From contig NC_087377.1 of assembly GCF_963675165.1 (NCBI RefSeq), positions 17,278,518-17,342,517 on the forward strand: 64,000 bases of DNA, read 5' to 3'. The stretch's first letter is position 1, and each line of letters begins with the position of its first letter. This stretch comes from Halichondria panicea (taxonomy: Eukaryota > Porifera > Demospongiae > Suberitida > Halichondriidae). Below are positions 1 through 64,000 of the stretch, one piece after another. A program made the translations under genes and the position numbers. The notes beneath the pieces were generated by a model, which did no database searches, was not told where the DNA came from, and was given only the letters and a program-made list of their open reading frames with translations.

Positions 1-111
1 GGAAAATAATACGAAAACGAAACGTCTTAGAAGCCGGATACCTTTAAAAAAGCGTTTTTAAGTGCTAGTTTTTATATGTTACTTGGTGTGAAGTGTGTGT
101 GTGTGTATTAC

Positions 112-290
112 CTGGGTATCATGCACAAGGCCAAAGTTAGGGCCCAAGTCACTGGCCTGTAGCTGCTCCACACTCTCCCCATCATCACTCTGACTTATCT
201 CTATCTCAAACTGTGAACTGGGTACCACCTCTTCAGTAGCGATAGTAACCGTCTCCACGTCGGTCGGCTCTGTTCCTACGTGTAGTATCT
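112..290 (-). CDS. USF-like transcription factor, 5' exon only (copy at window edge)
   Basis: This 179-base exon is identical to the first recognised coding exon of the USF copies at 6398-6576 and, with small changes, 14564-14742. It reads on the minus strand as an acidic, Ser/Gln-rich segment ending in FGLVHDTQ before a GT donor at the low-coordinate side. The remaining exons lie to the left of the window, so neither intactness nor the bHLH part can be judged. It stands head to head with Death-kinase-Kelch gene 1, as in the other units. Confidence 0.6.
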
Positions 291-1205
291 CTGTATTAAA
301 ACAGTTTTTAAGTGTTTGCTTTTATGTTACTTGGTGTGAACTCTGTGTGGGTACATACCTGGGTATCATGCACAAGACCAAAGTTAGGGTCCACATTATA
401 ACCAACTACACATTATACACAAGTACCGTACTTGTTCAATTTAAGGCCACCCTCCAAATATGCGACACCCTCGATCTTAGGTAATATTCTGACCTCTAAA
501 AGTAGCGACTGCTGTGTGTGACAATTATTTTTTTATGTTGCGTCCTAAATAGAGGTCAGACCACAGCCTCGATTCCAGGCCGCTAGAAACAATATAATTT
601 TAAGCATCCTATAATCGAGGATAGTAGAGTAACCTCCAATTAGATGCGACCCTCTAAATATGCGACACCAGGAATTTTTCTCAACCTCCAAAAGAAATGA
701 CCTCTCGCTTTGTAATTTAATATTTATGAATAACTGTACCTTGTTAATGTTCTTGATGAAGGTTCCTCAGTAGTCCCTGTCCATGGACTCATGTCTTCAG
801 CCTCCACCAATACAGACAAATAGTTTGACCACTTGCTCAGAGTTTCAAAATTGACAGCATAATTTCTTCTTCTCTCTAGCTAGTATAGTGCAGTGAAAGA
901 CCAGCCACGTGGTTTAGCAATGTTATAGCACGTGACAGCTATTGTTATATTCCTGCAGAGAAAGAGGGAGGGTCTCGTTGTAGCTGAGCTAGCTGTTGTC
1001 CTGTACTTCTGTATCGTGCCTGGTATCAAGCTGTGAAGATACTGTAGCTCTGGATTATTATCAGTAAGTGCAGACAGCACTGTTTTATTTTCTGCATATA
1101 GATCTATGGTACATGGTTTTGATGATATAATTTGCACACACCAAATATTTATACATAATTACATGTACCTTCATATCATTGCTTATCTTATTCCACTCTC
1201 TACAG
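291..1205. promoter_or_regulatory. Divergent intergenic region with paired CACGTG E-boxes and a repeat
   Basis: No gene is visible. At 359-394 (minus) lies a partial duplicate of the USF exon end, again reading PNFGLVHDTQ before a GT donor. A palindromic repeat with repeated 'aaatatgcgacacc' blocks covers about 440-700. Two CACGTG E-boxes stand at 906-911 and 929-934, 23 bp apart; the same pair with similar spacing recurs at 7193/7216 and 15352/15372. E-box CACGTG is the known target of USF-type bHLH-zipper proteins, so control by the neighbouring factor is plausible but inferred. Confidence 0.5.
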
Positions 1206-4101
1206 AGAAGATGTCTGACTATCTCACAATAGCAGATCTAGGAGATCTATACATAGCTACGTTTGATGCTCGAATCAAGTGGCGAAACTTCTTGCTGGTT
1301 CTTAAAATATCCTCGGATACCATCGACAGCATTGGTACAAAATGGAGAGATGATCCTGATGACTGCTATCGTGAGGGTTTGAAAGAATGGCTGAAAAGTG
1401 GTGAGAGAAGCTGGGAAGATGTTTTCAAAGCTTTGTCAAGTCCTATCGTAGGCCACGTTCACATAGCCAGGACCATCAAGAAAGATCATCTACAGTCTAC
1501 TGATGCAAGCAATCCTACTGATGTGAAGTCAGAGGGTAAGCACTAGTTTAGCACTGAGGAATCACACATGATGCTTATATAGTTTGTTAGCTACTATAAT
1601 ATTCACCCCCCCCCCAGAAAGCCCGATCCCACCCCCTATACTTCTGTATATACCATTCTCAAACACACACACAATATTCCACAGTTGACCAAAACCGCCA
1701 GAAGATCAACGATGATTTGACTGTTTTCCTAGATGAGCGTCTCGGTAAAGGTGCATTTGGAGCAGTCTTCAAAGGCAGCTACAAGGGCGAGATATGTGCA
1801 GTCAAAGTGCTGCTTCACGATGCTATGGAGATGCAGGCAAGTATTCCAATCGGCAAAAACGAAGAAGCTAGCAATGCAATTGATCGTGAAAGTGATTTTC
1901 TCAAGTCGTTCCAGCACCCAAACGTTGTTCAGTTTTTGTCGACTGCCAAGCACCCTAAATCAGGGAGTACAATCCTCGTTGTTGAGCTGATGGATTGCAA
2001 TCTGAGATCCTATTTCTCCAGCCTTGATGAAGAGTCCCTCACTAGCGAATGTGAAATTAGCCTCTCCAAAGACATGGCTTGTGGTCTGGCCTACATTCAC
2101 AGCAAGCAGATTATCCACCGTGACCTCTGTGGTGATAACGTCTTGCTGAAGCTTACACGACCAGTGCCTGTTGCAAAGATTTCCGACTTTGGCATGTCAC
2201 GGCTATATGATTCCTCCAAGCTTAGTCACACCCTCACAGCCATTGGTCACCGTATGGGGTATCTACCTCTCGAGGCTATTCGATTGGAAGAGGAGAAGTA
2301 CGATAGCAGCCTGGATGTGTTTTCCTATGGGGTGATTGTGACGCAGATTCTTTGCAAGTTGGAGACGATCAAGTCAGCCAAGGATCGATCATTCCATGTT
2401 GCCCAGATCCCTCACACACACAGGTTGAGGAAGCTTATCGACAGTTGTTTGCAAGAAGACATGAGGAGGAGACCATCTGCCAGGGACATCTGTGAGTCAA
2501 TAATAAGTACATTATGTGTTTTACATTTCAGCTAACTGTAACCCTAACGAAAAAATCATATCCGTCTATTAATGTTGGTATCGATTTTAGATACTTACCT
2601 GACAACAAGCTCGGACCCAGTGGAGGCAACAAAGAAGGAGTCAAAGGACACTGAACAAGTCAAGAAGGTGCGTACATGTAGTGTGATAATGAGATTCCCA
2701 CAGCAACAATAGTATTGTACCTTAACATGCATGGATGCTGTCTCATGTGTTAAGCCGTAACTACACATCTGTGTGAGTGTGCCTATAATTATGTACTTCC
2801 TTTAGCGGAAATTGTTGCTTGTTCTCATTCTGTTGTAGAATTTCCGCTAATGATATTTACGTCTTTGTTTGATTTCCACCAACGTTCCCCTGTACAGGCT
2901 CACAGGGAACACATTGGCCACAAAGATGCTGAGCTGGTCAGGAGAGACGCCATCATTCAACAGCAGAGACAGGTGAGACAAAATGCACCATTATATTATT
3001 GCAGAGCTATAGTAGAAGCTTTGATCTCTTATAATCGTACTGTACATTCTATTAGACTGGTGGGCGTGGCCTCTTAAGCTAATTAGAGAAAGTGATTTAG
3101 TGTGCATGCAATTATTGCTACAAGTAACAATCGCTTGTTAGTAGACACTGTCCTAATTACACTCATTCATTATTCAGGGTCCCCCTCCCAGAGAGTTGAG
3201 ACCATTCACTCTGAAATGGAGAAGAGGAAAAGACATGCCAATCAAGATGAGCGCCTCGGTACAGAGTGTTGTTATCGGTGACACGGTGTATGTTGGTGGA
3301 GGGCGTACAGACAATGATCGTGACATGTGTACAGTGATGAAGCTCGAGCAAGATCAATGGACCAAACTACCAGAGTACACTGCCTATTGGTTCGCTATGA
3401 CATCACTCGCTAATCGACTAATGCTGGTGGGAGGAAATGATCCAAGAAACAACAAACCCACGAATCAACTAGCAGTGTTTGAATCAGGGGAATGGCCTCA
3501 CCCATACCCACCAATGAACATTGCTCGCCATTCCTCAACAGCTGTCTCCTTCAGCAACCACATCATTGTAGCTGGTGGGTGTGATGATAAAGTACGTATC
3601 TCCTCTGTGGAGGTGTTGGACGTGGCATCAAGAAGATGGTACATTGCTCAGTCACTACCTAACCCACAATCAGAACTGAAATCGACTCTCGTAGGAAACA
3701 CCCTCTACCTAATGGGAGGGTGGGATCACACTCGGAGTGCAACTAAGACAGTGCACCACGTCGACCTCAATGAACTCATTGCAAAGGCCCTTTCCAACCT
3801 GGACGCACCCACTCCCTGGCAGACCTTACAGGAAGTACCATTCGTGCGATCAGCTCCTCTCAGTATTGGGAGGTCACTATTAGCCGTTGGTGGACGGGAC
3901 AACAGACACAACACAAGTTCATCGATCTTCCTCTACCAGCCTGACACCAGGAGGTGGGTGAAAGTGGGAGACCTGCCTACTGCACAATACTCTTGCACAT
4001 GCTCAGTACTTCCTAGTGGAGAGGTCATTGTAGCCGGAGGACAGACAAAACTATTTGGTAATTATGTTCAAACAGTTGATTTCTTTTGTATAAGCGATTA
4101 A
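1206..4101 (+). CDS. Gene 1: Death domain - kinase (type A) - coiled coil - Kelch protein
   Basis: Five coding exons can be joined in phase: 1206-1535 (ATG at 1211, after a CTCTCTACAG acceptor), 1685-2491, 2591-2667, 2898-2972 and 3178-4101, giving 735 residues. Residues 1-100 form a Death-fold domain. Residues about 120-377 are a protein kinase of TKL flavour: glycine loop GKGAFGAVF, AVK lysine, HRDLCGDN catalytic loop and DFG are all present, so activity is likely. A 26-residue linker and a charged 25-residue coiled-coil exon follow. Residues 429-735 hold six Kelch repeats with GG doublets. No signal peptide or membrane segment is seen, so the protein is probably cytoplasmic. The architecture suggests a receptor-kinase adaptor signalling through Death-domain contacts and a propeller ligand; function is inferred. 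A non-coding upstream exon is likely because the ATG exon begins at an acceptor. Confidence 0.86.
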
Positions 4102-4850
4102 TTAGTTATTGTAATATGTTGTGCATTGTTAACGATCTTTTTGAAAAAAGTTTTCTAATTAAGTTCGCATATTTCGTTTATTTTTATTTGAACTGTTCAT
4201 TTCTTCTCTATAAGTGCTAATTACCGTATAGCGTGAAATTTTTGAGGCATTTATATTTTGTGGATAGGCCTCTTTTCGTTGCACAATGTTCGCGGAATGA
4301 CTGCTCACCAGAAGCCACGCCTTAAATATTTGCACGGTATAGCAGGTAAGAGAAAATTAAGTTGCAACAGAATTTTATCGCATATAATTATAGTTATTAT
4401 GATGACATGAAGTGGTACATACATAATTACATTGCCAGAAAATAGTACAAAAACAGACAAAATAATATTTAACAGTCTCATAACAAGTTCAGGTCCTTGG
4501 TTGGGGTCTTGTCCTCGGGTAGGGTGGACGCCTTCTCCCAGAATACAAAGTCTATCTCCTCTTCCGAGACAGACCAGTGAGGGGTGGGGCTCGGGAACTG
4601 AGGGGTTAAAGAGTCACATGATCATAGTCATACTGCATGAGTGGAAGTTTGAGGGCTTAGGAAGTAAGGGGTGAGGAAATCACATGATAACAGTAGCTAT
4701 AATTTATACTGGCTAAATGCAAAATGGCTCAACTATGATAAAAGGGACACCACACACAACACATGTACTGGTATACAATATGTACGTACTTACATTATGA
4801 ATAATAGAATAATCGTAATATCTACGCACTTGGTTTTTCGAGTAACCAAA
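4102..4850 (-). pseudogene. 3' flank of gene 1 with damaged terminal exon of gene X
   Basis: AT-rich 3' flank to about 4477. From 4478 (stop) to about 4596 on the minus strand lies a copy of the terminal exon of unidentified gene X, whose intact copies read SDSEEEIDFVFWEKASTLP and end KDLNLL. This copy has several substitutions and small indels around 4512-4585 that the other copies lack, so it is probably dead. Nothing else is recognised up to 4850. Confidence 0.5.
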
Positions 4851-6158
4851 ACAATGGAACCAGTAGTTGCGTCTTTCTTCTGACAAGCAGGCACTATCTG
4901 AGCCAGTACCTTGATGAGCTCGTTGATCCTGTCCCGACGCCAACGCTCAACTGGGCGTGGGAAGAACAACAACAACTGGTAATTATCGTGTTTAGGGCAT
5001 GTACAATGAAGCTGAGCCAATTGGCAAAATGAATGAACCTTGACCTTACACACACACACGTACACCTACTGTACAGTCAAGGCATACTTAATTATTAAGA
5101 CGTTACAGCATGGATGGATAGCCTCCATACAACAAATAATGTTTTAGAAGTGGCAAATTCGATGTTAAAGTTTCGTAACTGTACTTTGTGGGAAATGCTT
5201 CTATTTGATTATGACCACGTAAGTACATGTACATCTGTTGTTCACTATAACTTTCAGTATTGAATTTGCAGCACCTTCATTGTGTGTAGCCTTCCTCTGA
5301 GCTTCCCTGTTGGCAGCCATATCCCCAGACCTGCAAACCAACCACCATAAAAACAACACTCCTCACAGTTACCGTATTACTAGAATGTTTTGCAAGCATA
5401 TGCACATTTTGCGAGGGTTGATCAATTTGCAACAATAAAATCGCAAAACCTAAAGTATGACTATAAATACACACGATTATTGCCAGAACGCAATAGTTAG
5501 CACAATCGCAAAGGATCAACTTTGTTGCTGATTGGTAAAGGTTTTTCACCAACAGCAAAATATTCTAGTAATACTGTATGTAGCAAGAATGATGCTTTCC
5601 CTAACACATACTGTCATACATGTTATGCAGAGGTAGGCAATCACATGAACTGTGTACTCACAACTGCATTTGAACGATGGGGTCGGCCGTGTGATAATCC
5701 ATAGTTGATATCCCGCTCATCTTGGGTGCTATAGGTCAACCCATTGCATGCAGTATCTCAGCACTACTGGATGGTGGGATCATCACATACAGAGGACCTG
5801 AACACACACAACAACATAGTAAAAACTCAACACCACTTCCAAGAAACCTCAAACATTAGCAATAATACTCATGGTTCTACATGTAATTAGTATGTACAAG
5901 CACTTGGATAACTTATCGAGGACTATAACTTCTGGATTTGGCAAAAAAGCAATCGTCACACTGATAAATTTGGCCTTCTTTATTCACCATTAATTTTTGG
6001 CCAGACTCTGAAAGGGGGTGGTCTGTCCACCATGCTGCATTTGGATGAGGGCGTGGCATATAGCGTTGAGGGTGGAGCCATCCTCAGAGGTCATGTCAGA
6101 GGGCAAACCATCATCGCTAGTTAGCGTGTGGACCTCCTGTGTGAGTGGGCAGGAACAA

Positions 6159-6232
<74 letters not shown>

Positions 6233-6576
6233 CGTTATTTGGGAGGTAGTTACCATCATGCAAATTCTAACCATGTAATAAGAAAGGGAAAATAATACGA
6301 AAACGAAACGTCTTAGAAGCCGGATACCTTTAAAAAAGCGTTTTTAAGTGCTAGTTTTTATATGTTACTTGGTGTGAAGTGTGTGTGTGTGTATTACCTG
6401 GGTATCATGCACAAGGCCAAAGTTAGGGCCCAAGTCACTGGCCTGTAGCTGCTCCACACTCTCCCCATCATCACTCTGACTTATCTCTATCTCAAACTGT
6501 GAACTGGGTACCACCTCTTCAGTAGCGATAGTAACCGTCTCCACGTCGGTCGGCTCTGTTCCTACGTGTAGTATCT
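4850..6576 (-). pseudogene. USF-like copy A, zipper exon deleted
   Basis: Exons matching intact copy B can be placed at 6398-6576, about 6002-6136, 5662-5797, 5275-5330 and about 4850-4950 (minus strand). Lesions: the second exon has lost about 40 bases near its donor, and the normal donor context is gone. The basic region reads ERWRRDRINELI where copy B reads ERRRRDRINELI, replacing a basic residue. The donor of the bHLH exon is lost at 4850, and the zipper/C-terminal exon (852 bases in copy B) is missing through a deletion of about 1.9 kb relative to 11080-12955. It could at most make a bHLH peptide without dimerising zipper; pseudogene is the simplest reading. Confidence 0.7.
6162..6231. 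repeat. (TG)n microsatellite in USF copy A intron
   Basis: Uninterrupted TG dinucleotides over about 70 bases next to the acceptor of a USF exon. The same intron carries TG tracts in copy B (14321-14396) and copy C (27937-27990), showing the tract predates the duplications. Confidence 0.95.
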
Positions 6577-7192
6577 CTGTATTAAAACAGTTTTTAAGTG
6601 TTTGCTTTTATGTTACTTGGTGTGAACTCTGTGTGGGTACATACCTGGGTATCATGCACAAGACCAAAGTTAGGGTCCACATTATAACCAACTACACATT
6701 ATACACAAGTACCGTACTTGTTCAATTTAAGGCCACCCTCCAAATATGCGACACCCTCGATCTTAGGTAATATTCTGACCTCTAAAAGTAGCGACTGCTG
6801 TGTGTGACAATTATTTTTTTATGTTGCGTCCTAAATAGAGGTCAGACCACAGCCTCGATTCCAGGCCGCTAGAAACAATATAATTTTAAGCGGCCTATAA
6901 TCGAGTATAGTAGAGTAACCTCCAATTAGATGCGACCCTCTAAATATGCGACACCAGGAATTTTTCTCAACCTCCAAAAAGAAATGACCTCTCGCTTTGT
7001 AATTTAATATTTATGAATAACTGTACCTTGTTAATGTTCTTGATGAAGGTTCCTCAGTAGTCCCTGTCCATGGACTCATGTCTTCAGCCTCCACCAATAC
7101 AGACAAATAGTTTGACCACTTGCTCAGAGTTTCAAAATTGACAGCATAATTTCTTCTTCTCTCTAGCTAGTATAGTGCAGTGAAAGACCAGC

Positions 7193-7221
7193 CACGTGGT
7201 TTAGCAATGTTATCGCACGTG
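7193..7221. promoter_or_regulatory. Paired CACGTG E-boxes between USF copy A and gene 2
   Basis: CACGTG at 7193-7198 and 7216-7221, copies of 906/929. The pair lies about 290 bp before the ATG exon of gene 2 and upstream of the divergent USF copy. The surrounding region (6577-7491) duplicates 291-1205 with a handful of substitutions and two compensating one-base indels. Confidence 0.45.
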
Positions 7222-7491
7222 ACAGCTATTGTTTATTCCTGCAGAGAAAGAGGGAGGGTCTCGTTGTAGCTGAGCTAGCTGTTGTCCTGTACTTCTGTAT
7301 CGTGCCTGGTATCAAGCTGTGAAGATACTGTAGCTCTGGATTATTATCAGTAAGTGCAGACAGCACTGTTTTATTTTCTGCATATAGATCTATGGTACAT
7401 GGTTTTGATGATATAATTTGCACACACCAAATATTTATACATAATTACATGTACCTTCATATCATTGTTTATCTTATTCCACTCTCTACAG

Positions 7492-10387
7492 AGAAGATGT
7501 CTGACTATCTCACAATAGCAGATCTAGGAGATCTATACATAGCTACGTTTGATGCTCGAATCAAGTGGCGAAACTTCTTGCTGGTTCTTAAAATATCCTC
7601 GGATACCATCGACAGCATTGGTACAAAATGGAGAGATGATCCTGATGACTGCTATCGTGAGGGTTTGAAAGAATGGCTGAAAAGTGGTGAGAGAAGCTGG
7701 GAAGATGTTTTCAAAGCTTTGTCAAGTCCTATCGTAGGCCACGTTCACATAGCCAGGACCATCAAGAAAGATCATCTACAGTCTACTGATGCAAGCAATC
7801 CTACTGATGTGAAGTCAGAGGGTAAGCACTAGTTTAGCACTGAGGAATCACACATGATGCTTATATAGTTTGTTAGCTACTATAATATTCACCCCCCCCC
7901 CAGAAAGCCCGATCCCACCCCCTATACTTCTGTATATACCATTCTCAAACACACACACAATATTCCACAGTTGACCAAAACCGCCAGAAGATCAACGATG
8001 ATTTGACTGTTTTCCTAGATGAGCGTCTCGGTAAAGGTGCATTTGGAGCAGTCTTCAAAGGCAGCTACAAGGGCGAGATATGTGCAGTCAAAGTGCTGCT
8101 TCACGATGCTATGGAGATGCAGGCAAGTATTCCAATCGGCAAAAACGAAGAAGCTAGCAATGCAATTGATCGTGAAAGTGATTTTCTCAAGTCGTTCCAG
8201 CACCCAAACGTTGTTCAGTTTTTGTCGACTGCCAAGCACCCTAAATCAGGGAGTACAATCCTCGTTGTTGAGCTGATGGATTGCAATCTGAGATCCTATT
8301 TCTCCAGCCTTGATGAAGAGTCCCTCACTAGCGAATGTGAAATTAGCCTCTCCAAAGACATGGCTTGTGGTCTGGCCTACATTCACAGCAAGCAGATTAT
8401 CCACCGTGACCTCTGTGGTGATAACGTCTTGCTGAAGCTTACACGACCAGTGCCTGTTGCAAAGATTTCCGACTTTGGCATGTCACGGCTATATGATTCC
8501 TCCAAGCTTAGTCACACCCTCACAGCCATTGGTCACCGTATGGGGTATCTACCTCTCGAGGCTATTCGATTGGAAGAGGAGAAGTACGATAGCAGCCTGG
8601 ATGTGTTTTCCTATGGGGTGATTGTGACGCAGATTCTTTGCAAGTTGGAGACGATCAAGTCAGCCAAGGATCGATCATTCCATGTTGCCCAGATCCCTCA
8701 CACACACAGGTTGAGGAAGCTTATCGACAGTTGTTTGCAAGAAGACATGAGGAGGAGACCATCTGCCAGGGACATCTGTGAGTCAATAATAAGTACATTA
8801 TGTGTTTTACATTTCAGCTAACTGTAACCCTAACGAAAAAATCATATCCGTCTATTAATGTTGGTATCGATTTTAGATACTTACCTGACAACAAGCTCGG
8901 ACCCAGTGGAGGCAACAAAGAAGGAGTCAAAGGACACTGAACAAGTCAAGAAGGTGCGTACATGTAGTGTGATAATGAGATTCCCACAGCAACAATAGTA
9001 TTGTACCTTAACATGCATGGATGCTGTCTCATGTGTTAAGCCGTAACTACACATCTGTGTGAGTGTGCCTATAATTATGTACTTCCTTTAGCGGAAATTG
9101 TTGCTTGTTCTCATTCTGTTGTAGAATTTCCGCTAATGATATTTACGTCTTTGTTTGATTTCCACCAACGTTCCCCTGTACAGGCTCACAGGGAACACAT
9201 TGGCCACAAAGATGCTGAGCTGGTCAGGAGAGACGCCATCATTCAACAGCAGAGACAGGTGAGACAAAATGCACCATTATATTATTGCAGAGCTATAGTA
9301 GAAGCTTTGATCTCTTATAATCGTACTGTACATTCTATTAGACTGGTGGGCGTGGCCTCTTAAGCTAATTAGAGAAAGTGATTTAGTGTGCATGCAATTA
9401 TTGCTACAAGTAACAATCGCTTGTTAGTAGACACTGTCCTAATTACACTCATTCATTATTCAGGGTCCCCCTCCCAGAGAGTTGAGACCATTCACTCTGA
9501 AATGGAGAAGAGGAAAAGACATGCCAATCAAGATGAGCGCCTCGGTACAGAGTGTTGTTATCGGTGACACGGTGTATGTTGGTGGAGGGCGTACAGACAA
9601 TGATCGTGACATGTGTACAGTGATGAAGCTCGAGCAAGATCAATGGACCAAACTACCAGAGTACACTGCCTATTGGTTCGCTATGACATCACTCGCTAAT
9701 CGACTAATGCTGGTGGGAGGAAATGATCCAAGAAACAACAAACCCACGAATCAACTAGCAGTGTTTGAATCAGGGGAATGGCCTCACCCATACCCACCAA
9801 TGAACATTGCTCGCCATTCCTCAACAGCTGTCTCCTTCAGCAACCACATCATTGTAGCTGGTGGGTGTGATGATAAAGTACGTATCTCCTCTGTGGAGGT
9901 GTTGGACGTGGCATCAAGAAGATGGTACATTGCTCAGTCACTACCTAACCCACAATCAGAACTGAAATCGACTCTCGTAGGAAACACCCTCTACCTAATG
10001 GGAGGGTGGGATCACACTCGGAGTGCAACTAAGACAGTGCACCACGTCGACCTCAATGAACTCATTGCAAAGGCCCTTTCCAACCTGGACGCACCCACTC
10101 CCTGGCAGACCTTACAGGAAGTACCATTCGTGCGATCAGCTCCTCTCAGTATTGGGAGGTCACTATTAGCCGTTGGTGGACGGGACAACAGACACAACAC
10201 AAGTTCATCGATCTTCCTCTACCAGCCTGACACCAGGAGGTGGGTGAAAGTGGGAGACCTGCCTACTGCACAATACTCTTGCACATGCTCAGTACTTCCT
10301 AGTGGAGAGGTCATTGTAGCCGGAGGACAGACAAAACTATTTGGTAATTATGTTCAAACAGTTGATTTCTTTTGTATAAGCGATTAA
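7492..10387 (+). CDS. Gene 2: Death domain - kinase (type A) - coiled coil - Kelch protein
   Basis: Tandem copy of gene 1, shifted by 6286 bases. Exons are 7492-7821 (ATG 7497), 7971-8777, 8877-8953, 9184-9258 and 9464-10387; the 735-residue product is identical to gene 1 in every coding exon I compared. Death domain, active-looking kinase (HRD and DFG intact), coiled coil and six Kelch repeats are all present, including identical residues at the positions that vary in the other paralogues. The copy is therefore very recent, homogenised by gene conversion, or an assembly artefact joining two haplotypes. Beyond about 10800 the units diverge: this one is followed by the intact USF copy B, gene 1 by the deleted copy A. 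That argues for a real duplication. Confidence 0.85.
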
Positions 10388-11181
10388 TTAGTTATTGTAA
10401 TATGTTGTGCATTGTTAACGATCTTTTTGAAAAAAGTTTTCTAATTAAGTTCGCATATTTCGTTTATTTTTATTTGAACTGTTCATTTCTTCTCTATAAG
10501 TGCTAATTACCGTATAGCGTGAAATTTTTGAGGCATTTATATTTTGTGGATAGGCCTCTTTTCGTTGCACAATGTTCGCGGAATGACTGCTCACCAGAAG
10601 CCACGCCTTAAATATTTGCACGGTATAGCAGGTAAGAGAAAATTAAGTTGCAACAGAATTTTATCGCATATAATTATAGTTATTATGATGACATGAAGTG
10701 GTACATACATAATTACATTGCCAGAAAATAGTACAAAAACAGACAAAATAATATTTAACAGTCTCATAACAAGTTCAGGTCCTTGGTTGGGGTCTTGTCC
10801 GAGGGTAGGGTGGACGCCTTCTCCCAGAATCCAAAGTCTATCTCCTCTTTCGAGTCAGACAGTGAGGGGTGGGGCTCGGGAACTGAGGGGTTAAAGAGTC
10901 ACATGATCATAGTCATACTGAGTGGAAGTTTGAGGGCTTAGGAAGTAAGGGGTGAGAAAATCACATGATAACAGTAGCTATAATTTATACTGGCTAAAAG
11001 CAAAATGGCTCAACTATGATAAAAGGGACACCACACACATCACACGTACTTACATTATGAATACTAGAATAATCGTAAGAGTCAGTTAAAGTGATACCTT
11101 TTAATTGTGGAGGGTGAGAGCTGCTGAGCTTTGGCACTCTCCAGGAACTTGTCAAAATCCTCCTCGTCCTGAGTCAGTGTT
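10388..11181 (-). CDS. Gene X, two 3' exons (unidentified coiled-coil protein)
   Basis: After the AT-rich 3' flank of gene 2, two minus-strand exon-like blocks are seen. Block 11098-11181 has a good acceptor, reads TQDEEDFDKFLESAKAQQLS and ends at an AAAAG/GTATCA donor. Block 10764-10882, after a pyrimidine-rich acceptor, reads PSLSDSEEEIDFVFWEKAST and ends KDLNLL then TGA. The phases of the two do not fit directly, so an exon between them may be missing, or these are relics. I do not recognise the family; the acidic, phospho-site-like C-terminus suggests a soluble protein. The terminal exon recurs after every Kelch gene in the window. Confidence 0.4.
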
Positions 11182-11808
11182 CTGTAGCCAGGATAAACAA
11201 CACATGGACACATTCAAACTGGTAGTGTGATGAAGGGTCTGGTACACTACTGTACAATGTCATGTACAAATATTGTGAGCTAGTGTTCTCAATTGACACA
11301 CGTTTCCCTGTACACACCTAAACTGCATACATTGAAGCATACCTTGTATACAAGTGCATGTACATACAGACTAGTAAGCATGCTAGGTTCCCATTCTTTG
11401 TACTGTACATTTAATAGTACACAGTGGACTCATTGCACTGCATAAGTACACATTATACACACGTACCTTGCTTTTGATGAAGGTTCTTCATCAGCACAGT
11501 TTTCATGTTCAGAAGCTAATGGTTAGCGCATGTGCAAGCAACGAGGCCAACTTTCGAGGAAGTGCGGCTTGAGATGGAGGCTAGACTGCACATAATTATA
11601 ATGGCATAGCTATATTCACAACATTTTTTTTCTATAGAGACAAACAATTTATTATGCTCGGGTTCAATAACACAAATATCATGTATAAAAACTATGTATA
11701 CATAATAATACTGACAATGTAGCTATAGTAAGTGAAGGAGAGATTACTAAAAAACACACGTTAAAACTAGAACAGTATAAACAGTCCACAATTATAATAT
11801 ACTGTACA
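11182..11808. other. Intergenic, no gene seen
   Basis: Low-complexity AT-rich DNA. At 11545-11575 there is a 'gaggaagtgcgg...gaggctag' segment resembling the right end of the foldback elements with 9-bp target duplications found at 15438 and 31982. The part next to 11809 is probably USF 3' UTR. Confidence 0.4.
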
Positions 11809-14317
11809 CTACTGTTGAGAGGATTGGTCCACCGTTTCCATAGACATTGAATCTTGCCCGGGGCTACCAGCACTTGAGTTGCTTGTGAGCACATTCTGAG
11901 CCAGAATCAGAGTGTTGAGCAGACTAGCAGCAGCCGCGGCAGAGAGACCACCACCACCACCACCCCCGCCATTGTTGTTGGCTTGTGACAGCATGGAGGA
12001 TTTCGGTACAGGAGTGGACGGAGAAGTGGTCGTGCTCGCAATGGAGGATAGAGTTTGTACGAGTGAGCTTAAGAGTGGTGTGTTTGGATTAGAGGCTCCA
12101 GTCGGCAGCGATGATTGTAAGAGAGGAGAGAATTGTGACGAAGCTGACAAGTGCATAGGTTGTGCTTGCGAAGGTGTCAGGCTGGAGACAATGCCACCAA
12201 GTTGTTGTAGGGATGAGATAGAACTTGGTGTTTGGTTGTGTGCCAGTGAGGTCAACAGAGGGCTGTTGGTGAGGTTCTGTGCCAGGGATAGTAGTAGTTG
12301 CTGTGCTGCTACATTGTTAGTTTGTTGTGTGGATTGTTGTGGAGGGGAGACAGAAGTGGTCGGTGGTGAGTGGGTCACTACTGTGTTGAGGAGACTCTGG
12401 GCCAGAGGAGAGTTTAGAAGTTGCTGGTTAGGTTGCTTTTGACCAGAGGAAGCAGCTGCATCGATTCCAAACTGGATAATCTGTGCTCGAAGAAATGCGT
12501 TCTCTTTCTCTAGGACTTGGATCTGGTTTTGAAGCATTGCTAAAGCGTTGGTTGATTTCTCTGCGATTTTGGCACTGGCTGTGAGTTGTTCGTTTTGAAA
12601 CACGAGCTCTTTCAAGTAGTCCACTGTCTTGTCTAGTACCGTTCCCTTGCTGTACACATACTGCAGTCAGGGAAACATGATGTGAGGGTGAGACATGTAC
12701 GTGGAGATATCAAAAAAACATGCTTAGTTGCTGTTAAAAAATAGCAATTTTATTTTATGTGTAACTAACTACATGTGTTATATACGATGAACTCTGCTGG
12801 ATTCTATGATACTAGTAACTAACGTAACACTGTGCTCTGCACTAAATGCATGCTTAGCAATAATAGTAATTAAAAAAAACCAAGTTAGTGATATTTCAAT
12901 GGTTTTTCCAATAGTACTTTAGTACACACACTCACAGACACACACACTCACCCCGACAATGGAACCAGTAGTTGCGTCTTTCTTCTGACAAGCAGGCACT
13001 ATCTGAGCCAGTACCTTGATGAGCTCGTTGATCCTGTCCCGACGCCGACGCTCAACTGGGCGTGGGAAGAACAACAACAACAACTGGTAATTATCGTGTT
13101 TAGGGCATGTACAATGAAGCTGAGCCAATTGGCAAAATGAATGAACCTTGACCTCACACACACACACGTACACCTACTGTACAGTATAAAAACCAAGACA
13201 TAATTAATAATTAAAATGGACAATAATGCGTTTACAGCATTAGATAGCTTTCACACAACAAGTAAGTTATTAGTTTTGAAAGTGGCAGATTTGATGTTAA
13301 AGCTTCGTAACTGTACTTTGTGGGAAATGCTTCTATTTGATTATGACCACATACGTACATGTACATCTGTTGTACACTATAACTTTCAGTATTGAATTTG
13401 CATCACCCTCATTGTGTGTAGCCTTCCTCTGAGCTTCCCTGTTGGCGGCCATATCCCCAGACCTGCAAACCAACCACCATAATAACAACACTCCTCACAG
13501 TTACCGTATTACTAGAATGTTTTACGAGCATATGTGAATTTTTAAACAATAAAATTGCAAAACCTAATTTTGGGTAAATACACACGATCCTTGCCAGAAC
13601 GCAACAGTTAGATCGCAAAGCGTTGCCGATTTGGCTGATTCACAAAGGTTTTTTTACTGCAAAATATTCTAGTAATACGGTGTGTAGCAAGAATGATGCT
13701 TTCCCTAACATACTGTCATACATGTTATGCAGAGGTAGGCAATCACATGAACTGTGTACTCACAACTGCATTTGAACGATGGGGTCGGCCGTGTGATAAT
13801 CCATAGTTGATATCCCGCTCATCTTGGGTCCTATAGGTCGACCCATTGCATGCAGTATCTCAGCACTACTGGATGGTGGGATCATCACATACAGAGGACC
13901 TGAACACACACACAACAACATATAAAAAGTGACTATTATTATAAAACAATTTTTCAACACCACTTCCAAGAAACCTCAAACATTAGCAATAATACTCATG
14001 GTTCTGCATTTAATTAGTATGTACAAGCACTTGGATAACTTATCGAAGCCTATAACTTTTGGATTTGGCAAAAAAGCAATCGTCACACTGATAAATTTGG
14101 CCTCCATTACTCACCATTTTGTCCAGACTCTGAACCAGATGAGGTGCTCCTAGTGATGAGGAACTGAGATGAGGGGGTGGTCTGTCCACCTTGCTGCATC
14201 TGGATAAGGGCGTGGCCTATAGCGTTGAGGGTGGAGCCATCCTCAGAGGTCATGTCAGAGGGCAAACCATCATCGCTAGTTAGCGTGTGGACCTCCTGTG
14301 TGAGTGGGCAGGAACAA

Positions 14318-14361
<44 letters not shown>

Positions 14362-14742
14362 TGTGTGTGTGTGAGTGTGTGTGTGTGTGTGTGTGTTCGT
14401 TATTTGGGAGGTAGTTACCATCATGCAAATTCTAACCATGTAATACGAAAGCGAAAATAGTACAAAAACGAAAAGTCTTAGAAGCCGGATACTTTAAAAA
14501 AGCGTTTTTAAGTGCTAGTTTTTATAATTATATTACTTGGTGTGAAGTGTGTGTGTGTGTTACCTGGGTATCATGCACAAGGCCAAAGTTAGGGCCCAAG
14601 TCACTGGCCTGTAGCTGCTCCACACTCTCCCCATCATCACTCTGACTTATCTCTATCTCAAACTGTGAACTGGGTACCACCTCTTCAGTAGCGATAGTAA
14701 CCGTCTCCACGTCGGTCGGCTCTGTCCCTACGTGTAGTATCT
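11809..14742 (-). CDS. USF: USF-type bHLH-leucine zipper transcription factor (copy B, intact)
   Basis: Minus-strand exons joined in phase: 14564-14742, 14115-14295, 13764-13899, 13407-13462, 12952-13055 and 11809-12660 (stop TAG at 11809-11811), about 501 residues; the start exon was not found. The third exon reads LYVMIPPSSSAEIL, like the USF-specific region just before the basic domain of vertebrate USF1. The fourth and fifth exons give HNE-VERRRRDRINELI, the basic region with the H/E/R E-box contacts, then helix-loop-helix. The last exon opens with YSKGTVLDKTVDYLKEL (helix 2) and continues into a leucine zipper ending ENAFLRAQI. Its long Ser/Gln/Ala-rich tail is unusual, since vertebrate USF ends soon after the zipper. 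It is a nuclear factor expected to bind CACGTG as a dimer. It lies in a divergent arrangement with the Death-kinase-Kelch genes, whose upstream regions hold CACGTG pairs. Confidence 0.85.
14321..14396. repeat. (TG)n microsatellite in USF copy B intron
   Basis: TG tract with two 'tgag' interruptions, in the intron upstream of the exon at 14115-14295. Confidence 0.9.
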
Positions 14743-15437
14743 CTGTATTAAAACAGTTTTTAAGTGTTTGTTTTTATGTTACTTGGTGTGAACTCTGTGT
14801 GGGTACATACCTGGGTATCATGCACAAGACCAAAGTTAGGGTCCACATCATAACCAACTACACATTATACACAAGTACCGTACTTGTTCAATTTAAGGTG
14901 ACCCTCCAAATATGCGACACCCTCGATCTTAGGTAATTTTCTGACCTCTAAAAGTAGCGACTGCTGCGTGTGACAATTATTTTTTTATGTTGCATCCTAA
15001 ATAGTGGTGAAACCACAGCCTCGATTCCAGGCCGCTAGAAACAATATAATTTTAAGCATCCTGTAATCGAGGATAGTAGAGTAACCTCCAATTAGATGCG
15101 ACCCTCTAAATATGCGAAACCAGGAATTTTTCTCAACCTCCAAAAGAAATGACATCTCGCTTTGTAATTATTTACGAATAAGTACATTACCTTGTTCTTG
15201 ATGAAGGTTCCTCAGTAGTCCCTGTCCATGGACTCATGTCTTCAGCCTTCACCAATACAGACAAATAGTTTGATCACTTGCGCTTTGCTCGCGCGCTCAG
15301 AGCTTCAAAACTGACTGCATAATTTCTGTTTTTCTAGCTCTGGAAGCACCACGTGGTTTAGCTTGTTATTGCACGTGACAGATTACTGCAGAGAAAGAGG
15401 GCGTGTCTTGTTAGCTGCTGTTTTTCTGTATCATGCT
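14743..15437. promoter_or_regulatory. Former promoter region shared by USF copy B and gene 3
   Basis: This homologue of 291-1010 includes the partial duplicate mini-exon (about 14813-14851), the 'aaatatgcgac' palindromic repeat (about 14900-15120) and two CACGTG E-boxes at 15352-15357 and 15372-15377. In units 1 and 2 this DNA runs straight into the kinase gene. Here it is cut at 15437 by a transposon insertion and resumes at 19814. Confidence 0.6.
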
Positions 15438-16856
15438 TAGCCTCCTTCACCTAGCCTCCTTCGCAGCCTCTACTTTTTCTGTTCTTTGTCACAGAAGAGA
15501 AAATTGGAGGAACTGTCACGAAAATTTTGGTCCGCCGATAATTTCAGTCCGGGGACTGAAATTTTCGGTCCCCCAGACCAATTTTAGCTGATAATGTTGG
15601 TCCGCCCTCGAAAAAAGTAGTCCTGGTTGCTGCGCAACTTGCACAGCTTTTGATGCAGCTGAAAAGTTTGTTCCAGTTATTCTTATGGAGCTTGAGCTAC
15701 ACACAGGGGAGGAAGAGCTGATAGAAGAGGTATTCCACTATGTAACCACCAAGGAGTACCCTGATGACTGTAAAGAGGGAAGAAAAAGGGTCATCAGAAG
15801 AAAGGCCAAGCAGTTTGTAGTGAACAATGGTGACTTCATGTACAAACACAAGAGCCTGAAAGGACAGAGTGAGTTGGTGTATCTGTAATGTAGTTGAAAT
15901 TACAATCATTACAGGAGTGGCCATCTCTAGGTATATATAACGCGTCATTTATGTTCGATTCTTCTGGTATTATAGCTCCTATATATTGCCTTCTCGATAT
16001 TTTAGGATGATGTGTTGATCCGATACATTATCAACCGAAGAGAGAGAAAGAAAATACTGTTTGCTTGCCATGTTGATGAAAAATCTGGACATATGGGGGT
16101 GACTCGCACACTTGCCCGAATTAAGGAGCGTTACATGTGGCATGGCATGGTAAAGGGTGTGAAAGAAATGGTTAGTAGATTTGCTCATCTGTCCTTGTAT
16201 TTTAGTGCACATAATAGTCAATATCTATAATTATTGGGATGTCAACTTGGTTCTGTATTATTGTTACACCTACATGTATACAAAGTTATCAAACAGTAAC
16301 ACCTTCCCTCAATATTTATGTGTCTACTTTATAGGTGTCTACTTGTGACATTTGCCAGCGAGTTAATCGAAAGCTAACTACTGGCAGGCCCGAACTTCAC
16401 CCCATTCGTGTGCAGTTTCCTTGGTACATGCTAGGAATTGATTTTGTTGGTCCTCTCTCTCCAACTGCTAACGATGGTTCCCGCTACATCTTAACCATGA
16501 GCGATTACTTTACCAAGTGGGTAGAAGCTATTCCTACACCTGACAAGAGTGCATCATCAGTAGCAACATCATTGTTCAAGGTATAAATTATGTATGAATG
16601 TGCCACACACATACACAATGCACCCACTGCATGCACGCACGGGCAATAAATAATGATCACACACTTTTCCTTCTTAGGTATTTATGAGAATGGGTCTGCC
16701 TCGGGTAATACTCTCAGATCAAGGACGTGAATTCAACAATGATTTAGACACTAGTCTCTGTTCTCTCCTGGGGATCCAGCGTCGCCTTACAACTCCTTAC
16801 CACCCTCAGGTATGCACTACAGTTTTAAAACTATAATTATATCACACTTGTACTCA

Positions 16857-17815
16857 GAGGATATGCACCCATAATTATATTCTCCGCTATACCGTGGTCA
16901 GGGGCGATCCTAGGATTCAGTGAATGGAGGTGCTCATTGCGCGCAAAGCGCGCCGCAAAATTTAAACCACGCCCACTTCCGGGAAGTCACCCCCCTTTTG
17001 TCGGCAACGCCCACTGTTTTCTAGATGGTGCACAGTACTGACAGTATTATACAACATCAGCAAGTCAAGAATGTTTATGACCAGAAGCTCAATTCGCCTG
17101 GGATGGCAAACTCTAGCCAACTCTTCTGATCTGACGACAGTCTTGATTCTTTTCTTTTCAGGCCACTAAAAGATTGATCAGCTTACCAGGAGATGATAGG
17201 CAGCGTACAAAGTATGACCACCAGTACCTTGATGTTGAGGAAAAGAGACTTTGTAGTTTACATTGCAAACATTGATTATTATTAATTTATTGTACATACA
17301 TGTAGGCTTAATTATATAATTATACTATACATTCATGTACCTCATGTACCTGGATCCAAGAACCTTGTTGTGCTGCATGTTGTGAAGCAATCAAGTGTTC
17401 TATGTGTTTGATACAGCAAACCACTTCCTGCTGCCTAGCCTTATATTGAGCCCCTCCCCACTCTTTACTAGTTCCCATGGATATCCCAGTAACGATCGAA
17501 GAAAAGTAAGTTTTTTAGGCCAGCTTAGCTAGCTAGCTAGATCTAACTGGTATAAAGTTATTGTAACTATCACTATTAAGCTGTAGATAGCTGCAGTAAG
17601 TGTAGCTTCCTTCTAGCCAGCCAGTGATGGTTGAACTATCTACTTGAGCTTCTCTGAGTCTGTATAGGGTGCTGGAGCACCAGAGTCTGGATGGGGGTGC
17701 TGGAGCACCCTAAGCACCACCCTGTGTACGCCCCTGGTGGTTATATACTCCTTGGCTATGCCTCAAAGTAATCATGGCATAGCGGAGGATACATAGGTGC
17801 ATATCCTCCTGATAT
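16857..17815. mobile_element. Inverted-repeat MITE in Ginger intron, split by an inner insertion
   Basis: Ends are inverted repeats of 'gaggatatgcacc...ctccgctata' type, left at 16857-16893 and right at about 17775-17815. The central part is displaced by the element at 16899-17736. Non-coding. Confidence 0.6.
16899..17736. mobile_element. Non-autonomous element with CAGGGGCG termini
   Basis: Begins CAGGGGCG and ends CGCCCCTG. It is flanked by GTGGT on both sides (16894-16898 and 17737-17741). The terminal sequence resembles hAT-type elements, but hAT normally makes 8-bp duplications and only 5 bp are seen, so the superfamily is open. No long reading frame. Confidence 0.65.
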
Positions 17816-19835
17816 ATCCTATATTTAAGTATTTTCAACTATAATATTATTTTATAGACTAACGGCTTGGACGAGCGTTTCAATCAGACGTTGCAAAACA
17901 TGCTAGAAGACTGGAGTAGCTACCTGGACACATGTGTTTTCGCATGCCATACCTCTCGTCATAATTCAACAAAGTTTACTCCTTTTGAACTCATGTTCAA
18001 TCGTCAAGCTACTCTTCCCATTGATGTAGAAGTCTCAAGCATTTCTCCTGACCAAGCTGCTCGCGAGTATATATCAGCAGCAAATGCCCAATCTAGATGT
18101 TACACGTACTCGTGAACACAATCATGTACGACTGAGCCAAGCAAAAACCTATATTCTTGCCGCCCAAAAGAAACAGAAGGAATTGTATGATAAGAAACAT
18201 GCACAGCCTAAGAGATATATGGTTGGTCAATTAGTCCTGAAACTAAATCATACTCGCAAAAAGACAAAAGGTGGGAAGCTGAAGAAGAGGTACACTGGCC
18301 CTTACAAAATCATCTCTGTTAAACCACGAGGTGCATATGAGATAAGCGATGGATCAAAGACAGTACTAAAGCCATACAACGATCCACCTACTTGCGATTC
18401 TGGATCAATGGACTCTGCTCACTCTCCTCCTGAGGACTCTGCTCACATAACCTCTGCTCACCTGGAATCCCCTCTTGAAGACTCCGCTCACACAACCTCC
18501 GCTCACCTGGAATGCCAGAGATGGCGACTATGGAAAACTGGGTGGAATGCAGCACATGCAAGGAGTGGTATCATTACGACACCTGTGTGAACGTTCCTGC
18601 CGCTTTTCTCAAAAAATCAGCTGTTTGGCACTGTATGCAGTGCAGTGCTAAACCAGTCTAAGACGTAACTGTTAACCGTCCATAAACTATGAACCATGCA
18701 CCCGTACCGTCTGTATCTATTCCCGGACAGAACTTCGGCATTATAATTATACGTAGTAGTAGTAACATTATTTTATCAAGCTGTAAAACTGTCAATCGTT
18801 AATAGATCTTTCTTTTGAAACACTTGAGTCTTAAGAATGTGGAGGCCTCAAGGTTCACATGCTGCAGCTCTATCTAGTACACCTGGCTGACAAGCTAGGC
18901 TGCTATAGTTCCTGAATATTATGTGACTGCGTCCCCTACATACGCTCCTGGTCCAGAGACGTCTTTTTGTCTAGGCGGACTGATTATTTCAGGGGGGGAC
19001 CAATTTTTTCTGAAAATTTCAGTCCCCGGACCGAAATTTTCATTGAAAAAATTGGTCCCCGGACCAGTTTTTTCAGGACCATTTTTCCAGTGACAGAACA
19101 AAGAAAGAAAGAAGGAAGCAACTAAGAAAAAGGAGAGCCTGCCTTGCTAAGTCGCGTGATCCCCTACTGACGTAGACAAATTTTAACGAGCGTGGGAGAT
19201 AGAAAACCTCAATAACTGTCCTCCCACACAGTACTTGGAGCGCATTTACCAGGAACATAATCTGTACAGTACAGTGCAGTAGAGTCAGCCTTCATGAGAC
19301 CTTTAGTCAGTAGAGGAAGTATGAAAGACTAGAGTAGAGTAGACTATACACTGCTGTAATAATTAATCAAGTGGGTCTGTTCTGAACTCAAGAAAAAAAA
19401 CTGAGCTAAATTTAGATATTTAGTCTCTTTAGTCTTTACTAGGTAAGCCCTCGTCTACAATGTCTCCACGCTTGATTCTGGCTTACTATCTACGATGCTA
19501 ACAGCTTTTATTTAGAGTTTGCAATGCGTAGGCATGCTGTAGCTTTTTGCTCTGTCAGGCTCCGCCCAGCTAGTGATTGCCCACGTTTATTTTCACTCGT
19601 CTACCACTCGTCTACTATACCGTCACGCGACTTAGCAAGGCAGGCTCTCCTTTTTTCTTAGTCTCTTCCTTCTTTCTTTCTTTGTTCCTCCAATTCTTCC
19701 CGTATTTTATCTTATTGAACTGCAGTGACAAAGAACAGAAAAAGGAGAGGCTGCGAAGGAGGCTATCCTTCACCGGCCTTAATAGTGGGAAGTGCGGCCT
19801 GGGATCGAGGCTATATCATGCTGTGAAGATACTGT

Positions 19836-20629
19836 GGGTCCAGAGGAGGGAGGACACGATTAACCTTAGCTCTAATTAGCTAATTATCGGGACCTTTTAA
19901 TTACATTCTTTGAACGATTCATCTTTTCTTTCTTTATAACCTCTACATATTGGGACACACAGAACAGTACTGTACAGTAGTATGAGTGACAGGCAATTCT
20001 TGCAGGCACAGAGCAAACCATACAAATAAAGGGGTGCTAGAAGCTGAGACTGTTAGTGTCATTGATGTTCTTCATGTTGGAGACACTCTGAACTAAACAA
20101 TTCCATGTTGCAGCTTTATCACAGAGACAGGAGTGCCTGGGGTGCTTCTCACAGGGATCTTGGAGACAGGAGTACCTGGGGTGCTCCTCATAGGGATCCT
20201 GGAGACAGGATCAAGAGTGCTTCTCACAGAGACAAGATCAGAGTGCCTGGGATGCTTCTCACAGGGATCTTAGAGATAGGAGTACTTGAGGTGCTTCTTA
20301 TAGGTCCTATTACCTTCAGGTCCTGACAACTTGGCCATAGGGGTACCTCCAGTAGGAGAAAAGGCTCTAGCTCTTGTGTCCAATATGTAGAGGTTATAAA
20401 GAAAGAAAAGATGAATTGTTCAAAGAATGTAATTAAAAGGTCGCGATAATTAGCTAATTAGAGCTAAGGTTAATCGTGTCCTCCCTCCTCTGCTGTGGGT
20501 CAGGTGGCATATACGGCACCGGATGTAATTTTGAAGGGGGAGGGGTTGGGGTTAGCTTAGGGAAAATAACAAGAATTAGGGCGTGTCCACATCCGGTGCA
20601 CATCCGGTGCCGTATATGCCACCTCATCC
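19836..20629. mobile_element. MITE (GGRTSAGGTGGCATATACGG termini) with 8-bp flanking repeat
   Basis: Flanked by GATACTGT at 19828-19835 and 20630-20637. The internal inverted repeat is 25 bp (20502-20526 against 20600-20624). The left tip is separated from the body by the foldback element at 19841-20492. Without both insertions the flanks match the undisturbed promoter sequence of genes 1 and 2. Confidence 0.65.
19841..20492. mobile_element. Foldback element, 9-bp TSD CTGTGGGTC, with internal minisatellite
   Basis: Inverted arms of about 110 bp (19841-19955 and 20376-20492) start CAGAGGAGGGAGG. A perfect 9-bp duplication CTGTGGGTC lies at 19832-19840 and 20493-20501. The core (about 20123-20310) consists of degenerate repeats of roughly 36 bp built on 'gacaggagtgcctggggtgc'. 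No coding capacity. Confidence 0.75.
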
Positions 20630-20809
20630 GATACTGTACTGTACAGAGCCTCTGGATTATTATCAGTGAGTGCAGACGTAGACAGCACTGTTTACTGCAT
20701 GTACATGATTTAGATGGCATGATATAATTTGCACACACTAATTGATAGTAATTCTGACATAATATATAATTATTATACATTCATGTTTATCTTATTCCAC
20801 TCTCTACAG

Positions 20810-23661
20810 AGAAGATGTCTGACTATCTGACAATAGTAGATCTAGGAGATCTATACATAGCTACGTTTGATGCTCGAATCAAGTGGAGAAACTTCTTGCT
20901 AGTTCTTAAAATACCCTCGGATACCATCGACAGCATTGGGAAAGATTGGAGCAACAATCCTGATGACTGCTATCGTGAGGGTTTGAAAGAATGGCTGAAA
21001 GGTGGTGAGCGAAGCTGGGAAGATGTTGTCAAAGCTTTGTCAAGTCCCATCGTGCGTGAAGTTCACATAGCCAGGACCATCGAGAAAGATCATCCTAGTG
21101 CAAGCAATCCTAAAAGAATAAAATTACAGGGTAAGTACCAATGGCACATTAATACATAATTATACATGTTAATACGTTATCTTTCAACCTCATGCACACA
21201 ATATTCTTTAGTTGACGAAAATCACCAGTTGATCAACGATGATTTGACTGTTTTCCTAGACGAGCGTCTCGGTAAAGGTGCATTTGGAGCAGTCTTCAAA
21301 GGCAGTTACAGGGGCGAGATATGTGCAGTCAAAGTGCTGCTTCACGATGCTATGGAGATGCAAGCAAGTATTCCAGTCGGCAAAAACGAAGAAGCTAGCG
21401 ATGCAATTGATCGTGAAAGTGATTTTCTCAAGTCGTTCCAGCACCCAAATGTTGTTCAGTTTTTGGCAACTGCCAAGCACCCTAAATCAGGGAGTACAAT
21501 CCTCGTTGTTGAGCTGATGGATTGCAATCTGAGATCCTATTTCTCTGGCCTTGATGAAGAGTCCCTCACTAGCGAATGTGAAATTAGCCTCTCCAAAGAC
21601 ATGGCTTGTGGTCTGGCCTACATTCACACCAAGAATATTATCCATTGTGACCTCTGTGGCGATAACGTCTTACTGATTCAGAAGCTTACACGACCAGTGC
21701 CTGTTGCAAAGATTTCCGACTTTGGTATGTCACGGCTATATGATTCCTCCAAGCTTAGCCACACCCTCACAGCCGTTGGTCACCGTATGGGGTATCTACC
21801 TATTGAGGCTATTCGATTGGAAGAAGAGAAATACGATAGTAGCCTGGATGTGTTTTCCTATGGGGTGATTGTGACACAGATTGTTTGCAAGCTGGAGACC
21901 ATTAAATCAGCCAAGGATCGATCATTCCATGTTGCCCAGATACCTCACACACACAGGTTGAGGAAGCTTATTGACAGTTGTTTGCAAGAAGACATGAGGA
22001 GGAGACCATCTGCCAGGGACATCTGTGAGTCAATGATAATTATGTGTTTTACAATTCCGCTAACCCTAACGAAAAAAATCATATTCGTCTGTATTAATGT
22101 TGGTATCGATTTTCTAGATGCTTACTTGACGAGAGGTTCTGGTTCAGTGGAGGCAACAAAGAGGGAGTCAAAGGACACTCAACCAGTCAAGAAGGTGCGT
22201 ACATGTAGTGTGATAATGAGATTCCCACAGCAACAATAGTATTGTACCTTAACATGCATGGATGCTGTCTCATGTGTTAAGCCGTAACTACACATCCGTT
22301 TGAGTGTGCCTATAATTATGTACTTCCTTTAGCAAAAATTGTTGTTTGTTCTCGTTCTGTTGTAGAATTTCCACTAATGATATTCATGTCTGTGTTTTAA
22401 TTCAAAGATTTCCACCAACGTTCCCCTGTACAGGCACACAGGGAACAGATTAAGCACAAAGATGCTGAGCTGGTCAGGAGAGACGCCATCATTCAACAGC
22501 AGAGACAGGTGAGACAAAGTGCACCATTATATTATTGCAGAGCTATAGTAGAAGCTTTGATCTCTTATAATCGTACTGTACATTCTATTAGACTGGTGGG
22601 CGTGGCCTCTTAAGATAATTAGAGAAAGTGATTTAGTGTGCATGCAATTATTGCTACAAGTAACACTCGCTTGTTAGTAGACACTATCCTAATTACACTC
22701 ATTCATTATTCAGGGTCCCCCTCCCAGAGAGTTGAGACCTCCACTCACTCTGAAATGCAGAAGGGGAAAAGACATGCCAATCAAGATGGGTGGCTCGGTA
22801 CAGAGTGTTGTTATCGGTGACACGGTGTATGTTGGTGGAGGGTTTGCAGACAATGATCATGACAGGTGTACAGTGATGAAGCTCGAGCAAGATCAATGGA
22901 CCAAACTACTAGAGTACACTGCCATGTGGTTCGCTATGACATCACTCGCTAGTCGACTAGTGCTGGTGGGAGGAATTGATTCAAGAAACAAAAAATGCAC
23001 CAATCAGCTTGCAGTGTTTGAATCAAGGGAATGGACTCACCCGTACCCACCAATGAACATTGCTCGTTCTCACTCAACAGCTGTCTCCTTCAACGACCAC
23101 ATCATTGTAGCTGGTGGGAATGATGATAAAGGACGTACCCTCTCCTCTGTGGAGGTGTTGGACGTGGCATCAAGAAGATGGTACATTGCTCAGTCACTAC
23201 CTAACCCACGATCAGTACTGAAATCGACTCTCATAGGAAACACCCTCTACCTAATGGGAGGGTGGGATCACATTGGGGTAACCAAGACAGTGCACAACGT
23301 CGACCTCACTGAACTCGTTGCAAAGGCCCATTCGAACCTGGACACACCCACTCTCTGGCAGACCTTACAGGAAGCACCACTCGAGTTGTCAGCTCCTCTC
23401 AGTATTGGGAGGTCACTATTAGACGTTGGTGGACGGGACGACAGACACAACCCAAGTTCATCGATACACCTCTACCAGCCTGACACCAGGAGGTGGGTGA
23501 AAGTGGGAGACCTGCCTACTGCACGATACTGCTGCACATGCTCAGTACTTCCTAGTGGAGATGTCATTGTAACGGGAGGACTGACAGAACTATTAGAGGC
23601 AGAACTGTTTATTACTGATTATATTCAAACTGTTGATTTCTTCTCTATAAGTGCTAATTAG
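20810..23661 (+). CDS. Gene 3: Death domain - kinase (type A, non-RD) - coiled coil - Kelch protein
   Basis: Exons 20810-21130 (ATG 20815), 21212-22024, 22118-22194, 22434-22508 and 22714-23661 join in phase to 742 residues. Layout is as in gene 1: Death domain to about residue 95, kinase to 376, linker, coiled coil, six Kelch repeats from 428. The kinase keeps GKGAFGAVF, AVK and DFG. Its catalytic loop reads HCDLCGDN instead of HRD, so it is a non-RD kinase, and it has a two-residue insertion (IQ) just after NVLL. Non-RD loops are known in several innate-immune kinases; the catalytic Asp and Asn remain, so activity is possible. The last Kelch loop is about 7 residues longer than in gene 1. 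The promoter has been separated from the gene by about 5 kb of transposons. Confidence 0.84.
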
Positions 23662-25119
23662 TTATTTTGTTAATTGTTTCTCTTTAATTGTGCGATGAGT
23701 TTATAACGATATTGATATTCTTTTTATCATGTTGAGAAAATTAAGTTGCAACAAAATTTTATCGCATATAATTATAGTTATTATGATGACATGAAGTGGT
23801 ACATACATAATTACATTGCCAGAAAATAGTACAAAAACAGACAAAATAATAATATTTAACAGTCTCATAACAAGTTCAGGTCCTTGGTTGGGGTCTTGTC
23901 CGAGGGTAGGGTGGACGCCTTCTCCCAGAATACAAAGTCTATCTCCTCTTCCGAGTCAGACAGTGAGGGGTGGGGCTCGGGAACTGACGGGTTAAAGAGT
24001 CACATGATCATAGTCACACTGAGTGGCCAGTTTACGTGAGGCCCCTCTCTTTCTTAGCAGCATAGTAGGCTTATCTTTTCCGGCCCCCAGTTATCCTAAT
24101 GGAACTGAGGGGTTAAAGAGTCACACGGTCATAGTCACACTGAGTGGCCTTCTTAGCAGCATAGTACGCCTAAAGGTGTGTGTGTGTGTGTGTGTGGGGG
24201 GGGGGGTCGTACATGATTGTACATTGCACACCTCAAATAGGACACACTATATCTGACCTTGAATGACTTTAAGGGACTCTACAAAGTATGACACAAATGC
24301 ATTTTCCAGCTAATGTACTCTGTACCTCTACCTCCATTCTCAGTGCCTCTTCTTGTCTCCTCAACACTTGGCCGGGCTGAAAAATGGCCGCATAACTGGG
24401 GGCTGGAAAAGATGAGGGGCAGAAAAATCAAACAATATACAGAAGACAAATCGATCAGTCAATCTACAATTAGAACTAGAGCACTGAAGTGCTACCCTCG
24501 GCAGTGTCCTGTAGCCAGGATAAACAACACATGGACACATTCAAACTGGTAGTGTGATGAAGGGTCTGATACACGTACTGTACAATGTCATGTACAAATA
24601 TTGTGAGCTAGTGTTCTCAATTGACACACGTTTCCCTGTACACACCTAAACTGCATACATTGAAGCATACCTTGTATACAAGTGCATGTACATACAGACT
24701 AGTAAGCATGCTAGGTTCCCATTCTTTGTACTGTACATTCAATAGTACACAGTCAACTCATTGCACTGCATAACTACACATTATACACACCTACCTTGTT
24801 CTTGATGAAGGTTCTTCTCAATGCCAGCTAATGGTTAGCTCATGCACAAGCAGTCGATTACCAGGCCAACTTTGGAGGAAGTGCGGCTTGAGATGGAGGC
24901 TAGGCTGCACATAATTATAATGGGCGTGGTTACATATAAATGGGCTTTGCTACAATATTTTTCTCAAAGAGCTCCACACAAATATCATGTATAAAAACTA
25001 TGTATACATAATAATACTGACAATGTAGCTATAGTAAGTGAAGGAGAGATTACTAAAAAACACACGTTAAAACTAGAACAGTATAAACAGTCCACAATTA
25101 TAATAATTTATACTGTACA
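23662..25119 (-). pseudogene. Gene X fragments after gene 3
   Basis: The terminal exon of X is at 23865-23983 (stop TGA at 23865), intact in frame. A further 51-base exon-like block at 24326-24376 sits between a TTTTTCAG acceptor and a GTACAG donor and reads QVLRRQEEALRMEVE, a short coiled coil. The stretch 24010-24130 holds a local duplication of the X-exon flank, 24176-24208 a TG/G-rich tract, and 24500-25119 AT-rich DNA homologous to 11190-11808. No complete gene is seen. Confidence 0.45.
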
Positions 25120-26087
25120 CTACTGTTGAGAGGATTGGTCCACCGTTTCCATAGACATTGAATCTTGCCCGGGGCTACCAGCACTTGAGTTGCTTGTGAG
25201 CACATTCTGAGCCAGAATCAGAGTGTTGAGCAGACTAGCAGCAGCCGCGGCAGAGAGACCACCACCACCACCACCGCCGCCATTGTTGTTGGCTTGTGAC
25301 AGCATGGAGGATTTCGGTACAGGAGTGGACGGAGAAGTGGTCGTGCTCGCAATGGAGGATATACTATTATTATAATATACTATACACTATTGTTGAGAGG
25401 ATTGAAATACGAGCTTTTTCAAGTAGTCCACTGTCTTGTCCAGTACCGTTCCCTTGCTGCACACATACTGCAGTCAGGGAAACATGACGTGAGGGTGAGA
25501 CATGTACGTGGAGATAACAAAAAAACATACTTAGTTGCTGTTAAAAAATAGCAATTATATTTTATGTGTATAACTAACTACATGTGTTATATACGATGGC
25601 CTCTGCTGGATTCTATGCTACTACTAACATAACACTGGGCTCTACACTAATGCATGCTTAAAAAAGCTTAGCAATAATATTAAGAAATTTAGGCTTAAAA
25701 AAAACCAAGTTAGTAGTTATTTCGATGGCTTTCAATAGTACTTTAGTATACACATGAACAGACACACACACTCACCCCGACAATGGAACCAGTATAGTTG
25801 CGTCTTTCTTCTGACAAGCAAACACTATCTGAGCCAGTATCTTGATGAGCTCGTTGATCCAGTCCCGACGCCAACAACGCTCAACTGGGCGTGGGAAGAA
25901 CAAAACAACTGGTAATTATCGTGTTTAGGGCATGTACAATGAAGCTGAGCCAATTGGCAAAATGAATGAACCTTGACCTCACACACACACACGTACACCA
26001 CTGTACAGTATAAAAACCAAGGCATAATTAATAATTAAGAATGCGTTTACAGCATTAGATAGCCTCTACAAAGCAAGTTATTAGTTA

Positions 26088-26880
26088 TGCCTCGAGGCGT
26101 AGCCGCACGAGAGATACGGTAAAGCTGACTGTGTGTGTATTCCAGCTATAACTGCTCAACGGTTGCAATGCGACGAAAACTAACAGCTTCTATAGGCTTC
26201 TAGCCACGTTCTCTTGGATTTTGATTCTTGGATTAGCAAACTAAAGCTTCTTTCTCGAGTTATGGCTAGTTTGACTCACATTGAAGGCTGTTGCAGTCTC
26301 TTCAGAATCTTTCATAGCGTTATCTGTCCTCACAAACTTTCTATTCAATATATGAGTTAGCCTTGCACTAAAGCGCTAGCTTTTTGTTAGCTACAATACT
26401 CAGAAAATATCTGTTAAAACAGCTAGCTAGCAGTAGCCATTTATCTCTTTGGACACACCCTTTAATTATTCCTGTGGATGTAATGCGCATGCGCGCTCAT
26501 TCCCCATGTGTGATATCCAAGATCCAGATTCTCCTGGCAGAATCATCTTTGTCTTGAGGGCCTGGTGTTAGCCACAAAACACTACCATTAACAATATAGA
26601 TAACAATATGCATGTACACAGGTCTTTTCTTCTTAGATATTATATACACTGAACTACAGATCCTGGAAGAATCAATTTTCTTCTTTCTTGAGGTCCTGGT
26701 AAGCTACATAATACAATAAATAACAACAATAGATGCATGTAAATAAGTCTTTTCTTCTCAGTGACTTTATATAGATAAGCTAACTTTAATATAAAATTCA
26801 TTATAGATAACACTCTAATACTTTTGAGCGAAAGCAAAAACATGGCGAGAGGCATTAGCACAGCGCCAGCTTGAACACTA
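26088..26880. mobile_element. Insertion in USF copy C intron ('atgcctcgaggcgtagccgc' type)
   Basis: Copy B (about 13268-13282) shows the uninterrupted sequence, so the borders can be read by comparison. The insert opens ATGCCTCGAGGCGTAGCCGC and contains two degenerate tandem blocks (about 26520-26630 and 26650-26760, each with 'tcctggnagaatca...gtcttttcttct'). A short TAGTT repeat flanks it. Non-coding. Confidence 0.6.
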
Positions 26881-27934
26881 GTTTTAGAAGTGGCAGATTT
26901 GATGTTAAAGCTTCGTAACTGTACTTTGTGGGAAATGCTTCTATTTGATTATGACCACATACGTACATGTACATCTGTTGTACACTCTAACTTTCAGTAT
27001 TGAATTTGCAGCACCTTCATTGTGTGTAGCCTTCCTCTGAGCTTCCCTGTTGGCCGCCATATCCCCAGACCTGCAAACCAACCACCATAATAACAACACT
27101 CCTCACAGTTACCGTATTACTAGAATGTTTACGAGCATAATTATGCGAATTTTTAAACAATAAAATTGCAAAACCTAATTTTGGGTAAATACACACGATC
27201 CTTGCCAGAACGCAATAGTTAGATCGCAAAGGGTTGCCGATTTGGCTGATTCGCAAAGGTTTTTCACCAACAGCAAAATATTCTAGTAATACTGTATGTA
27301 GCAAGAATGATGCTTTCTCTAACATACTGTCATACATGTTATGCAGAGGTAGGCAATCACATGAACTGTGTACTCACAACTGCATTTGAACGATGGGGTC
27401 GGCCGTGTGATAATCCATAGTTGATATCCCGCTCATCTTGGGTGCTATAGGTCGACACATTGCATGCAGTATCTCAGCACTACTGGATGGTGGGATCATC
27501 ACATACAGAGGACCTCAACACACACAACAACATAGTAAAAACTGACTATTTTTCAACACCACTTCCAAGAAACCTTATTTTATAATCAAACATTAGCAAT
27601 AATACTCATGGTTCTACATGTAATTAGTACGTACAAGCACTTGGATAACTTATCGAGGCCTATAACTTTTGGATTTGGCAAAAAAGCAATCGTCACACTG
27701 ATAAATTTGGTATTCTTTATTCACCATTAATTTTTGGCCAGACTCTGAACCAGATGAAGTGCTCCTAGTGATGAGGAACTGAGATGAGGGGGTGGTCTGT
27801 CCACCTTGCTGCATCTGGATGAGGGCGTGGCCTATAGCGTTGAGGGTGGAGCCATCCTCAGAGGTCATGTCAGAGGGCAAACCATCATCGCTAGTTAGCG
27901 TGTGGACCTCCTGTGTGAGTGGGCGGGAACAACA

Positions 27935-27936
<2 letters not shown>

Positions 27937-27990
<54 letters not shown>
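27937..27990. repeat. (TG)n microsatellite in USF copy C intron
   Basis: Perfect TG dinucleotide tract, equivalent to those at 6162 and 14321. Confidence 0.9.
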
Positions 27991-27992
<2 letters not shown>

Positions 27993-28329
27993 CGTTATTT
28001 GGGAGGTAGTTACCATCATGCAAATTCTAACCATGTAATACGAAAGCGAAAATAATACGAAAACGAAAAGTCCTAGGATACCTTTAAAAAAGCGTTTTAA
28101 GTGCTAGTTTTTATATATTACTTGGTGTGAACTGTGTGTGTGTGTGTTACCTGGGTATTATGCACAAGACCAAAGTTAGGGCCCAAGTCACTGGCCTGTA
28201 GCTGCTCCACACTCTCCCCATCATCACTCTGACTTATCTCTATCTCAAACTGTGAACTGGGTACCACCTCTTCAGTAGCAATAGTAACCGTCTCCACGTC
28301 GGTCGGCTCTGTCCCTACGTGTAGTATCT

Positions 28330-30005
28330 CTGTATTAAAACAGTTTTTAAGTGTTTGCTTTTATGTTACTTGGTATGAACTCTGTGTGGGTACATACCTG
28401 GGTATCATGCACAAGACCAAAGTTAGGCCGCACATCATAACCAACTACAACTACAACATTACACATTATACACAAGTACCGTACTTGTTCAATTTAAGGC
28501 GACCCTCCAAATATGCGACACCCCTTGATCTTAGGTAATTTTCTGACCTCTAAAAGTAGCGACTGCTGCGTGTGACAATTTTTTTTTTATGTCGCGTCCT
28601 AAATAGAGGTCAAACCACAGCCTCGATTCCAGGCCGCTAGAAACAATATAATTTTAAGCATCCTATAATCGAGGATAGTAGAGTAACCTCCAATTAGATG
28701 CGACCCTCTAAATATGCGACACCAGGAATTTTTCTAAACCTCCAAAAAGAAATGACCTCTCGCTTTGGCAGCATAGTAGGCCTAAAGGTGTGTGTGTGTG
28801 GGGGGGGGGTCGTACATGATTGTACATTGCACACCTTCAAATAGGACACACTATAGCTGACCTTGAATGACTTTAAGGGACTCTACAAAGTATGACACAA
28901 ATGTATTTTCCAGCTAATGTACTCTGTACCTCTACCTCCATTCTCAGTGCCTCTTCTTGTCTCCTCAACACTTGGCCGGGCTGAAAAATGGCCGCATAAC
29001 TGGGGGCCGGAAAAGATGAGGGGTGGAAAAATCAAACAATAGTACAGAAGACAAATCGATCAGTCAATCTACAATTAGAACTAGAGCACTGAAGTGCTAC
29101 CCTCGGCTGTTGACATAAATAATAAAGATCTATAGAAACCAGAGGAGTGTTATACAATAGTATATAATTATGATCTGGCCAAGCAGCAAGTAACGGGAGC
29201 AATAAGACTATAGGCTGAAACTTTTGAGAACGAGTTTTAGTAGAATCATAACACTAATAGTATCTTATTGCACTAGATTATAATCTTACTTCAAGATATA
29301 CAGTGAAACAGTATAGCTGTACTCAGAGGTGGCATAGGTCCGCTATGGAGTCCATTTAATTAATCTGACTGTATTCTATAATAATCTCTATGGAGTGACT
29401 AGAATAAGAAAAGCTTCACTACAACTCTACACACTAACTGACGTGACACAACTCACTAGTAGAGCCACTTTGATTTCTTGCTCTTGGACTTAAACAGAGC
29501 CGAGTCAGCACTCGTCCTGTGCAACAGAGAAACATTATTATTAATCCAACTAACATTGTTAGTACAAATACACAGTGTTAGTATGTATTAGCCTTTGATT
29601 GCATGAACACTAATTATCCGCTCATGCAAGCGTGTAATCCGAGACTAATTGCTTGAGCTGCACTGCACCTGTCGAACCTCCTCTGGATACACAGTGTTAG
29701 CATGTATTAGCCTTTGATTGTATTGCGGGAACAAGTGAGTGTGTGTTCGTTATTTGGGAGGTAGTTACCATCATGCAAATTCTAACCATGTAATACGAAA
29801 GTGAAAATAATACGAAAACGCGAGCCGGATACCTTTAAAAAAGCGTTTTTAAGTGCTAGTTTTTATATATTACTTGGTGTGAACTGTGTGTGTGTGTGTT
29901 ACCTGGGTATCATGCAAGCGTGTAATCCGAGACTAATTGCTTGAGCTGCACTGCACCTGTCGAACCTAGTATGATAGTAGAGTAACCTCCTATTGTGGGC
30001 CACAG
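28330..30005 (-). pseudogene. Scrambled intergenic debris: gene X exons and a USF remnant
   Basis: From 28330 to about 28765 the USF upstream repeat is present. It then breaks into a copy of the X-flanking block, with the 51-base coiled-coil exon at 28930-28980 (minus). A further X-type exon at 29457-29516 reads SADSALFKSKSKKSKWLY and then stops; its relative at 51152-51215 reads SADSALFKSMQEQEIKVARL, so this copy is frame-damaged. At 29735-29910 a truncated piece of the USF 5' exon region reappears twice with a shared 'gcaagcgtgtaatccgagac' segment. No functional gene is apparent. Confidence 0.45.
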
Positions 30006-30167
30006 TGACATAGCCAGGACCATCGAGAAAGATCATCTACAGTCTACTGGTGCAAGCAATCCTACTGATGTGAAGTCAGAGGGTAAGCACTAGTTCAGCA
30101 CAGGAATGCATATCTCATACATGATGCTTAGTTTATTAGCTAGCTACTATAATATTCACCCGGGTCC

Positions 30168-30257
<90 letters not shown>

Positions 30258-33200
30258 GTTTTTACAGTTGACGAAAATCACCAGTTGATCAATGATGATT
30301 TAACTGTTTTCCTAGACGAGCTACTAGGTAAAGGTGCATTTGGAGCAGTCTTCAAAGGCAGCTACAGGGGCGAGATTTGTGCAGTCAAACTTCTAATTTA
30401 CGAGGCTGTAGAAATGCAGACAGGTTTCCCAACCGGCAAAAGTGAAGAAGCCAGCAAAGCATTTGATCGTGAGTGTGAGTATCTCCAGTCACTCCAGCAC
30501 CCAAACGTTGTTCTGTATTTGTCGACTGCCAAGCACCCCAAATCAGGTGGCCCAATCCTCGTTGTTGAGCTGATGGATTGCAATCTGAGATCCTATTTAT
30601 CTAGCCTTGGTGAAGAGTCTCTCACTAGCGAATGTGAAATTAGCCTCTCCAAAGACATGGCTTGTGGTCTGGCCTACATTCATAGCAAGCAGATTATCCA
30701 CCGTGACCTCTGTGGCGATAACGTCTTGCTGAAGCTTACACGACCAGTGCCTGTTGCAAAGATTTCCGACTTTGGCATGTCACGGTTATACGATCCCTCC
30801 AAGCTTAGCCACACCCTCACAGCCATTGGTCACCGTATGGGGTATCTACCTCTCGAGGCTATTCGATTGGAAAAGGAGAAATACGATAGCAGCCTGGATG
30901 TGTTTTCCTATGGGGTGATTGTGACGCAGATTATTTGCAAGCTGGAGACGATCAAATCAGCCAAGGAGCGATCATTCCATGTTGCCCAGATCCCTCACAC
31001 ACACAGGTTGAGGAAGCTTATCGACAGTTGCTTGCAAGAAGACATGAGCAGGAGACCATCTGCCAGGGACATCTGTGAGTCAAATATAAGAATGTGTTTT
31101 ACAATTCCGCTAACCCTATAACTATAACAGAAAAATCATTTCATGTTGGTATCGATTTTCTTTTACTTTTTAGATGCTGACCTCACAACAAGCTCAGACC
31201 CAGTGGAGGCAACAAAGAGGGAGTCAAAGGACACTCAACCAGTCAAGAAGGTGCGTACATGTAGTGTGATAATGAGATTCCCACAGCAACAATAGTATTG
31301 TACCTTAACATGCATGGATGCTGTCTCATGTGTTAAGCCGTAACTACACATCCGTTTGAGTGTGCCTATAATTATGTACTTCCTTTAGCAAAAATTGTTT
31401 CTTCAGTTCTCGTCCTGTTGTAGAATTTCGATATTAACGTCAGTGTTTTAATTCAAAGATTTCCACTAACGTTCCCCTGTATAGTCATACAGGGAACAGA
31501 TTGAGCACAAAGATGCTGTGCTGGTCAGGAGAGACGCCATCATTCAACATCAACATACCAGTAAGAAAGTGCCGTTTGGTCGACAGGTTATGATCATTAA
31601 TTTGTCCTGTGCCTGATCATGTTAATCCCCGTGTATAATTCAGTGCCTGTGTAGTTGATGTAATTGTAGCACCAACTCAGACTTATATTAACAGTTTATA
31701 ATATCTCCAATGGTTGGTTTTTTATGTCGCGTATAAAGAATACTTTTACTTTTTGGCCCAATATTTTTCTTGAGGTGAATTGTCCTCTGTTACAGTAGTG
31801 GAAGATGTGTGTAAGAAGACTGGAGTGACGGACCAACAACTCAATCAAGAAATCCCTGAGAGTGACATCATTCTAATCGCGGAGAAATTTCCTCACCTGA
31901 GCGTGCACAAGGTAGGCAGTACTCTAAATCTTGTATCTACTTATCCTCCTGACATTTTGGCAAGGGGAGCAAATGGTGCACTAGCCTCCTTCACAAGGCC
32001 TCAAAAAGGAGCTACTGACTGTTTGCGCATGCGCAAAATAATTGGATAATTTCCCCGTAATGTTTCCCATTAAACTGAAATATTACCCGAAAAATATCCT
32101 GAATAACATATACACACAAAGAATACTATATATACACAGAGCTATATAGCTAGCTAGCTAGAGACAGAGCTGTACACATTTGGTTACAGCAGCTATTTCT
32201 TCTGATAGAGTCTACATGTAGACTTTCACCAAGGTTAATGTCAGATGGGCGTGGCCTGTCCATATAGGCTATTGTCAGTCTTCCCTCCGTTCAGACGATT
32301 GTCATCCACACTGTTGCAGGCTGTGAGTTCTTTGTTAACATAGCACGCTAAGGGTAGCTATTAGAATGCTATCATAGGAGCTAGAAGCCTTAATTCACAA
32401 TCGCACTTCTATCCACTTTCTTCAATCCACTTCCGTTTGTTGTGACGTCATTGTTTTACTGAGGAAATACAAAGGTATCCGGAGTCCCCAGTTTCTGGGG
32501 ATTATGTGGCGCATGCGCAAACAGTCGAGGAAGAGCGGCCTGGGATCGAGGCTAATGGTGTACGTGCATGATATTAGGGTGTTGATGACATGTATATATC
32601 TAGAGGGTTCGTGATCCCAGGAATTCATTACTATATGTGACAGGCTCTGGGAAAACAGACCAATTGGAGCAGATATTGGTATTGAGCAATAGCCAGATTT
32701 ATAGACTACAGTGTATAATCTCAAAATTTTTTTCTTGGCTAATAGTTATCTACAGTCTTTCTACTACCTCTCTGCAAAATCTGATGCTCTGAATCCGACT
32801 CTTTCCATCAAAGCGCTTTGTCTAAGCAGCCACCATTACCTTACTTTTCCCAATTTAGCAATCTTTGAGTGGGCGTTTCTCAATACTGCTGTTTTACAAC
32901 TTCGAGTTTCCAATGCGCATAACTCAGGCATGGAACGAGGTATGTGCAAACTAAGCATATCAATGCGTAGGCAATTCTTTGCTCTATCATCTGGTATATA
33001 GATCGCAAAAATTATAGCTTGCGCCAATTGGTCTGTTTTCCCAGAGCCTGTCACATATCTGCCCTGTTAAGAATAATTATTATTCAACAGAACCCCTCAA
33101 TTGTATTCCCATTGAGTTTCCTGTATTTACAAGGGGCAACCCCCACCAAATAAACCCTGGTTGATTGTTGCTTTTGTACAGGCTTTGACAATTATTGATC

Positions 33201-33733
33201 TACAACATGTTTACGAGAAACTTAGAAGTGCCAGCCCTCACTGGTTCAATCTGGGATTGGCTCTAGGTCTAACTCATCCTGTTCTCACCAACATGAATAG
33301 CGAGCATCGTGGAAATAATGTGTCGTGCTTGCGTGAAATGTTGGCTAAGGTCCTGAGTACACAACATGTAACATGGAGTCTCCTGTTAGACGCTCTCAAA
33401 AAGCCCACAGTGGATCTCATCAATTTGGCTGACAGCATTACAGGTAACTGTTTGTGCATTTTTTTTATTCGCCATTTTTAGTGATTGATATAAACTACCA
33501 CGAAAATTGTAGGTAACTATTTTCAGTGTGCATTTTTTTTATTCGCCTGTGTGTCATAAGACTATCACGAAAATTGTAAATTGTCATTTTTAGTGATTTC
33601 TTTATTTTTTCATGCAGTGAATCAATCCACAACTCCTAACCTGCTGGATCGACTCAACCTCACCCCAGCCGACCTCGGTGATGTAACTGATGTTACACAT
33701 ATCAAAACATTGCAATGTGAAATGTCAAATTAA
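30006..33733 (+). CDS. Gene 4: kinase (type A) - coiled coil - C-terminal Death domain, Kelch replaced; 5' truncated
   Basis: Exons: a scrap of the Death exon (30006-30082), then 30268-31074, 31174-31250, 31485-31560, 31796-31911, 33182-33443 and 33618-33733 (TAA). The kinase keeps GKGAFGAVF, AVK, HRDLCGDN and DFG. The coiled-coil exon ends at a new donor (ACCA/GTAAG, phase 1) instead of the usual phase-0 end. It then joins in phase to exons unrelated to Kelch: IPESDIILIAEKFPHLSVHK, then a full Death-fold domain (HWFNLGLALGLTHPVLTNMN ... TWSLLLDALKKP). The N-terminal Death domain is cut off at about 30006 and no good in-frame ATG is seen, so either a new first exon exists or this is a pseudogene. 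A foldback element and a MITE lie in the long intron. Confidence 0.7.
30173..30255. repeat. (CA)n microsatellite before the gene 4 kinase exon
   Basis: About 82 bases of CA ending 12 bases before the acceptor at 30267. Genes 1 and 2 have only a short CA run at the same place, so it has expanded here. Confidence 0.95.
31982..32554. mobile_element. Foldback element of the TAGCCTC family, imperfect 9-bp TSD
   Basis: Begins TAGCCTCCTTCAC and ends GGGATCGAGGCTA like the element at 15438-19813. Inner inverted repeats meet at 'gcgcatgcgcaaacagtc'. Flanks ATGGTGCAC (31973-31981) and ATGGTGTAC (32555-32563) are a 9-bp duplication with one change. Confidence 0.75.
32633..33057. mobile_element. MITE with 35-bp terminal inverted repeats
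   Basis: Left end (32633-32667) and right end (33023-33057) are near-perfect inverse copies built on 'gacaggctctgggaaaacag'. It lies in the intron of gene 4 before its last Death exon. Non-coding. Confidence 0.75.
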
Positions 33734-34579
33734 AATTGTTACCGCCCACTCAATAATTGTGACGTTTCGTGTCATAACTTGTCATATTTGTCATTTCCTC
33801 TTCATAATAAATAATAAAAGTACTGCAGTGTAATTAGCAAACAAGGTAGCATAGATTCAAGTTAGCATCTGTACCTTTCTTCTGCAGACCAGATTATACC
33901 TTAATCTTGGTTTCTAACTCAAAATACAATGAAAAAGATATAAACTAAGTCTGTAATCAGTTATCAGTGTCACTGTTCGGACTTTCATCCAGTCCATCAA
34001 GTCTACCAGCTATTCTCTCCATTCATAATTACTCTACTCATCATCATATCCAATATGTGTATGTTAACTATCTCTTGATGGATCGTCAGTGTCGGTAAAT
34101 CCCACCAGGAGAGAGTTTTTCAGGGGCTTTCTTCAGTTCCTGGGCACTGTCTTTGCTTTGCCTTGCTTGTCTTGGAAACTTGACATCAGCTCTATGTTAC
34201 AGTAGTATACCTTGGCTGTTACTTGGGCTGATCTGTCATCCTCAGTAGGTATACAGTAGTCTAGCTGGCACAATAAACTTTAGCTAGCTCTACTTACATG
34301 CACTTGTCATCACTGTTATATTTCAAACCTGAAAAACACTGTATGCAGCTCATGTAGAAACTGCATGTGAGGTATCATTGGAAAGAGTAATAGCTAGATT
34401 ATACAATAGAGAGCAAACTAAAATTATTTCTAGGTAAAATTCCTTCTTTTTTAGTGTTTGAAGTACAAATTGTGTGTTTTTGTCTCACTTTTTACTGCAT
34501 TTGTATACTTGTAGATTAAATGTTTGATGACAACTTTTACATATTTTTTACATTCATTTGACAAAATGTTTTGATATGA
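33734..34579. other. Intergenic, no gene seen
   Basis: AT-rich sequence following gene 4, with an 'aataataaa' cluster at about 33807-33820 that could serve as its poly(A) signal. No conserved reading frame, RNA gene or clear transposon end was found. Confidence 0.4.
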
Positions 34580-34749
34580 GTCGTTATGGCAATCAAGCTG
34601 GAGTGGCTCATGCATTGAGAATGTGGCAAAGAGTAAATCCTTCCAGAGCTACCTTCAGGGCCTTGGTGGAAATTGCCATAGGACTGAGAAGAGGAGACAC
34701 TGCTACAGACATTTGTAGATTCATTGTAGACAATACGGACCGAAACTGA
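34580..34749 (+). pseudogene. Death-domain C-terminal half, orphan exon
   Basis: One open stretch reads AHALRMWQRVNPSRATFRAL followed by EIAIGLRRGDTATDICRFI and a TGA at 34747-34749. The spacing of Trp, Leu and Ala residues matches helices 4-6 of Death-fold domains such as those in genes 1 and 4. No first half or convincing upstream exon was found within about 800 bases, so it is probably a relic. Confidence 0.4.
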
Positions 34750-34890
34750 AACTGATAAATAATGAACTGATCTTTACTTTGATGTTGTTTGTGTCTCTGT
34801 AATTATAATGTGTGAGCTTTTTATTGATGCTGTTTTTTTCATACATTGTTGTGGTAGTCTGTAAAAAGTTGAACTGAGCATGCGCAGTAT

Positions 34891-34942
34891 TAGCCTCCTT
34901 CACTGGCCTTCTTCGAGGAAGTGCGGCCTGGGATCGAGGCTA
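34891..34942. mobile_element. 52-bp minimal foldback element, perfect 9-bp TSD
   Basis: TAGCCTCCTTCAC...GATCGAGGCTA with almost no core, flanked by GCGCAGTAT at 34882-34890 and 34943-34951. It is a deletion derivative of the family at 15438 and 31982. Confidence 0.8.
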
Positions 34943-34951
34943 GCGCAGTAT

Positions 34952-35932
34952 ATACATGTACTTAGCAACACCCACACAATCAACTGGAGTTCAACACCCA
35001 CACAATCAACTGGAGTTCAAAGGTCAATGCTTGTTTCAATATTACTGAGACACCTTCAAATCTAAATAATAGTTATAGACTGAGTCCAAGGTCTCTATGG
35101 GGTTTTGAGACCTGAAGGCCCGAGGCTGTAGCATCTCGAGCGTAGCGAGGGTGCTACTAAGGGCCTGAGGGTCTCAAAACTCCATAGTGACCGTTGACGA
35201 GGCCTATAACTGGTTTAGAATAGTGCTAAGCAAGCTAGGCTATATTAACACAAAGAAGACTCTGAAACCAAGAGTTTCTACAAGCCTCAAGCAACGTTAA
35301 AGCTTTGCTCTGGCTAGTCTACATAAAAAAACTCACATTGATGAAGGCAGTTTCTGTTTCTTGAGAATCACGCATTGCAAATAAAAAGTTGCTATTGTCA
35401 TAGTAGTTAGCTCTGCACTAGAGCACTAGCTATTGTAGCTGCAAGAGAGAGATAAAAGCTGCAAAGCGGCACTGCAGAACGCAAAACTTAAAAAAAAATT
35501 TTTTTTTAATGATGCACTGTATCATCGTTACTATGACTTCAACATAAACTGTGTGATGTTGCCATGTTCCATACAAGTTAATCTTGACATCATCTTGCCT
35601 GTACGCGCAGCATAATCAGTATAATAGACCTACTTAGAAGACCTCAGGTCCATAAGTGAAATAATGGACCTCTCAGTGACCTATCAGATTGCAGTATTAC
35701 TACAAGCATTTTCTAATAACAGGACTGAACACATGGACAGCAAGTTGTCTTTAATATGCACACCGTAATTCTGGGCTCCTGGAGAGAGTTTTGGACAAGG
35801 CCTTGAGAAAAGACAGGTGAAAGCAGCTCCTTCATTATAGCACAATCACACCTACCCTAAACATTCTATGTTGTGTGTGTGTTTGTTCAATGTCCGTATG
35901 TATAGTAATGATCATGTGATCCTCGTGTGCAG
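34952..35932. repeat. Repeat-rich intergenic stretch with tandem duplication and a palindromic element
   Basis: A 26-bp unit ('acacccacacaatcaactgg...') is repeated twice at about 34968-35022. A palindromic element with arms around 35071-35128 and 35150-35215 contains 'gtctctatggggttttgaga' and its inverse. No gene is recognised between 35215 and 35932. Confidence 0.5.
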
Positions 35933-37358
35933 GCTTTCAGTGGTGGACATTGAGGTACCTACATACGAGCTACCATTACCAGAGGGTGTGGGTGAGGAAA
36001 AACTTCGCCCACTAATCAGTCACATCTTAATTATAAAGACAGTCGTGTTCATTTGACCTAAGTTATGAGAGTGACCTTCACAGTGACCTCTGGGAGTGGA
36101 TAGCGGACCATCTAGCAGCCGATTGGACGACTGTCACTCAACTCAGGATGGAGGAGAGTAAGAGAGATCCATCAGAGGAACCATTTCGCTCCCTCTACAC
36201 TGCCAGGGAGTTGCTGTCAGGTGATGATAGTTGTCTTAATTGTAGTAGCTCAGTTTAGGGCTCTTTATTAATGTACATGTGTGTGACATTAAACAGTGCT
36301 CCTTTTATATAGCTTTCCTAAAGTGGTTGAAATTAGATCATTGTAACAAGTTATGGGCGTCTGAAGACGCTACACTAGACAATGGTTCCATGCGTTAAAT
36401 ATCTGTTAGGGCTCTTTAATTAATGTACAAGCTCCTTCACTAATTGCTTTGCTTAGTACACAAGTATGAAGGCCTGCCTACACTGTACCAATACATGTAT
36501 TGATTAATCCACTTTAATTGAGACTCTTGTTTTCCCACTGCAGGTATGAGGGCTAAACTGGATGCCTATCCTCTCAAAGAGCTCGAGGATTTCACTATTT
36601 TCTCGTGTTTTGTTGAACTGGAAATGGTCCTACCCCCCACATAGTATCACATGTTGAACAGTCACGAGGTGGACACGTACGGTAGTAACGAGCACCACTT
36701 CAGTCTGGCCCACAAGACTGCCCTCCATGGCCGCCTGCCCATCATATAGTTCCTAGTGGAGAGTGGACTGCCCTCCTCCGCACTGCAGATACCCAGATGA
36801 CTCATTCACCACACCCGCCATGCTCGCTATACAGGTACAGGGAACACTTACTAATAGGCAGTTACTGGTTGTCCGTTTGACACTGACATTTCTGTATATC
36901 ATCGAAAATCTCGAAATGTTTAGTTTGGGCAATCTGTGAAAAATTAATGCCTTGAAAATAACCCGCTATCATAAAATTAATTGTGTTTGAAAATTGAGAA
37001 TATTATTTTGCAATTTTACGTTCAGTCTCCTAATAATTGACTACCATTGCCCCCTCCACTAGGGTGGTTCAGTGGAGTGTCTCCAATGGCTAGTGGAGGA
37101 GGCTAAGATCCCCTTCCAAGTGAGGAACACTGGGGGAGAGACTCTCATGCATCACGCTGCGTTATAGGGGTGGGCGGATGTGTGAGTGGGTGGGTGGATG
37201 TGTGCTGTTAGTGTAATAAGTGCTTGCTCAAGTCTAAAATGTGTGTATCGCATTAGCTACTGTAGCAACGATAACTGAAAATAATGCTGTCATATTGTTG
37301 GTTTTTAGATATTTAGTTTCTAAGTCTAGCTGTATCACTCCCCTACCCCACACCATAG

Positions 37359-38099
37359 ATTGAAAAGGAAGGGGATTGGAAATGACCAGGCCGCCCTGTG
37401 TAAACTGGTGAAACACTCCGCGTTATGATTTCGCGCTCGCGAATATTTACCGTACTCGGGTTGTATTTCAACTGTTTCTAGCTATCCTATCCGCTAGCAA
37501 TCACTCAGGAGCTGGGAGGTACTCTAGAGAAGTAACTTTACACCACTGACAAGCTCTATATCCCTTGTCTTTACTTTGTTTTTACTTTTTGTTGAGTTTA
37601 GCTTGAAATACTCCATGTCAACTTTTCTCTTTCCCTGCTGTGAAGCCGAAACAGCAAAGGACATTGCTTGACTTGGTTATTATGTATCTAAGTGCTATAT
37701 AGGATGGTTTCATGCCATGGATAAGCTGTACTGTTCATAAACGTTTGCAGTATAGCCCTTCAAACTGCTTTAGTATACTTTTAGACACACCACGGGCCTT
37801 GACCTCCCACGACTTCATAGTAAGAGCTATTCCTTCTTGTATAGCATTTATTTGTTTAGTGATAGTGGCTGCGTTGCTTAGTCTACCTTTTAGAGCTAGA
37901 TTCTCTTTACTTTTTAGAATAATCAACATTAAAAGTGATCAATTTCACCATTTCTATGTACAACACATTGTATGGCAGCAAGACAGGTAATGAGCATGCT
38001 GACTATAAATTTAATCCTTTGTAGTTTTAGCCACACCCTATAACGCGGAGTGTTTCACGCAAACATTTTCGTTTTCAATCCCCTTCCTTTTCAATCTAT
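37359..38099. mobile_element. Foldback element (CATAGATTG...GGAAGGGGATTG ends) in the synphilin-like gene
   Basis: Left end CATAGATTGAAAAGGAAGG and its inverse at the right end. Both are followed inward by matching 'tgaaacactccgcgttat' blocks (37410-37428, 38040-38058). It lies between two ankyrin exons. Flanks share CCCACAC. Its ends resemble those at 41211, 45269 and 53710. Confidence 0.65.
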
Positions 38100-39118
38100 G
38101 CCCACACACACCACACACAACCGCTCACACACACCACCCACACACACACACACCCACACACAGCTGCTCATGGACTTTGGCTACAGCATGGTCCACACGG
38201 ACAGGGAGAACCAGAAGCCGATGGATTGGGCTGATGCTATGGGTCAGAATATCTGTGTCCTCTATCTCATGATGTACGAGACTTGTTGGGCACTCTCCGG
38301 AGAACTGACACACATGGCCGAGCAGCTCGCTATGTAAGTGGAGGGCCTTTAATTAGTGATTGTGTAGTGTGTGTGTGTGATGGTGGTGTGTGTGCAAGTC
38401 TGTATGAGAGTGTGTTACTGGGAGAATTGCTACTGCTAGTGTCTACCGTATAGCCGGTAATTTTCGGGGTTGAGCAATATTTAGTCACTTTGTGGATAGT
38501 ATGTTCGTAGTTGCTGCTTTCACTGCAGGTAAAGGTAGTCAAGGTTGCTTCATTCGTGGGTAAAATATTCGTGGTCTAGCTATAGTGTTCAACCACGAAA
38601 ACCACGAATATTTTGCCCCACGAAAATTACCCGCTATACGGTATTAGATATTTAATTGTTGATAACCTAACTACACCACTCAATTGTCTGCACTGTTACT
38701 GTAATAAGCCCCTCCCCCTTGCCACACCCATCCACCCCCTCAGTGTACAGAAGGAGAATGGACAGTTACGAGATGCATTCTCCAGTCTAGAGAAAGAGCA
38801 TGAATCTGCCATTACTAAACTGCTGACTAGTCACGAGGAGAGACTGACTAAGATGAGGGAACATCACGTCGACCTCATGGCATCAACTGCACATGAACCA
38901 GGACACTCCGCCCACTGGAGGGAGAGGGGCTACTGCACCATCAGCCAATAAGAAGTAAGTGCAATCACTCTGTAATGATTATTCTACACACGTAATTATT
39001 TCCTTGTGTTCGTATATATAACCGTGGGTGTATCTCAGAAATTATTTTGTGCCCAAAGTTAGTAATTATCCGTGGTCCATTTGACCCAATTTTATCAAAC
39101 AAAAGCACTCTTGTATTA

Positions 39119-39512
39119 CCGTATATGCTCGATCAGAGGCCGCTCTGGTATAAAGGACGCACTCAAATAGTAGCCTCCCTTGCTAGCAAAATGAACATTT
39201 AGTAGCCGCTCTCAAATAGTAGCCTCAGTGAACTTTGGCTCTAGCATTTCTGCACGTGGCAGCCAAAAAAAATTATTACTATATAGCAGCTAGCTACATG
39301 TACGTAGCTACAAGTAGCAGCTTGTTAGTGCTTCACAAAGACTTTCTCATGACAGAGTTCAAGTTTATAAACAACAATTTAATGTCAAACTAAATATTTT
39401 GGAGCTAATAAACGCCGCTCTTGAACAGTACGTGTCCTCTCTTGAATTGTAGCCTCCTCTTCCAGCAAAATGAAACATTTAGTAGCCGCGGCTCCTGATC
39501 AAGCATATATGG
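39119..39512. mobile_element. 394-bp MITE, TA target duplication
   Basis: CCGTATATGCTCGATCAGAG...CTGATCAAGCATATATGG, flanked by TA on each side. A second copy of the same length lies at 41619-42012. TA duplication suggests a Tc1/mariner-type source. Confidence 0.8.
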
Positions 39513-40182
39513 TAATTGTCGTTTTCTGTAGCTCTCTTTATATCCTATCAAATGATGCGAAAAGTGAATTATCAACCCCCTCCCCCCAGCAGGGGTCAAG
39601 TGCCTGTGAGGAAGGCGCCCCCTGAACCACCCACTACCCCTCAACGATCCTCCAATCGTCCCCCTGTACCCCCGGATCCTGCCGCTAAGAAGAGGTCGCG
39701 AGGGTCAAAGGACAGAGGTCATGAGGCGGCAGATAAAGGGGAGGACCATAATACCATTGACTATCGAACAGCCACCCCCCAAGAAGTGTTAGAGTGAGTG
39801 AATAGTATAAATTAATGTGCAGGTATGTACTACATGTACATGTCCCCCGTTTAATCAATTGGTTAGTGGACTCGTTCAGTCGCCATAACTTGAATTCCGT
39901 GGATCCAATTTTATGATTCTCCCAGAAAGCTTAGAAAAAGACCTTTCAAATGGTACCAGATATTTGGGAGATGACAGATTTAGCACGATACCATGTAATA
40001 ATAGCCCATGGTTCAAAGTTGAATTATGGCCACATCTAAATATTGGATTGAAATACATCATTTCTTTCTGAAAATCATCAAATTTTTGAAATTGGGGTCA
40101 CGTTACTAAAGTTATGGCTGCTAAAAGATGTTCAACTACTGTAACATGTCCGTGCTTGAATTATAACTAGTGTACCTATACA

Positions 40183-40340
40183 CACACTATGACTGCACCC
40201 CCCCCCCCCACACACACACACACACACTATGATTGCACCCCCCCCCCACACACACACACACACTATGACTGCACCCCCCCACACACACACACACACATAC
40301 TATGACTGCACCCCCCCACACACACACACACACCCTCCCA
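40183..40340. repeat. Minisatellite of CA and poly-C units
   Basis: Four to five units of about 35-45 bases, each '(CA)n ctatgactgca C(7-13)', just before the acceptor at 40350 of a synphilin-like exon. Confidence 0.85.
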
Positions 40341-41210
40341 CGACACACAGGAAGCAGATAACGTCAGTAGCTCAGCGTATGAATGCTAATGGAGAGGCTC
40401 GTAAACGTGGTGGTGGTATGACCCGAACCTTCTCCCCCCTCTCTCCTATCATACAGCGCCTCTACAGCAAGTCAGATGTGGTGAGAGACACTGTACATGT
40501 GTGTAGCTTGTGTGCAATACAGTAGAGTTAAGTACGCACTGTATCATACCTGTTTGGTAGTGGCCATGCACCAGGCAGAGGTTTGGGGGCTCATTAACCT
40601 GGCTGTATTATAGTGGGACACATGCTATGGAGACTTTGGGGTCCATTAACCTGGCTGTATTATAGAGGCTGCATGTACTTGTAGGGTATAGACAGGTTTC
40701 AATGTAGCCAACAGTTTAGTATAGCCACCTACATTGTTTGATTTCTGTGCCCAGGCTGATAGCAAGAGTGAGAGGTCCTCCAGGAGCCAGAGACACACAG
40801 AGTGAGTTATCCCTACACTTACTGGGAGACCACTCGGCCATTGCATACACTTGCTAGTGTCACTGTGTATTACCAATCATGTGTGTACACTGTAGCAGTC
40901 ACTTTAGTTGCAGCATTATTTCTCTTCTTTATAAATTACCCCACCCACACACGCCCACGCACTGTAGAGACGCTAGGAGATCGGCTCCGAAAGTCAAGTT
41001 CTCTAAAACTATTACCGAGTTTCCAGACTACAGTCACTATGACAACCCGACAGAGATGAAATCAGTATCAAGCCCAGGTCAAAGTCCGTCCCATAGTCAC
41101 CATGGCAAGTTGGTTGGGGACTCGCTGAGGGTCAAAGGTGAAAGCTCGGAACACAATTCTAGGAAATCATCAGAAAAATAATGGCACAAACTTATTGCAT
41201 TGTTTTTATC

Positions 41211-42404
41211 ATAGATAGTAGAGGAAGGGATTGGAAACGGGATCACGTGAGCTTATACTTGCAACGTGAGGCCTCTGGGACCGTGCGCGTTGCAACCAAT
41301 AGAAACCTTGAGGTGTGATTTTACTGGTTTTGAGGTCAAGAGAAGCTTTTGAAAAGAAACAAATGAGAGGTAAGTAAATGTATGAATAGCCCTAAAATTT
41401 GTCTTGAGGCATGGCTAGGTACAAAATGAAACATTATTACTAGCTAGAAGTCATGTTCACTCTGGTAGCACACAAAATTACAACACTTAGCTTTTTCTTT
41501 TTTTTTGTGGGGTAAGAACTGACATATGAATTGCATCTATTGTAAATGAATGGTCACAGTAGTAGTATATGATGGTATTTTATTGCTTCAGCTGTATATT
41601 GGAAGTGGGGATAGCATACCGTATATGCTCGATCAGAGGCCGCTCTTGTATAAAGGCCGCACTCAAATAGTAGCCTCCCTTGCTAGCAAAATGAAACATT
41701 TAGTAGCCGCTCTCAAATAGTAGCCTCAGTGAACTTTGACTCTAGCATTTCTGCACGTGGCAGCCAAAAAAATTATTACTAGCAGCTAGCTACATGTACG
41801 TAGCTATGAGTAGCAGCTTGTTAGTGCTTCACAAAGACTTTCTCATGGCAGAGTTCAAGTTTATGCAGGTGAAAACAACTTTTGATGACAAACTAAATTA
41901 TCTGGAGCTAATAAACGCCGCTCTTGAACAGTGGCCCCTCTTGAATTGTAGCCTCCTCTTCCAGCAAAATGAAACATTTAGTAGCCGCGGCTCCTGATCA
42001 AGCATAATACGGTACTTCTTGAGTTATTGGCCGATATGTTGATTTCCACTAGCCATCTTTGCGGGGTAGTATCTCCATAACTAAGCTGAGTTTATATTAG
42101 AGACTCGGCAATATTAAAGATCAATGTCCATATTATTGCTTCCAATCCATTACATTTTGAAAATCACTATTCATGCTCTGATTTTGTCACCGCAGTGTCG
42201 ATGTGTGGCAAGAACTTGGACTGAGAAATCACTGGAAGAACATTGATAGATAATTCATGTATAATTATGTTTAGACCATGCTTATACCTTTTATTGATTG
42301 TTCATTGTTGTCTATGCATGATCATAAGCTTTTAGTTTAGCATAAACTGCCATTATAATTATTAGTGCACAAAAAGTTTATTGCAAGCTCAGCACTTTAC
42401 CAAT
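41211..42404. mobile_element. Foldback element L, truncated at a duplication breakpoint
   Basis: Starts ATAGATAGTAGAGGAAGG. Nearly its whole length matches 45377-46660 in inverse orientation, apart from different MITE insertions. It is cut at 42404, where Kelch-gene 3' sequence begins abruptly. Non-coding apart from short chance frames. Confidence 0.7.
41619..42012. mobile_element. 394-bp MITE copy 2, TA target duplication with empty site
   Basis: CCGTATATGCTCGATCAGAG...AGCATAATACGG between TA dinucleotides. The inverse copy of the host element (about 45750) lacks it and retains a single TA, which confirms the borders. Confidence 0.85.
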
Positions 42405-44253
42405 ATTCAAACTGTGGAGTGCTAATTAGTTATTTTGTTAATTGTAACTGTGCGATGAGTTTATAACGATATTGATATTTTTTATCGTGTTGAGTTGCAA
42501 CAGAATTTTATCGCATATAATTATAGTTATTATGATGACATGAAGTGGTACATACATAATTACATTGCCAGAAAATAGTACAAAAACAGACAAAATAATA
42601 TTTAACAGTCTCATAACAAGTTCAAGTCCTTGGTTGGGGTCTTGTCCGAGGGTAGGGTGGACGCCTTCTCCCAGAATACAAAGTCTATCTCCTCTTCTGA
42701 GTCAGACAGTGAGGGGTGGGGCTCGGGAACTGAGGGGTTAAAGAGTCACATGGTCATAGTCACACTGAGTGGCCAGTTTACGTGAGGCCCCTCTCTTTCT
42801 TAGCAGCATAGTAGGCCTAAAGGTGTGTGTGTTTGGGGGCAGGGGTCGTACATGATTGTACATTGCACACATTCAAATAGGACACACTATAGCTGACCTT
42901 GAATGACTTTAAGGGACTCTACAAAGTATGACACAAATGCATTTTCCAGCTAATGTACTCTGTACCTCTACCTCCATTGTCAGTGCCTCTTTTTGTCTCC
43001 TCAACACTTGGCCGGGCTGAAAAATGGCCGCATAACTGGGGGCCGGAAAAGATGAGGGGTGGAAAAATCAAACAATAGTACAGAAGATAAATCAATCAGT
43101 CAATCTACAATTAGAACTAGAGCACTGAAGTGCTACCCTCGGCTGTTGACATAAATAATAAAGATCTATAGAAACCAGAGGAGTGTTATACAATAGTATA
43201 TATGATCTGGCTAAGCAGCAAGTAACGGGAGCAATAAAAAAACTAGACTATATAGGCTGAAAGACTAGAGGTGAAAAGGGAGTTTTAGCATAACATCATA
43301 GACACGTACTTTATTACACTAATATTATAATGAAACAGTAGGTGGTGGCACAGGTCCAAACACATACTATGAAGGTTATAGCTTAGCTGGTTATTTTCAA
43401 TTAAGTACAATTTGCAATTTGGGCCTGAAATAAATACTATTATTGATCTAAGCACACTATAATTATTGCAGCACTATTAAAGATGCTATTAAATACGATA
43501 AAATCGGAGGTTTGCAACACAAGATGACTACACAAGTCAACAAAGCTCTCAGAAAGAGACCTACAATGTGTGTAGTTGTCTGACATGCTATCACTCACTT
43601 CTCCAGCATTAGTTTCTCATTGTCCTATAATGATCTGATCCACTCCAGGTGCGTTGCTACCGCTGGTTGCTAGGTGGAACTCCGCTAGTAAGCTCTCCTC
43701 GTTGGGGTCAAAGTCCACCTCACCTGGTTGGTACAAATCCTAAGGGAGAAAACACGTGAAGAGTACTTACTACGAATTATGGTCAAACAATAATAACTGT
43801 ACACACACAAGCACGTCTTCAAACACTGCACATGTAACCAAGGCAATGGCTATAAGCAACTTCACCATAACACGACCCCTGGCTATAAGGTCAAATACTC
43901 GTGTCATTAGAGCCCTTGTCAGAGCTTGCTACATGACGGTAGTCTACTGGCGCACTCTTCAACAAACTATTTCAAAGTTTCAAACAGCTTTCTGGACCAT
44001 CCAAACAAAATCAAATGCGTCCTATAGGAACAGTGAACATGAAAATGTTGGCAGTAGGTATGTCCTATCAGGCTATTAAATAACAACACTATCACTCACT
44101 CATCATCCTGAGTTTGTCATCAGACTTGCATCTTTACGAGCAGCTTCGTCATGTAGGATCATCTGATTGGCCAGGAACTTGCCATTCCCACCTCCTCAGC
44201 AATGGTCTCTCTCCATGGTCCTGGCTATGTCACTGACAGTCTGTGGTCTACGA
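42405..44253 (-). pseudogene. Gene X fragment cluster (after a lost Kelch gene)
   Basis: Opens with the last bases of a Kelch gene and its 3' flank (about 42405-42600, plus strand), showing that a whole gene was deleted here. On the minus strand follow X exons 42611-42729 (terminal), 42966-43016 (coiled coil) and 43599-43739. The last reads DLYQPGEVDFDPNEESLLAE and is then frame-broken. At 44100-about 44250 a degenerate exon contains KFLANQMILHDEAARKDA. Intact frames in several exons beside broken ones suggest relics of a once real coiled-coil gene. The family is not recognised. Confidence 0.45.
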
Positions 44254-44361
44254 TCCACTCTTGATAGGATCAAGGACTGCAAACTGTCCCATAATCTGTA
44301 CAGACTCTCTTCTTGATCATAACATATTCATGTACTCCTGATCATAATAATAGTTGGCCAC

Positions 44362-44409
44362 TAGCCTCGAATCCACACCGATTAAAATATCGGCGTGGAT
44401 TCGAGGCTA
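44362..44409. mobile_element. 48-bp hairpin element, 9-bp TSD with one mismatch
   Basis: TAGCCTCGAATCCAC...GTGGATTCGAGGCTA is an almost perfect hairpin, flanked by GTTGGCCAC (44353-44361) and GTTAGCCAC (44410-44418). A minimal member of the TAGCCTC family. Confidence 0.75.
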
Positions 44410-44423
44410 GTTAGCCACTTGCT

Positions 44424-45180
44424 CACGTGGCCACGTGGTTTGCATTGCTGAATGTCTTGTAGCTACTGCGGTTTTCAGAGTTCTTGCATCAATGTCTAGA
44501 GCGGAAGTCACTGGTCACGTGATATTCCCAAATATTTAAGGTTGGACAACATCACGGGAGCACAATATTGCTGAGTCAGGCAAGTTTTTTTACATGAGTT
44601 TTCATTTACAGACAAAATTATTCTTTACTAGTTATCCAGAGAAGTCTGAAATAAGAGTGTAGCTTCTCAGTATTATATAAGGAACTGGTTGAAGTGACTA
44701 CCCCGGTCTGCCTACTCATTTTGTGTTGCTGCAAGCTGATGTCAGTGATGAGTCATATAGACAGTAGAATCTCTCTCTCTTAGCTCCAGACATCCAGTCC
44801 TGTGTTACTAATAGTAGCTCACAAAACTATTGGAAGTGCTTACAATCTCAAGGATAGCTTCAGTGGTGATGCAAAAGGCTTGCAAAGGCTAGGCTATTTC
44901 CAAGGTTGATTTTCTCCCAAATCATGTATTGGGAAAAAATCGGTTTAGAATGAAGCTAGACTTCAATCTTGTTACGTAACGGTTCACGTGACAGGTACTT
45001 CCGCTCTAGACATTGGAGATGCAAGAACTCTGAAAACCGCTGTACAGACCATTGCAGTTCTTGCAACTCGATGTCTAGAGCGGAAGTGCCTGTCACGTGA
45101 ACCATTACATAACAAGATTGAATTCTGGCTCATTCCTAACCAATTTTTCTCCAATAAAGCCTATTAATTTTGTTAAACTG
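44424..45180. promoter_or_regulatory. Inverted copies of the type-B kinase promoter, with palindrome
   Basis: CACGTG at 44424-44429, 44432-44437, 44516-44521, 44985-44990 and 45094-45099. Three copies of the block CACGTG-n-ACTTCCGCTCTAGAC-n-TTGCAAGAACTC are present: inverted at 44480-44521, direct at 44985-45040, inverted at 45047-45099. The last two form a palindrome with arms of about 110 bases (44935-45165). The same block directly precedes gene 5. CTTCCG resembles an ETS site. The stretch 44540-44895 also matches 46690-46920 in inverse orientation, so this is a relocated, inverted promoter without a gene. Confidence 0.55.
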
Positions 45181-45268
45181 GGAAAAATTCGACCTATATA
45201 GGAGGAAGGCTTTGAACATGAACAGCTAGCTAGCTGATGAGTATTTCCAATCGTTTTGTGAGTTACAC

Positions 45269-46660
45269 CATAGATAGTAGAGGAAGGGGATTGGAAACAC
45301 AGGCAATTAGCACTATTTCACACGGACCGTCCTTGCTACAATCTCAATTATAGCCGCGACCATGGATGCAACTTGAAGTGCTGAGCTTGCAATAAACTTT
45401 TTGTGCACTAATGGCAGTTTATGCTAAACTAAAAGCTTAAAGCAAGCTTATGATCATGCATAGACAACAATGAACAATCAATATAAGGTATAAGCATGGT
45501 CTAAACATAATTATACATGAATTATCAATGTTCTTCCAGTGATTTCTCAGTCCAAGTTCTTGCCACACATCGACACTGCGGTGACAAAATCAGAGCATGA
45601 ATAGTGATTTTCAAAATCTAATGGATTGGAAGCAATAATATGGACATTGATCTTTAATATTGCCGAGTCTCAAATATAAACTCAGCTTAGTTATGGAGAT
45701 GCTACCCCGCAAAGATGGCTAGTGGAAATCAACAAATCAGTCAATAAGTCAAGAAGTATGATATCCCCACTTCCAATATATAGCTGAAGCAATAAAATAC
45801 CATCATATACTACTACTGTGACCATTCATTTACAATAGATGCAATTCATTTGTCAGTTCTTACCCCACAAATAAAAAGAAGAAGCTAAGTGTTGTAAAAT
45901 CTTCAAATTTTGTGTGCTACCAAGAGTGAACATGACTTCAGTCTTCTAGCTAGTAATAATGTTTCATTTTGTACCTAGCCATGCCTCAAGACAAATTTTA
46001 GGGCTATTTATACATTTACCGTATTCACCCGAATTACCGGGACACTCTATTCTAAGGGACGCTTCGGACTTACGTAATTTTTTTCATTCTATATCAAGGA
46101 ACAACGGGAAATGTAAATATTTTTAGACGTCCCGATCTAATTAGAACGAAAAAGAGCATGTTAGCTCGATAGAGACTCAAAACTCTTAGAAACTCTCTGG
46201 ATTCTACTCTCTGGCACCGTAATATGTCACTGACGGTTGAAGACACCTTTGTAGACATGGAACCCGCGTACACAGCTTCTAAACTGCACGAAAGACATTT
46301 TAGCTGCAGAGCTAGCCTCGGCCTGGAATCGAGGCCTTGTACATACCTTAAATGGGGAAATATTCGTTCTAATTACTACGGGACACCCTAATACAAGGGA
46401 CACTTCGACTTTAACGTAATTTTTCTTGCTCTATTCCAAGGGACACTGCAAGCCGTAATTATTTTTTTGTGTCCCGGTAATTCAGATGAATACGGTACTT
46501 ACCTAGTATCCTCTCATTTGCTTCTTCTCTTCACCTCAAAACCAGTAAAATCACACCTCAAGGTGTCATAGGTTGCCACGCGCACGGTCCCAGAGGCCTT
46601 ACATTGCAAGCATAAGCTCACGTGATCCCGTTTCCAATCCCCTTCCTCTACTATCTATGG
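45269..46660. mobile_element. Foldback element R (CATAGATAGTAGAGGAAGGG ends)
   Basis: Both ends carry CATAGATAGTAGAGGAAGGG as inverted repeats. The interior equals element L in opposite orientation. It contains a nested MITE at 46019-46495. No clear target duplication was found. Confidence 0.7.
46019..46495. mobile_element. 477-bp MITE, TA target duplication with empty site
   Basis: CCGTATTCACCCGAATTACC...GGTAATTCAGATGAATACGG flanked by TA. Element L (about 41375) has the empty site with one TA. Confidence 0.85.
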
Positions 46661-46911
46661 TCACACAGCCTGTGTCACAGAACTAAAATTATATCCAGCT
46701 GGAGCTAAGGCTTAGCTTCAAGCTTTTACTGTCTATGACTAGACTCTCAACAGCTTGCAGCAACACAAAATGAGCGGGCAGGCTGGGGCAAGCCACTTCA
46801 TATAATACTGGGAAGCTACAATCCTATTCTGAATAACTAGTAACAAGTAATTTAGTGATGCATCTTGAGAACTCAATGTAAAAAACTTGCCTCACTCAGC
46901 AATGTTGGGCT

Positions 46912-46994
46912 CACGTGATGTTGTGTGGCTTTAATGTACATGAATATCACGTGACGGTAACTTCCGCTTTAGACGTCGAGTTGCAAGAACTCTG
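46912..46994 (+). promoter_or_regulatory. Promoter block of gene 5: two E-boxes and an ETS-like site
   Basis: CACGTG at 46912-46917 and 46948-46953, CTTCCG at 46961-46966, then a 'gtcgagttgcaagaactctg' block ending 38 bases before the ATG. The block is repeated in both orientations at 44480-45100. Confidence 0.5.
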
Positions 46995-47032
46995 CAAAGG
47001 TCTATGTCTGTAGCTAGCTAGCTGCAAAAGCA

Positions 47033-50000
47033 ATGTTTTCTTTGCGAGATGATGCTGACTTGAGGGAGTTTGTGCTGGAGAATGTGGAGCACTTTGGAGA
47101 GGAGAGAGTTCTAGGAACTGGCTCCTATGGCTCTGTTCAAGAGGTCAGTCACTGCATGCTCTGTTTCTGTGCACTGTCTCTAGTGTATCTGCTAGCTATT
47201 CAAGTGTGACTGCCTCCATGCACAGGTGATGATCAATGGTGAGGTGTATGCAGCCAAGAAGATCCACGAGGTTCTCCTGGAGACGGACGAGCGTGGTGGA
47301 GTGGCCAACCTAGCTGGGAACTACCGCCGAGAGTGTCGACTCATGGCTCGCATCCGTCACCCCAACATCACCCAGTTCATTGGGCTGTGTTTTGTGGCTG
47401 GCTCTCGACTGCCCCTCCTGGTCATGGAGAGGTTGGACTCAAGTCTGGACGATCTCCTGGAGTCCACCCCCAACATACCCCTCTCTGTCACCCAGTACGT
47501 TCTGGTCTGTGTGGCTCGAGGGCTGCTCCACCTGCATTGTGAGTCCGTGGTCCATCGTGACCTCACTGCCAGGAACGTCCTGCTGACGGCATCTCTGAGA
47601 GCCAAGATCACAGACTTTGGTAACTCTCGTATCGTGAATCTAGAGCCTGGTCGACTGGCCAGGACTCTGACGAGGTTTCCTGGGACACTGGTGTACATGC
47701 CGCCCGAGGCCCTCTCTGACAGAGGCCACAGTGTGTATGGACCCAGTCTGGACGTCTTCTCTTTCGGAGTGCTGCATTTGTTTGCACTCACACAAGTATG
47801 TGTAGTTAATGATATTCATAGGTTAGATTCCTGGTGACCATTCATGCAGTGAATTACCTTATAAGTATTGTGGTTGTATGTGTTGGGGAGATCCCCCTTT
47901 AATATTGGTGACCTTCAGCAAATTAATGCATTTTGTATGTATGATTGTGAATATACGTGCACTCGTTTTCTCCATACATACAGACATACATAAAAACAAT
48001 CATGACAGTCAGTATTCACATGTTCTTCCACTCGTGTCATTGGACTAGGTGTTTCCAGGAGATCTCCTTGCCCCCACGTACAGCGACCCCAACAACCCAG
48101 ACCACCTCCTGGCTCGCTCAGAGTTTGAGCGTCGAGGTCCCTACACGGCTCTCCTTGAGAGGAGTCTGGCGGGTGGACGAGAGCACCCTTTGTTTGGTCT
48201 GGTGAGGGAGTGTCTGGCCAACACCCCAGAGAGAAGACCGACCACCGCTGAGCTCCTCTCGTCTCTGGAGGAGGTGGGGAGGGAGATGGACGGAGGACTG
48301 CTTCAGCTGGACATTGCACGAGTGAAGACTGCCAGGACCCTCAGGGCAAAGGAGAAGAGGATAGAGGCTCTACAGGTGAGTCCAGTCCAGTGAGCTAGTG
48401 GGTGCAAGGGTCTGACACTGCATGCTGTACTCTGTTCTCAGAGAGAGGTGGTCCAGAAAGACAGGATACTGGAGAGGAAAGATGAGCAACTTACTGAGAA
48501 AGATGCACTTCTAGTGCAAAAAGACAATCAACTTGAACAGCAAGGATACCAGTTGGAACAGAACGCTGCACTTCTGGTACAAAAAGATGAGCAAGTAGCA
48601 GACAAAGATACTCAGCTGATTAGACAGCAACAGGTCAGCAGAACCACTTTACTTGTTCATTATAAGTCAACAAGCTAGCTTGTTGATAACCTTTTTTCAC
48701 TTTATACAGATATTGAATAGTGTCCGTGCTAATGCTGCCACCAAAGATGGTGTGATTGCTGACAAGGACAGACAACTCAGTGAACAAGAGTCAACGATCA
48801 CTGATCTCATTTCCCAGAGAGAGGCTGCTCTAGTTGAGAGGGCCGCTCTCTTACAGGTATTATAGTAGTCACCAAATGCACACACTCTTATACGCTAGTA
48901 TTATACTACAATAATGATATTTGTTTGCGTACATGTAGCTAAGTGTGTCGATGAGATTCCAACAATAGTAGTATACCTCAACAATTGATGCTATTGTATA
49001 AATCATGTTAAGCTGCTAAATACACATCCGTTTGAGTGTGCCTATAATTATGTACTTCCTTTAGCAGAAATTGTTGTTTGTTCTCGTTCTGTTGTAGAAT
49101 TTCCACTACTGTTATTCACGTCTGTGTTTTAATTCAAAGATTTCCACCAACGTTCCCCTGTACAGGCACACAGGGAACAGATTGGGCACAAAGATGCTGA
49201 GCTGGTCAGGAGAGACGCCATCATTCAACAGCGGAGACAGGTGAGACAAAATGCACCATTATATTATTGCAGAGCTATAGTAGAAGCTTTGATCTCTTAT
49301 AATCGTACTGTACATTCTATTAGACTGGTGGGCGTGGCCTCTTAAGCTAATTAGAGAAAGTGATTTAGTGTGCATGCAATTATTGCTACAAGTAACACTC
49401 GCTTGTTAGTAGACACTATCCTAATTACACTCATTCATTATTCAGGGTCCCCCTCCCAGAGAGTTGAGACCTCCACTCACTCTGAAATGGAGAAGAAGAA
49501 AATACATGCCAATCAAGATGGGTACCTCGGTACAGAGTGTTGTTATCGGTGACACGGTGTATGTTGGTGGAGGTAGTGCAGACAATGATCGTGACAGGTG
49601 TACAGTGATGAAGCTCGAGCAAGATCAATGGACCAAACTACCAGAGTACACTGCCTATAGGTTCGCTATGACATCACTCGCTAATCGACTAGTGCTGGTG
49701 GGAGGAATTGATCCAAAAAACAACAAACGTACCAATCAGCTTGCAGTGTTTGAATCAGGGGAATGGACTCACCCGTACCCATCAATGAACATTGCTCGTT
49801 CTTCCTCAACAGCTGTCTCCTTCAACAACCATATCATTGTAGCTGGTGGGTATGATGATAAAGAACGTACCTCCTCCTCTGTGGAGGTGTTGGACGTGGC
49901 ATCAAGAAGATGGTACATTGCTCAGTCACTACCTAACCCACGATCAGATCTGAAATCGACTCTCATAGGAAACACCTTCTACCTAATGGGAGGGTGGGAT

Positions 50001-50369
50001 CACACTACTATGAAGACAGTGCACCACGTCGACCTCAATGAACTCATTGCAAAAGCCCTTTCCAACCTGGACACACCCACTCTCTGGCAGACCTTACAGG
50101 AAGTACCACTCGTGCGGTCAGCTCCTCTCAGTATTGGGAGGTCACTATTAGCCGTTGGTGGAGCGGACGACAGTGTCAACCCAAGTTCATCGATCCACCT
50201 CTACCAGCCTGACACCAGGAGGTGGGTGAAAGTGGGAGACCTGCCTACTGGACGATACTACTGCACATGCTCAGTACTTCCTAGTGGAGAGGTCATTGTA
50301 GCCGGAGGACAGACATATTCATTTGTTTATATTCAAACTGTTGATTTTTTCTCTATAAATGCTAATTAG
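47033..50369 (+). CDS. Gene 5: kinase (type B) - long coiled coil - Kelch protein
   Basis: Seven exons join in phase: 47033-47143, 47226-47795, 48049-48375, 48442-48633, 48710-48856, 49166-49240 and 49446-50369, giving 781 residues. The kinase (about 20-320) has glycine loop GTGSYGSV, YAAKK lysine, HRDLTARN and DFG, with PPEAL after the activation loop, so it should be active. It differs clearly from type A and there is no Death domain. Residues 337-449 form a coiled coil of near-repeats (LVQKDEQ, LTEKDAL, VADKDTQL), joined to the shared 25-residue coiled-coil exon and the six-repeat Kelch exon (475-781). Coiled coils usually drive oligomerisation. The ATG follows an E-box/ETS promoter block and has a 36-residue leader exon that splits the kinase glycine loop. 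A cytoplasmic receptor-like kinase role is inferred. Confidence 0.86.
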
Positions 50370-53300
50370 TTATTTTGTTAATTGTTTCTCTTTAATTGTG
50401 CGATGAGTTTATAACAATATTTTTTATCATGTTGAGAAAATTAAGTTGCAACAGAATTTTATCGCATATAATTATAGTTATTATGATGACATGAAGTGGT
50501 ACATACATAATTACATTGCCAAAAAATAGTATAAAAACAGACAAAATAATATTTAACAGTCTCATAACAAGTTCAGGTCCTTGGTTGGGGTCTTGTCCGA
50601 GGGTAGGGTGGACGCCTTCTCCCAGAATACAAAGTCTATCTCCTCTTCCGAGTCAGGTAGTGAGGGATGGGGCTCGGGAACTGAGGGGTTAAAGAGTCAC
50701 ATGGTCATAGTCGTACTAAATAGAAGTTTGAGGGCTTAGGAAGTAAGGGGTGAGGAAATCACATGATAATAGTAGCTATAATTTATACTGGCTAAAAGCA
50801 AAATGGCTCAACTATGATAAAAGGGACACCACACACAACACATGAAGTGCCTACCCACACAAATAATCAAAGTGTTATACAATAGTATGTATGATCTGGC
50901 TAAGCAAGTAACGGGAGTAACTAGACTATAGGCTGAAACTTTTGAGAAAGGAGTTTTAGTAGAATCATAGACACGTACTTTATTGCACTATATAATTATA
51001 CTTCCAGTGAAACAGTGAAACAGTAAAACAGTAGCGCTGTACTCTATAATTTATAAGAGTGACAAGATTAAGTAGGCAATTGCAAGAAAACGTATGTACA
51101 GGTGTATCGTTCACTACAACTCTACACACTAACTGACGTGACACAACTCACTAGTCGAGCCACTTTGATTTCTTGCTCTTGCATGGACTTAAACAGAGCC
51201 GAGTCAGCACTCATTCTGTGCAACAGAGAACAGTTAGCTACTTAACTTCTTGGGAGACAATAAAGAGAGTGACTGTGCTTTATCTGCATTCAAGTGGTTG
51301 TATAGTGATATAAAGTGTTAGCATGTACCGTAGCCGTGAGGTGCAACATTTCACGTTTTTCGGGGCAGAGCAGCTAACGTGAACATTAAAACTGGGATAA
51401 AGCTATTGATGGGTGTGGTTTCCCAACATTGAAACGTGAATATTAGAACCCATGAGCATTTCTGATAGCCCAAGAGCCGCTATAATTACGGTATTATACA
51501 AAACTAAGGATTATGATGACTGTTTTTACAAAATACTACACGATGACCTTTACCAAGTATGCTCCTATAATACTAAGATCTTACCTAACATAACACGTTA
51601 TAATAACAGTAAGTAAATTACAGGACCTTTACCTAATAGCGAGAGGTACTTCTCTTTGTACTCATTTTCCCGCTCCTTCTCAAAGTCCTTACGTAAACTT
51701 TTACCTCCAGTTTGGTGACACAAGCAGAAACGGGATTATTTTGCTCTTGTAGGGCAGAGGCTGAGGACTCGACAGTCGCCTTGTCTCTGTGGCAGGGGTG
51801 AGTGAGGGGGCGTGTGTTTGCGTGTGTGCAGAGAAACGAGGGTAACTAGTAAAATCAATAATTCGATTATGATATGAGAGAATACAGATGACCTTAATCA
51901 AAACTTGCAGTTAAGCATTGGGCTTATAATCGAGTCAGCGCTAATAATCCAGTTTCTACGGGTACAATAACCAATACTCTAGCCTTTATAGGAGTACTAA
52001 AACAGGGCCCACACTAGTTGGTGGCAACATTCCTGTCCTATGAATTGCATTTTATGACGTGTTCAAATAGTTATTCATGGACACAGGCACGTGAACCACA
52101 AATTAGAACTAACAATTAACAAACGCATATAAATAAGCATAATCACAATTTGCAGAACGGAGCTTTGACTCCAACATGGTCTCAGATAAGGCCCAAGGCT
52201 ACGGCCCAAAGGCCCTGTCAGGCAGAAACATGACTTGTGCATAAACAAATGGCTCTGGCCAAACACAAAAAGTGTGAAAACTCCTAATGTTGATTCCAGT
52301 AGGACACTTCTAGGGGAGTTGTCCTTTTGGGTACTACAGAGCATTTATAAAGTCCACTGCTAAGCAACAATTATACAACCAACTGAAAATGCATTCTCAA
52401 TATGCAATAATAATTAGATGTCCTTTTTGCCAGCTAGTTTCGTAGTTCTGGATGGGGATCAATCCCGTACATGTACAATGCTAATACTAAGATCATCATG
52501 GCAGATTGTTCATGCATGCACGAGCTCAAAGACAGATTATTATGGCCTGGGGGTATGCACATTTTGACATTTGAAATTCGGGAAAAGCTATTTCACAATT
52601 ATAATATGATTGCATTTACCGGAGAGGTGTGGAGGAGGCAGTGACCACTGGAGAGAAGCTTGCTCTCGGAGGTTTGAACTTTTGGGCATTCAGGTTGAAC
52701 TTGACGTCTTTGCATTGGGGTTCAGCTTGAACATGGCCCTGAGGAATTGCAAACTCAGTACATGTACACATACAAATACACATACATGTACTAAACTATG
52801 CGTGTTATTTAAATATTGTCCACGCTCATTTTCAACAATTTGGGCATGAATTTCATATTGATTTAAGCACACTATGCACTATAAAGAAGAAACCGTATAT
52901 AGCAGGTATATTTCGAGGATATTAAAAAGGTAGACTGGCGCGTAGCGTGAGCGAATGGCAAACTGCTTATCAGTCACTCGTCTCAGCGGAATATATGGAT
53001 CATAATTATGACACTAGCAAACATGAATATCATTATAGATAATGTGGTTATATTTTGCTATGAGATTTAGCTACTATGGAATGTATTGAATCCCCTGAAG
53101 TGTAAGTGCGGTTACAATTACAGGGCTAATATGACGTTGAGCAATCTGATAGGCTGCAATGCTCGTTGCAGCTGAGACGAGTGACTGATAGGCAGTTTGC
53201 CAGTCCCTCGCGTGCGTAGGCTCCTCTACATACTATTTACTAGTTTACAACAGTTTTTCCGGACCATCCAAATACAATATTTGGGTACAGTGAACATGAA

Positions 53301-53495
53301 AATGTTGGCAGTAGGTATATCCTATCAGGCTATTAAATAACAACACTATCACTCACTCATCATCCTGAGTTTGTCATCAGACTTGCATCTTTACGAGCAG
53401 CTTCGTCATGTAGGATCATCTGATTGGTCAGGAACTTGCCATTCCCACCTCCTCAGCAATGGTCTCTCTCCATGGTCCTGGCTATGTCACTGTGG
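50370..53495 (-). pseudogene. Gene X fragment cluster after gene 5, with a MITE
   Basis: Minus-strand X exons: terminal 50562-50680, 51152-51215 (SADSALFKSMQEQEIKVARL) and 51633-51786. The last reads DKATVESSASALQEQNN then, after a one-base frame change, RKDFEKERENEYKEKYLSLL. At about 53340-53480 lies the KFLANQMILHDEAARK exon. They are compatible with one coiled-coil protein, with exons missing or broken. Between 51800 and 53330 no gene is seen; 52928-53216 is a MITE. Confidence 0.45.
52928..53216. mobile_element. MITE with inverted ends (ggcaaactgcttatcagtca type)
   Basis: The left arm 52930-52985 ('actggcgcgtagcgtgagcg...gtcactcgtctcagc') is repeated inverted at about 53165-53213. AT-rich non-coding core. 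Confidence 0.6.
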
Positions 53496-53709
53496 CCCAC
53501 AAATTATAGGACTGGACAAAGCCTCCACCTAACACTGACACAATAGTTAGCCACTTGCTCCATGTTCTGTGGACGTGGGGTGCCGGTGGGGTGCTGGGTG
53601 ACCACGTGGTTTGCTGATTCAGCTGTTATTGCATATCGCATGCGATTGGACATTGGAATGGGAAAAAGGGCGTATCTTGTACATCTTGTAGCTAGCTAGC
53701 TGAGTCAAC

Positions 53710-54937
53710 CAGAGATAGAGTAATAGAGGGATTGGCAACGGGAGTAACTCACGTGATCATTTCACATTTATTTCATATTGACTTCCTCTCAACCATCCTT
53801 GATGCGCATTATTTCCCGGCACAACGCCCGCGAAACGAAGTAATATTACTTTTAGTTAGTTATTAGTCTCATGAGACTTTAGATTGCGTATAGTAAATCT
53901 ACACGTGTCCTGTGCTTTATTTAAAGTGAAGTCCAAGCGTGGAAGAATTGACTGTGGTGCTCTAGAGCTTGAAAACTAGTTATTATTGGTCTGTGCCCCC
54001 TTTTAAGAAGCACTGCCGTAGCCAAATGATGTTTTGCCTACAGATCCTGCTTATTTGTGTCTATGTTGACGAACTTGCCTGCATACATTTCCTTGGTTAA
54101 ATCTCTTTTGTATGTTTTTTACCAAAAATGCTAAAATGGAGGCTGTAAAAGACGAGAAAGTGTTATATTAGTTTGTGCCCCTTTTAAACGAGAATGTCGC
54201 GTTTATAAACAGTACGCGTTCGTTGCAAGCAATCGCGATCATGCAGCCTCCGCTGCGGTATAAAAGGAAAGTAGCAGGCCGGAAGTAAAATCATTGCGAA
54301 CAAAATGGCGCCTAGTTTGAAAATGATAAGAACTCAGCTCTTGTACACGCACATAAACCAACAAAACATGCTCATTCCAGGCCATGTGCAATATCCACAT
54401 GGCCATAAGTTATAATAACAATGGCTTCCAAAGAAGAGATCGAGGTAAGAATAAAATGTCATCATTTCAATCATAATTATACCATGTACAGGTAACAGTT
54501 AAATATAAAGACACTCCACCACAAGTGGTCGTTAGTAAAATAAATAAAGTAGTTAAAGAGCTACGTACACCTTTAGTATTACAGAAAAAAAGCAGGAAAC
54601 AAAATGTGAAGAATCTCTGCTTTAGTTTCCCGTTCCTGCCACGCCCAGATACAATCAATACCAGGCCGTATTTTTCAACTTCGTTCTATTAAAAAAAAAT
54701 CGGCCTGGGACCGAGGCTACTGTAAGCCTATGATGTTTTACCTACATATCTTGTTTTGTTGTGTCTCTGTTGATCAACTAGGCTGCATAAATTCTTGATT
54801 TTGATTTTCTTAAGCATGTTTTTTTACTTTTAGCTATAAATGGAGGCTACAAAAGATGAAAAAAAGTCGATGACGTAGCGCATCAAGGATAGTCACATTT
54901 TTTCGACCGTTGCCAATCCCTTTCCTTACTTTATCTC
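53710..54937. mobile_element. Foldback element directly upstream of gene 6, 9-bp TSD
   Basis: Ends CAGAGATAGAGTAATAGAGG and the inverse ...CCTTACTTTATCTC, followed inward by matching 'gattggcaacgg' and its inverse. The perfect duplication TGAGTCAAC is at 53701-53709 and 54938-54946. The right border is 23 bases before the gene 6 ATG, so the element lies inside the 5' region. Its ends resemble those of elements L and R. Confidence 0.8.
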
Positions 54938-54960
54938 TGAGTCAACGTACTTAACTACCA

Positions 54961-57900
54961 ATGTTTTCTTTGCGAGATGATGCTGACTTGAGGGAGTTTG
55001 TGCTGGAGAATGTGGAGCACTTTGGAGAGGAGAGAGTTCTAGGAACTGGCTCCTATGGCTCTGTTCAAGAGGTCAGTCACTGCATGCTCTGTTTCTGTGC
55101 ACTGTCTCTAGTGTATCTGCTAGCTATTCAAGTGTGACTGCCTCCATGCACAGGTGATGATCAATGGTGAAGTGTATGCAGCCAAGAAGATCCACGAGGT
55201 TCTCCTGGAGACGGACGAGCGTGGTGGAGTGGCCAACCTAGCTGGGAACTACCACCGAGAGTGTCGACTCATGGCTCGCATCCGTCACCCCAACATCACC
55301 CAGTTTATTGGGCTGTGTTTCGTTACTGGCTCTCGACTGCCCCTCCTGGTCATGGAGAGGCTAGACTCAAGTCTGGACGATCTCCTGGAGTCCACCCCCA
55401 ACATCCCCCTCTCTGTCACCCAGTACATTCTGGTCTGTGTGGCTCGAGGGCTGCTCCACCTGCATCGTGAATCCGTGGTCCATCGTGACCTCACTGCCAG
55501 GAACGTCCTACTGACGGCATCTCTGAGAGCCAAGATCACAGACTTTGGTAACTCTCGTATCGTGAATCTGGAGCCTGGTCGACTGGCCAGGACTCTGACG
55601 AGGTTTCCTGGGACACTGGTGTACATGCCGCCCGAGGCCCTCTCTGACAGAGGCCACAGTGTGTACGGACCCAGTCTAGACGTCTTCTCTTTCGGAGTGC
55701 TGCAGTTGTTTGCACTCACACAAGTATGTGTGTAGTTAATGATATTCATAGGTTAGATTCCTGGTGACCATTCATGCAGTGAATTACCTTATTAGTATTG
55801 TGGTTGTATGTGTTGGGGAGATCCCCCTTTAATATTGTTGACTTTCAGCAAATGCATTTTGTATGTATGATTGTGAATATACGTGCACTCATTTTCTCCA
55901 TACATACAGACATACATAAAAACAATCATGACAGTCAGTATTAACATGTTCCTCCACTTGTGTCATTGGACTAGGTGTTTCCAGGAGATCTCCTTGCCCC
56001 CACGTACAGCGACCCCAACAACCCAGACCACCTCCTGGCTCGCTCAGAGTTTGAGCGTCGAGGTCCCTACACGGCTCTCCTTGAGAGGAGTCTGGCGGGT
56101 GGACGTGAGCACCCTTTGTTTGGTCTGGTGAGGGAGTGTCTGGCCAACACCCCAGAGAGAAGACCAACCACCGCTGAGCTCCTCTCGTCTCTGGAGGAGG
56201 TGGGGAGGGAGATGGACGGAGGACTGCTTCAGCTGGACATTGCACGAGTGAAGACTGCCAGGACCCTCAGGGCAAAGGAGAAGAGGATAGAGGCTCTACA
56301 GGTGAGTCCAGTCCAGTGAGCTAGTGGGTGCAAGGGTCTGACACTGCATGCTGTACTCTGTTCTCAGAGAGAGGTGGTCCAGAAAGACAGGATACTGGAG
56401 AGGAAAGATGAGCAAATAGTACAGAAAGATGAGCAACTTACTGAGAAAGATGCACTTCTAGTGCAAAAAGACAATCAACTTGAACAGCAAGGATACCAGT
56501 TGGAACAGAACGCTGCACTTCTGGTACAAAAAGATGAGCAAGTAGCAGACAAAGATACTCAGCTGGTTAGACAGCAACAGGTCAGCAGAACCACTTTACT
56601 TGTTCATTATAAGTCAACAAGCTAGCTTGTTGATAACCTTTTTTCACTTTATACAGATATTGAATAGTGTCCGTGCTAATGCTGCCACCAAAGATGGTGT
56701 GATTGCTGACAAGGACAGACAACTCAGTGAACAAGAGTCAACGATCACTGATCTCATTTCCCAGAGAGAGGCTGCTCTAGTTGAGAGGGCCGCTCTCTTA
56801 CAGGTATTATAGTAGTCACCAAATGCACACACTCTTATACGCTAGTATTATACTACAATAATGATATTTGTTTGCGTACATGTAGCTAAGTGTGTCGATG
56901 AGATTCCAACAATAGTATTATACCTCAACAATTGATGCTATTGTATAAATCATGTTAAGCCGTAACTACACATCCGTTTGAGTGTGCCTATAATTATGTA
57001 CTTCCTTTAGCAGAAATTGTTGTTTGTTCTCGTTCTGTTGTAGAATTTCCACTACTGATATTCACGTCTGTGTTTTAATTCAAAGATTTCCACCAACGTT
57101 CCCCTGTACAGGCACACAGGGAACAAATTGGGCACAAAGATGCTGAGCTGGTCAGGAGAGACGCCATCATTCAACAGCAGAGACAGGTGAGACAAAATGC
57201 ACCATTATATTATTGCAGAGCTATAGTAGAAGCTTTGATCTCTTATAATCGTACTGTACATTCTATTAGACTGGTGGGCGTGGCCTCTTAAGCTAATTAG
57301 AGAAAGTGATTTAGTGTGCATGCAATTATTGCTACAAGTAACACTCGCTTGTTAGTAGACACTATCCTAATTACACTCATTCATTATTCAGGGTCCCCCT
57401 CCCAGAGAGTTGAGACCTCCACTCACTCTGAAATGGAGAAGAGGAAAAGATATGCCAATCAAGATGGGTACCTCGGTACAGAGTGTTGTTATCGGTGACA
57501 CGGTGTATGTTGGTGGAGGGTTTGCAGACAATGATCGTGACAGGTGTACAGTGATGAAGCTCGAGCAAGATCAATGGACCAAACTAACAGAGTACACTGC
57601 CAAGTACTTCGCTATGACATCACTCGCTAATCGACTAGTGCTGGTGGGAGGACGTGATCCAAGAAACAAGAAACCCACCAATCAGCTTGCAGTGTTTGAA
57701 TCAGGGGAATGGACTCACCCGTACCCACCAATGAACATTGCTCGTGATTCCTCAACAGCTGTCTCCTTCAACAACCACATCATTGTAGCTGGTGGGCATG
57801 ATGATAAAGTACGTATCTCCTCTGTGGCGGTGTTGGACGTGGCATCAAGAAGATGGTACATTGCTCAGTCACTACCTAACCCACGATCAGGACAGAAATC

Positions 57901-58318
57901 AACTCTCATAGGAAACACCCTCTACCTAATGGGAGGGTTCGATCACACTGGGACGGTAACCAAGACAGTGCACCACGTCGACCTCAATGAACTCATTACA
58001 AAGGACCTTTCCAACCTGGACACACCCACTCTCTGGCAGACCTTACAGGAAGTACCACTCATGTGGTCAGCTCCTCTCAGTATTTGGAGGTCACTATTAG
58101 CCGTTGGTGGAGTGGACGACAGATTCAACCCAAGTTCATTGATCCACCTCTACCAGCCTAACACCAGGAGGTGGGTGAAAGTGGGAGACCTGCCTACTGC
58201 ACGATACAACTGCACATGCTCAGTACTTCCTATTGGAGAGGTCATTGTAGCCGGAGGACAGACCAACAGTTATACTATTATTCAAACTGTGGATTTCTTC
58301 TCTATAAGTGCTAATTAG
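54961..58318 (+). CDS. Gene 6: kinase (type B) - long coiled coil - Kelch protein
   Basis: A close paralogue of gene 5. Exons 54961-55071, 55154-55723, 55975-56301, 56368-56580, 56657-56803, 57112-57186 and 57392-58318 give 789 residues. Kinase motifs GTGSYGSV, YAAKK, HRDLTARN and DFG are intact. The first coiled-coil exon is 21 bases longer than in gene 5, adding one seven-residue repeat (QIVQKDE type), so the coil grows by whole heptads. The Kelch module is complete, with residues different from gene 5 at the variable loop positions. The promoter is displaced: an E-box (CACGTG at about 53602) and upstream sequence lie beyond a 1.2-kb foldback element that ends 23 bases before the ATG. Either the element supplies a new promoter or transcripts start inside it. 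Confidence 0.85.
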
Positions 58319-60310
58319 TTATTTTGTTAATTGTGCAATGAGTTATAACGATATTGATTATTATGTTGAGTTGCAACAGATTTTTATCACATAATATAAT
58401 TATAAATTTTATCTCATATAAAGTCATTGTAGCCGGAGGACAGGCAAATTCATTTATTTATGCTCAATTGCAAACTGTTTTCTTCTCTATAAGTGCTAAT
58501 TAGTTATTTTGTTAATTGCTTCTCTTTAATTGTGCGATGAGTTTATAACGATATTGATATTATTTTTATCGTGTTGAGTTGCAACAGAATTTTATCGCAT
58601 ATAATTATAGTTATTATGATGACATGAAGTGGTACATACATAATTACATTGCCAGAAAATAGTACAAAAACAGACAAAATAATATGTAACAGTCTCATAA
58701 CAAGTTCAGGTCCTTGGTTGGGGTCTTGTCCGAGGGTAGGGTGGACGCCTTCTCCCAGAATCCAAAGTCTATCTCCTCTTCCGAGTCAGATAGTGAGGGG
58801 TGGGGCTCGGGAACTGACGGGTTAAAGAGTCACATGATCATAGTCACACTGAGTGGCCAGTTTACGTGAGGCCCCTCTATTTCTTAGCAGCACAGTAGGC
58901 CTAAAGGTGTGTGTGTGGGGGGGGATCGTACATGATTGTACATTGCACACCTTCAAATAGGACACACTATAGGTGACCTTGAATGACTTTAAGGGACTCT
59001 ACAAAGTATGACACAAATGCATTTTCCAGCTAATACACTTTGTACCTCTACCTCCATTCTCAGTGCCTCTTCTTGTCTCCTCAACACTTGGCCGGGCTGA
59101 AAAATGGCCGCATAACTGGGGGCCAGAAAAGATGAGGGGTAGAAAAATCAAACAATAGTACAGAAGACAAATCGATCAGTCTATCTACAATTAGAACTAG
59201 AGCACTGAAGTGCTACCCTCGGCTGTTGACATAAATAACTATAGAAACCAGAGGAGTGTTATACAATAGTATATATGATCTGGCTAAGCAGCAAGTAACG
59301 GGAGCAATAAAAAAAACTAGACTAGAGGTGAGAAGGGAGTTTTAGCATAACATCATAGACACGTACTTTATTGCACTAATATTATAATGAAACAGTAGGT
59401 GGTGGCACAGGTCCAAACACATACTATGAAGGTTATAGCTTAGCTGGTTATTTTCAAGTACAATTTGCAATTTGGGCCTGAAATAAATACTATTATTGAT
59501 CTAAGCACACTATAATTATTGCAGCACTATTAAAGATGCTATTAAATACGATAAAATCGGAGGTTTGCAACACCAGATGACTACACAAGTCAACAAAGCT
59601 CTCAGAAAGAAACCTCCAATATGTGTGTAGTTGTCTGACATGCTATCACTCACTTCTCCAGCATTAGTTTCTCATTGTCTGATCCACTCCGGGTGCTTTG
59701 CTACCGCTGGTTGCTAGGTGGAGCTCCGCTAGTAAGCTCTCCTCGTTGGGGTCAAAGTCCACCTCACCTGGTTGGTACAAATCCTCAGGTCTAGTAGGGG
59801 GAAAACACGTGAACAGTACTTACTACGAATTATGGTCAAACAATAATAACTGTACACACACAAGCACGTCTTCAAACACTGCACATGTAACCAAGGCAAT
59901 GGCTATAATAGTCTCAAGCAACTTCACCATAACATGACCCCTGACTATAACGTCAAATACTCGGGTCATTAGAGCCCTTGTCAGAGCTTGCTACATGATG
60001 GTAGTCTACTGCCGCACTCTTCAACATACTATTTAAAAGTTTCAAACAGCTTTCCGGACCATCCAAACAAAATCAAATGCGTCCTATAGGAACAGTGTAC
60101 ATGAAAATGTTGGCAGTAGGTATATCCTATCAGGCTATTAAATAACAACACTATCACTCACTCATCATCCTGAGTTTGTCATCAGACTTGCATCTTTACG
60201 AGCAGCTTCGTCATGTAGGATCATCTGATTGGTCTGGAACTTGCCATTCCCACCTCCTCAGCAATGGTCTCTCTCCATGGTCCTGGCTATGTCACTGTGG
60301 CCCACAATAG
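58319..60310 (-). pseudogene. Kelch tail duplicate and gene X fragment cluster after gene 6
   Basis: At 58423-58501 (plus strand) the last segment of a Kelch exon (VIVAGGQANSF ... FSISAN) is repeated after the gene 6 stop, a relic of unequal exchange. On the minus strand follow X exons 58695-58813 (terminal, intact frame), about 59045-59096 (coiled coil), about 59655-59795 (DLYQPGEVDFDPNEESLLAE) and about 60163-60300 (KFLANQMILHDEAARK type, frame-broken). The layout equals 42405-44253. Confidence 0.5.
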
Positions 60311-60666
60311 GATCTAGGACTGGACAAAGCCTCCAGGCAATAGATTTCTGCCATGCTGCTTCAAAACGTGATTTGCTGATTCAACATTGTTATTGCAGAA
60401 AAGGGGGCGTATCTCGTTAGAAATGTGGGCAGATAATACAGCACTGAGGGAGATTATCAGGGTCCTTCACCAGTTCACTTCCTATCTAATCCTAGAGCTA
60501 GCTAGGGCCTCTAAGGAGTGAGTAGCCACCAAGGTGAGTGCGTGATTCATATCTCATTCTATAGCCCATCTCAAAGTCTCAGTTTGAATAATATAATAAG
60601 CTAAAATTGATGTGCACCATATGCCATTGTATGAAATGCCCTGGTCCACTCACAGGCTAACTGTCA
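60311..60666 (+). promoter_or_regulatory. Upstream region and 5' UTR intron of gene 7
   Basis: A probable non-coding exon ends at a CCAAG/GTGAGTG donor (60533/60534). The intron closes with CACTCACAG at 60655, 11 bases before the ATG. The stretch 60365-60420 ('gtgatttgctgattcaac...gcagaaaaggg') resembles the upstream sequence of gene 6 at 53600-53680 but lacks an intact CACGTG. Confidence 0.45.
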
Positions 60667-63609
60667 ATGGCCACTCAAGCAACCCCCGATCATTCTCCTG
60701 AGTATTTGTCCATCCAAGAGAACTTTGAAGCATTGGTGTCCACATTCAAAGCTCAACCTGCTGCATACGCTGATAGCCTCTTCTCCAATGGCTACATACC
60801 AGATGAAGTTCTCGAGTACTCTAGACTGAATGGAGTTATGGACTCGGATAAATCTCGAAAGATTCTGGATACTATCATCCATCGAATTAAGCTCAATCCC
60901 AGTGTATTCCACGGCTTTATCGCTGCCATCGCTGGCCCTTCTACTGACGATGTTGTCAAGAAACTACATGATAGTTACGAGCGTCACAAGACTGCGACCA
61001 GCCGTGTTGAACAGCCGCAACTCTCTCCACCCCCACACCAGCAACCTCCACCAGAGGCTCCGACGTCCTTCAGCTTCCCACACCTCGACACCTCTAGCCT
61101 TAATGAGGATGATAGAATTGAATTGGAGGATCGGCTCATACGTGATACAAGGAAAATGATTATTAGGTTCACTGCTTTTACTCTAATTATACAAAGATCA
61201 TTTGAAAACCAACGGATCCCTTTGGATCAGATTAAAGATTCCGTTCTCAGCCTCGAATCTTTCAACGACGGGATTGGAATTAAAGTCCTAGATGCAGAAG
61301 ATAGGCAAGAGATCAAAAATGCCAAAAATTTGGCCCAAGTCTTCATGACTCTACGTGCTTACATCTCTTTTTTCAACTATGAGATAGTGGAGTACCTCAT
61401 CGAGCTGCTGGGATCACCAGACGACCAAACACAACTGCGTGAGTATTGCTCTGCACTTGATCAGTTCTGCCAGCGAAATGTGTTTGAAGTTCCGGCCGAA
61501 GCTTTCTCTTCAAAATCTCGTATCAAAACGGCTAAAGTGTTTGTTATCAAGTGCACTGAGCGAATAGCCACACTGGAGTATGTGAAAAGGCTGACTCCGA
61601 GAATTGCTGAAGCACTTGGTCTACAAAGAGCAGCGCTACAACTCTGTTCAATCAAACAAGGCTGCTTGGAGCTCCACTTTCTCGTCACTGTAGCTGTTGC
61701 CAAGCGTATCTACCCAGTGTCCCCTACTGTACAGGCAGCTCTCAGTGCGATGGGGGTCAAAGTTCTCACCTGTGGAAGTACGGATGAGGTGGAGACATTT
61801 CTGCTGGTACAGTAAGTTCTTGAAAAGGTACTATATACCCGTACTCTGCATAATTATACCATAACTTAATTAACAAGCATGGGCCCTATAATTTAGTTAC
61901 ATGAATATAATATTCGTATTATTATAATAATTACAAGTATGTACATGTCACGTACAGGGATCTGAGCAAACTCAAACTAAAAGGTGTTGAGGAGATGTCT
62001 AAAGACACAAGGACGAGCATGACAACCTTCACTCAAATGAAGGACACTAAAGGTATGAGTGTTTGGCCAACTTGATATCCTATAATCTTTCTTTTAGATA
62101 CAAGAGGCTCGGACACAGTGGAGGCAACAAAGAGGGAGTCAAAGGACACTCAACCAGTCAAGAAGGTGCGTACATGTAGTGTGATAATGAGATTCCCACA
62201 GCAACAATAGTATTGTACCTTAACATGCATGGATGCTGTCTCATGTGTTAAGCCGTAACTACACATCTGTTTGAGTGTGCCTATAATTATGTACTTCATT
62301 TAGCGCAAATTGTTGATTGTTCTCGTTCTGTTGTAGAATTTCCACAATGATATTCACGTCTGTGTTTTAGATTTCCACCAACGTTCCCCTGTACAGGCTC
62401 ACTGTGAGCAGATTGAGCACAAAGATGCTGAGCTGGTCAGGAGAGACGCCATCATTCAACAGCAGAGACAGGTGAGACAAAATGCACCATTATATTATTG
62501 CAGAGCTATAGTAGAAGCTTTGATCTCTTATAATCGTACTGTACATTCTATTAGACTAGTGGGCGTGGCCTCTTAAGCTAATTAGAGAAAGTGATTTAGT
62601 GTGCATGCAATTATTGCTACAAGTAACACTCGCTTGTTAGTAGACACTATCCTAATTACACTCATTCATTATTCAGGGTCCCCCTCCCAGAGAGTTGAGA
62701 CCTCCACTCACTCTGAAATGGAGAAGAGGAAAAGACATGCCAATCAAGATAGGTGACTCGGTACAGAGTGTTGTTATCGGTGACACGGTGTATGTTGGTG
62801 GAGGTAATGCAGGCAATAATCGTGACATGTGTACAGTGATGAAGCTCGAGCAAGATCAATGGACCAAACTACCAGAGTACACTGCCTGGTACTTCGCTAT
62901 GACATCACTCGCTAATCGACTAGTGCTGGTGGGAGGATATGATCCAAGAAACAAAAAACGCACCAATCAACTTGCAGTGTTTGAGTCAGGGGAATGGACT
63001 CACCCGTACCCACCAATGAACATTGCTCGTGATTTCTCAACAGCTGTCTCCTTCAACAACCACATCATTGTAGCTGGTGGGCATGATGATAAAAGACGTA
63101 CCTCCTCTGTGGAGGTGTTGGACGTGGCATCAAGAAGATGGTACATTGCTCAGTCACTACCTAACCCACGATCACATCTGAAATCTACTCTCATAGGAAA
63201 CACCCTCTACCTAATGGGAGGGTGGGATCACACTCGGAGTGCAACCAAGACAGTGTACCACGTCGACCTCACTGAACTCGTTGCAAAGGCCCATTCGAAC
63301 CTGGACACACCCACTCTCTGGCAGACCTTACAGGAAGCACCACTCGAGTTGTCAGCTCCTCTCAGTATTGGGAGGTCACTATTAGCCGTTGGTGGACGAG
63401 ACGACAGAGCCAACCCAAGTTCATCGATCCACCTCTACCAGCCTGACACAAGGAGGTGGGTGAAAGTGGGAGACCTGCCTACTGCACGATACTTCTGCAC
63501 ATGCTCAGTACTTCCTAGTGGAGAGGTCATTGTAGCCGGAGGACAGACAAGTGCATATCTGCTTACTTTTAGTCCAACTGTTGGTTTCTTCACTATAAGT
63601 GCTAATTAG
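60667..63609 (+). CDS. Gene 7: CARD-like - helical domain - coiled coil - Kelch protein (no kinase)
   Basis: Exons 60667-61811, 61958-62052, 62098-62165, 62397-62471 and 62677-63609 join in phase (2, 1, 0, 0) to 771 residues. Residues 15-105 (ENFEALVSTFKAQPAAYADS ... SRKILDTIIHRIKLNPSVF) have the helix spacing of a CARD-like Death-fold domain; this call is moderate. Residues about 110-150 are a Pro-rich hinge. Residues 150-381 form a helical domain with FFNYEIVEYLIELLGSP at its core, which I cannot name. A 32-residue exon leads into the same linker (DTVEATKRESKDTQ), coiled-coil exon and six-repeat Kelch exon (462-771) used by the kinase genes. No kinase is present. The single large first exon suggests acquisition as one block. 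Role inferred: an adaptor or sensor with the family's propeller but CARD-type signalling. Confidence 0.83.
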
Positions 63610-64000
63610 TTATTTTGTTAATTGTTTCTCTTTAATTGTGCGATGAGTTTATAACGATATTGATATTCTTTTTATTATGTTGAGACAATTAAGTTGCAAC
63701 AGAATTTTATCGCATAATTATAGTTATTATGATGACATGAAGTGGTACATACATAATTACATTGCCAGAAAATAGTACAAAAACAGACAAAATAATATTT
63801 AACAGCCTCATAACAAGTTCAGGTCCTTGGTTGGGGTCTTGTCCGAGGGTAGGGTGGACGCCTTCTCCCAGAATACAAAGTCTATCTCCTCTTCCGAGTC
63901 AGACAGTGAGGGGTGGGGCTCGGGAACTGAGGGGTTAAAGAGTCACATGATCATAGTCACACTGAGTGGCCAGTTTACGTGAGGCCCCTCTCTTTCTTAG
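63610..64000 (-). pseudogene. 3' flank of gene 7 and terminal exon of gene X
   Basis: AT-rich 3' flank, then the X terminal exon at 63808-63926 with intact frame (stop TGA at 63808). Upstream X sequence continues to the window edge, so completeness of this copy cannot be judged. Confidence 0.5.

Follow-up and report, generated by a model that had tools for sequence, protein, structure and literature searches.

A Kelch propeller gene family in the sponge Halichondria panicea with hypervariable pocket residues, a shared C-terminal cassette and different N-terminal heads: a probable recognition-receptor repertoire

A large family of genes in the sponge Halichondria panicea carries a C-terminal Kelch propeller exon in which residues at equivalent loop positions are hypervariable, cluster on one face of the propeller, show an excess of nonsynonymous change and are close to linkage equilibrium, and this exon is homogenised across genes with different classes of N-terminal heads. 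We consider it likely that these genes form a repertoire of recognition receptors, in which a hypervariable propeller pocket resides on an exchanged cassette and is combined with interchangeable heads. Our analysis started from a window of 64,000 nucleotides, by which we mean the whole stretch of DNA analysed, and from an earlier note on it, which had described hypervariable loop positions in near-identical Kelch exons and had proposed a ligand pocket under diversifying selection or localised gene conversion.

The Kelch exons of the window and their genomic extent

Six Kelch exons, five of them distinct, are encoded on the plus strand of the window. These are located at 3178..4101 in gene 1 (within an open frame from 3157, with the start presumably after the AG preceding GPPPREL), at 9464..10387 in gene 2 (open frame 9443-10387), which is identical to the exon of gene 1, at 22714..23661 in gene 3, at 49446..50369 in gene 5, at 57392..58318 in gene 6 and at 62677..63609 in gene 7. 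Judged from the sequence, each of them would extend from an intron acceptor before GPPPREL to the stop codon. In a Pfam scan the five distinct exons matched Kelch_1 with E-values of 3.6e-23 to 2.5e-33, all past the curated cut-off, and the scanned open reading frames of the window gave matches to Kelch families and none to a WD40 family. The fold consists of six four-stranded blades and matches that of a Kelch propeller; the AlphaFold2 model of the gene 7 exon has a pLDDT of 85 and a pTM of 0.86. Genes 1 and 2 represent a tandem copy with a spacing of 6286 bp (window 1-4600 and 6287-10900), nearly identical over about 1000-4500 and with a divergent stretch near 606-1000. Two further open frames were seen, one at 18030-18590 that weakly resembles a Tf2-1-like SH3 domain (E 9e-5, short of the cut-off) and may be a piece of a retroelement, and one within the array on the minus strand at 11809-12666 whose similarity to a CCDC106-like coiled coil is likewise weak and does not reach the cut-off (E 0.006).

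A search of the same assembly (131,455,214 bases in 39 contigs) with the gene 7 exon revealed at least 125 Kelch exon matches, a lower bound obtained from the best candidates, which were scored; their identity is 79-100%, and almost every match spans the entire query. The assembly also encodes Wnt domains, which mark it as metazoan. Stop codons occur in three of the 125 exons listed and are also present in some of the family's upstream exons. The bulk of the Kelch exons is found on contig C1 in two arms, at 15.48-16.14 Mb and at 16.71-17.39 Mb, which are oppositely oriented, the listed exons being on the minus strand in the left arm and on the plus strand in the right arm; further exons are located near C1:11.0 Mb, on C6 and on C28. 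We analysed 77 of the at least 125 exons (six from the window, 29 search loci, two from C6 and 40 singly fetched), which were chosen mainly by top similarity to gene 7, and the sample leans to the C1 arms. Removal of four identical exons left 73 distinct ones, of which two bear stops, resulting in 71 distinct intact exons. Identical Kelch exons occur about 8 kb apart (L014/L015) and also 0.5-1.5 Mb apart on both arms (L017, L018, L019); such copies may reflect recent conversion, duplication or in part an effect of the assembly.

Hypervariable residues on one face of the propeller

Seventeen columns before alignment column 304 reach 2-3.45 bits of entropy among the 71 distinct intact exons, and 8-13 different amino acids occur at each of them; averaged over the whole alignment of 335 columns, the entropy is 0.49 bit. 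The framework is nearly fixed, with 81 of 270 framework columns invariant and a mean entropy of 0.23. Values of at least 2 bits are reached in all six d-a loops and at the residue directly following the GG doublet in blades 1-5; the corresponding residue of blade 6 is milder, with 1.6 bits and Gln in 50 of the 71 exons. The b-c loop of blade 6 (codon alignment columns 304-323) varies in length and sequence, and columns from 304 on were excluded from rate and linkage tests. Two lists of 17 sites were in use, the one for the diversity run containing columns 80 and 128 and the one for at least 2 bits containing 59 and 201 instead. The hypervariability noted earlier for the window genes is thus stronger genome-wide. 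The individual residues and coordinates given in the earlier note agree with the translations as well, both for the residue pair before FAMTSL (3385-3390, 22924-22929, 49656-49661, 57602-57607 and 62887-62892) and for the residues following GGG, LVGG, NIAR and VAGG or preceding CTCSVL.

The hypervariable codons can be followed around the propeller of gene 7, all on the plus strand. Residue 34 (62755..62757), at which 12 amino acids are found in the 71 exons, lies in loop 6d-1a. Loop 1b-1c contains residues 51 and 53 (62806..62814), of which residue 51 aligns with KLHL12 Phe289, and residue 58 (62827..62829). In loop 1d-2a follow residues 78 (2.18 bits) and 79 (1.50 bits; aligned with KLHL12 Tyr321) at 62887..62892, in loop 2b-2c residue 95 (62938..62940) with 13 amino acids, and at the 2d-3a junction residues 126 (2.79 bits) and 127 (1.35 bits; aligned with KLHL12 Leu371) at 63031..63036. 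Residue 143 (63082..63084) is part of loop 3b-3c and residue 174 (63175..63177) of loop 3d-4a. The b-c loop of blade 4 contributes residue 190 (63223..63225), which aligns with KLHL12 Tyr434, and, at the loop end and the edge of strand c, residues 194-196 (63235..63243). Residue 232 (63349..63351) lies in loop 4d-5a, residues 248 (63397..63399) and 252 (63409..63411) in the b-c loop of blade 5, and residue 280 (63493..63495) in loop 5d-6a.

In Kelch propellers, the d-a and b-c loops share one face, and these loops form the substrate pockets. Sixteen of the 17 hypervariable residues are located in d-a or b-c loops and none among the 41 residues of the a-b and c-d loops (p = 7.6e-9); the face was assigned by propeller topology rather than by measured distances, and the strand limits were drawn manually on the basis of the DSSP string with ends shifted by a few residues, a choice on which the placement of the loop-edge residues 127 and 196 depends. 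The consulted parts of papers on Kelch-substrate complexes are consistent with d-a and b-c loops on a shared face.

Nucleotide diversity (pi) is far higher at these sites than around them. For the 17 codons that reach at least 2 bits it amounts to 0.52, 0.59 and 0.22 at codon positions 1, 2 and 3, and for the other list of 17 codons, with columns 80 and 128, to 0.48, 0.59 and 0.25; the 275 other core codons give 0.049, 0.044 and 0.055. The 92 fourfold sites, taken as the neutral level, have a pi of 0.056, and in this tree-free comparison codon positions 1 and 2 of the hypervariable codons are about tenfold above them. A FEL-type likelihood test was performed on 66 of the 71 sequences (five near-identical ones dropped) and 295 codons with kappa fixed at 2.5. 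Twelve of the 295 codons have beta above alpha after Bonferroni correction, with beta values of 6.4-18.6 at a mean alpha of 1.05 over all sites, and at an uncorrected p < 0.05 beta is above alpha at 32 codons and below it at 31; these p-values are rough because the sequences recombine and the tree is not their true history. The earlier note had named two outcomes that would refute a ligand pocket under diversifying selection, a dN/dS near or below 1 at these sites and variable residues scattered over both faces of the propeller; neither was obtained, and its interpretation is supported.

A recombining cassette behind different heads

The exons behave as one recombining pool, since linkage is near equilibrium and framework divergence is independent of distance. 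In 63 of the 71 exons (eight near-identical copies dropped), hypervariable sites that lie more than three codons apart carry about as much mutual information as after shuffling (mean Z -0.1 to 0.9, with no single pair exceeding 3), and neighbouring sites reach 2.4. The 71 exons present 65 distinct haplotypes of 13 sites, differing on average at 10.7 of the 13. Fourteen biallelic framework sites have r2 values of 0.01-0.07 versus 0.013 by permutation, and all four combinations occur in 70% of the pairs. Among 29 exons, framework divergence is uncorrelated with genomic distance (r = 0.02) and amounts to 2.98% within the same arm and 3.01% between opposite arms. Once framework divergence between two exons exceeds 2%, divergence at the hypervariable sites stays level at 0.38 to 0.44. 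The pairs L020/L036 and L012/L021 show clustered changes, as conversion tracts would give.

Homogenisation crosses the classes of heads described below. For 19 exons the Kelch framework divergence within classes equals that between them, at 3.29% (AA), 3.35% (AB), 3.02% (AC), 3.29% (BB), 2.98% (BC) and 2.81% (CC, one pair). An alignment of 28 loci shows low diversity over a segment from about -400 to +1350 relative to the Kelch frame start, and outside this segment diversity climbs to about 0.3 or higher. Similarity between classes starts at -413 to -499 in seven of seven pairs and ends at +1359 to +2124 with pieces joined, so that the segment is more sharply bounded on the left than on the right; class B loci are also alike in their upstream flank, and the left edge is therefore a feature of comparisons between classes. 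A block of about 1.8 kb around the Kelch exon is thus common to the head classes. Cassette-wide recombination together with diversifying selection on the propeller pocket is well supported by these data. Regarding the localised gene conversion suggested earlier, exchange between genes does occur, but its effect is to homogenise and shuffle the cassette as a whole and not to create the local variability.

Among 20 fetched loci, 13 belong to class A (a death-like frame and a kinase exon), five to class B (another kinase) and one to class C, and one has no recognised head; in the window genes 1-3 are of class A, genes 5-6 of class B and gene 7 of class C, all encoded on the plus strand. Gene 1 contains the death-like open frame, a weak assignment, at 1163..1546 and the class A kinase exon with the motifs CAVK, HRDL and DFG at 1600..2535, which we read as a kinase of probable TKL type from the names of the nearest PDB entries. 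The respective positions are 7449..7832 and 7886..8821 in gene 2, and 20773..21138 and 21160..22239 in gene 3, where HCDL replaces HRDL. Gene 4 has a class A kinase exon at 30153..31121, and tblastn detected no Kelch exon between this exon and 49425; its kinase open frame (window 29989-31121) adjoins a CACACA-like repeat and a partial death-like match. The second kinase type of class B is located at 47196..47837 in gene 5 and at 55124..55735 in gene 6 and is only 30-36% identical to class A copies. Gene 7 carries the class C module of 382 amino acids at 60667..61815.

The heads are under constraint. The class A kinase retains CAVK in 12, HRDL in 12 and DFG in all of 13 copies, with a stop in one of the 13, and pi12/pi4 is 0.44 for the class A kinase (13 copies), 0.21 for the class B kinase (seven copies), 0.73 for the death-like frame (11 copies) and 0.64 for class C (two copies). 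The death-domain assignment of the class A head is weak: Pfam Death matches six of 11 death-like members at E-values up to 1 (best 0.0043), FADD was found at an E-value of 0.0037 with a profile, and the model has six helices at a pLDDT of 52. The class C module gave no sequence match in Pfam or the PDB; a CARD-like fold is suspected, and we take the module to be an uncharacterised, widespread domain. Its relatives, with about 21-50% identity, occur at many places (C5, C9, C4), often as residues 130-370 alone.

We propose that these genes constitute a large multigene family of recognition receptors, probably intracellular, in which the C-terminal exon, a six-bladed Kelch propeller, would be the sensor through the pocket formed by the d-a and b-c loops of all blades, and the N-terminal exons would provide interchangeable signalling heads, i.e., death-like plus kinase, the second kinase or the 382-aa module. 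The order of the exons suggests that heads are spliced to the Kelch exon, and a cytosolic location, ligand binding and signalling would fit the proposed architecture. Ectopic recombination or gene conversion would keep the cassette of about 1.8 kb, comprising the end of the last intron, the Kelch exon and the 3' flank, alike even in genes that carry different heads, belong to different arms or lie over 1 Mb from each other, and would mix its sites, and diversifying selection would keep about 17 pocket residues highly variable. On an unchanging scaffold, each gene would then present pocket residues in a nearly random combination, and the attached head would read out ligand binding. An immune or allorecognition role, directed at microbial or allogeneic non-self, would be the likeliest use.

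Alternative explanations and related systems

Other processes might produce variable sites on a conserved scaffold. Unconstrained drift in a pool of pseudogenes would be in line with the stops seen in some upstream exons and in three of 125 Kelch exons, but we find it scarcely credible: drift does not give a nonsynonymous diversity tenfold above the fourfold level, 122 of 125 Kelch exons are without stop and the kinases are constrained, and the substitution rates contradict relaxed constraint. A codon-targeted mutator, i.e., a diversifier based on a retroelement or a deaminase, would account for the fact that the first two bases are near saturation and the third is kept at many codons, with the kept base depending on the site. 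The preference for NNT and NNC codons reported earlier applies to nine sites, whereas column 79 keeps G, column 178 keeps A, and columns 80, 194, 200, 237 and 253 keep no particular base. At the nine NNY-type sites, NNR codons make up 22 of 638 occurrences, as a mutator might leave them, but counted as distinct codons they are 12 of 104, near the fraction of 0.091 expected from single-step change, and the third-base pi of 0.03-0.18 is about the neutral level (0.056). Likewise, a three-rate model shows slower nonsynonymous change at the third position for seven hypervariable columns (33, 52, 54, 59, 127, 258 and 287; uncorrected p < 0.03), but no slowing at columns 96, 144 and 178 and a faster third position at 80, 101 and 200. 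Moreover, several near-duplicates have framework changes and no hypervariable ones (L079/L084 and L034/L067 with one framework difference each, L061/L063 with two, L066/L081 with four, L064/L066 with ten and L064/L081 with 12), and L082/L098 have 15 framework differences and one hypervariable, so that some lineages show no change in the pocket. The third-base pattern does not call for a dedicated mutator, an explanation that is not favoured and that we regard as very improbable.

Diversifying selection itself might serve other ends. The propellers might be signalling or adaptor Kelch proteins diverging rapidly for reasons unrelated to defence, such as gamete or symbiont recognition, and in the consulted parts of the Kelch-substrate papers the pocket indeed binds peptides of the cell's own proteins. 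The at least 125 copies, the near-complete shuffling and the 8-13 residues per site, however, exceed what adaptor families are known to display, and no BTB match was found on contig C1, which makes this explanation rather improbable. Alternatively, the propellers might be self/non-self receptors in allorecognition and not microbe sensors, with an advantage of rare alleles during tissue contact or fusion. The almost random assortment of residues, with 65 distinct haplotypes of 13 sites among the 71 exons, would suit this role, and the same logic is found in fungal incompatibility NLRs, whose hypervariable WD propellers recognise HET-C variants according to the part of the study consulted (PMC12222747). 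Such a restriction to allorecognition nevertheless appears unlikely to us, as more than 100 loci per genome are unlike the known allorecognition loci of animals. In animals, known allorecognition involves one or few polymorphic loci.

A repertoire of recognition receptors, whether facing microbes or allogeneic cells, is the reading we prefer. If it is correct, a receptor class would be added to early animal immunity or allorecognition, and the family would offer a naturally occurring set of pocket variants on a single scaffold that could reveal the rules linking residues to ligands; moreover, the defined locus makes it testable how animals without antibodies diversify recognition. A bolder extension, which we put forward only tentatively, would be a combinatorial system in animals, in which more than 100 genes with different heads exchange one Kelch cassette of about 1.8 kb and thereby take each of their pocket residues, nearly independently of the others, from a common pool. 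This exchange may be programmed and might be somatic as well as germ-line; the resulting receptors would belong to none of the antibody, VLR and NLR types and would be candidates for sensing microbes or for allorecognition in an early animal.

Several known families resemble this one in part. BTB-Kelch E3 adaptors (KLHL/Keap1) carry a BTB head, whereas the genes described here have death-like or kinase heads and a pocket that is hypervariable among paralogues; an exon-wise six-frame search (97 of 97 candidates scored) gave 79 BTB matches, none on contig C1, the contig of the arrays, and identity with these adaptors is thereby ruled out. NLR expansions of sponges, such as that of Dysidea avara, which comprises numerous candidate receptors and includes members with DEATH or CARD heads, are of NACHT-LRR architecture, and the word Kelch is absent from the main text of that study as consulted (PMC12909245). 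No NACHT domain was found in the ten window ORFs scanned, nor in the C1 arrays among the best 102 of 265 candidates scored. The same best 102 of 265 candidates include many clustered NACHT exons on C13, C14 and C7, a second big receptor-like expansion. Brown-algal ROCO LRR receptors are described, in the sections consulted, as being under diversifying selection on the probable binding face and as shuffling their recognition units (PMC11378527); there, LRR-encoding exons shuffle, and fold and lineage differ from the Kelch family. Among sponge studies, likewise seen in part, single regulated Kelch-motif genes (PMC6208332), a Kelch-type propeller family among niche-dependent families (PMC11000336) and differences in receptor expression between individuals of Halichondria panicea (PMC8242945) are reported. 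In the open-access literature we found no Kelch-fold family of hypervariable propeller receptors in animals.

The closest match in logic, by analogy and as far as the consulted parts of the studies go, appears to be the nwd/HNWD family of NLRs in Podospora anserina (het-d, het-e, het-r), of which the Kelch family is not a member. In these fungal proteins a propeller surface is hypervariable at few positions per repeat, diversifying selection acts on them, and members with different N-terminal domains exchange sequence (Podospora data in PMC12222747, PMC4986451). Both families share few selected hypervariable positions per repeat on the interaction face and exchange between members with different N-terminal domains. 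They differ in that nwd/HNWD proteins have a WD40 propeller with near-identical repeats within a gene and a NACHT domain, whereas the Kelch family is metazoan, comprises at least 125 copies, carries kinase or other heads, and has repeats that are unlike within a gene and homogenised between genes.
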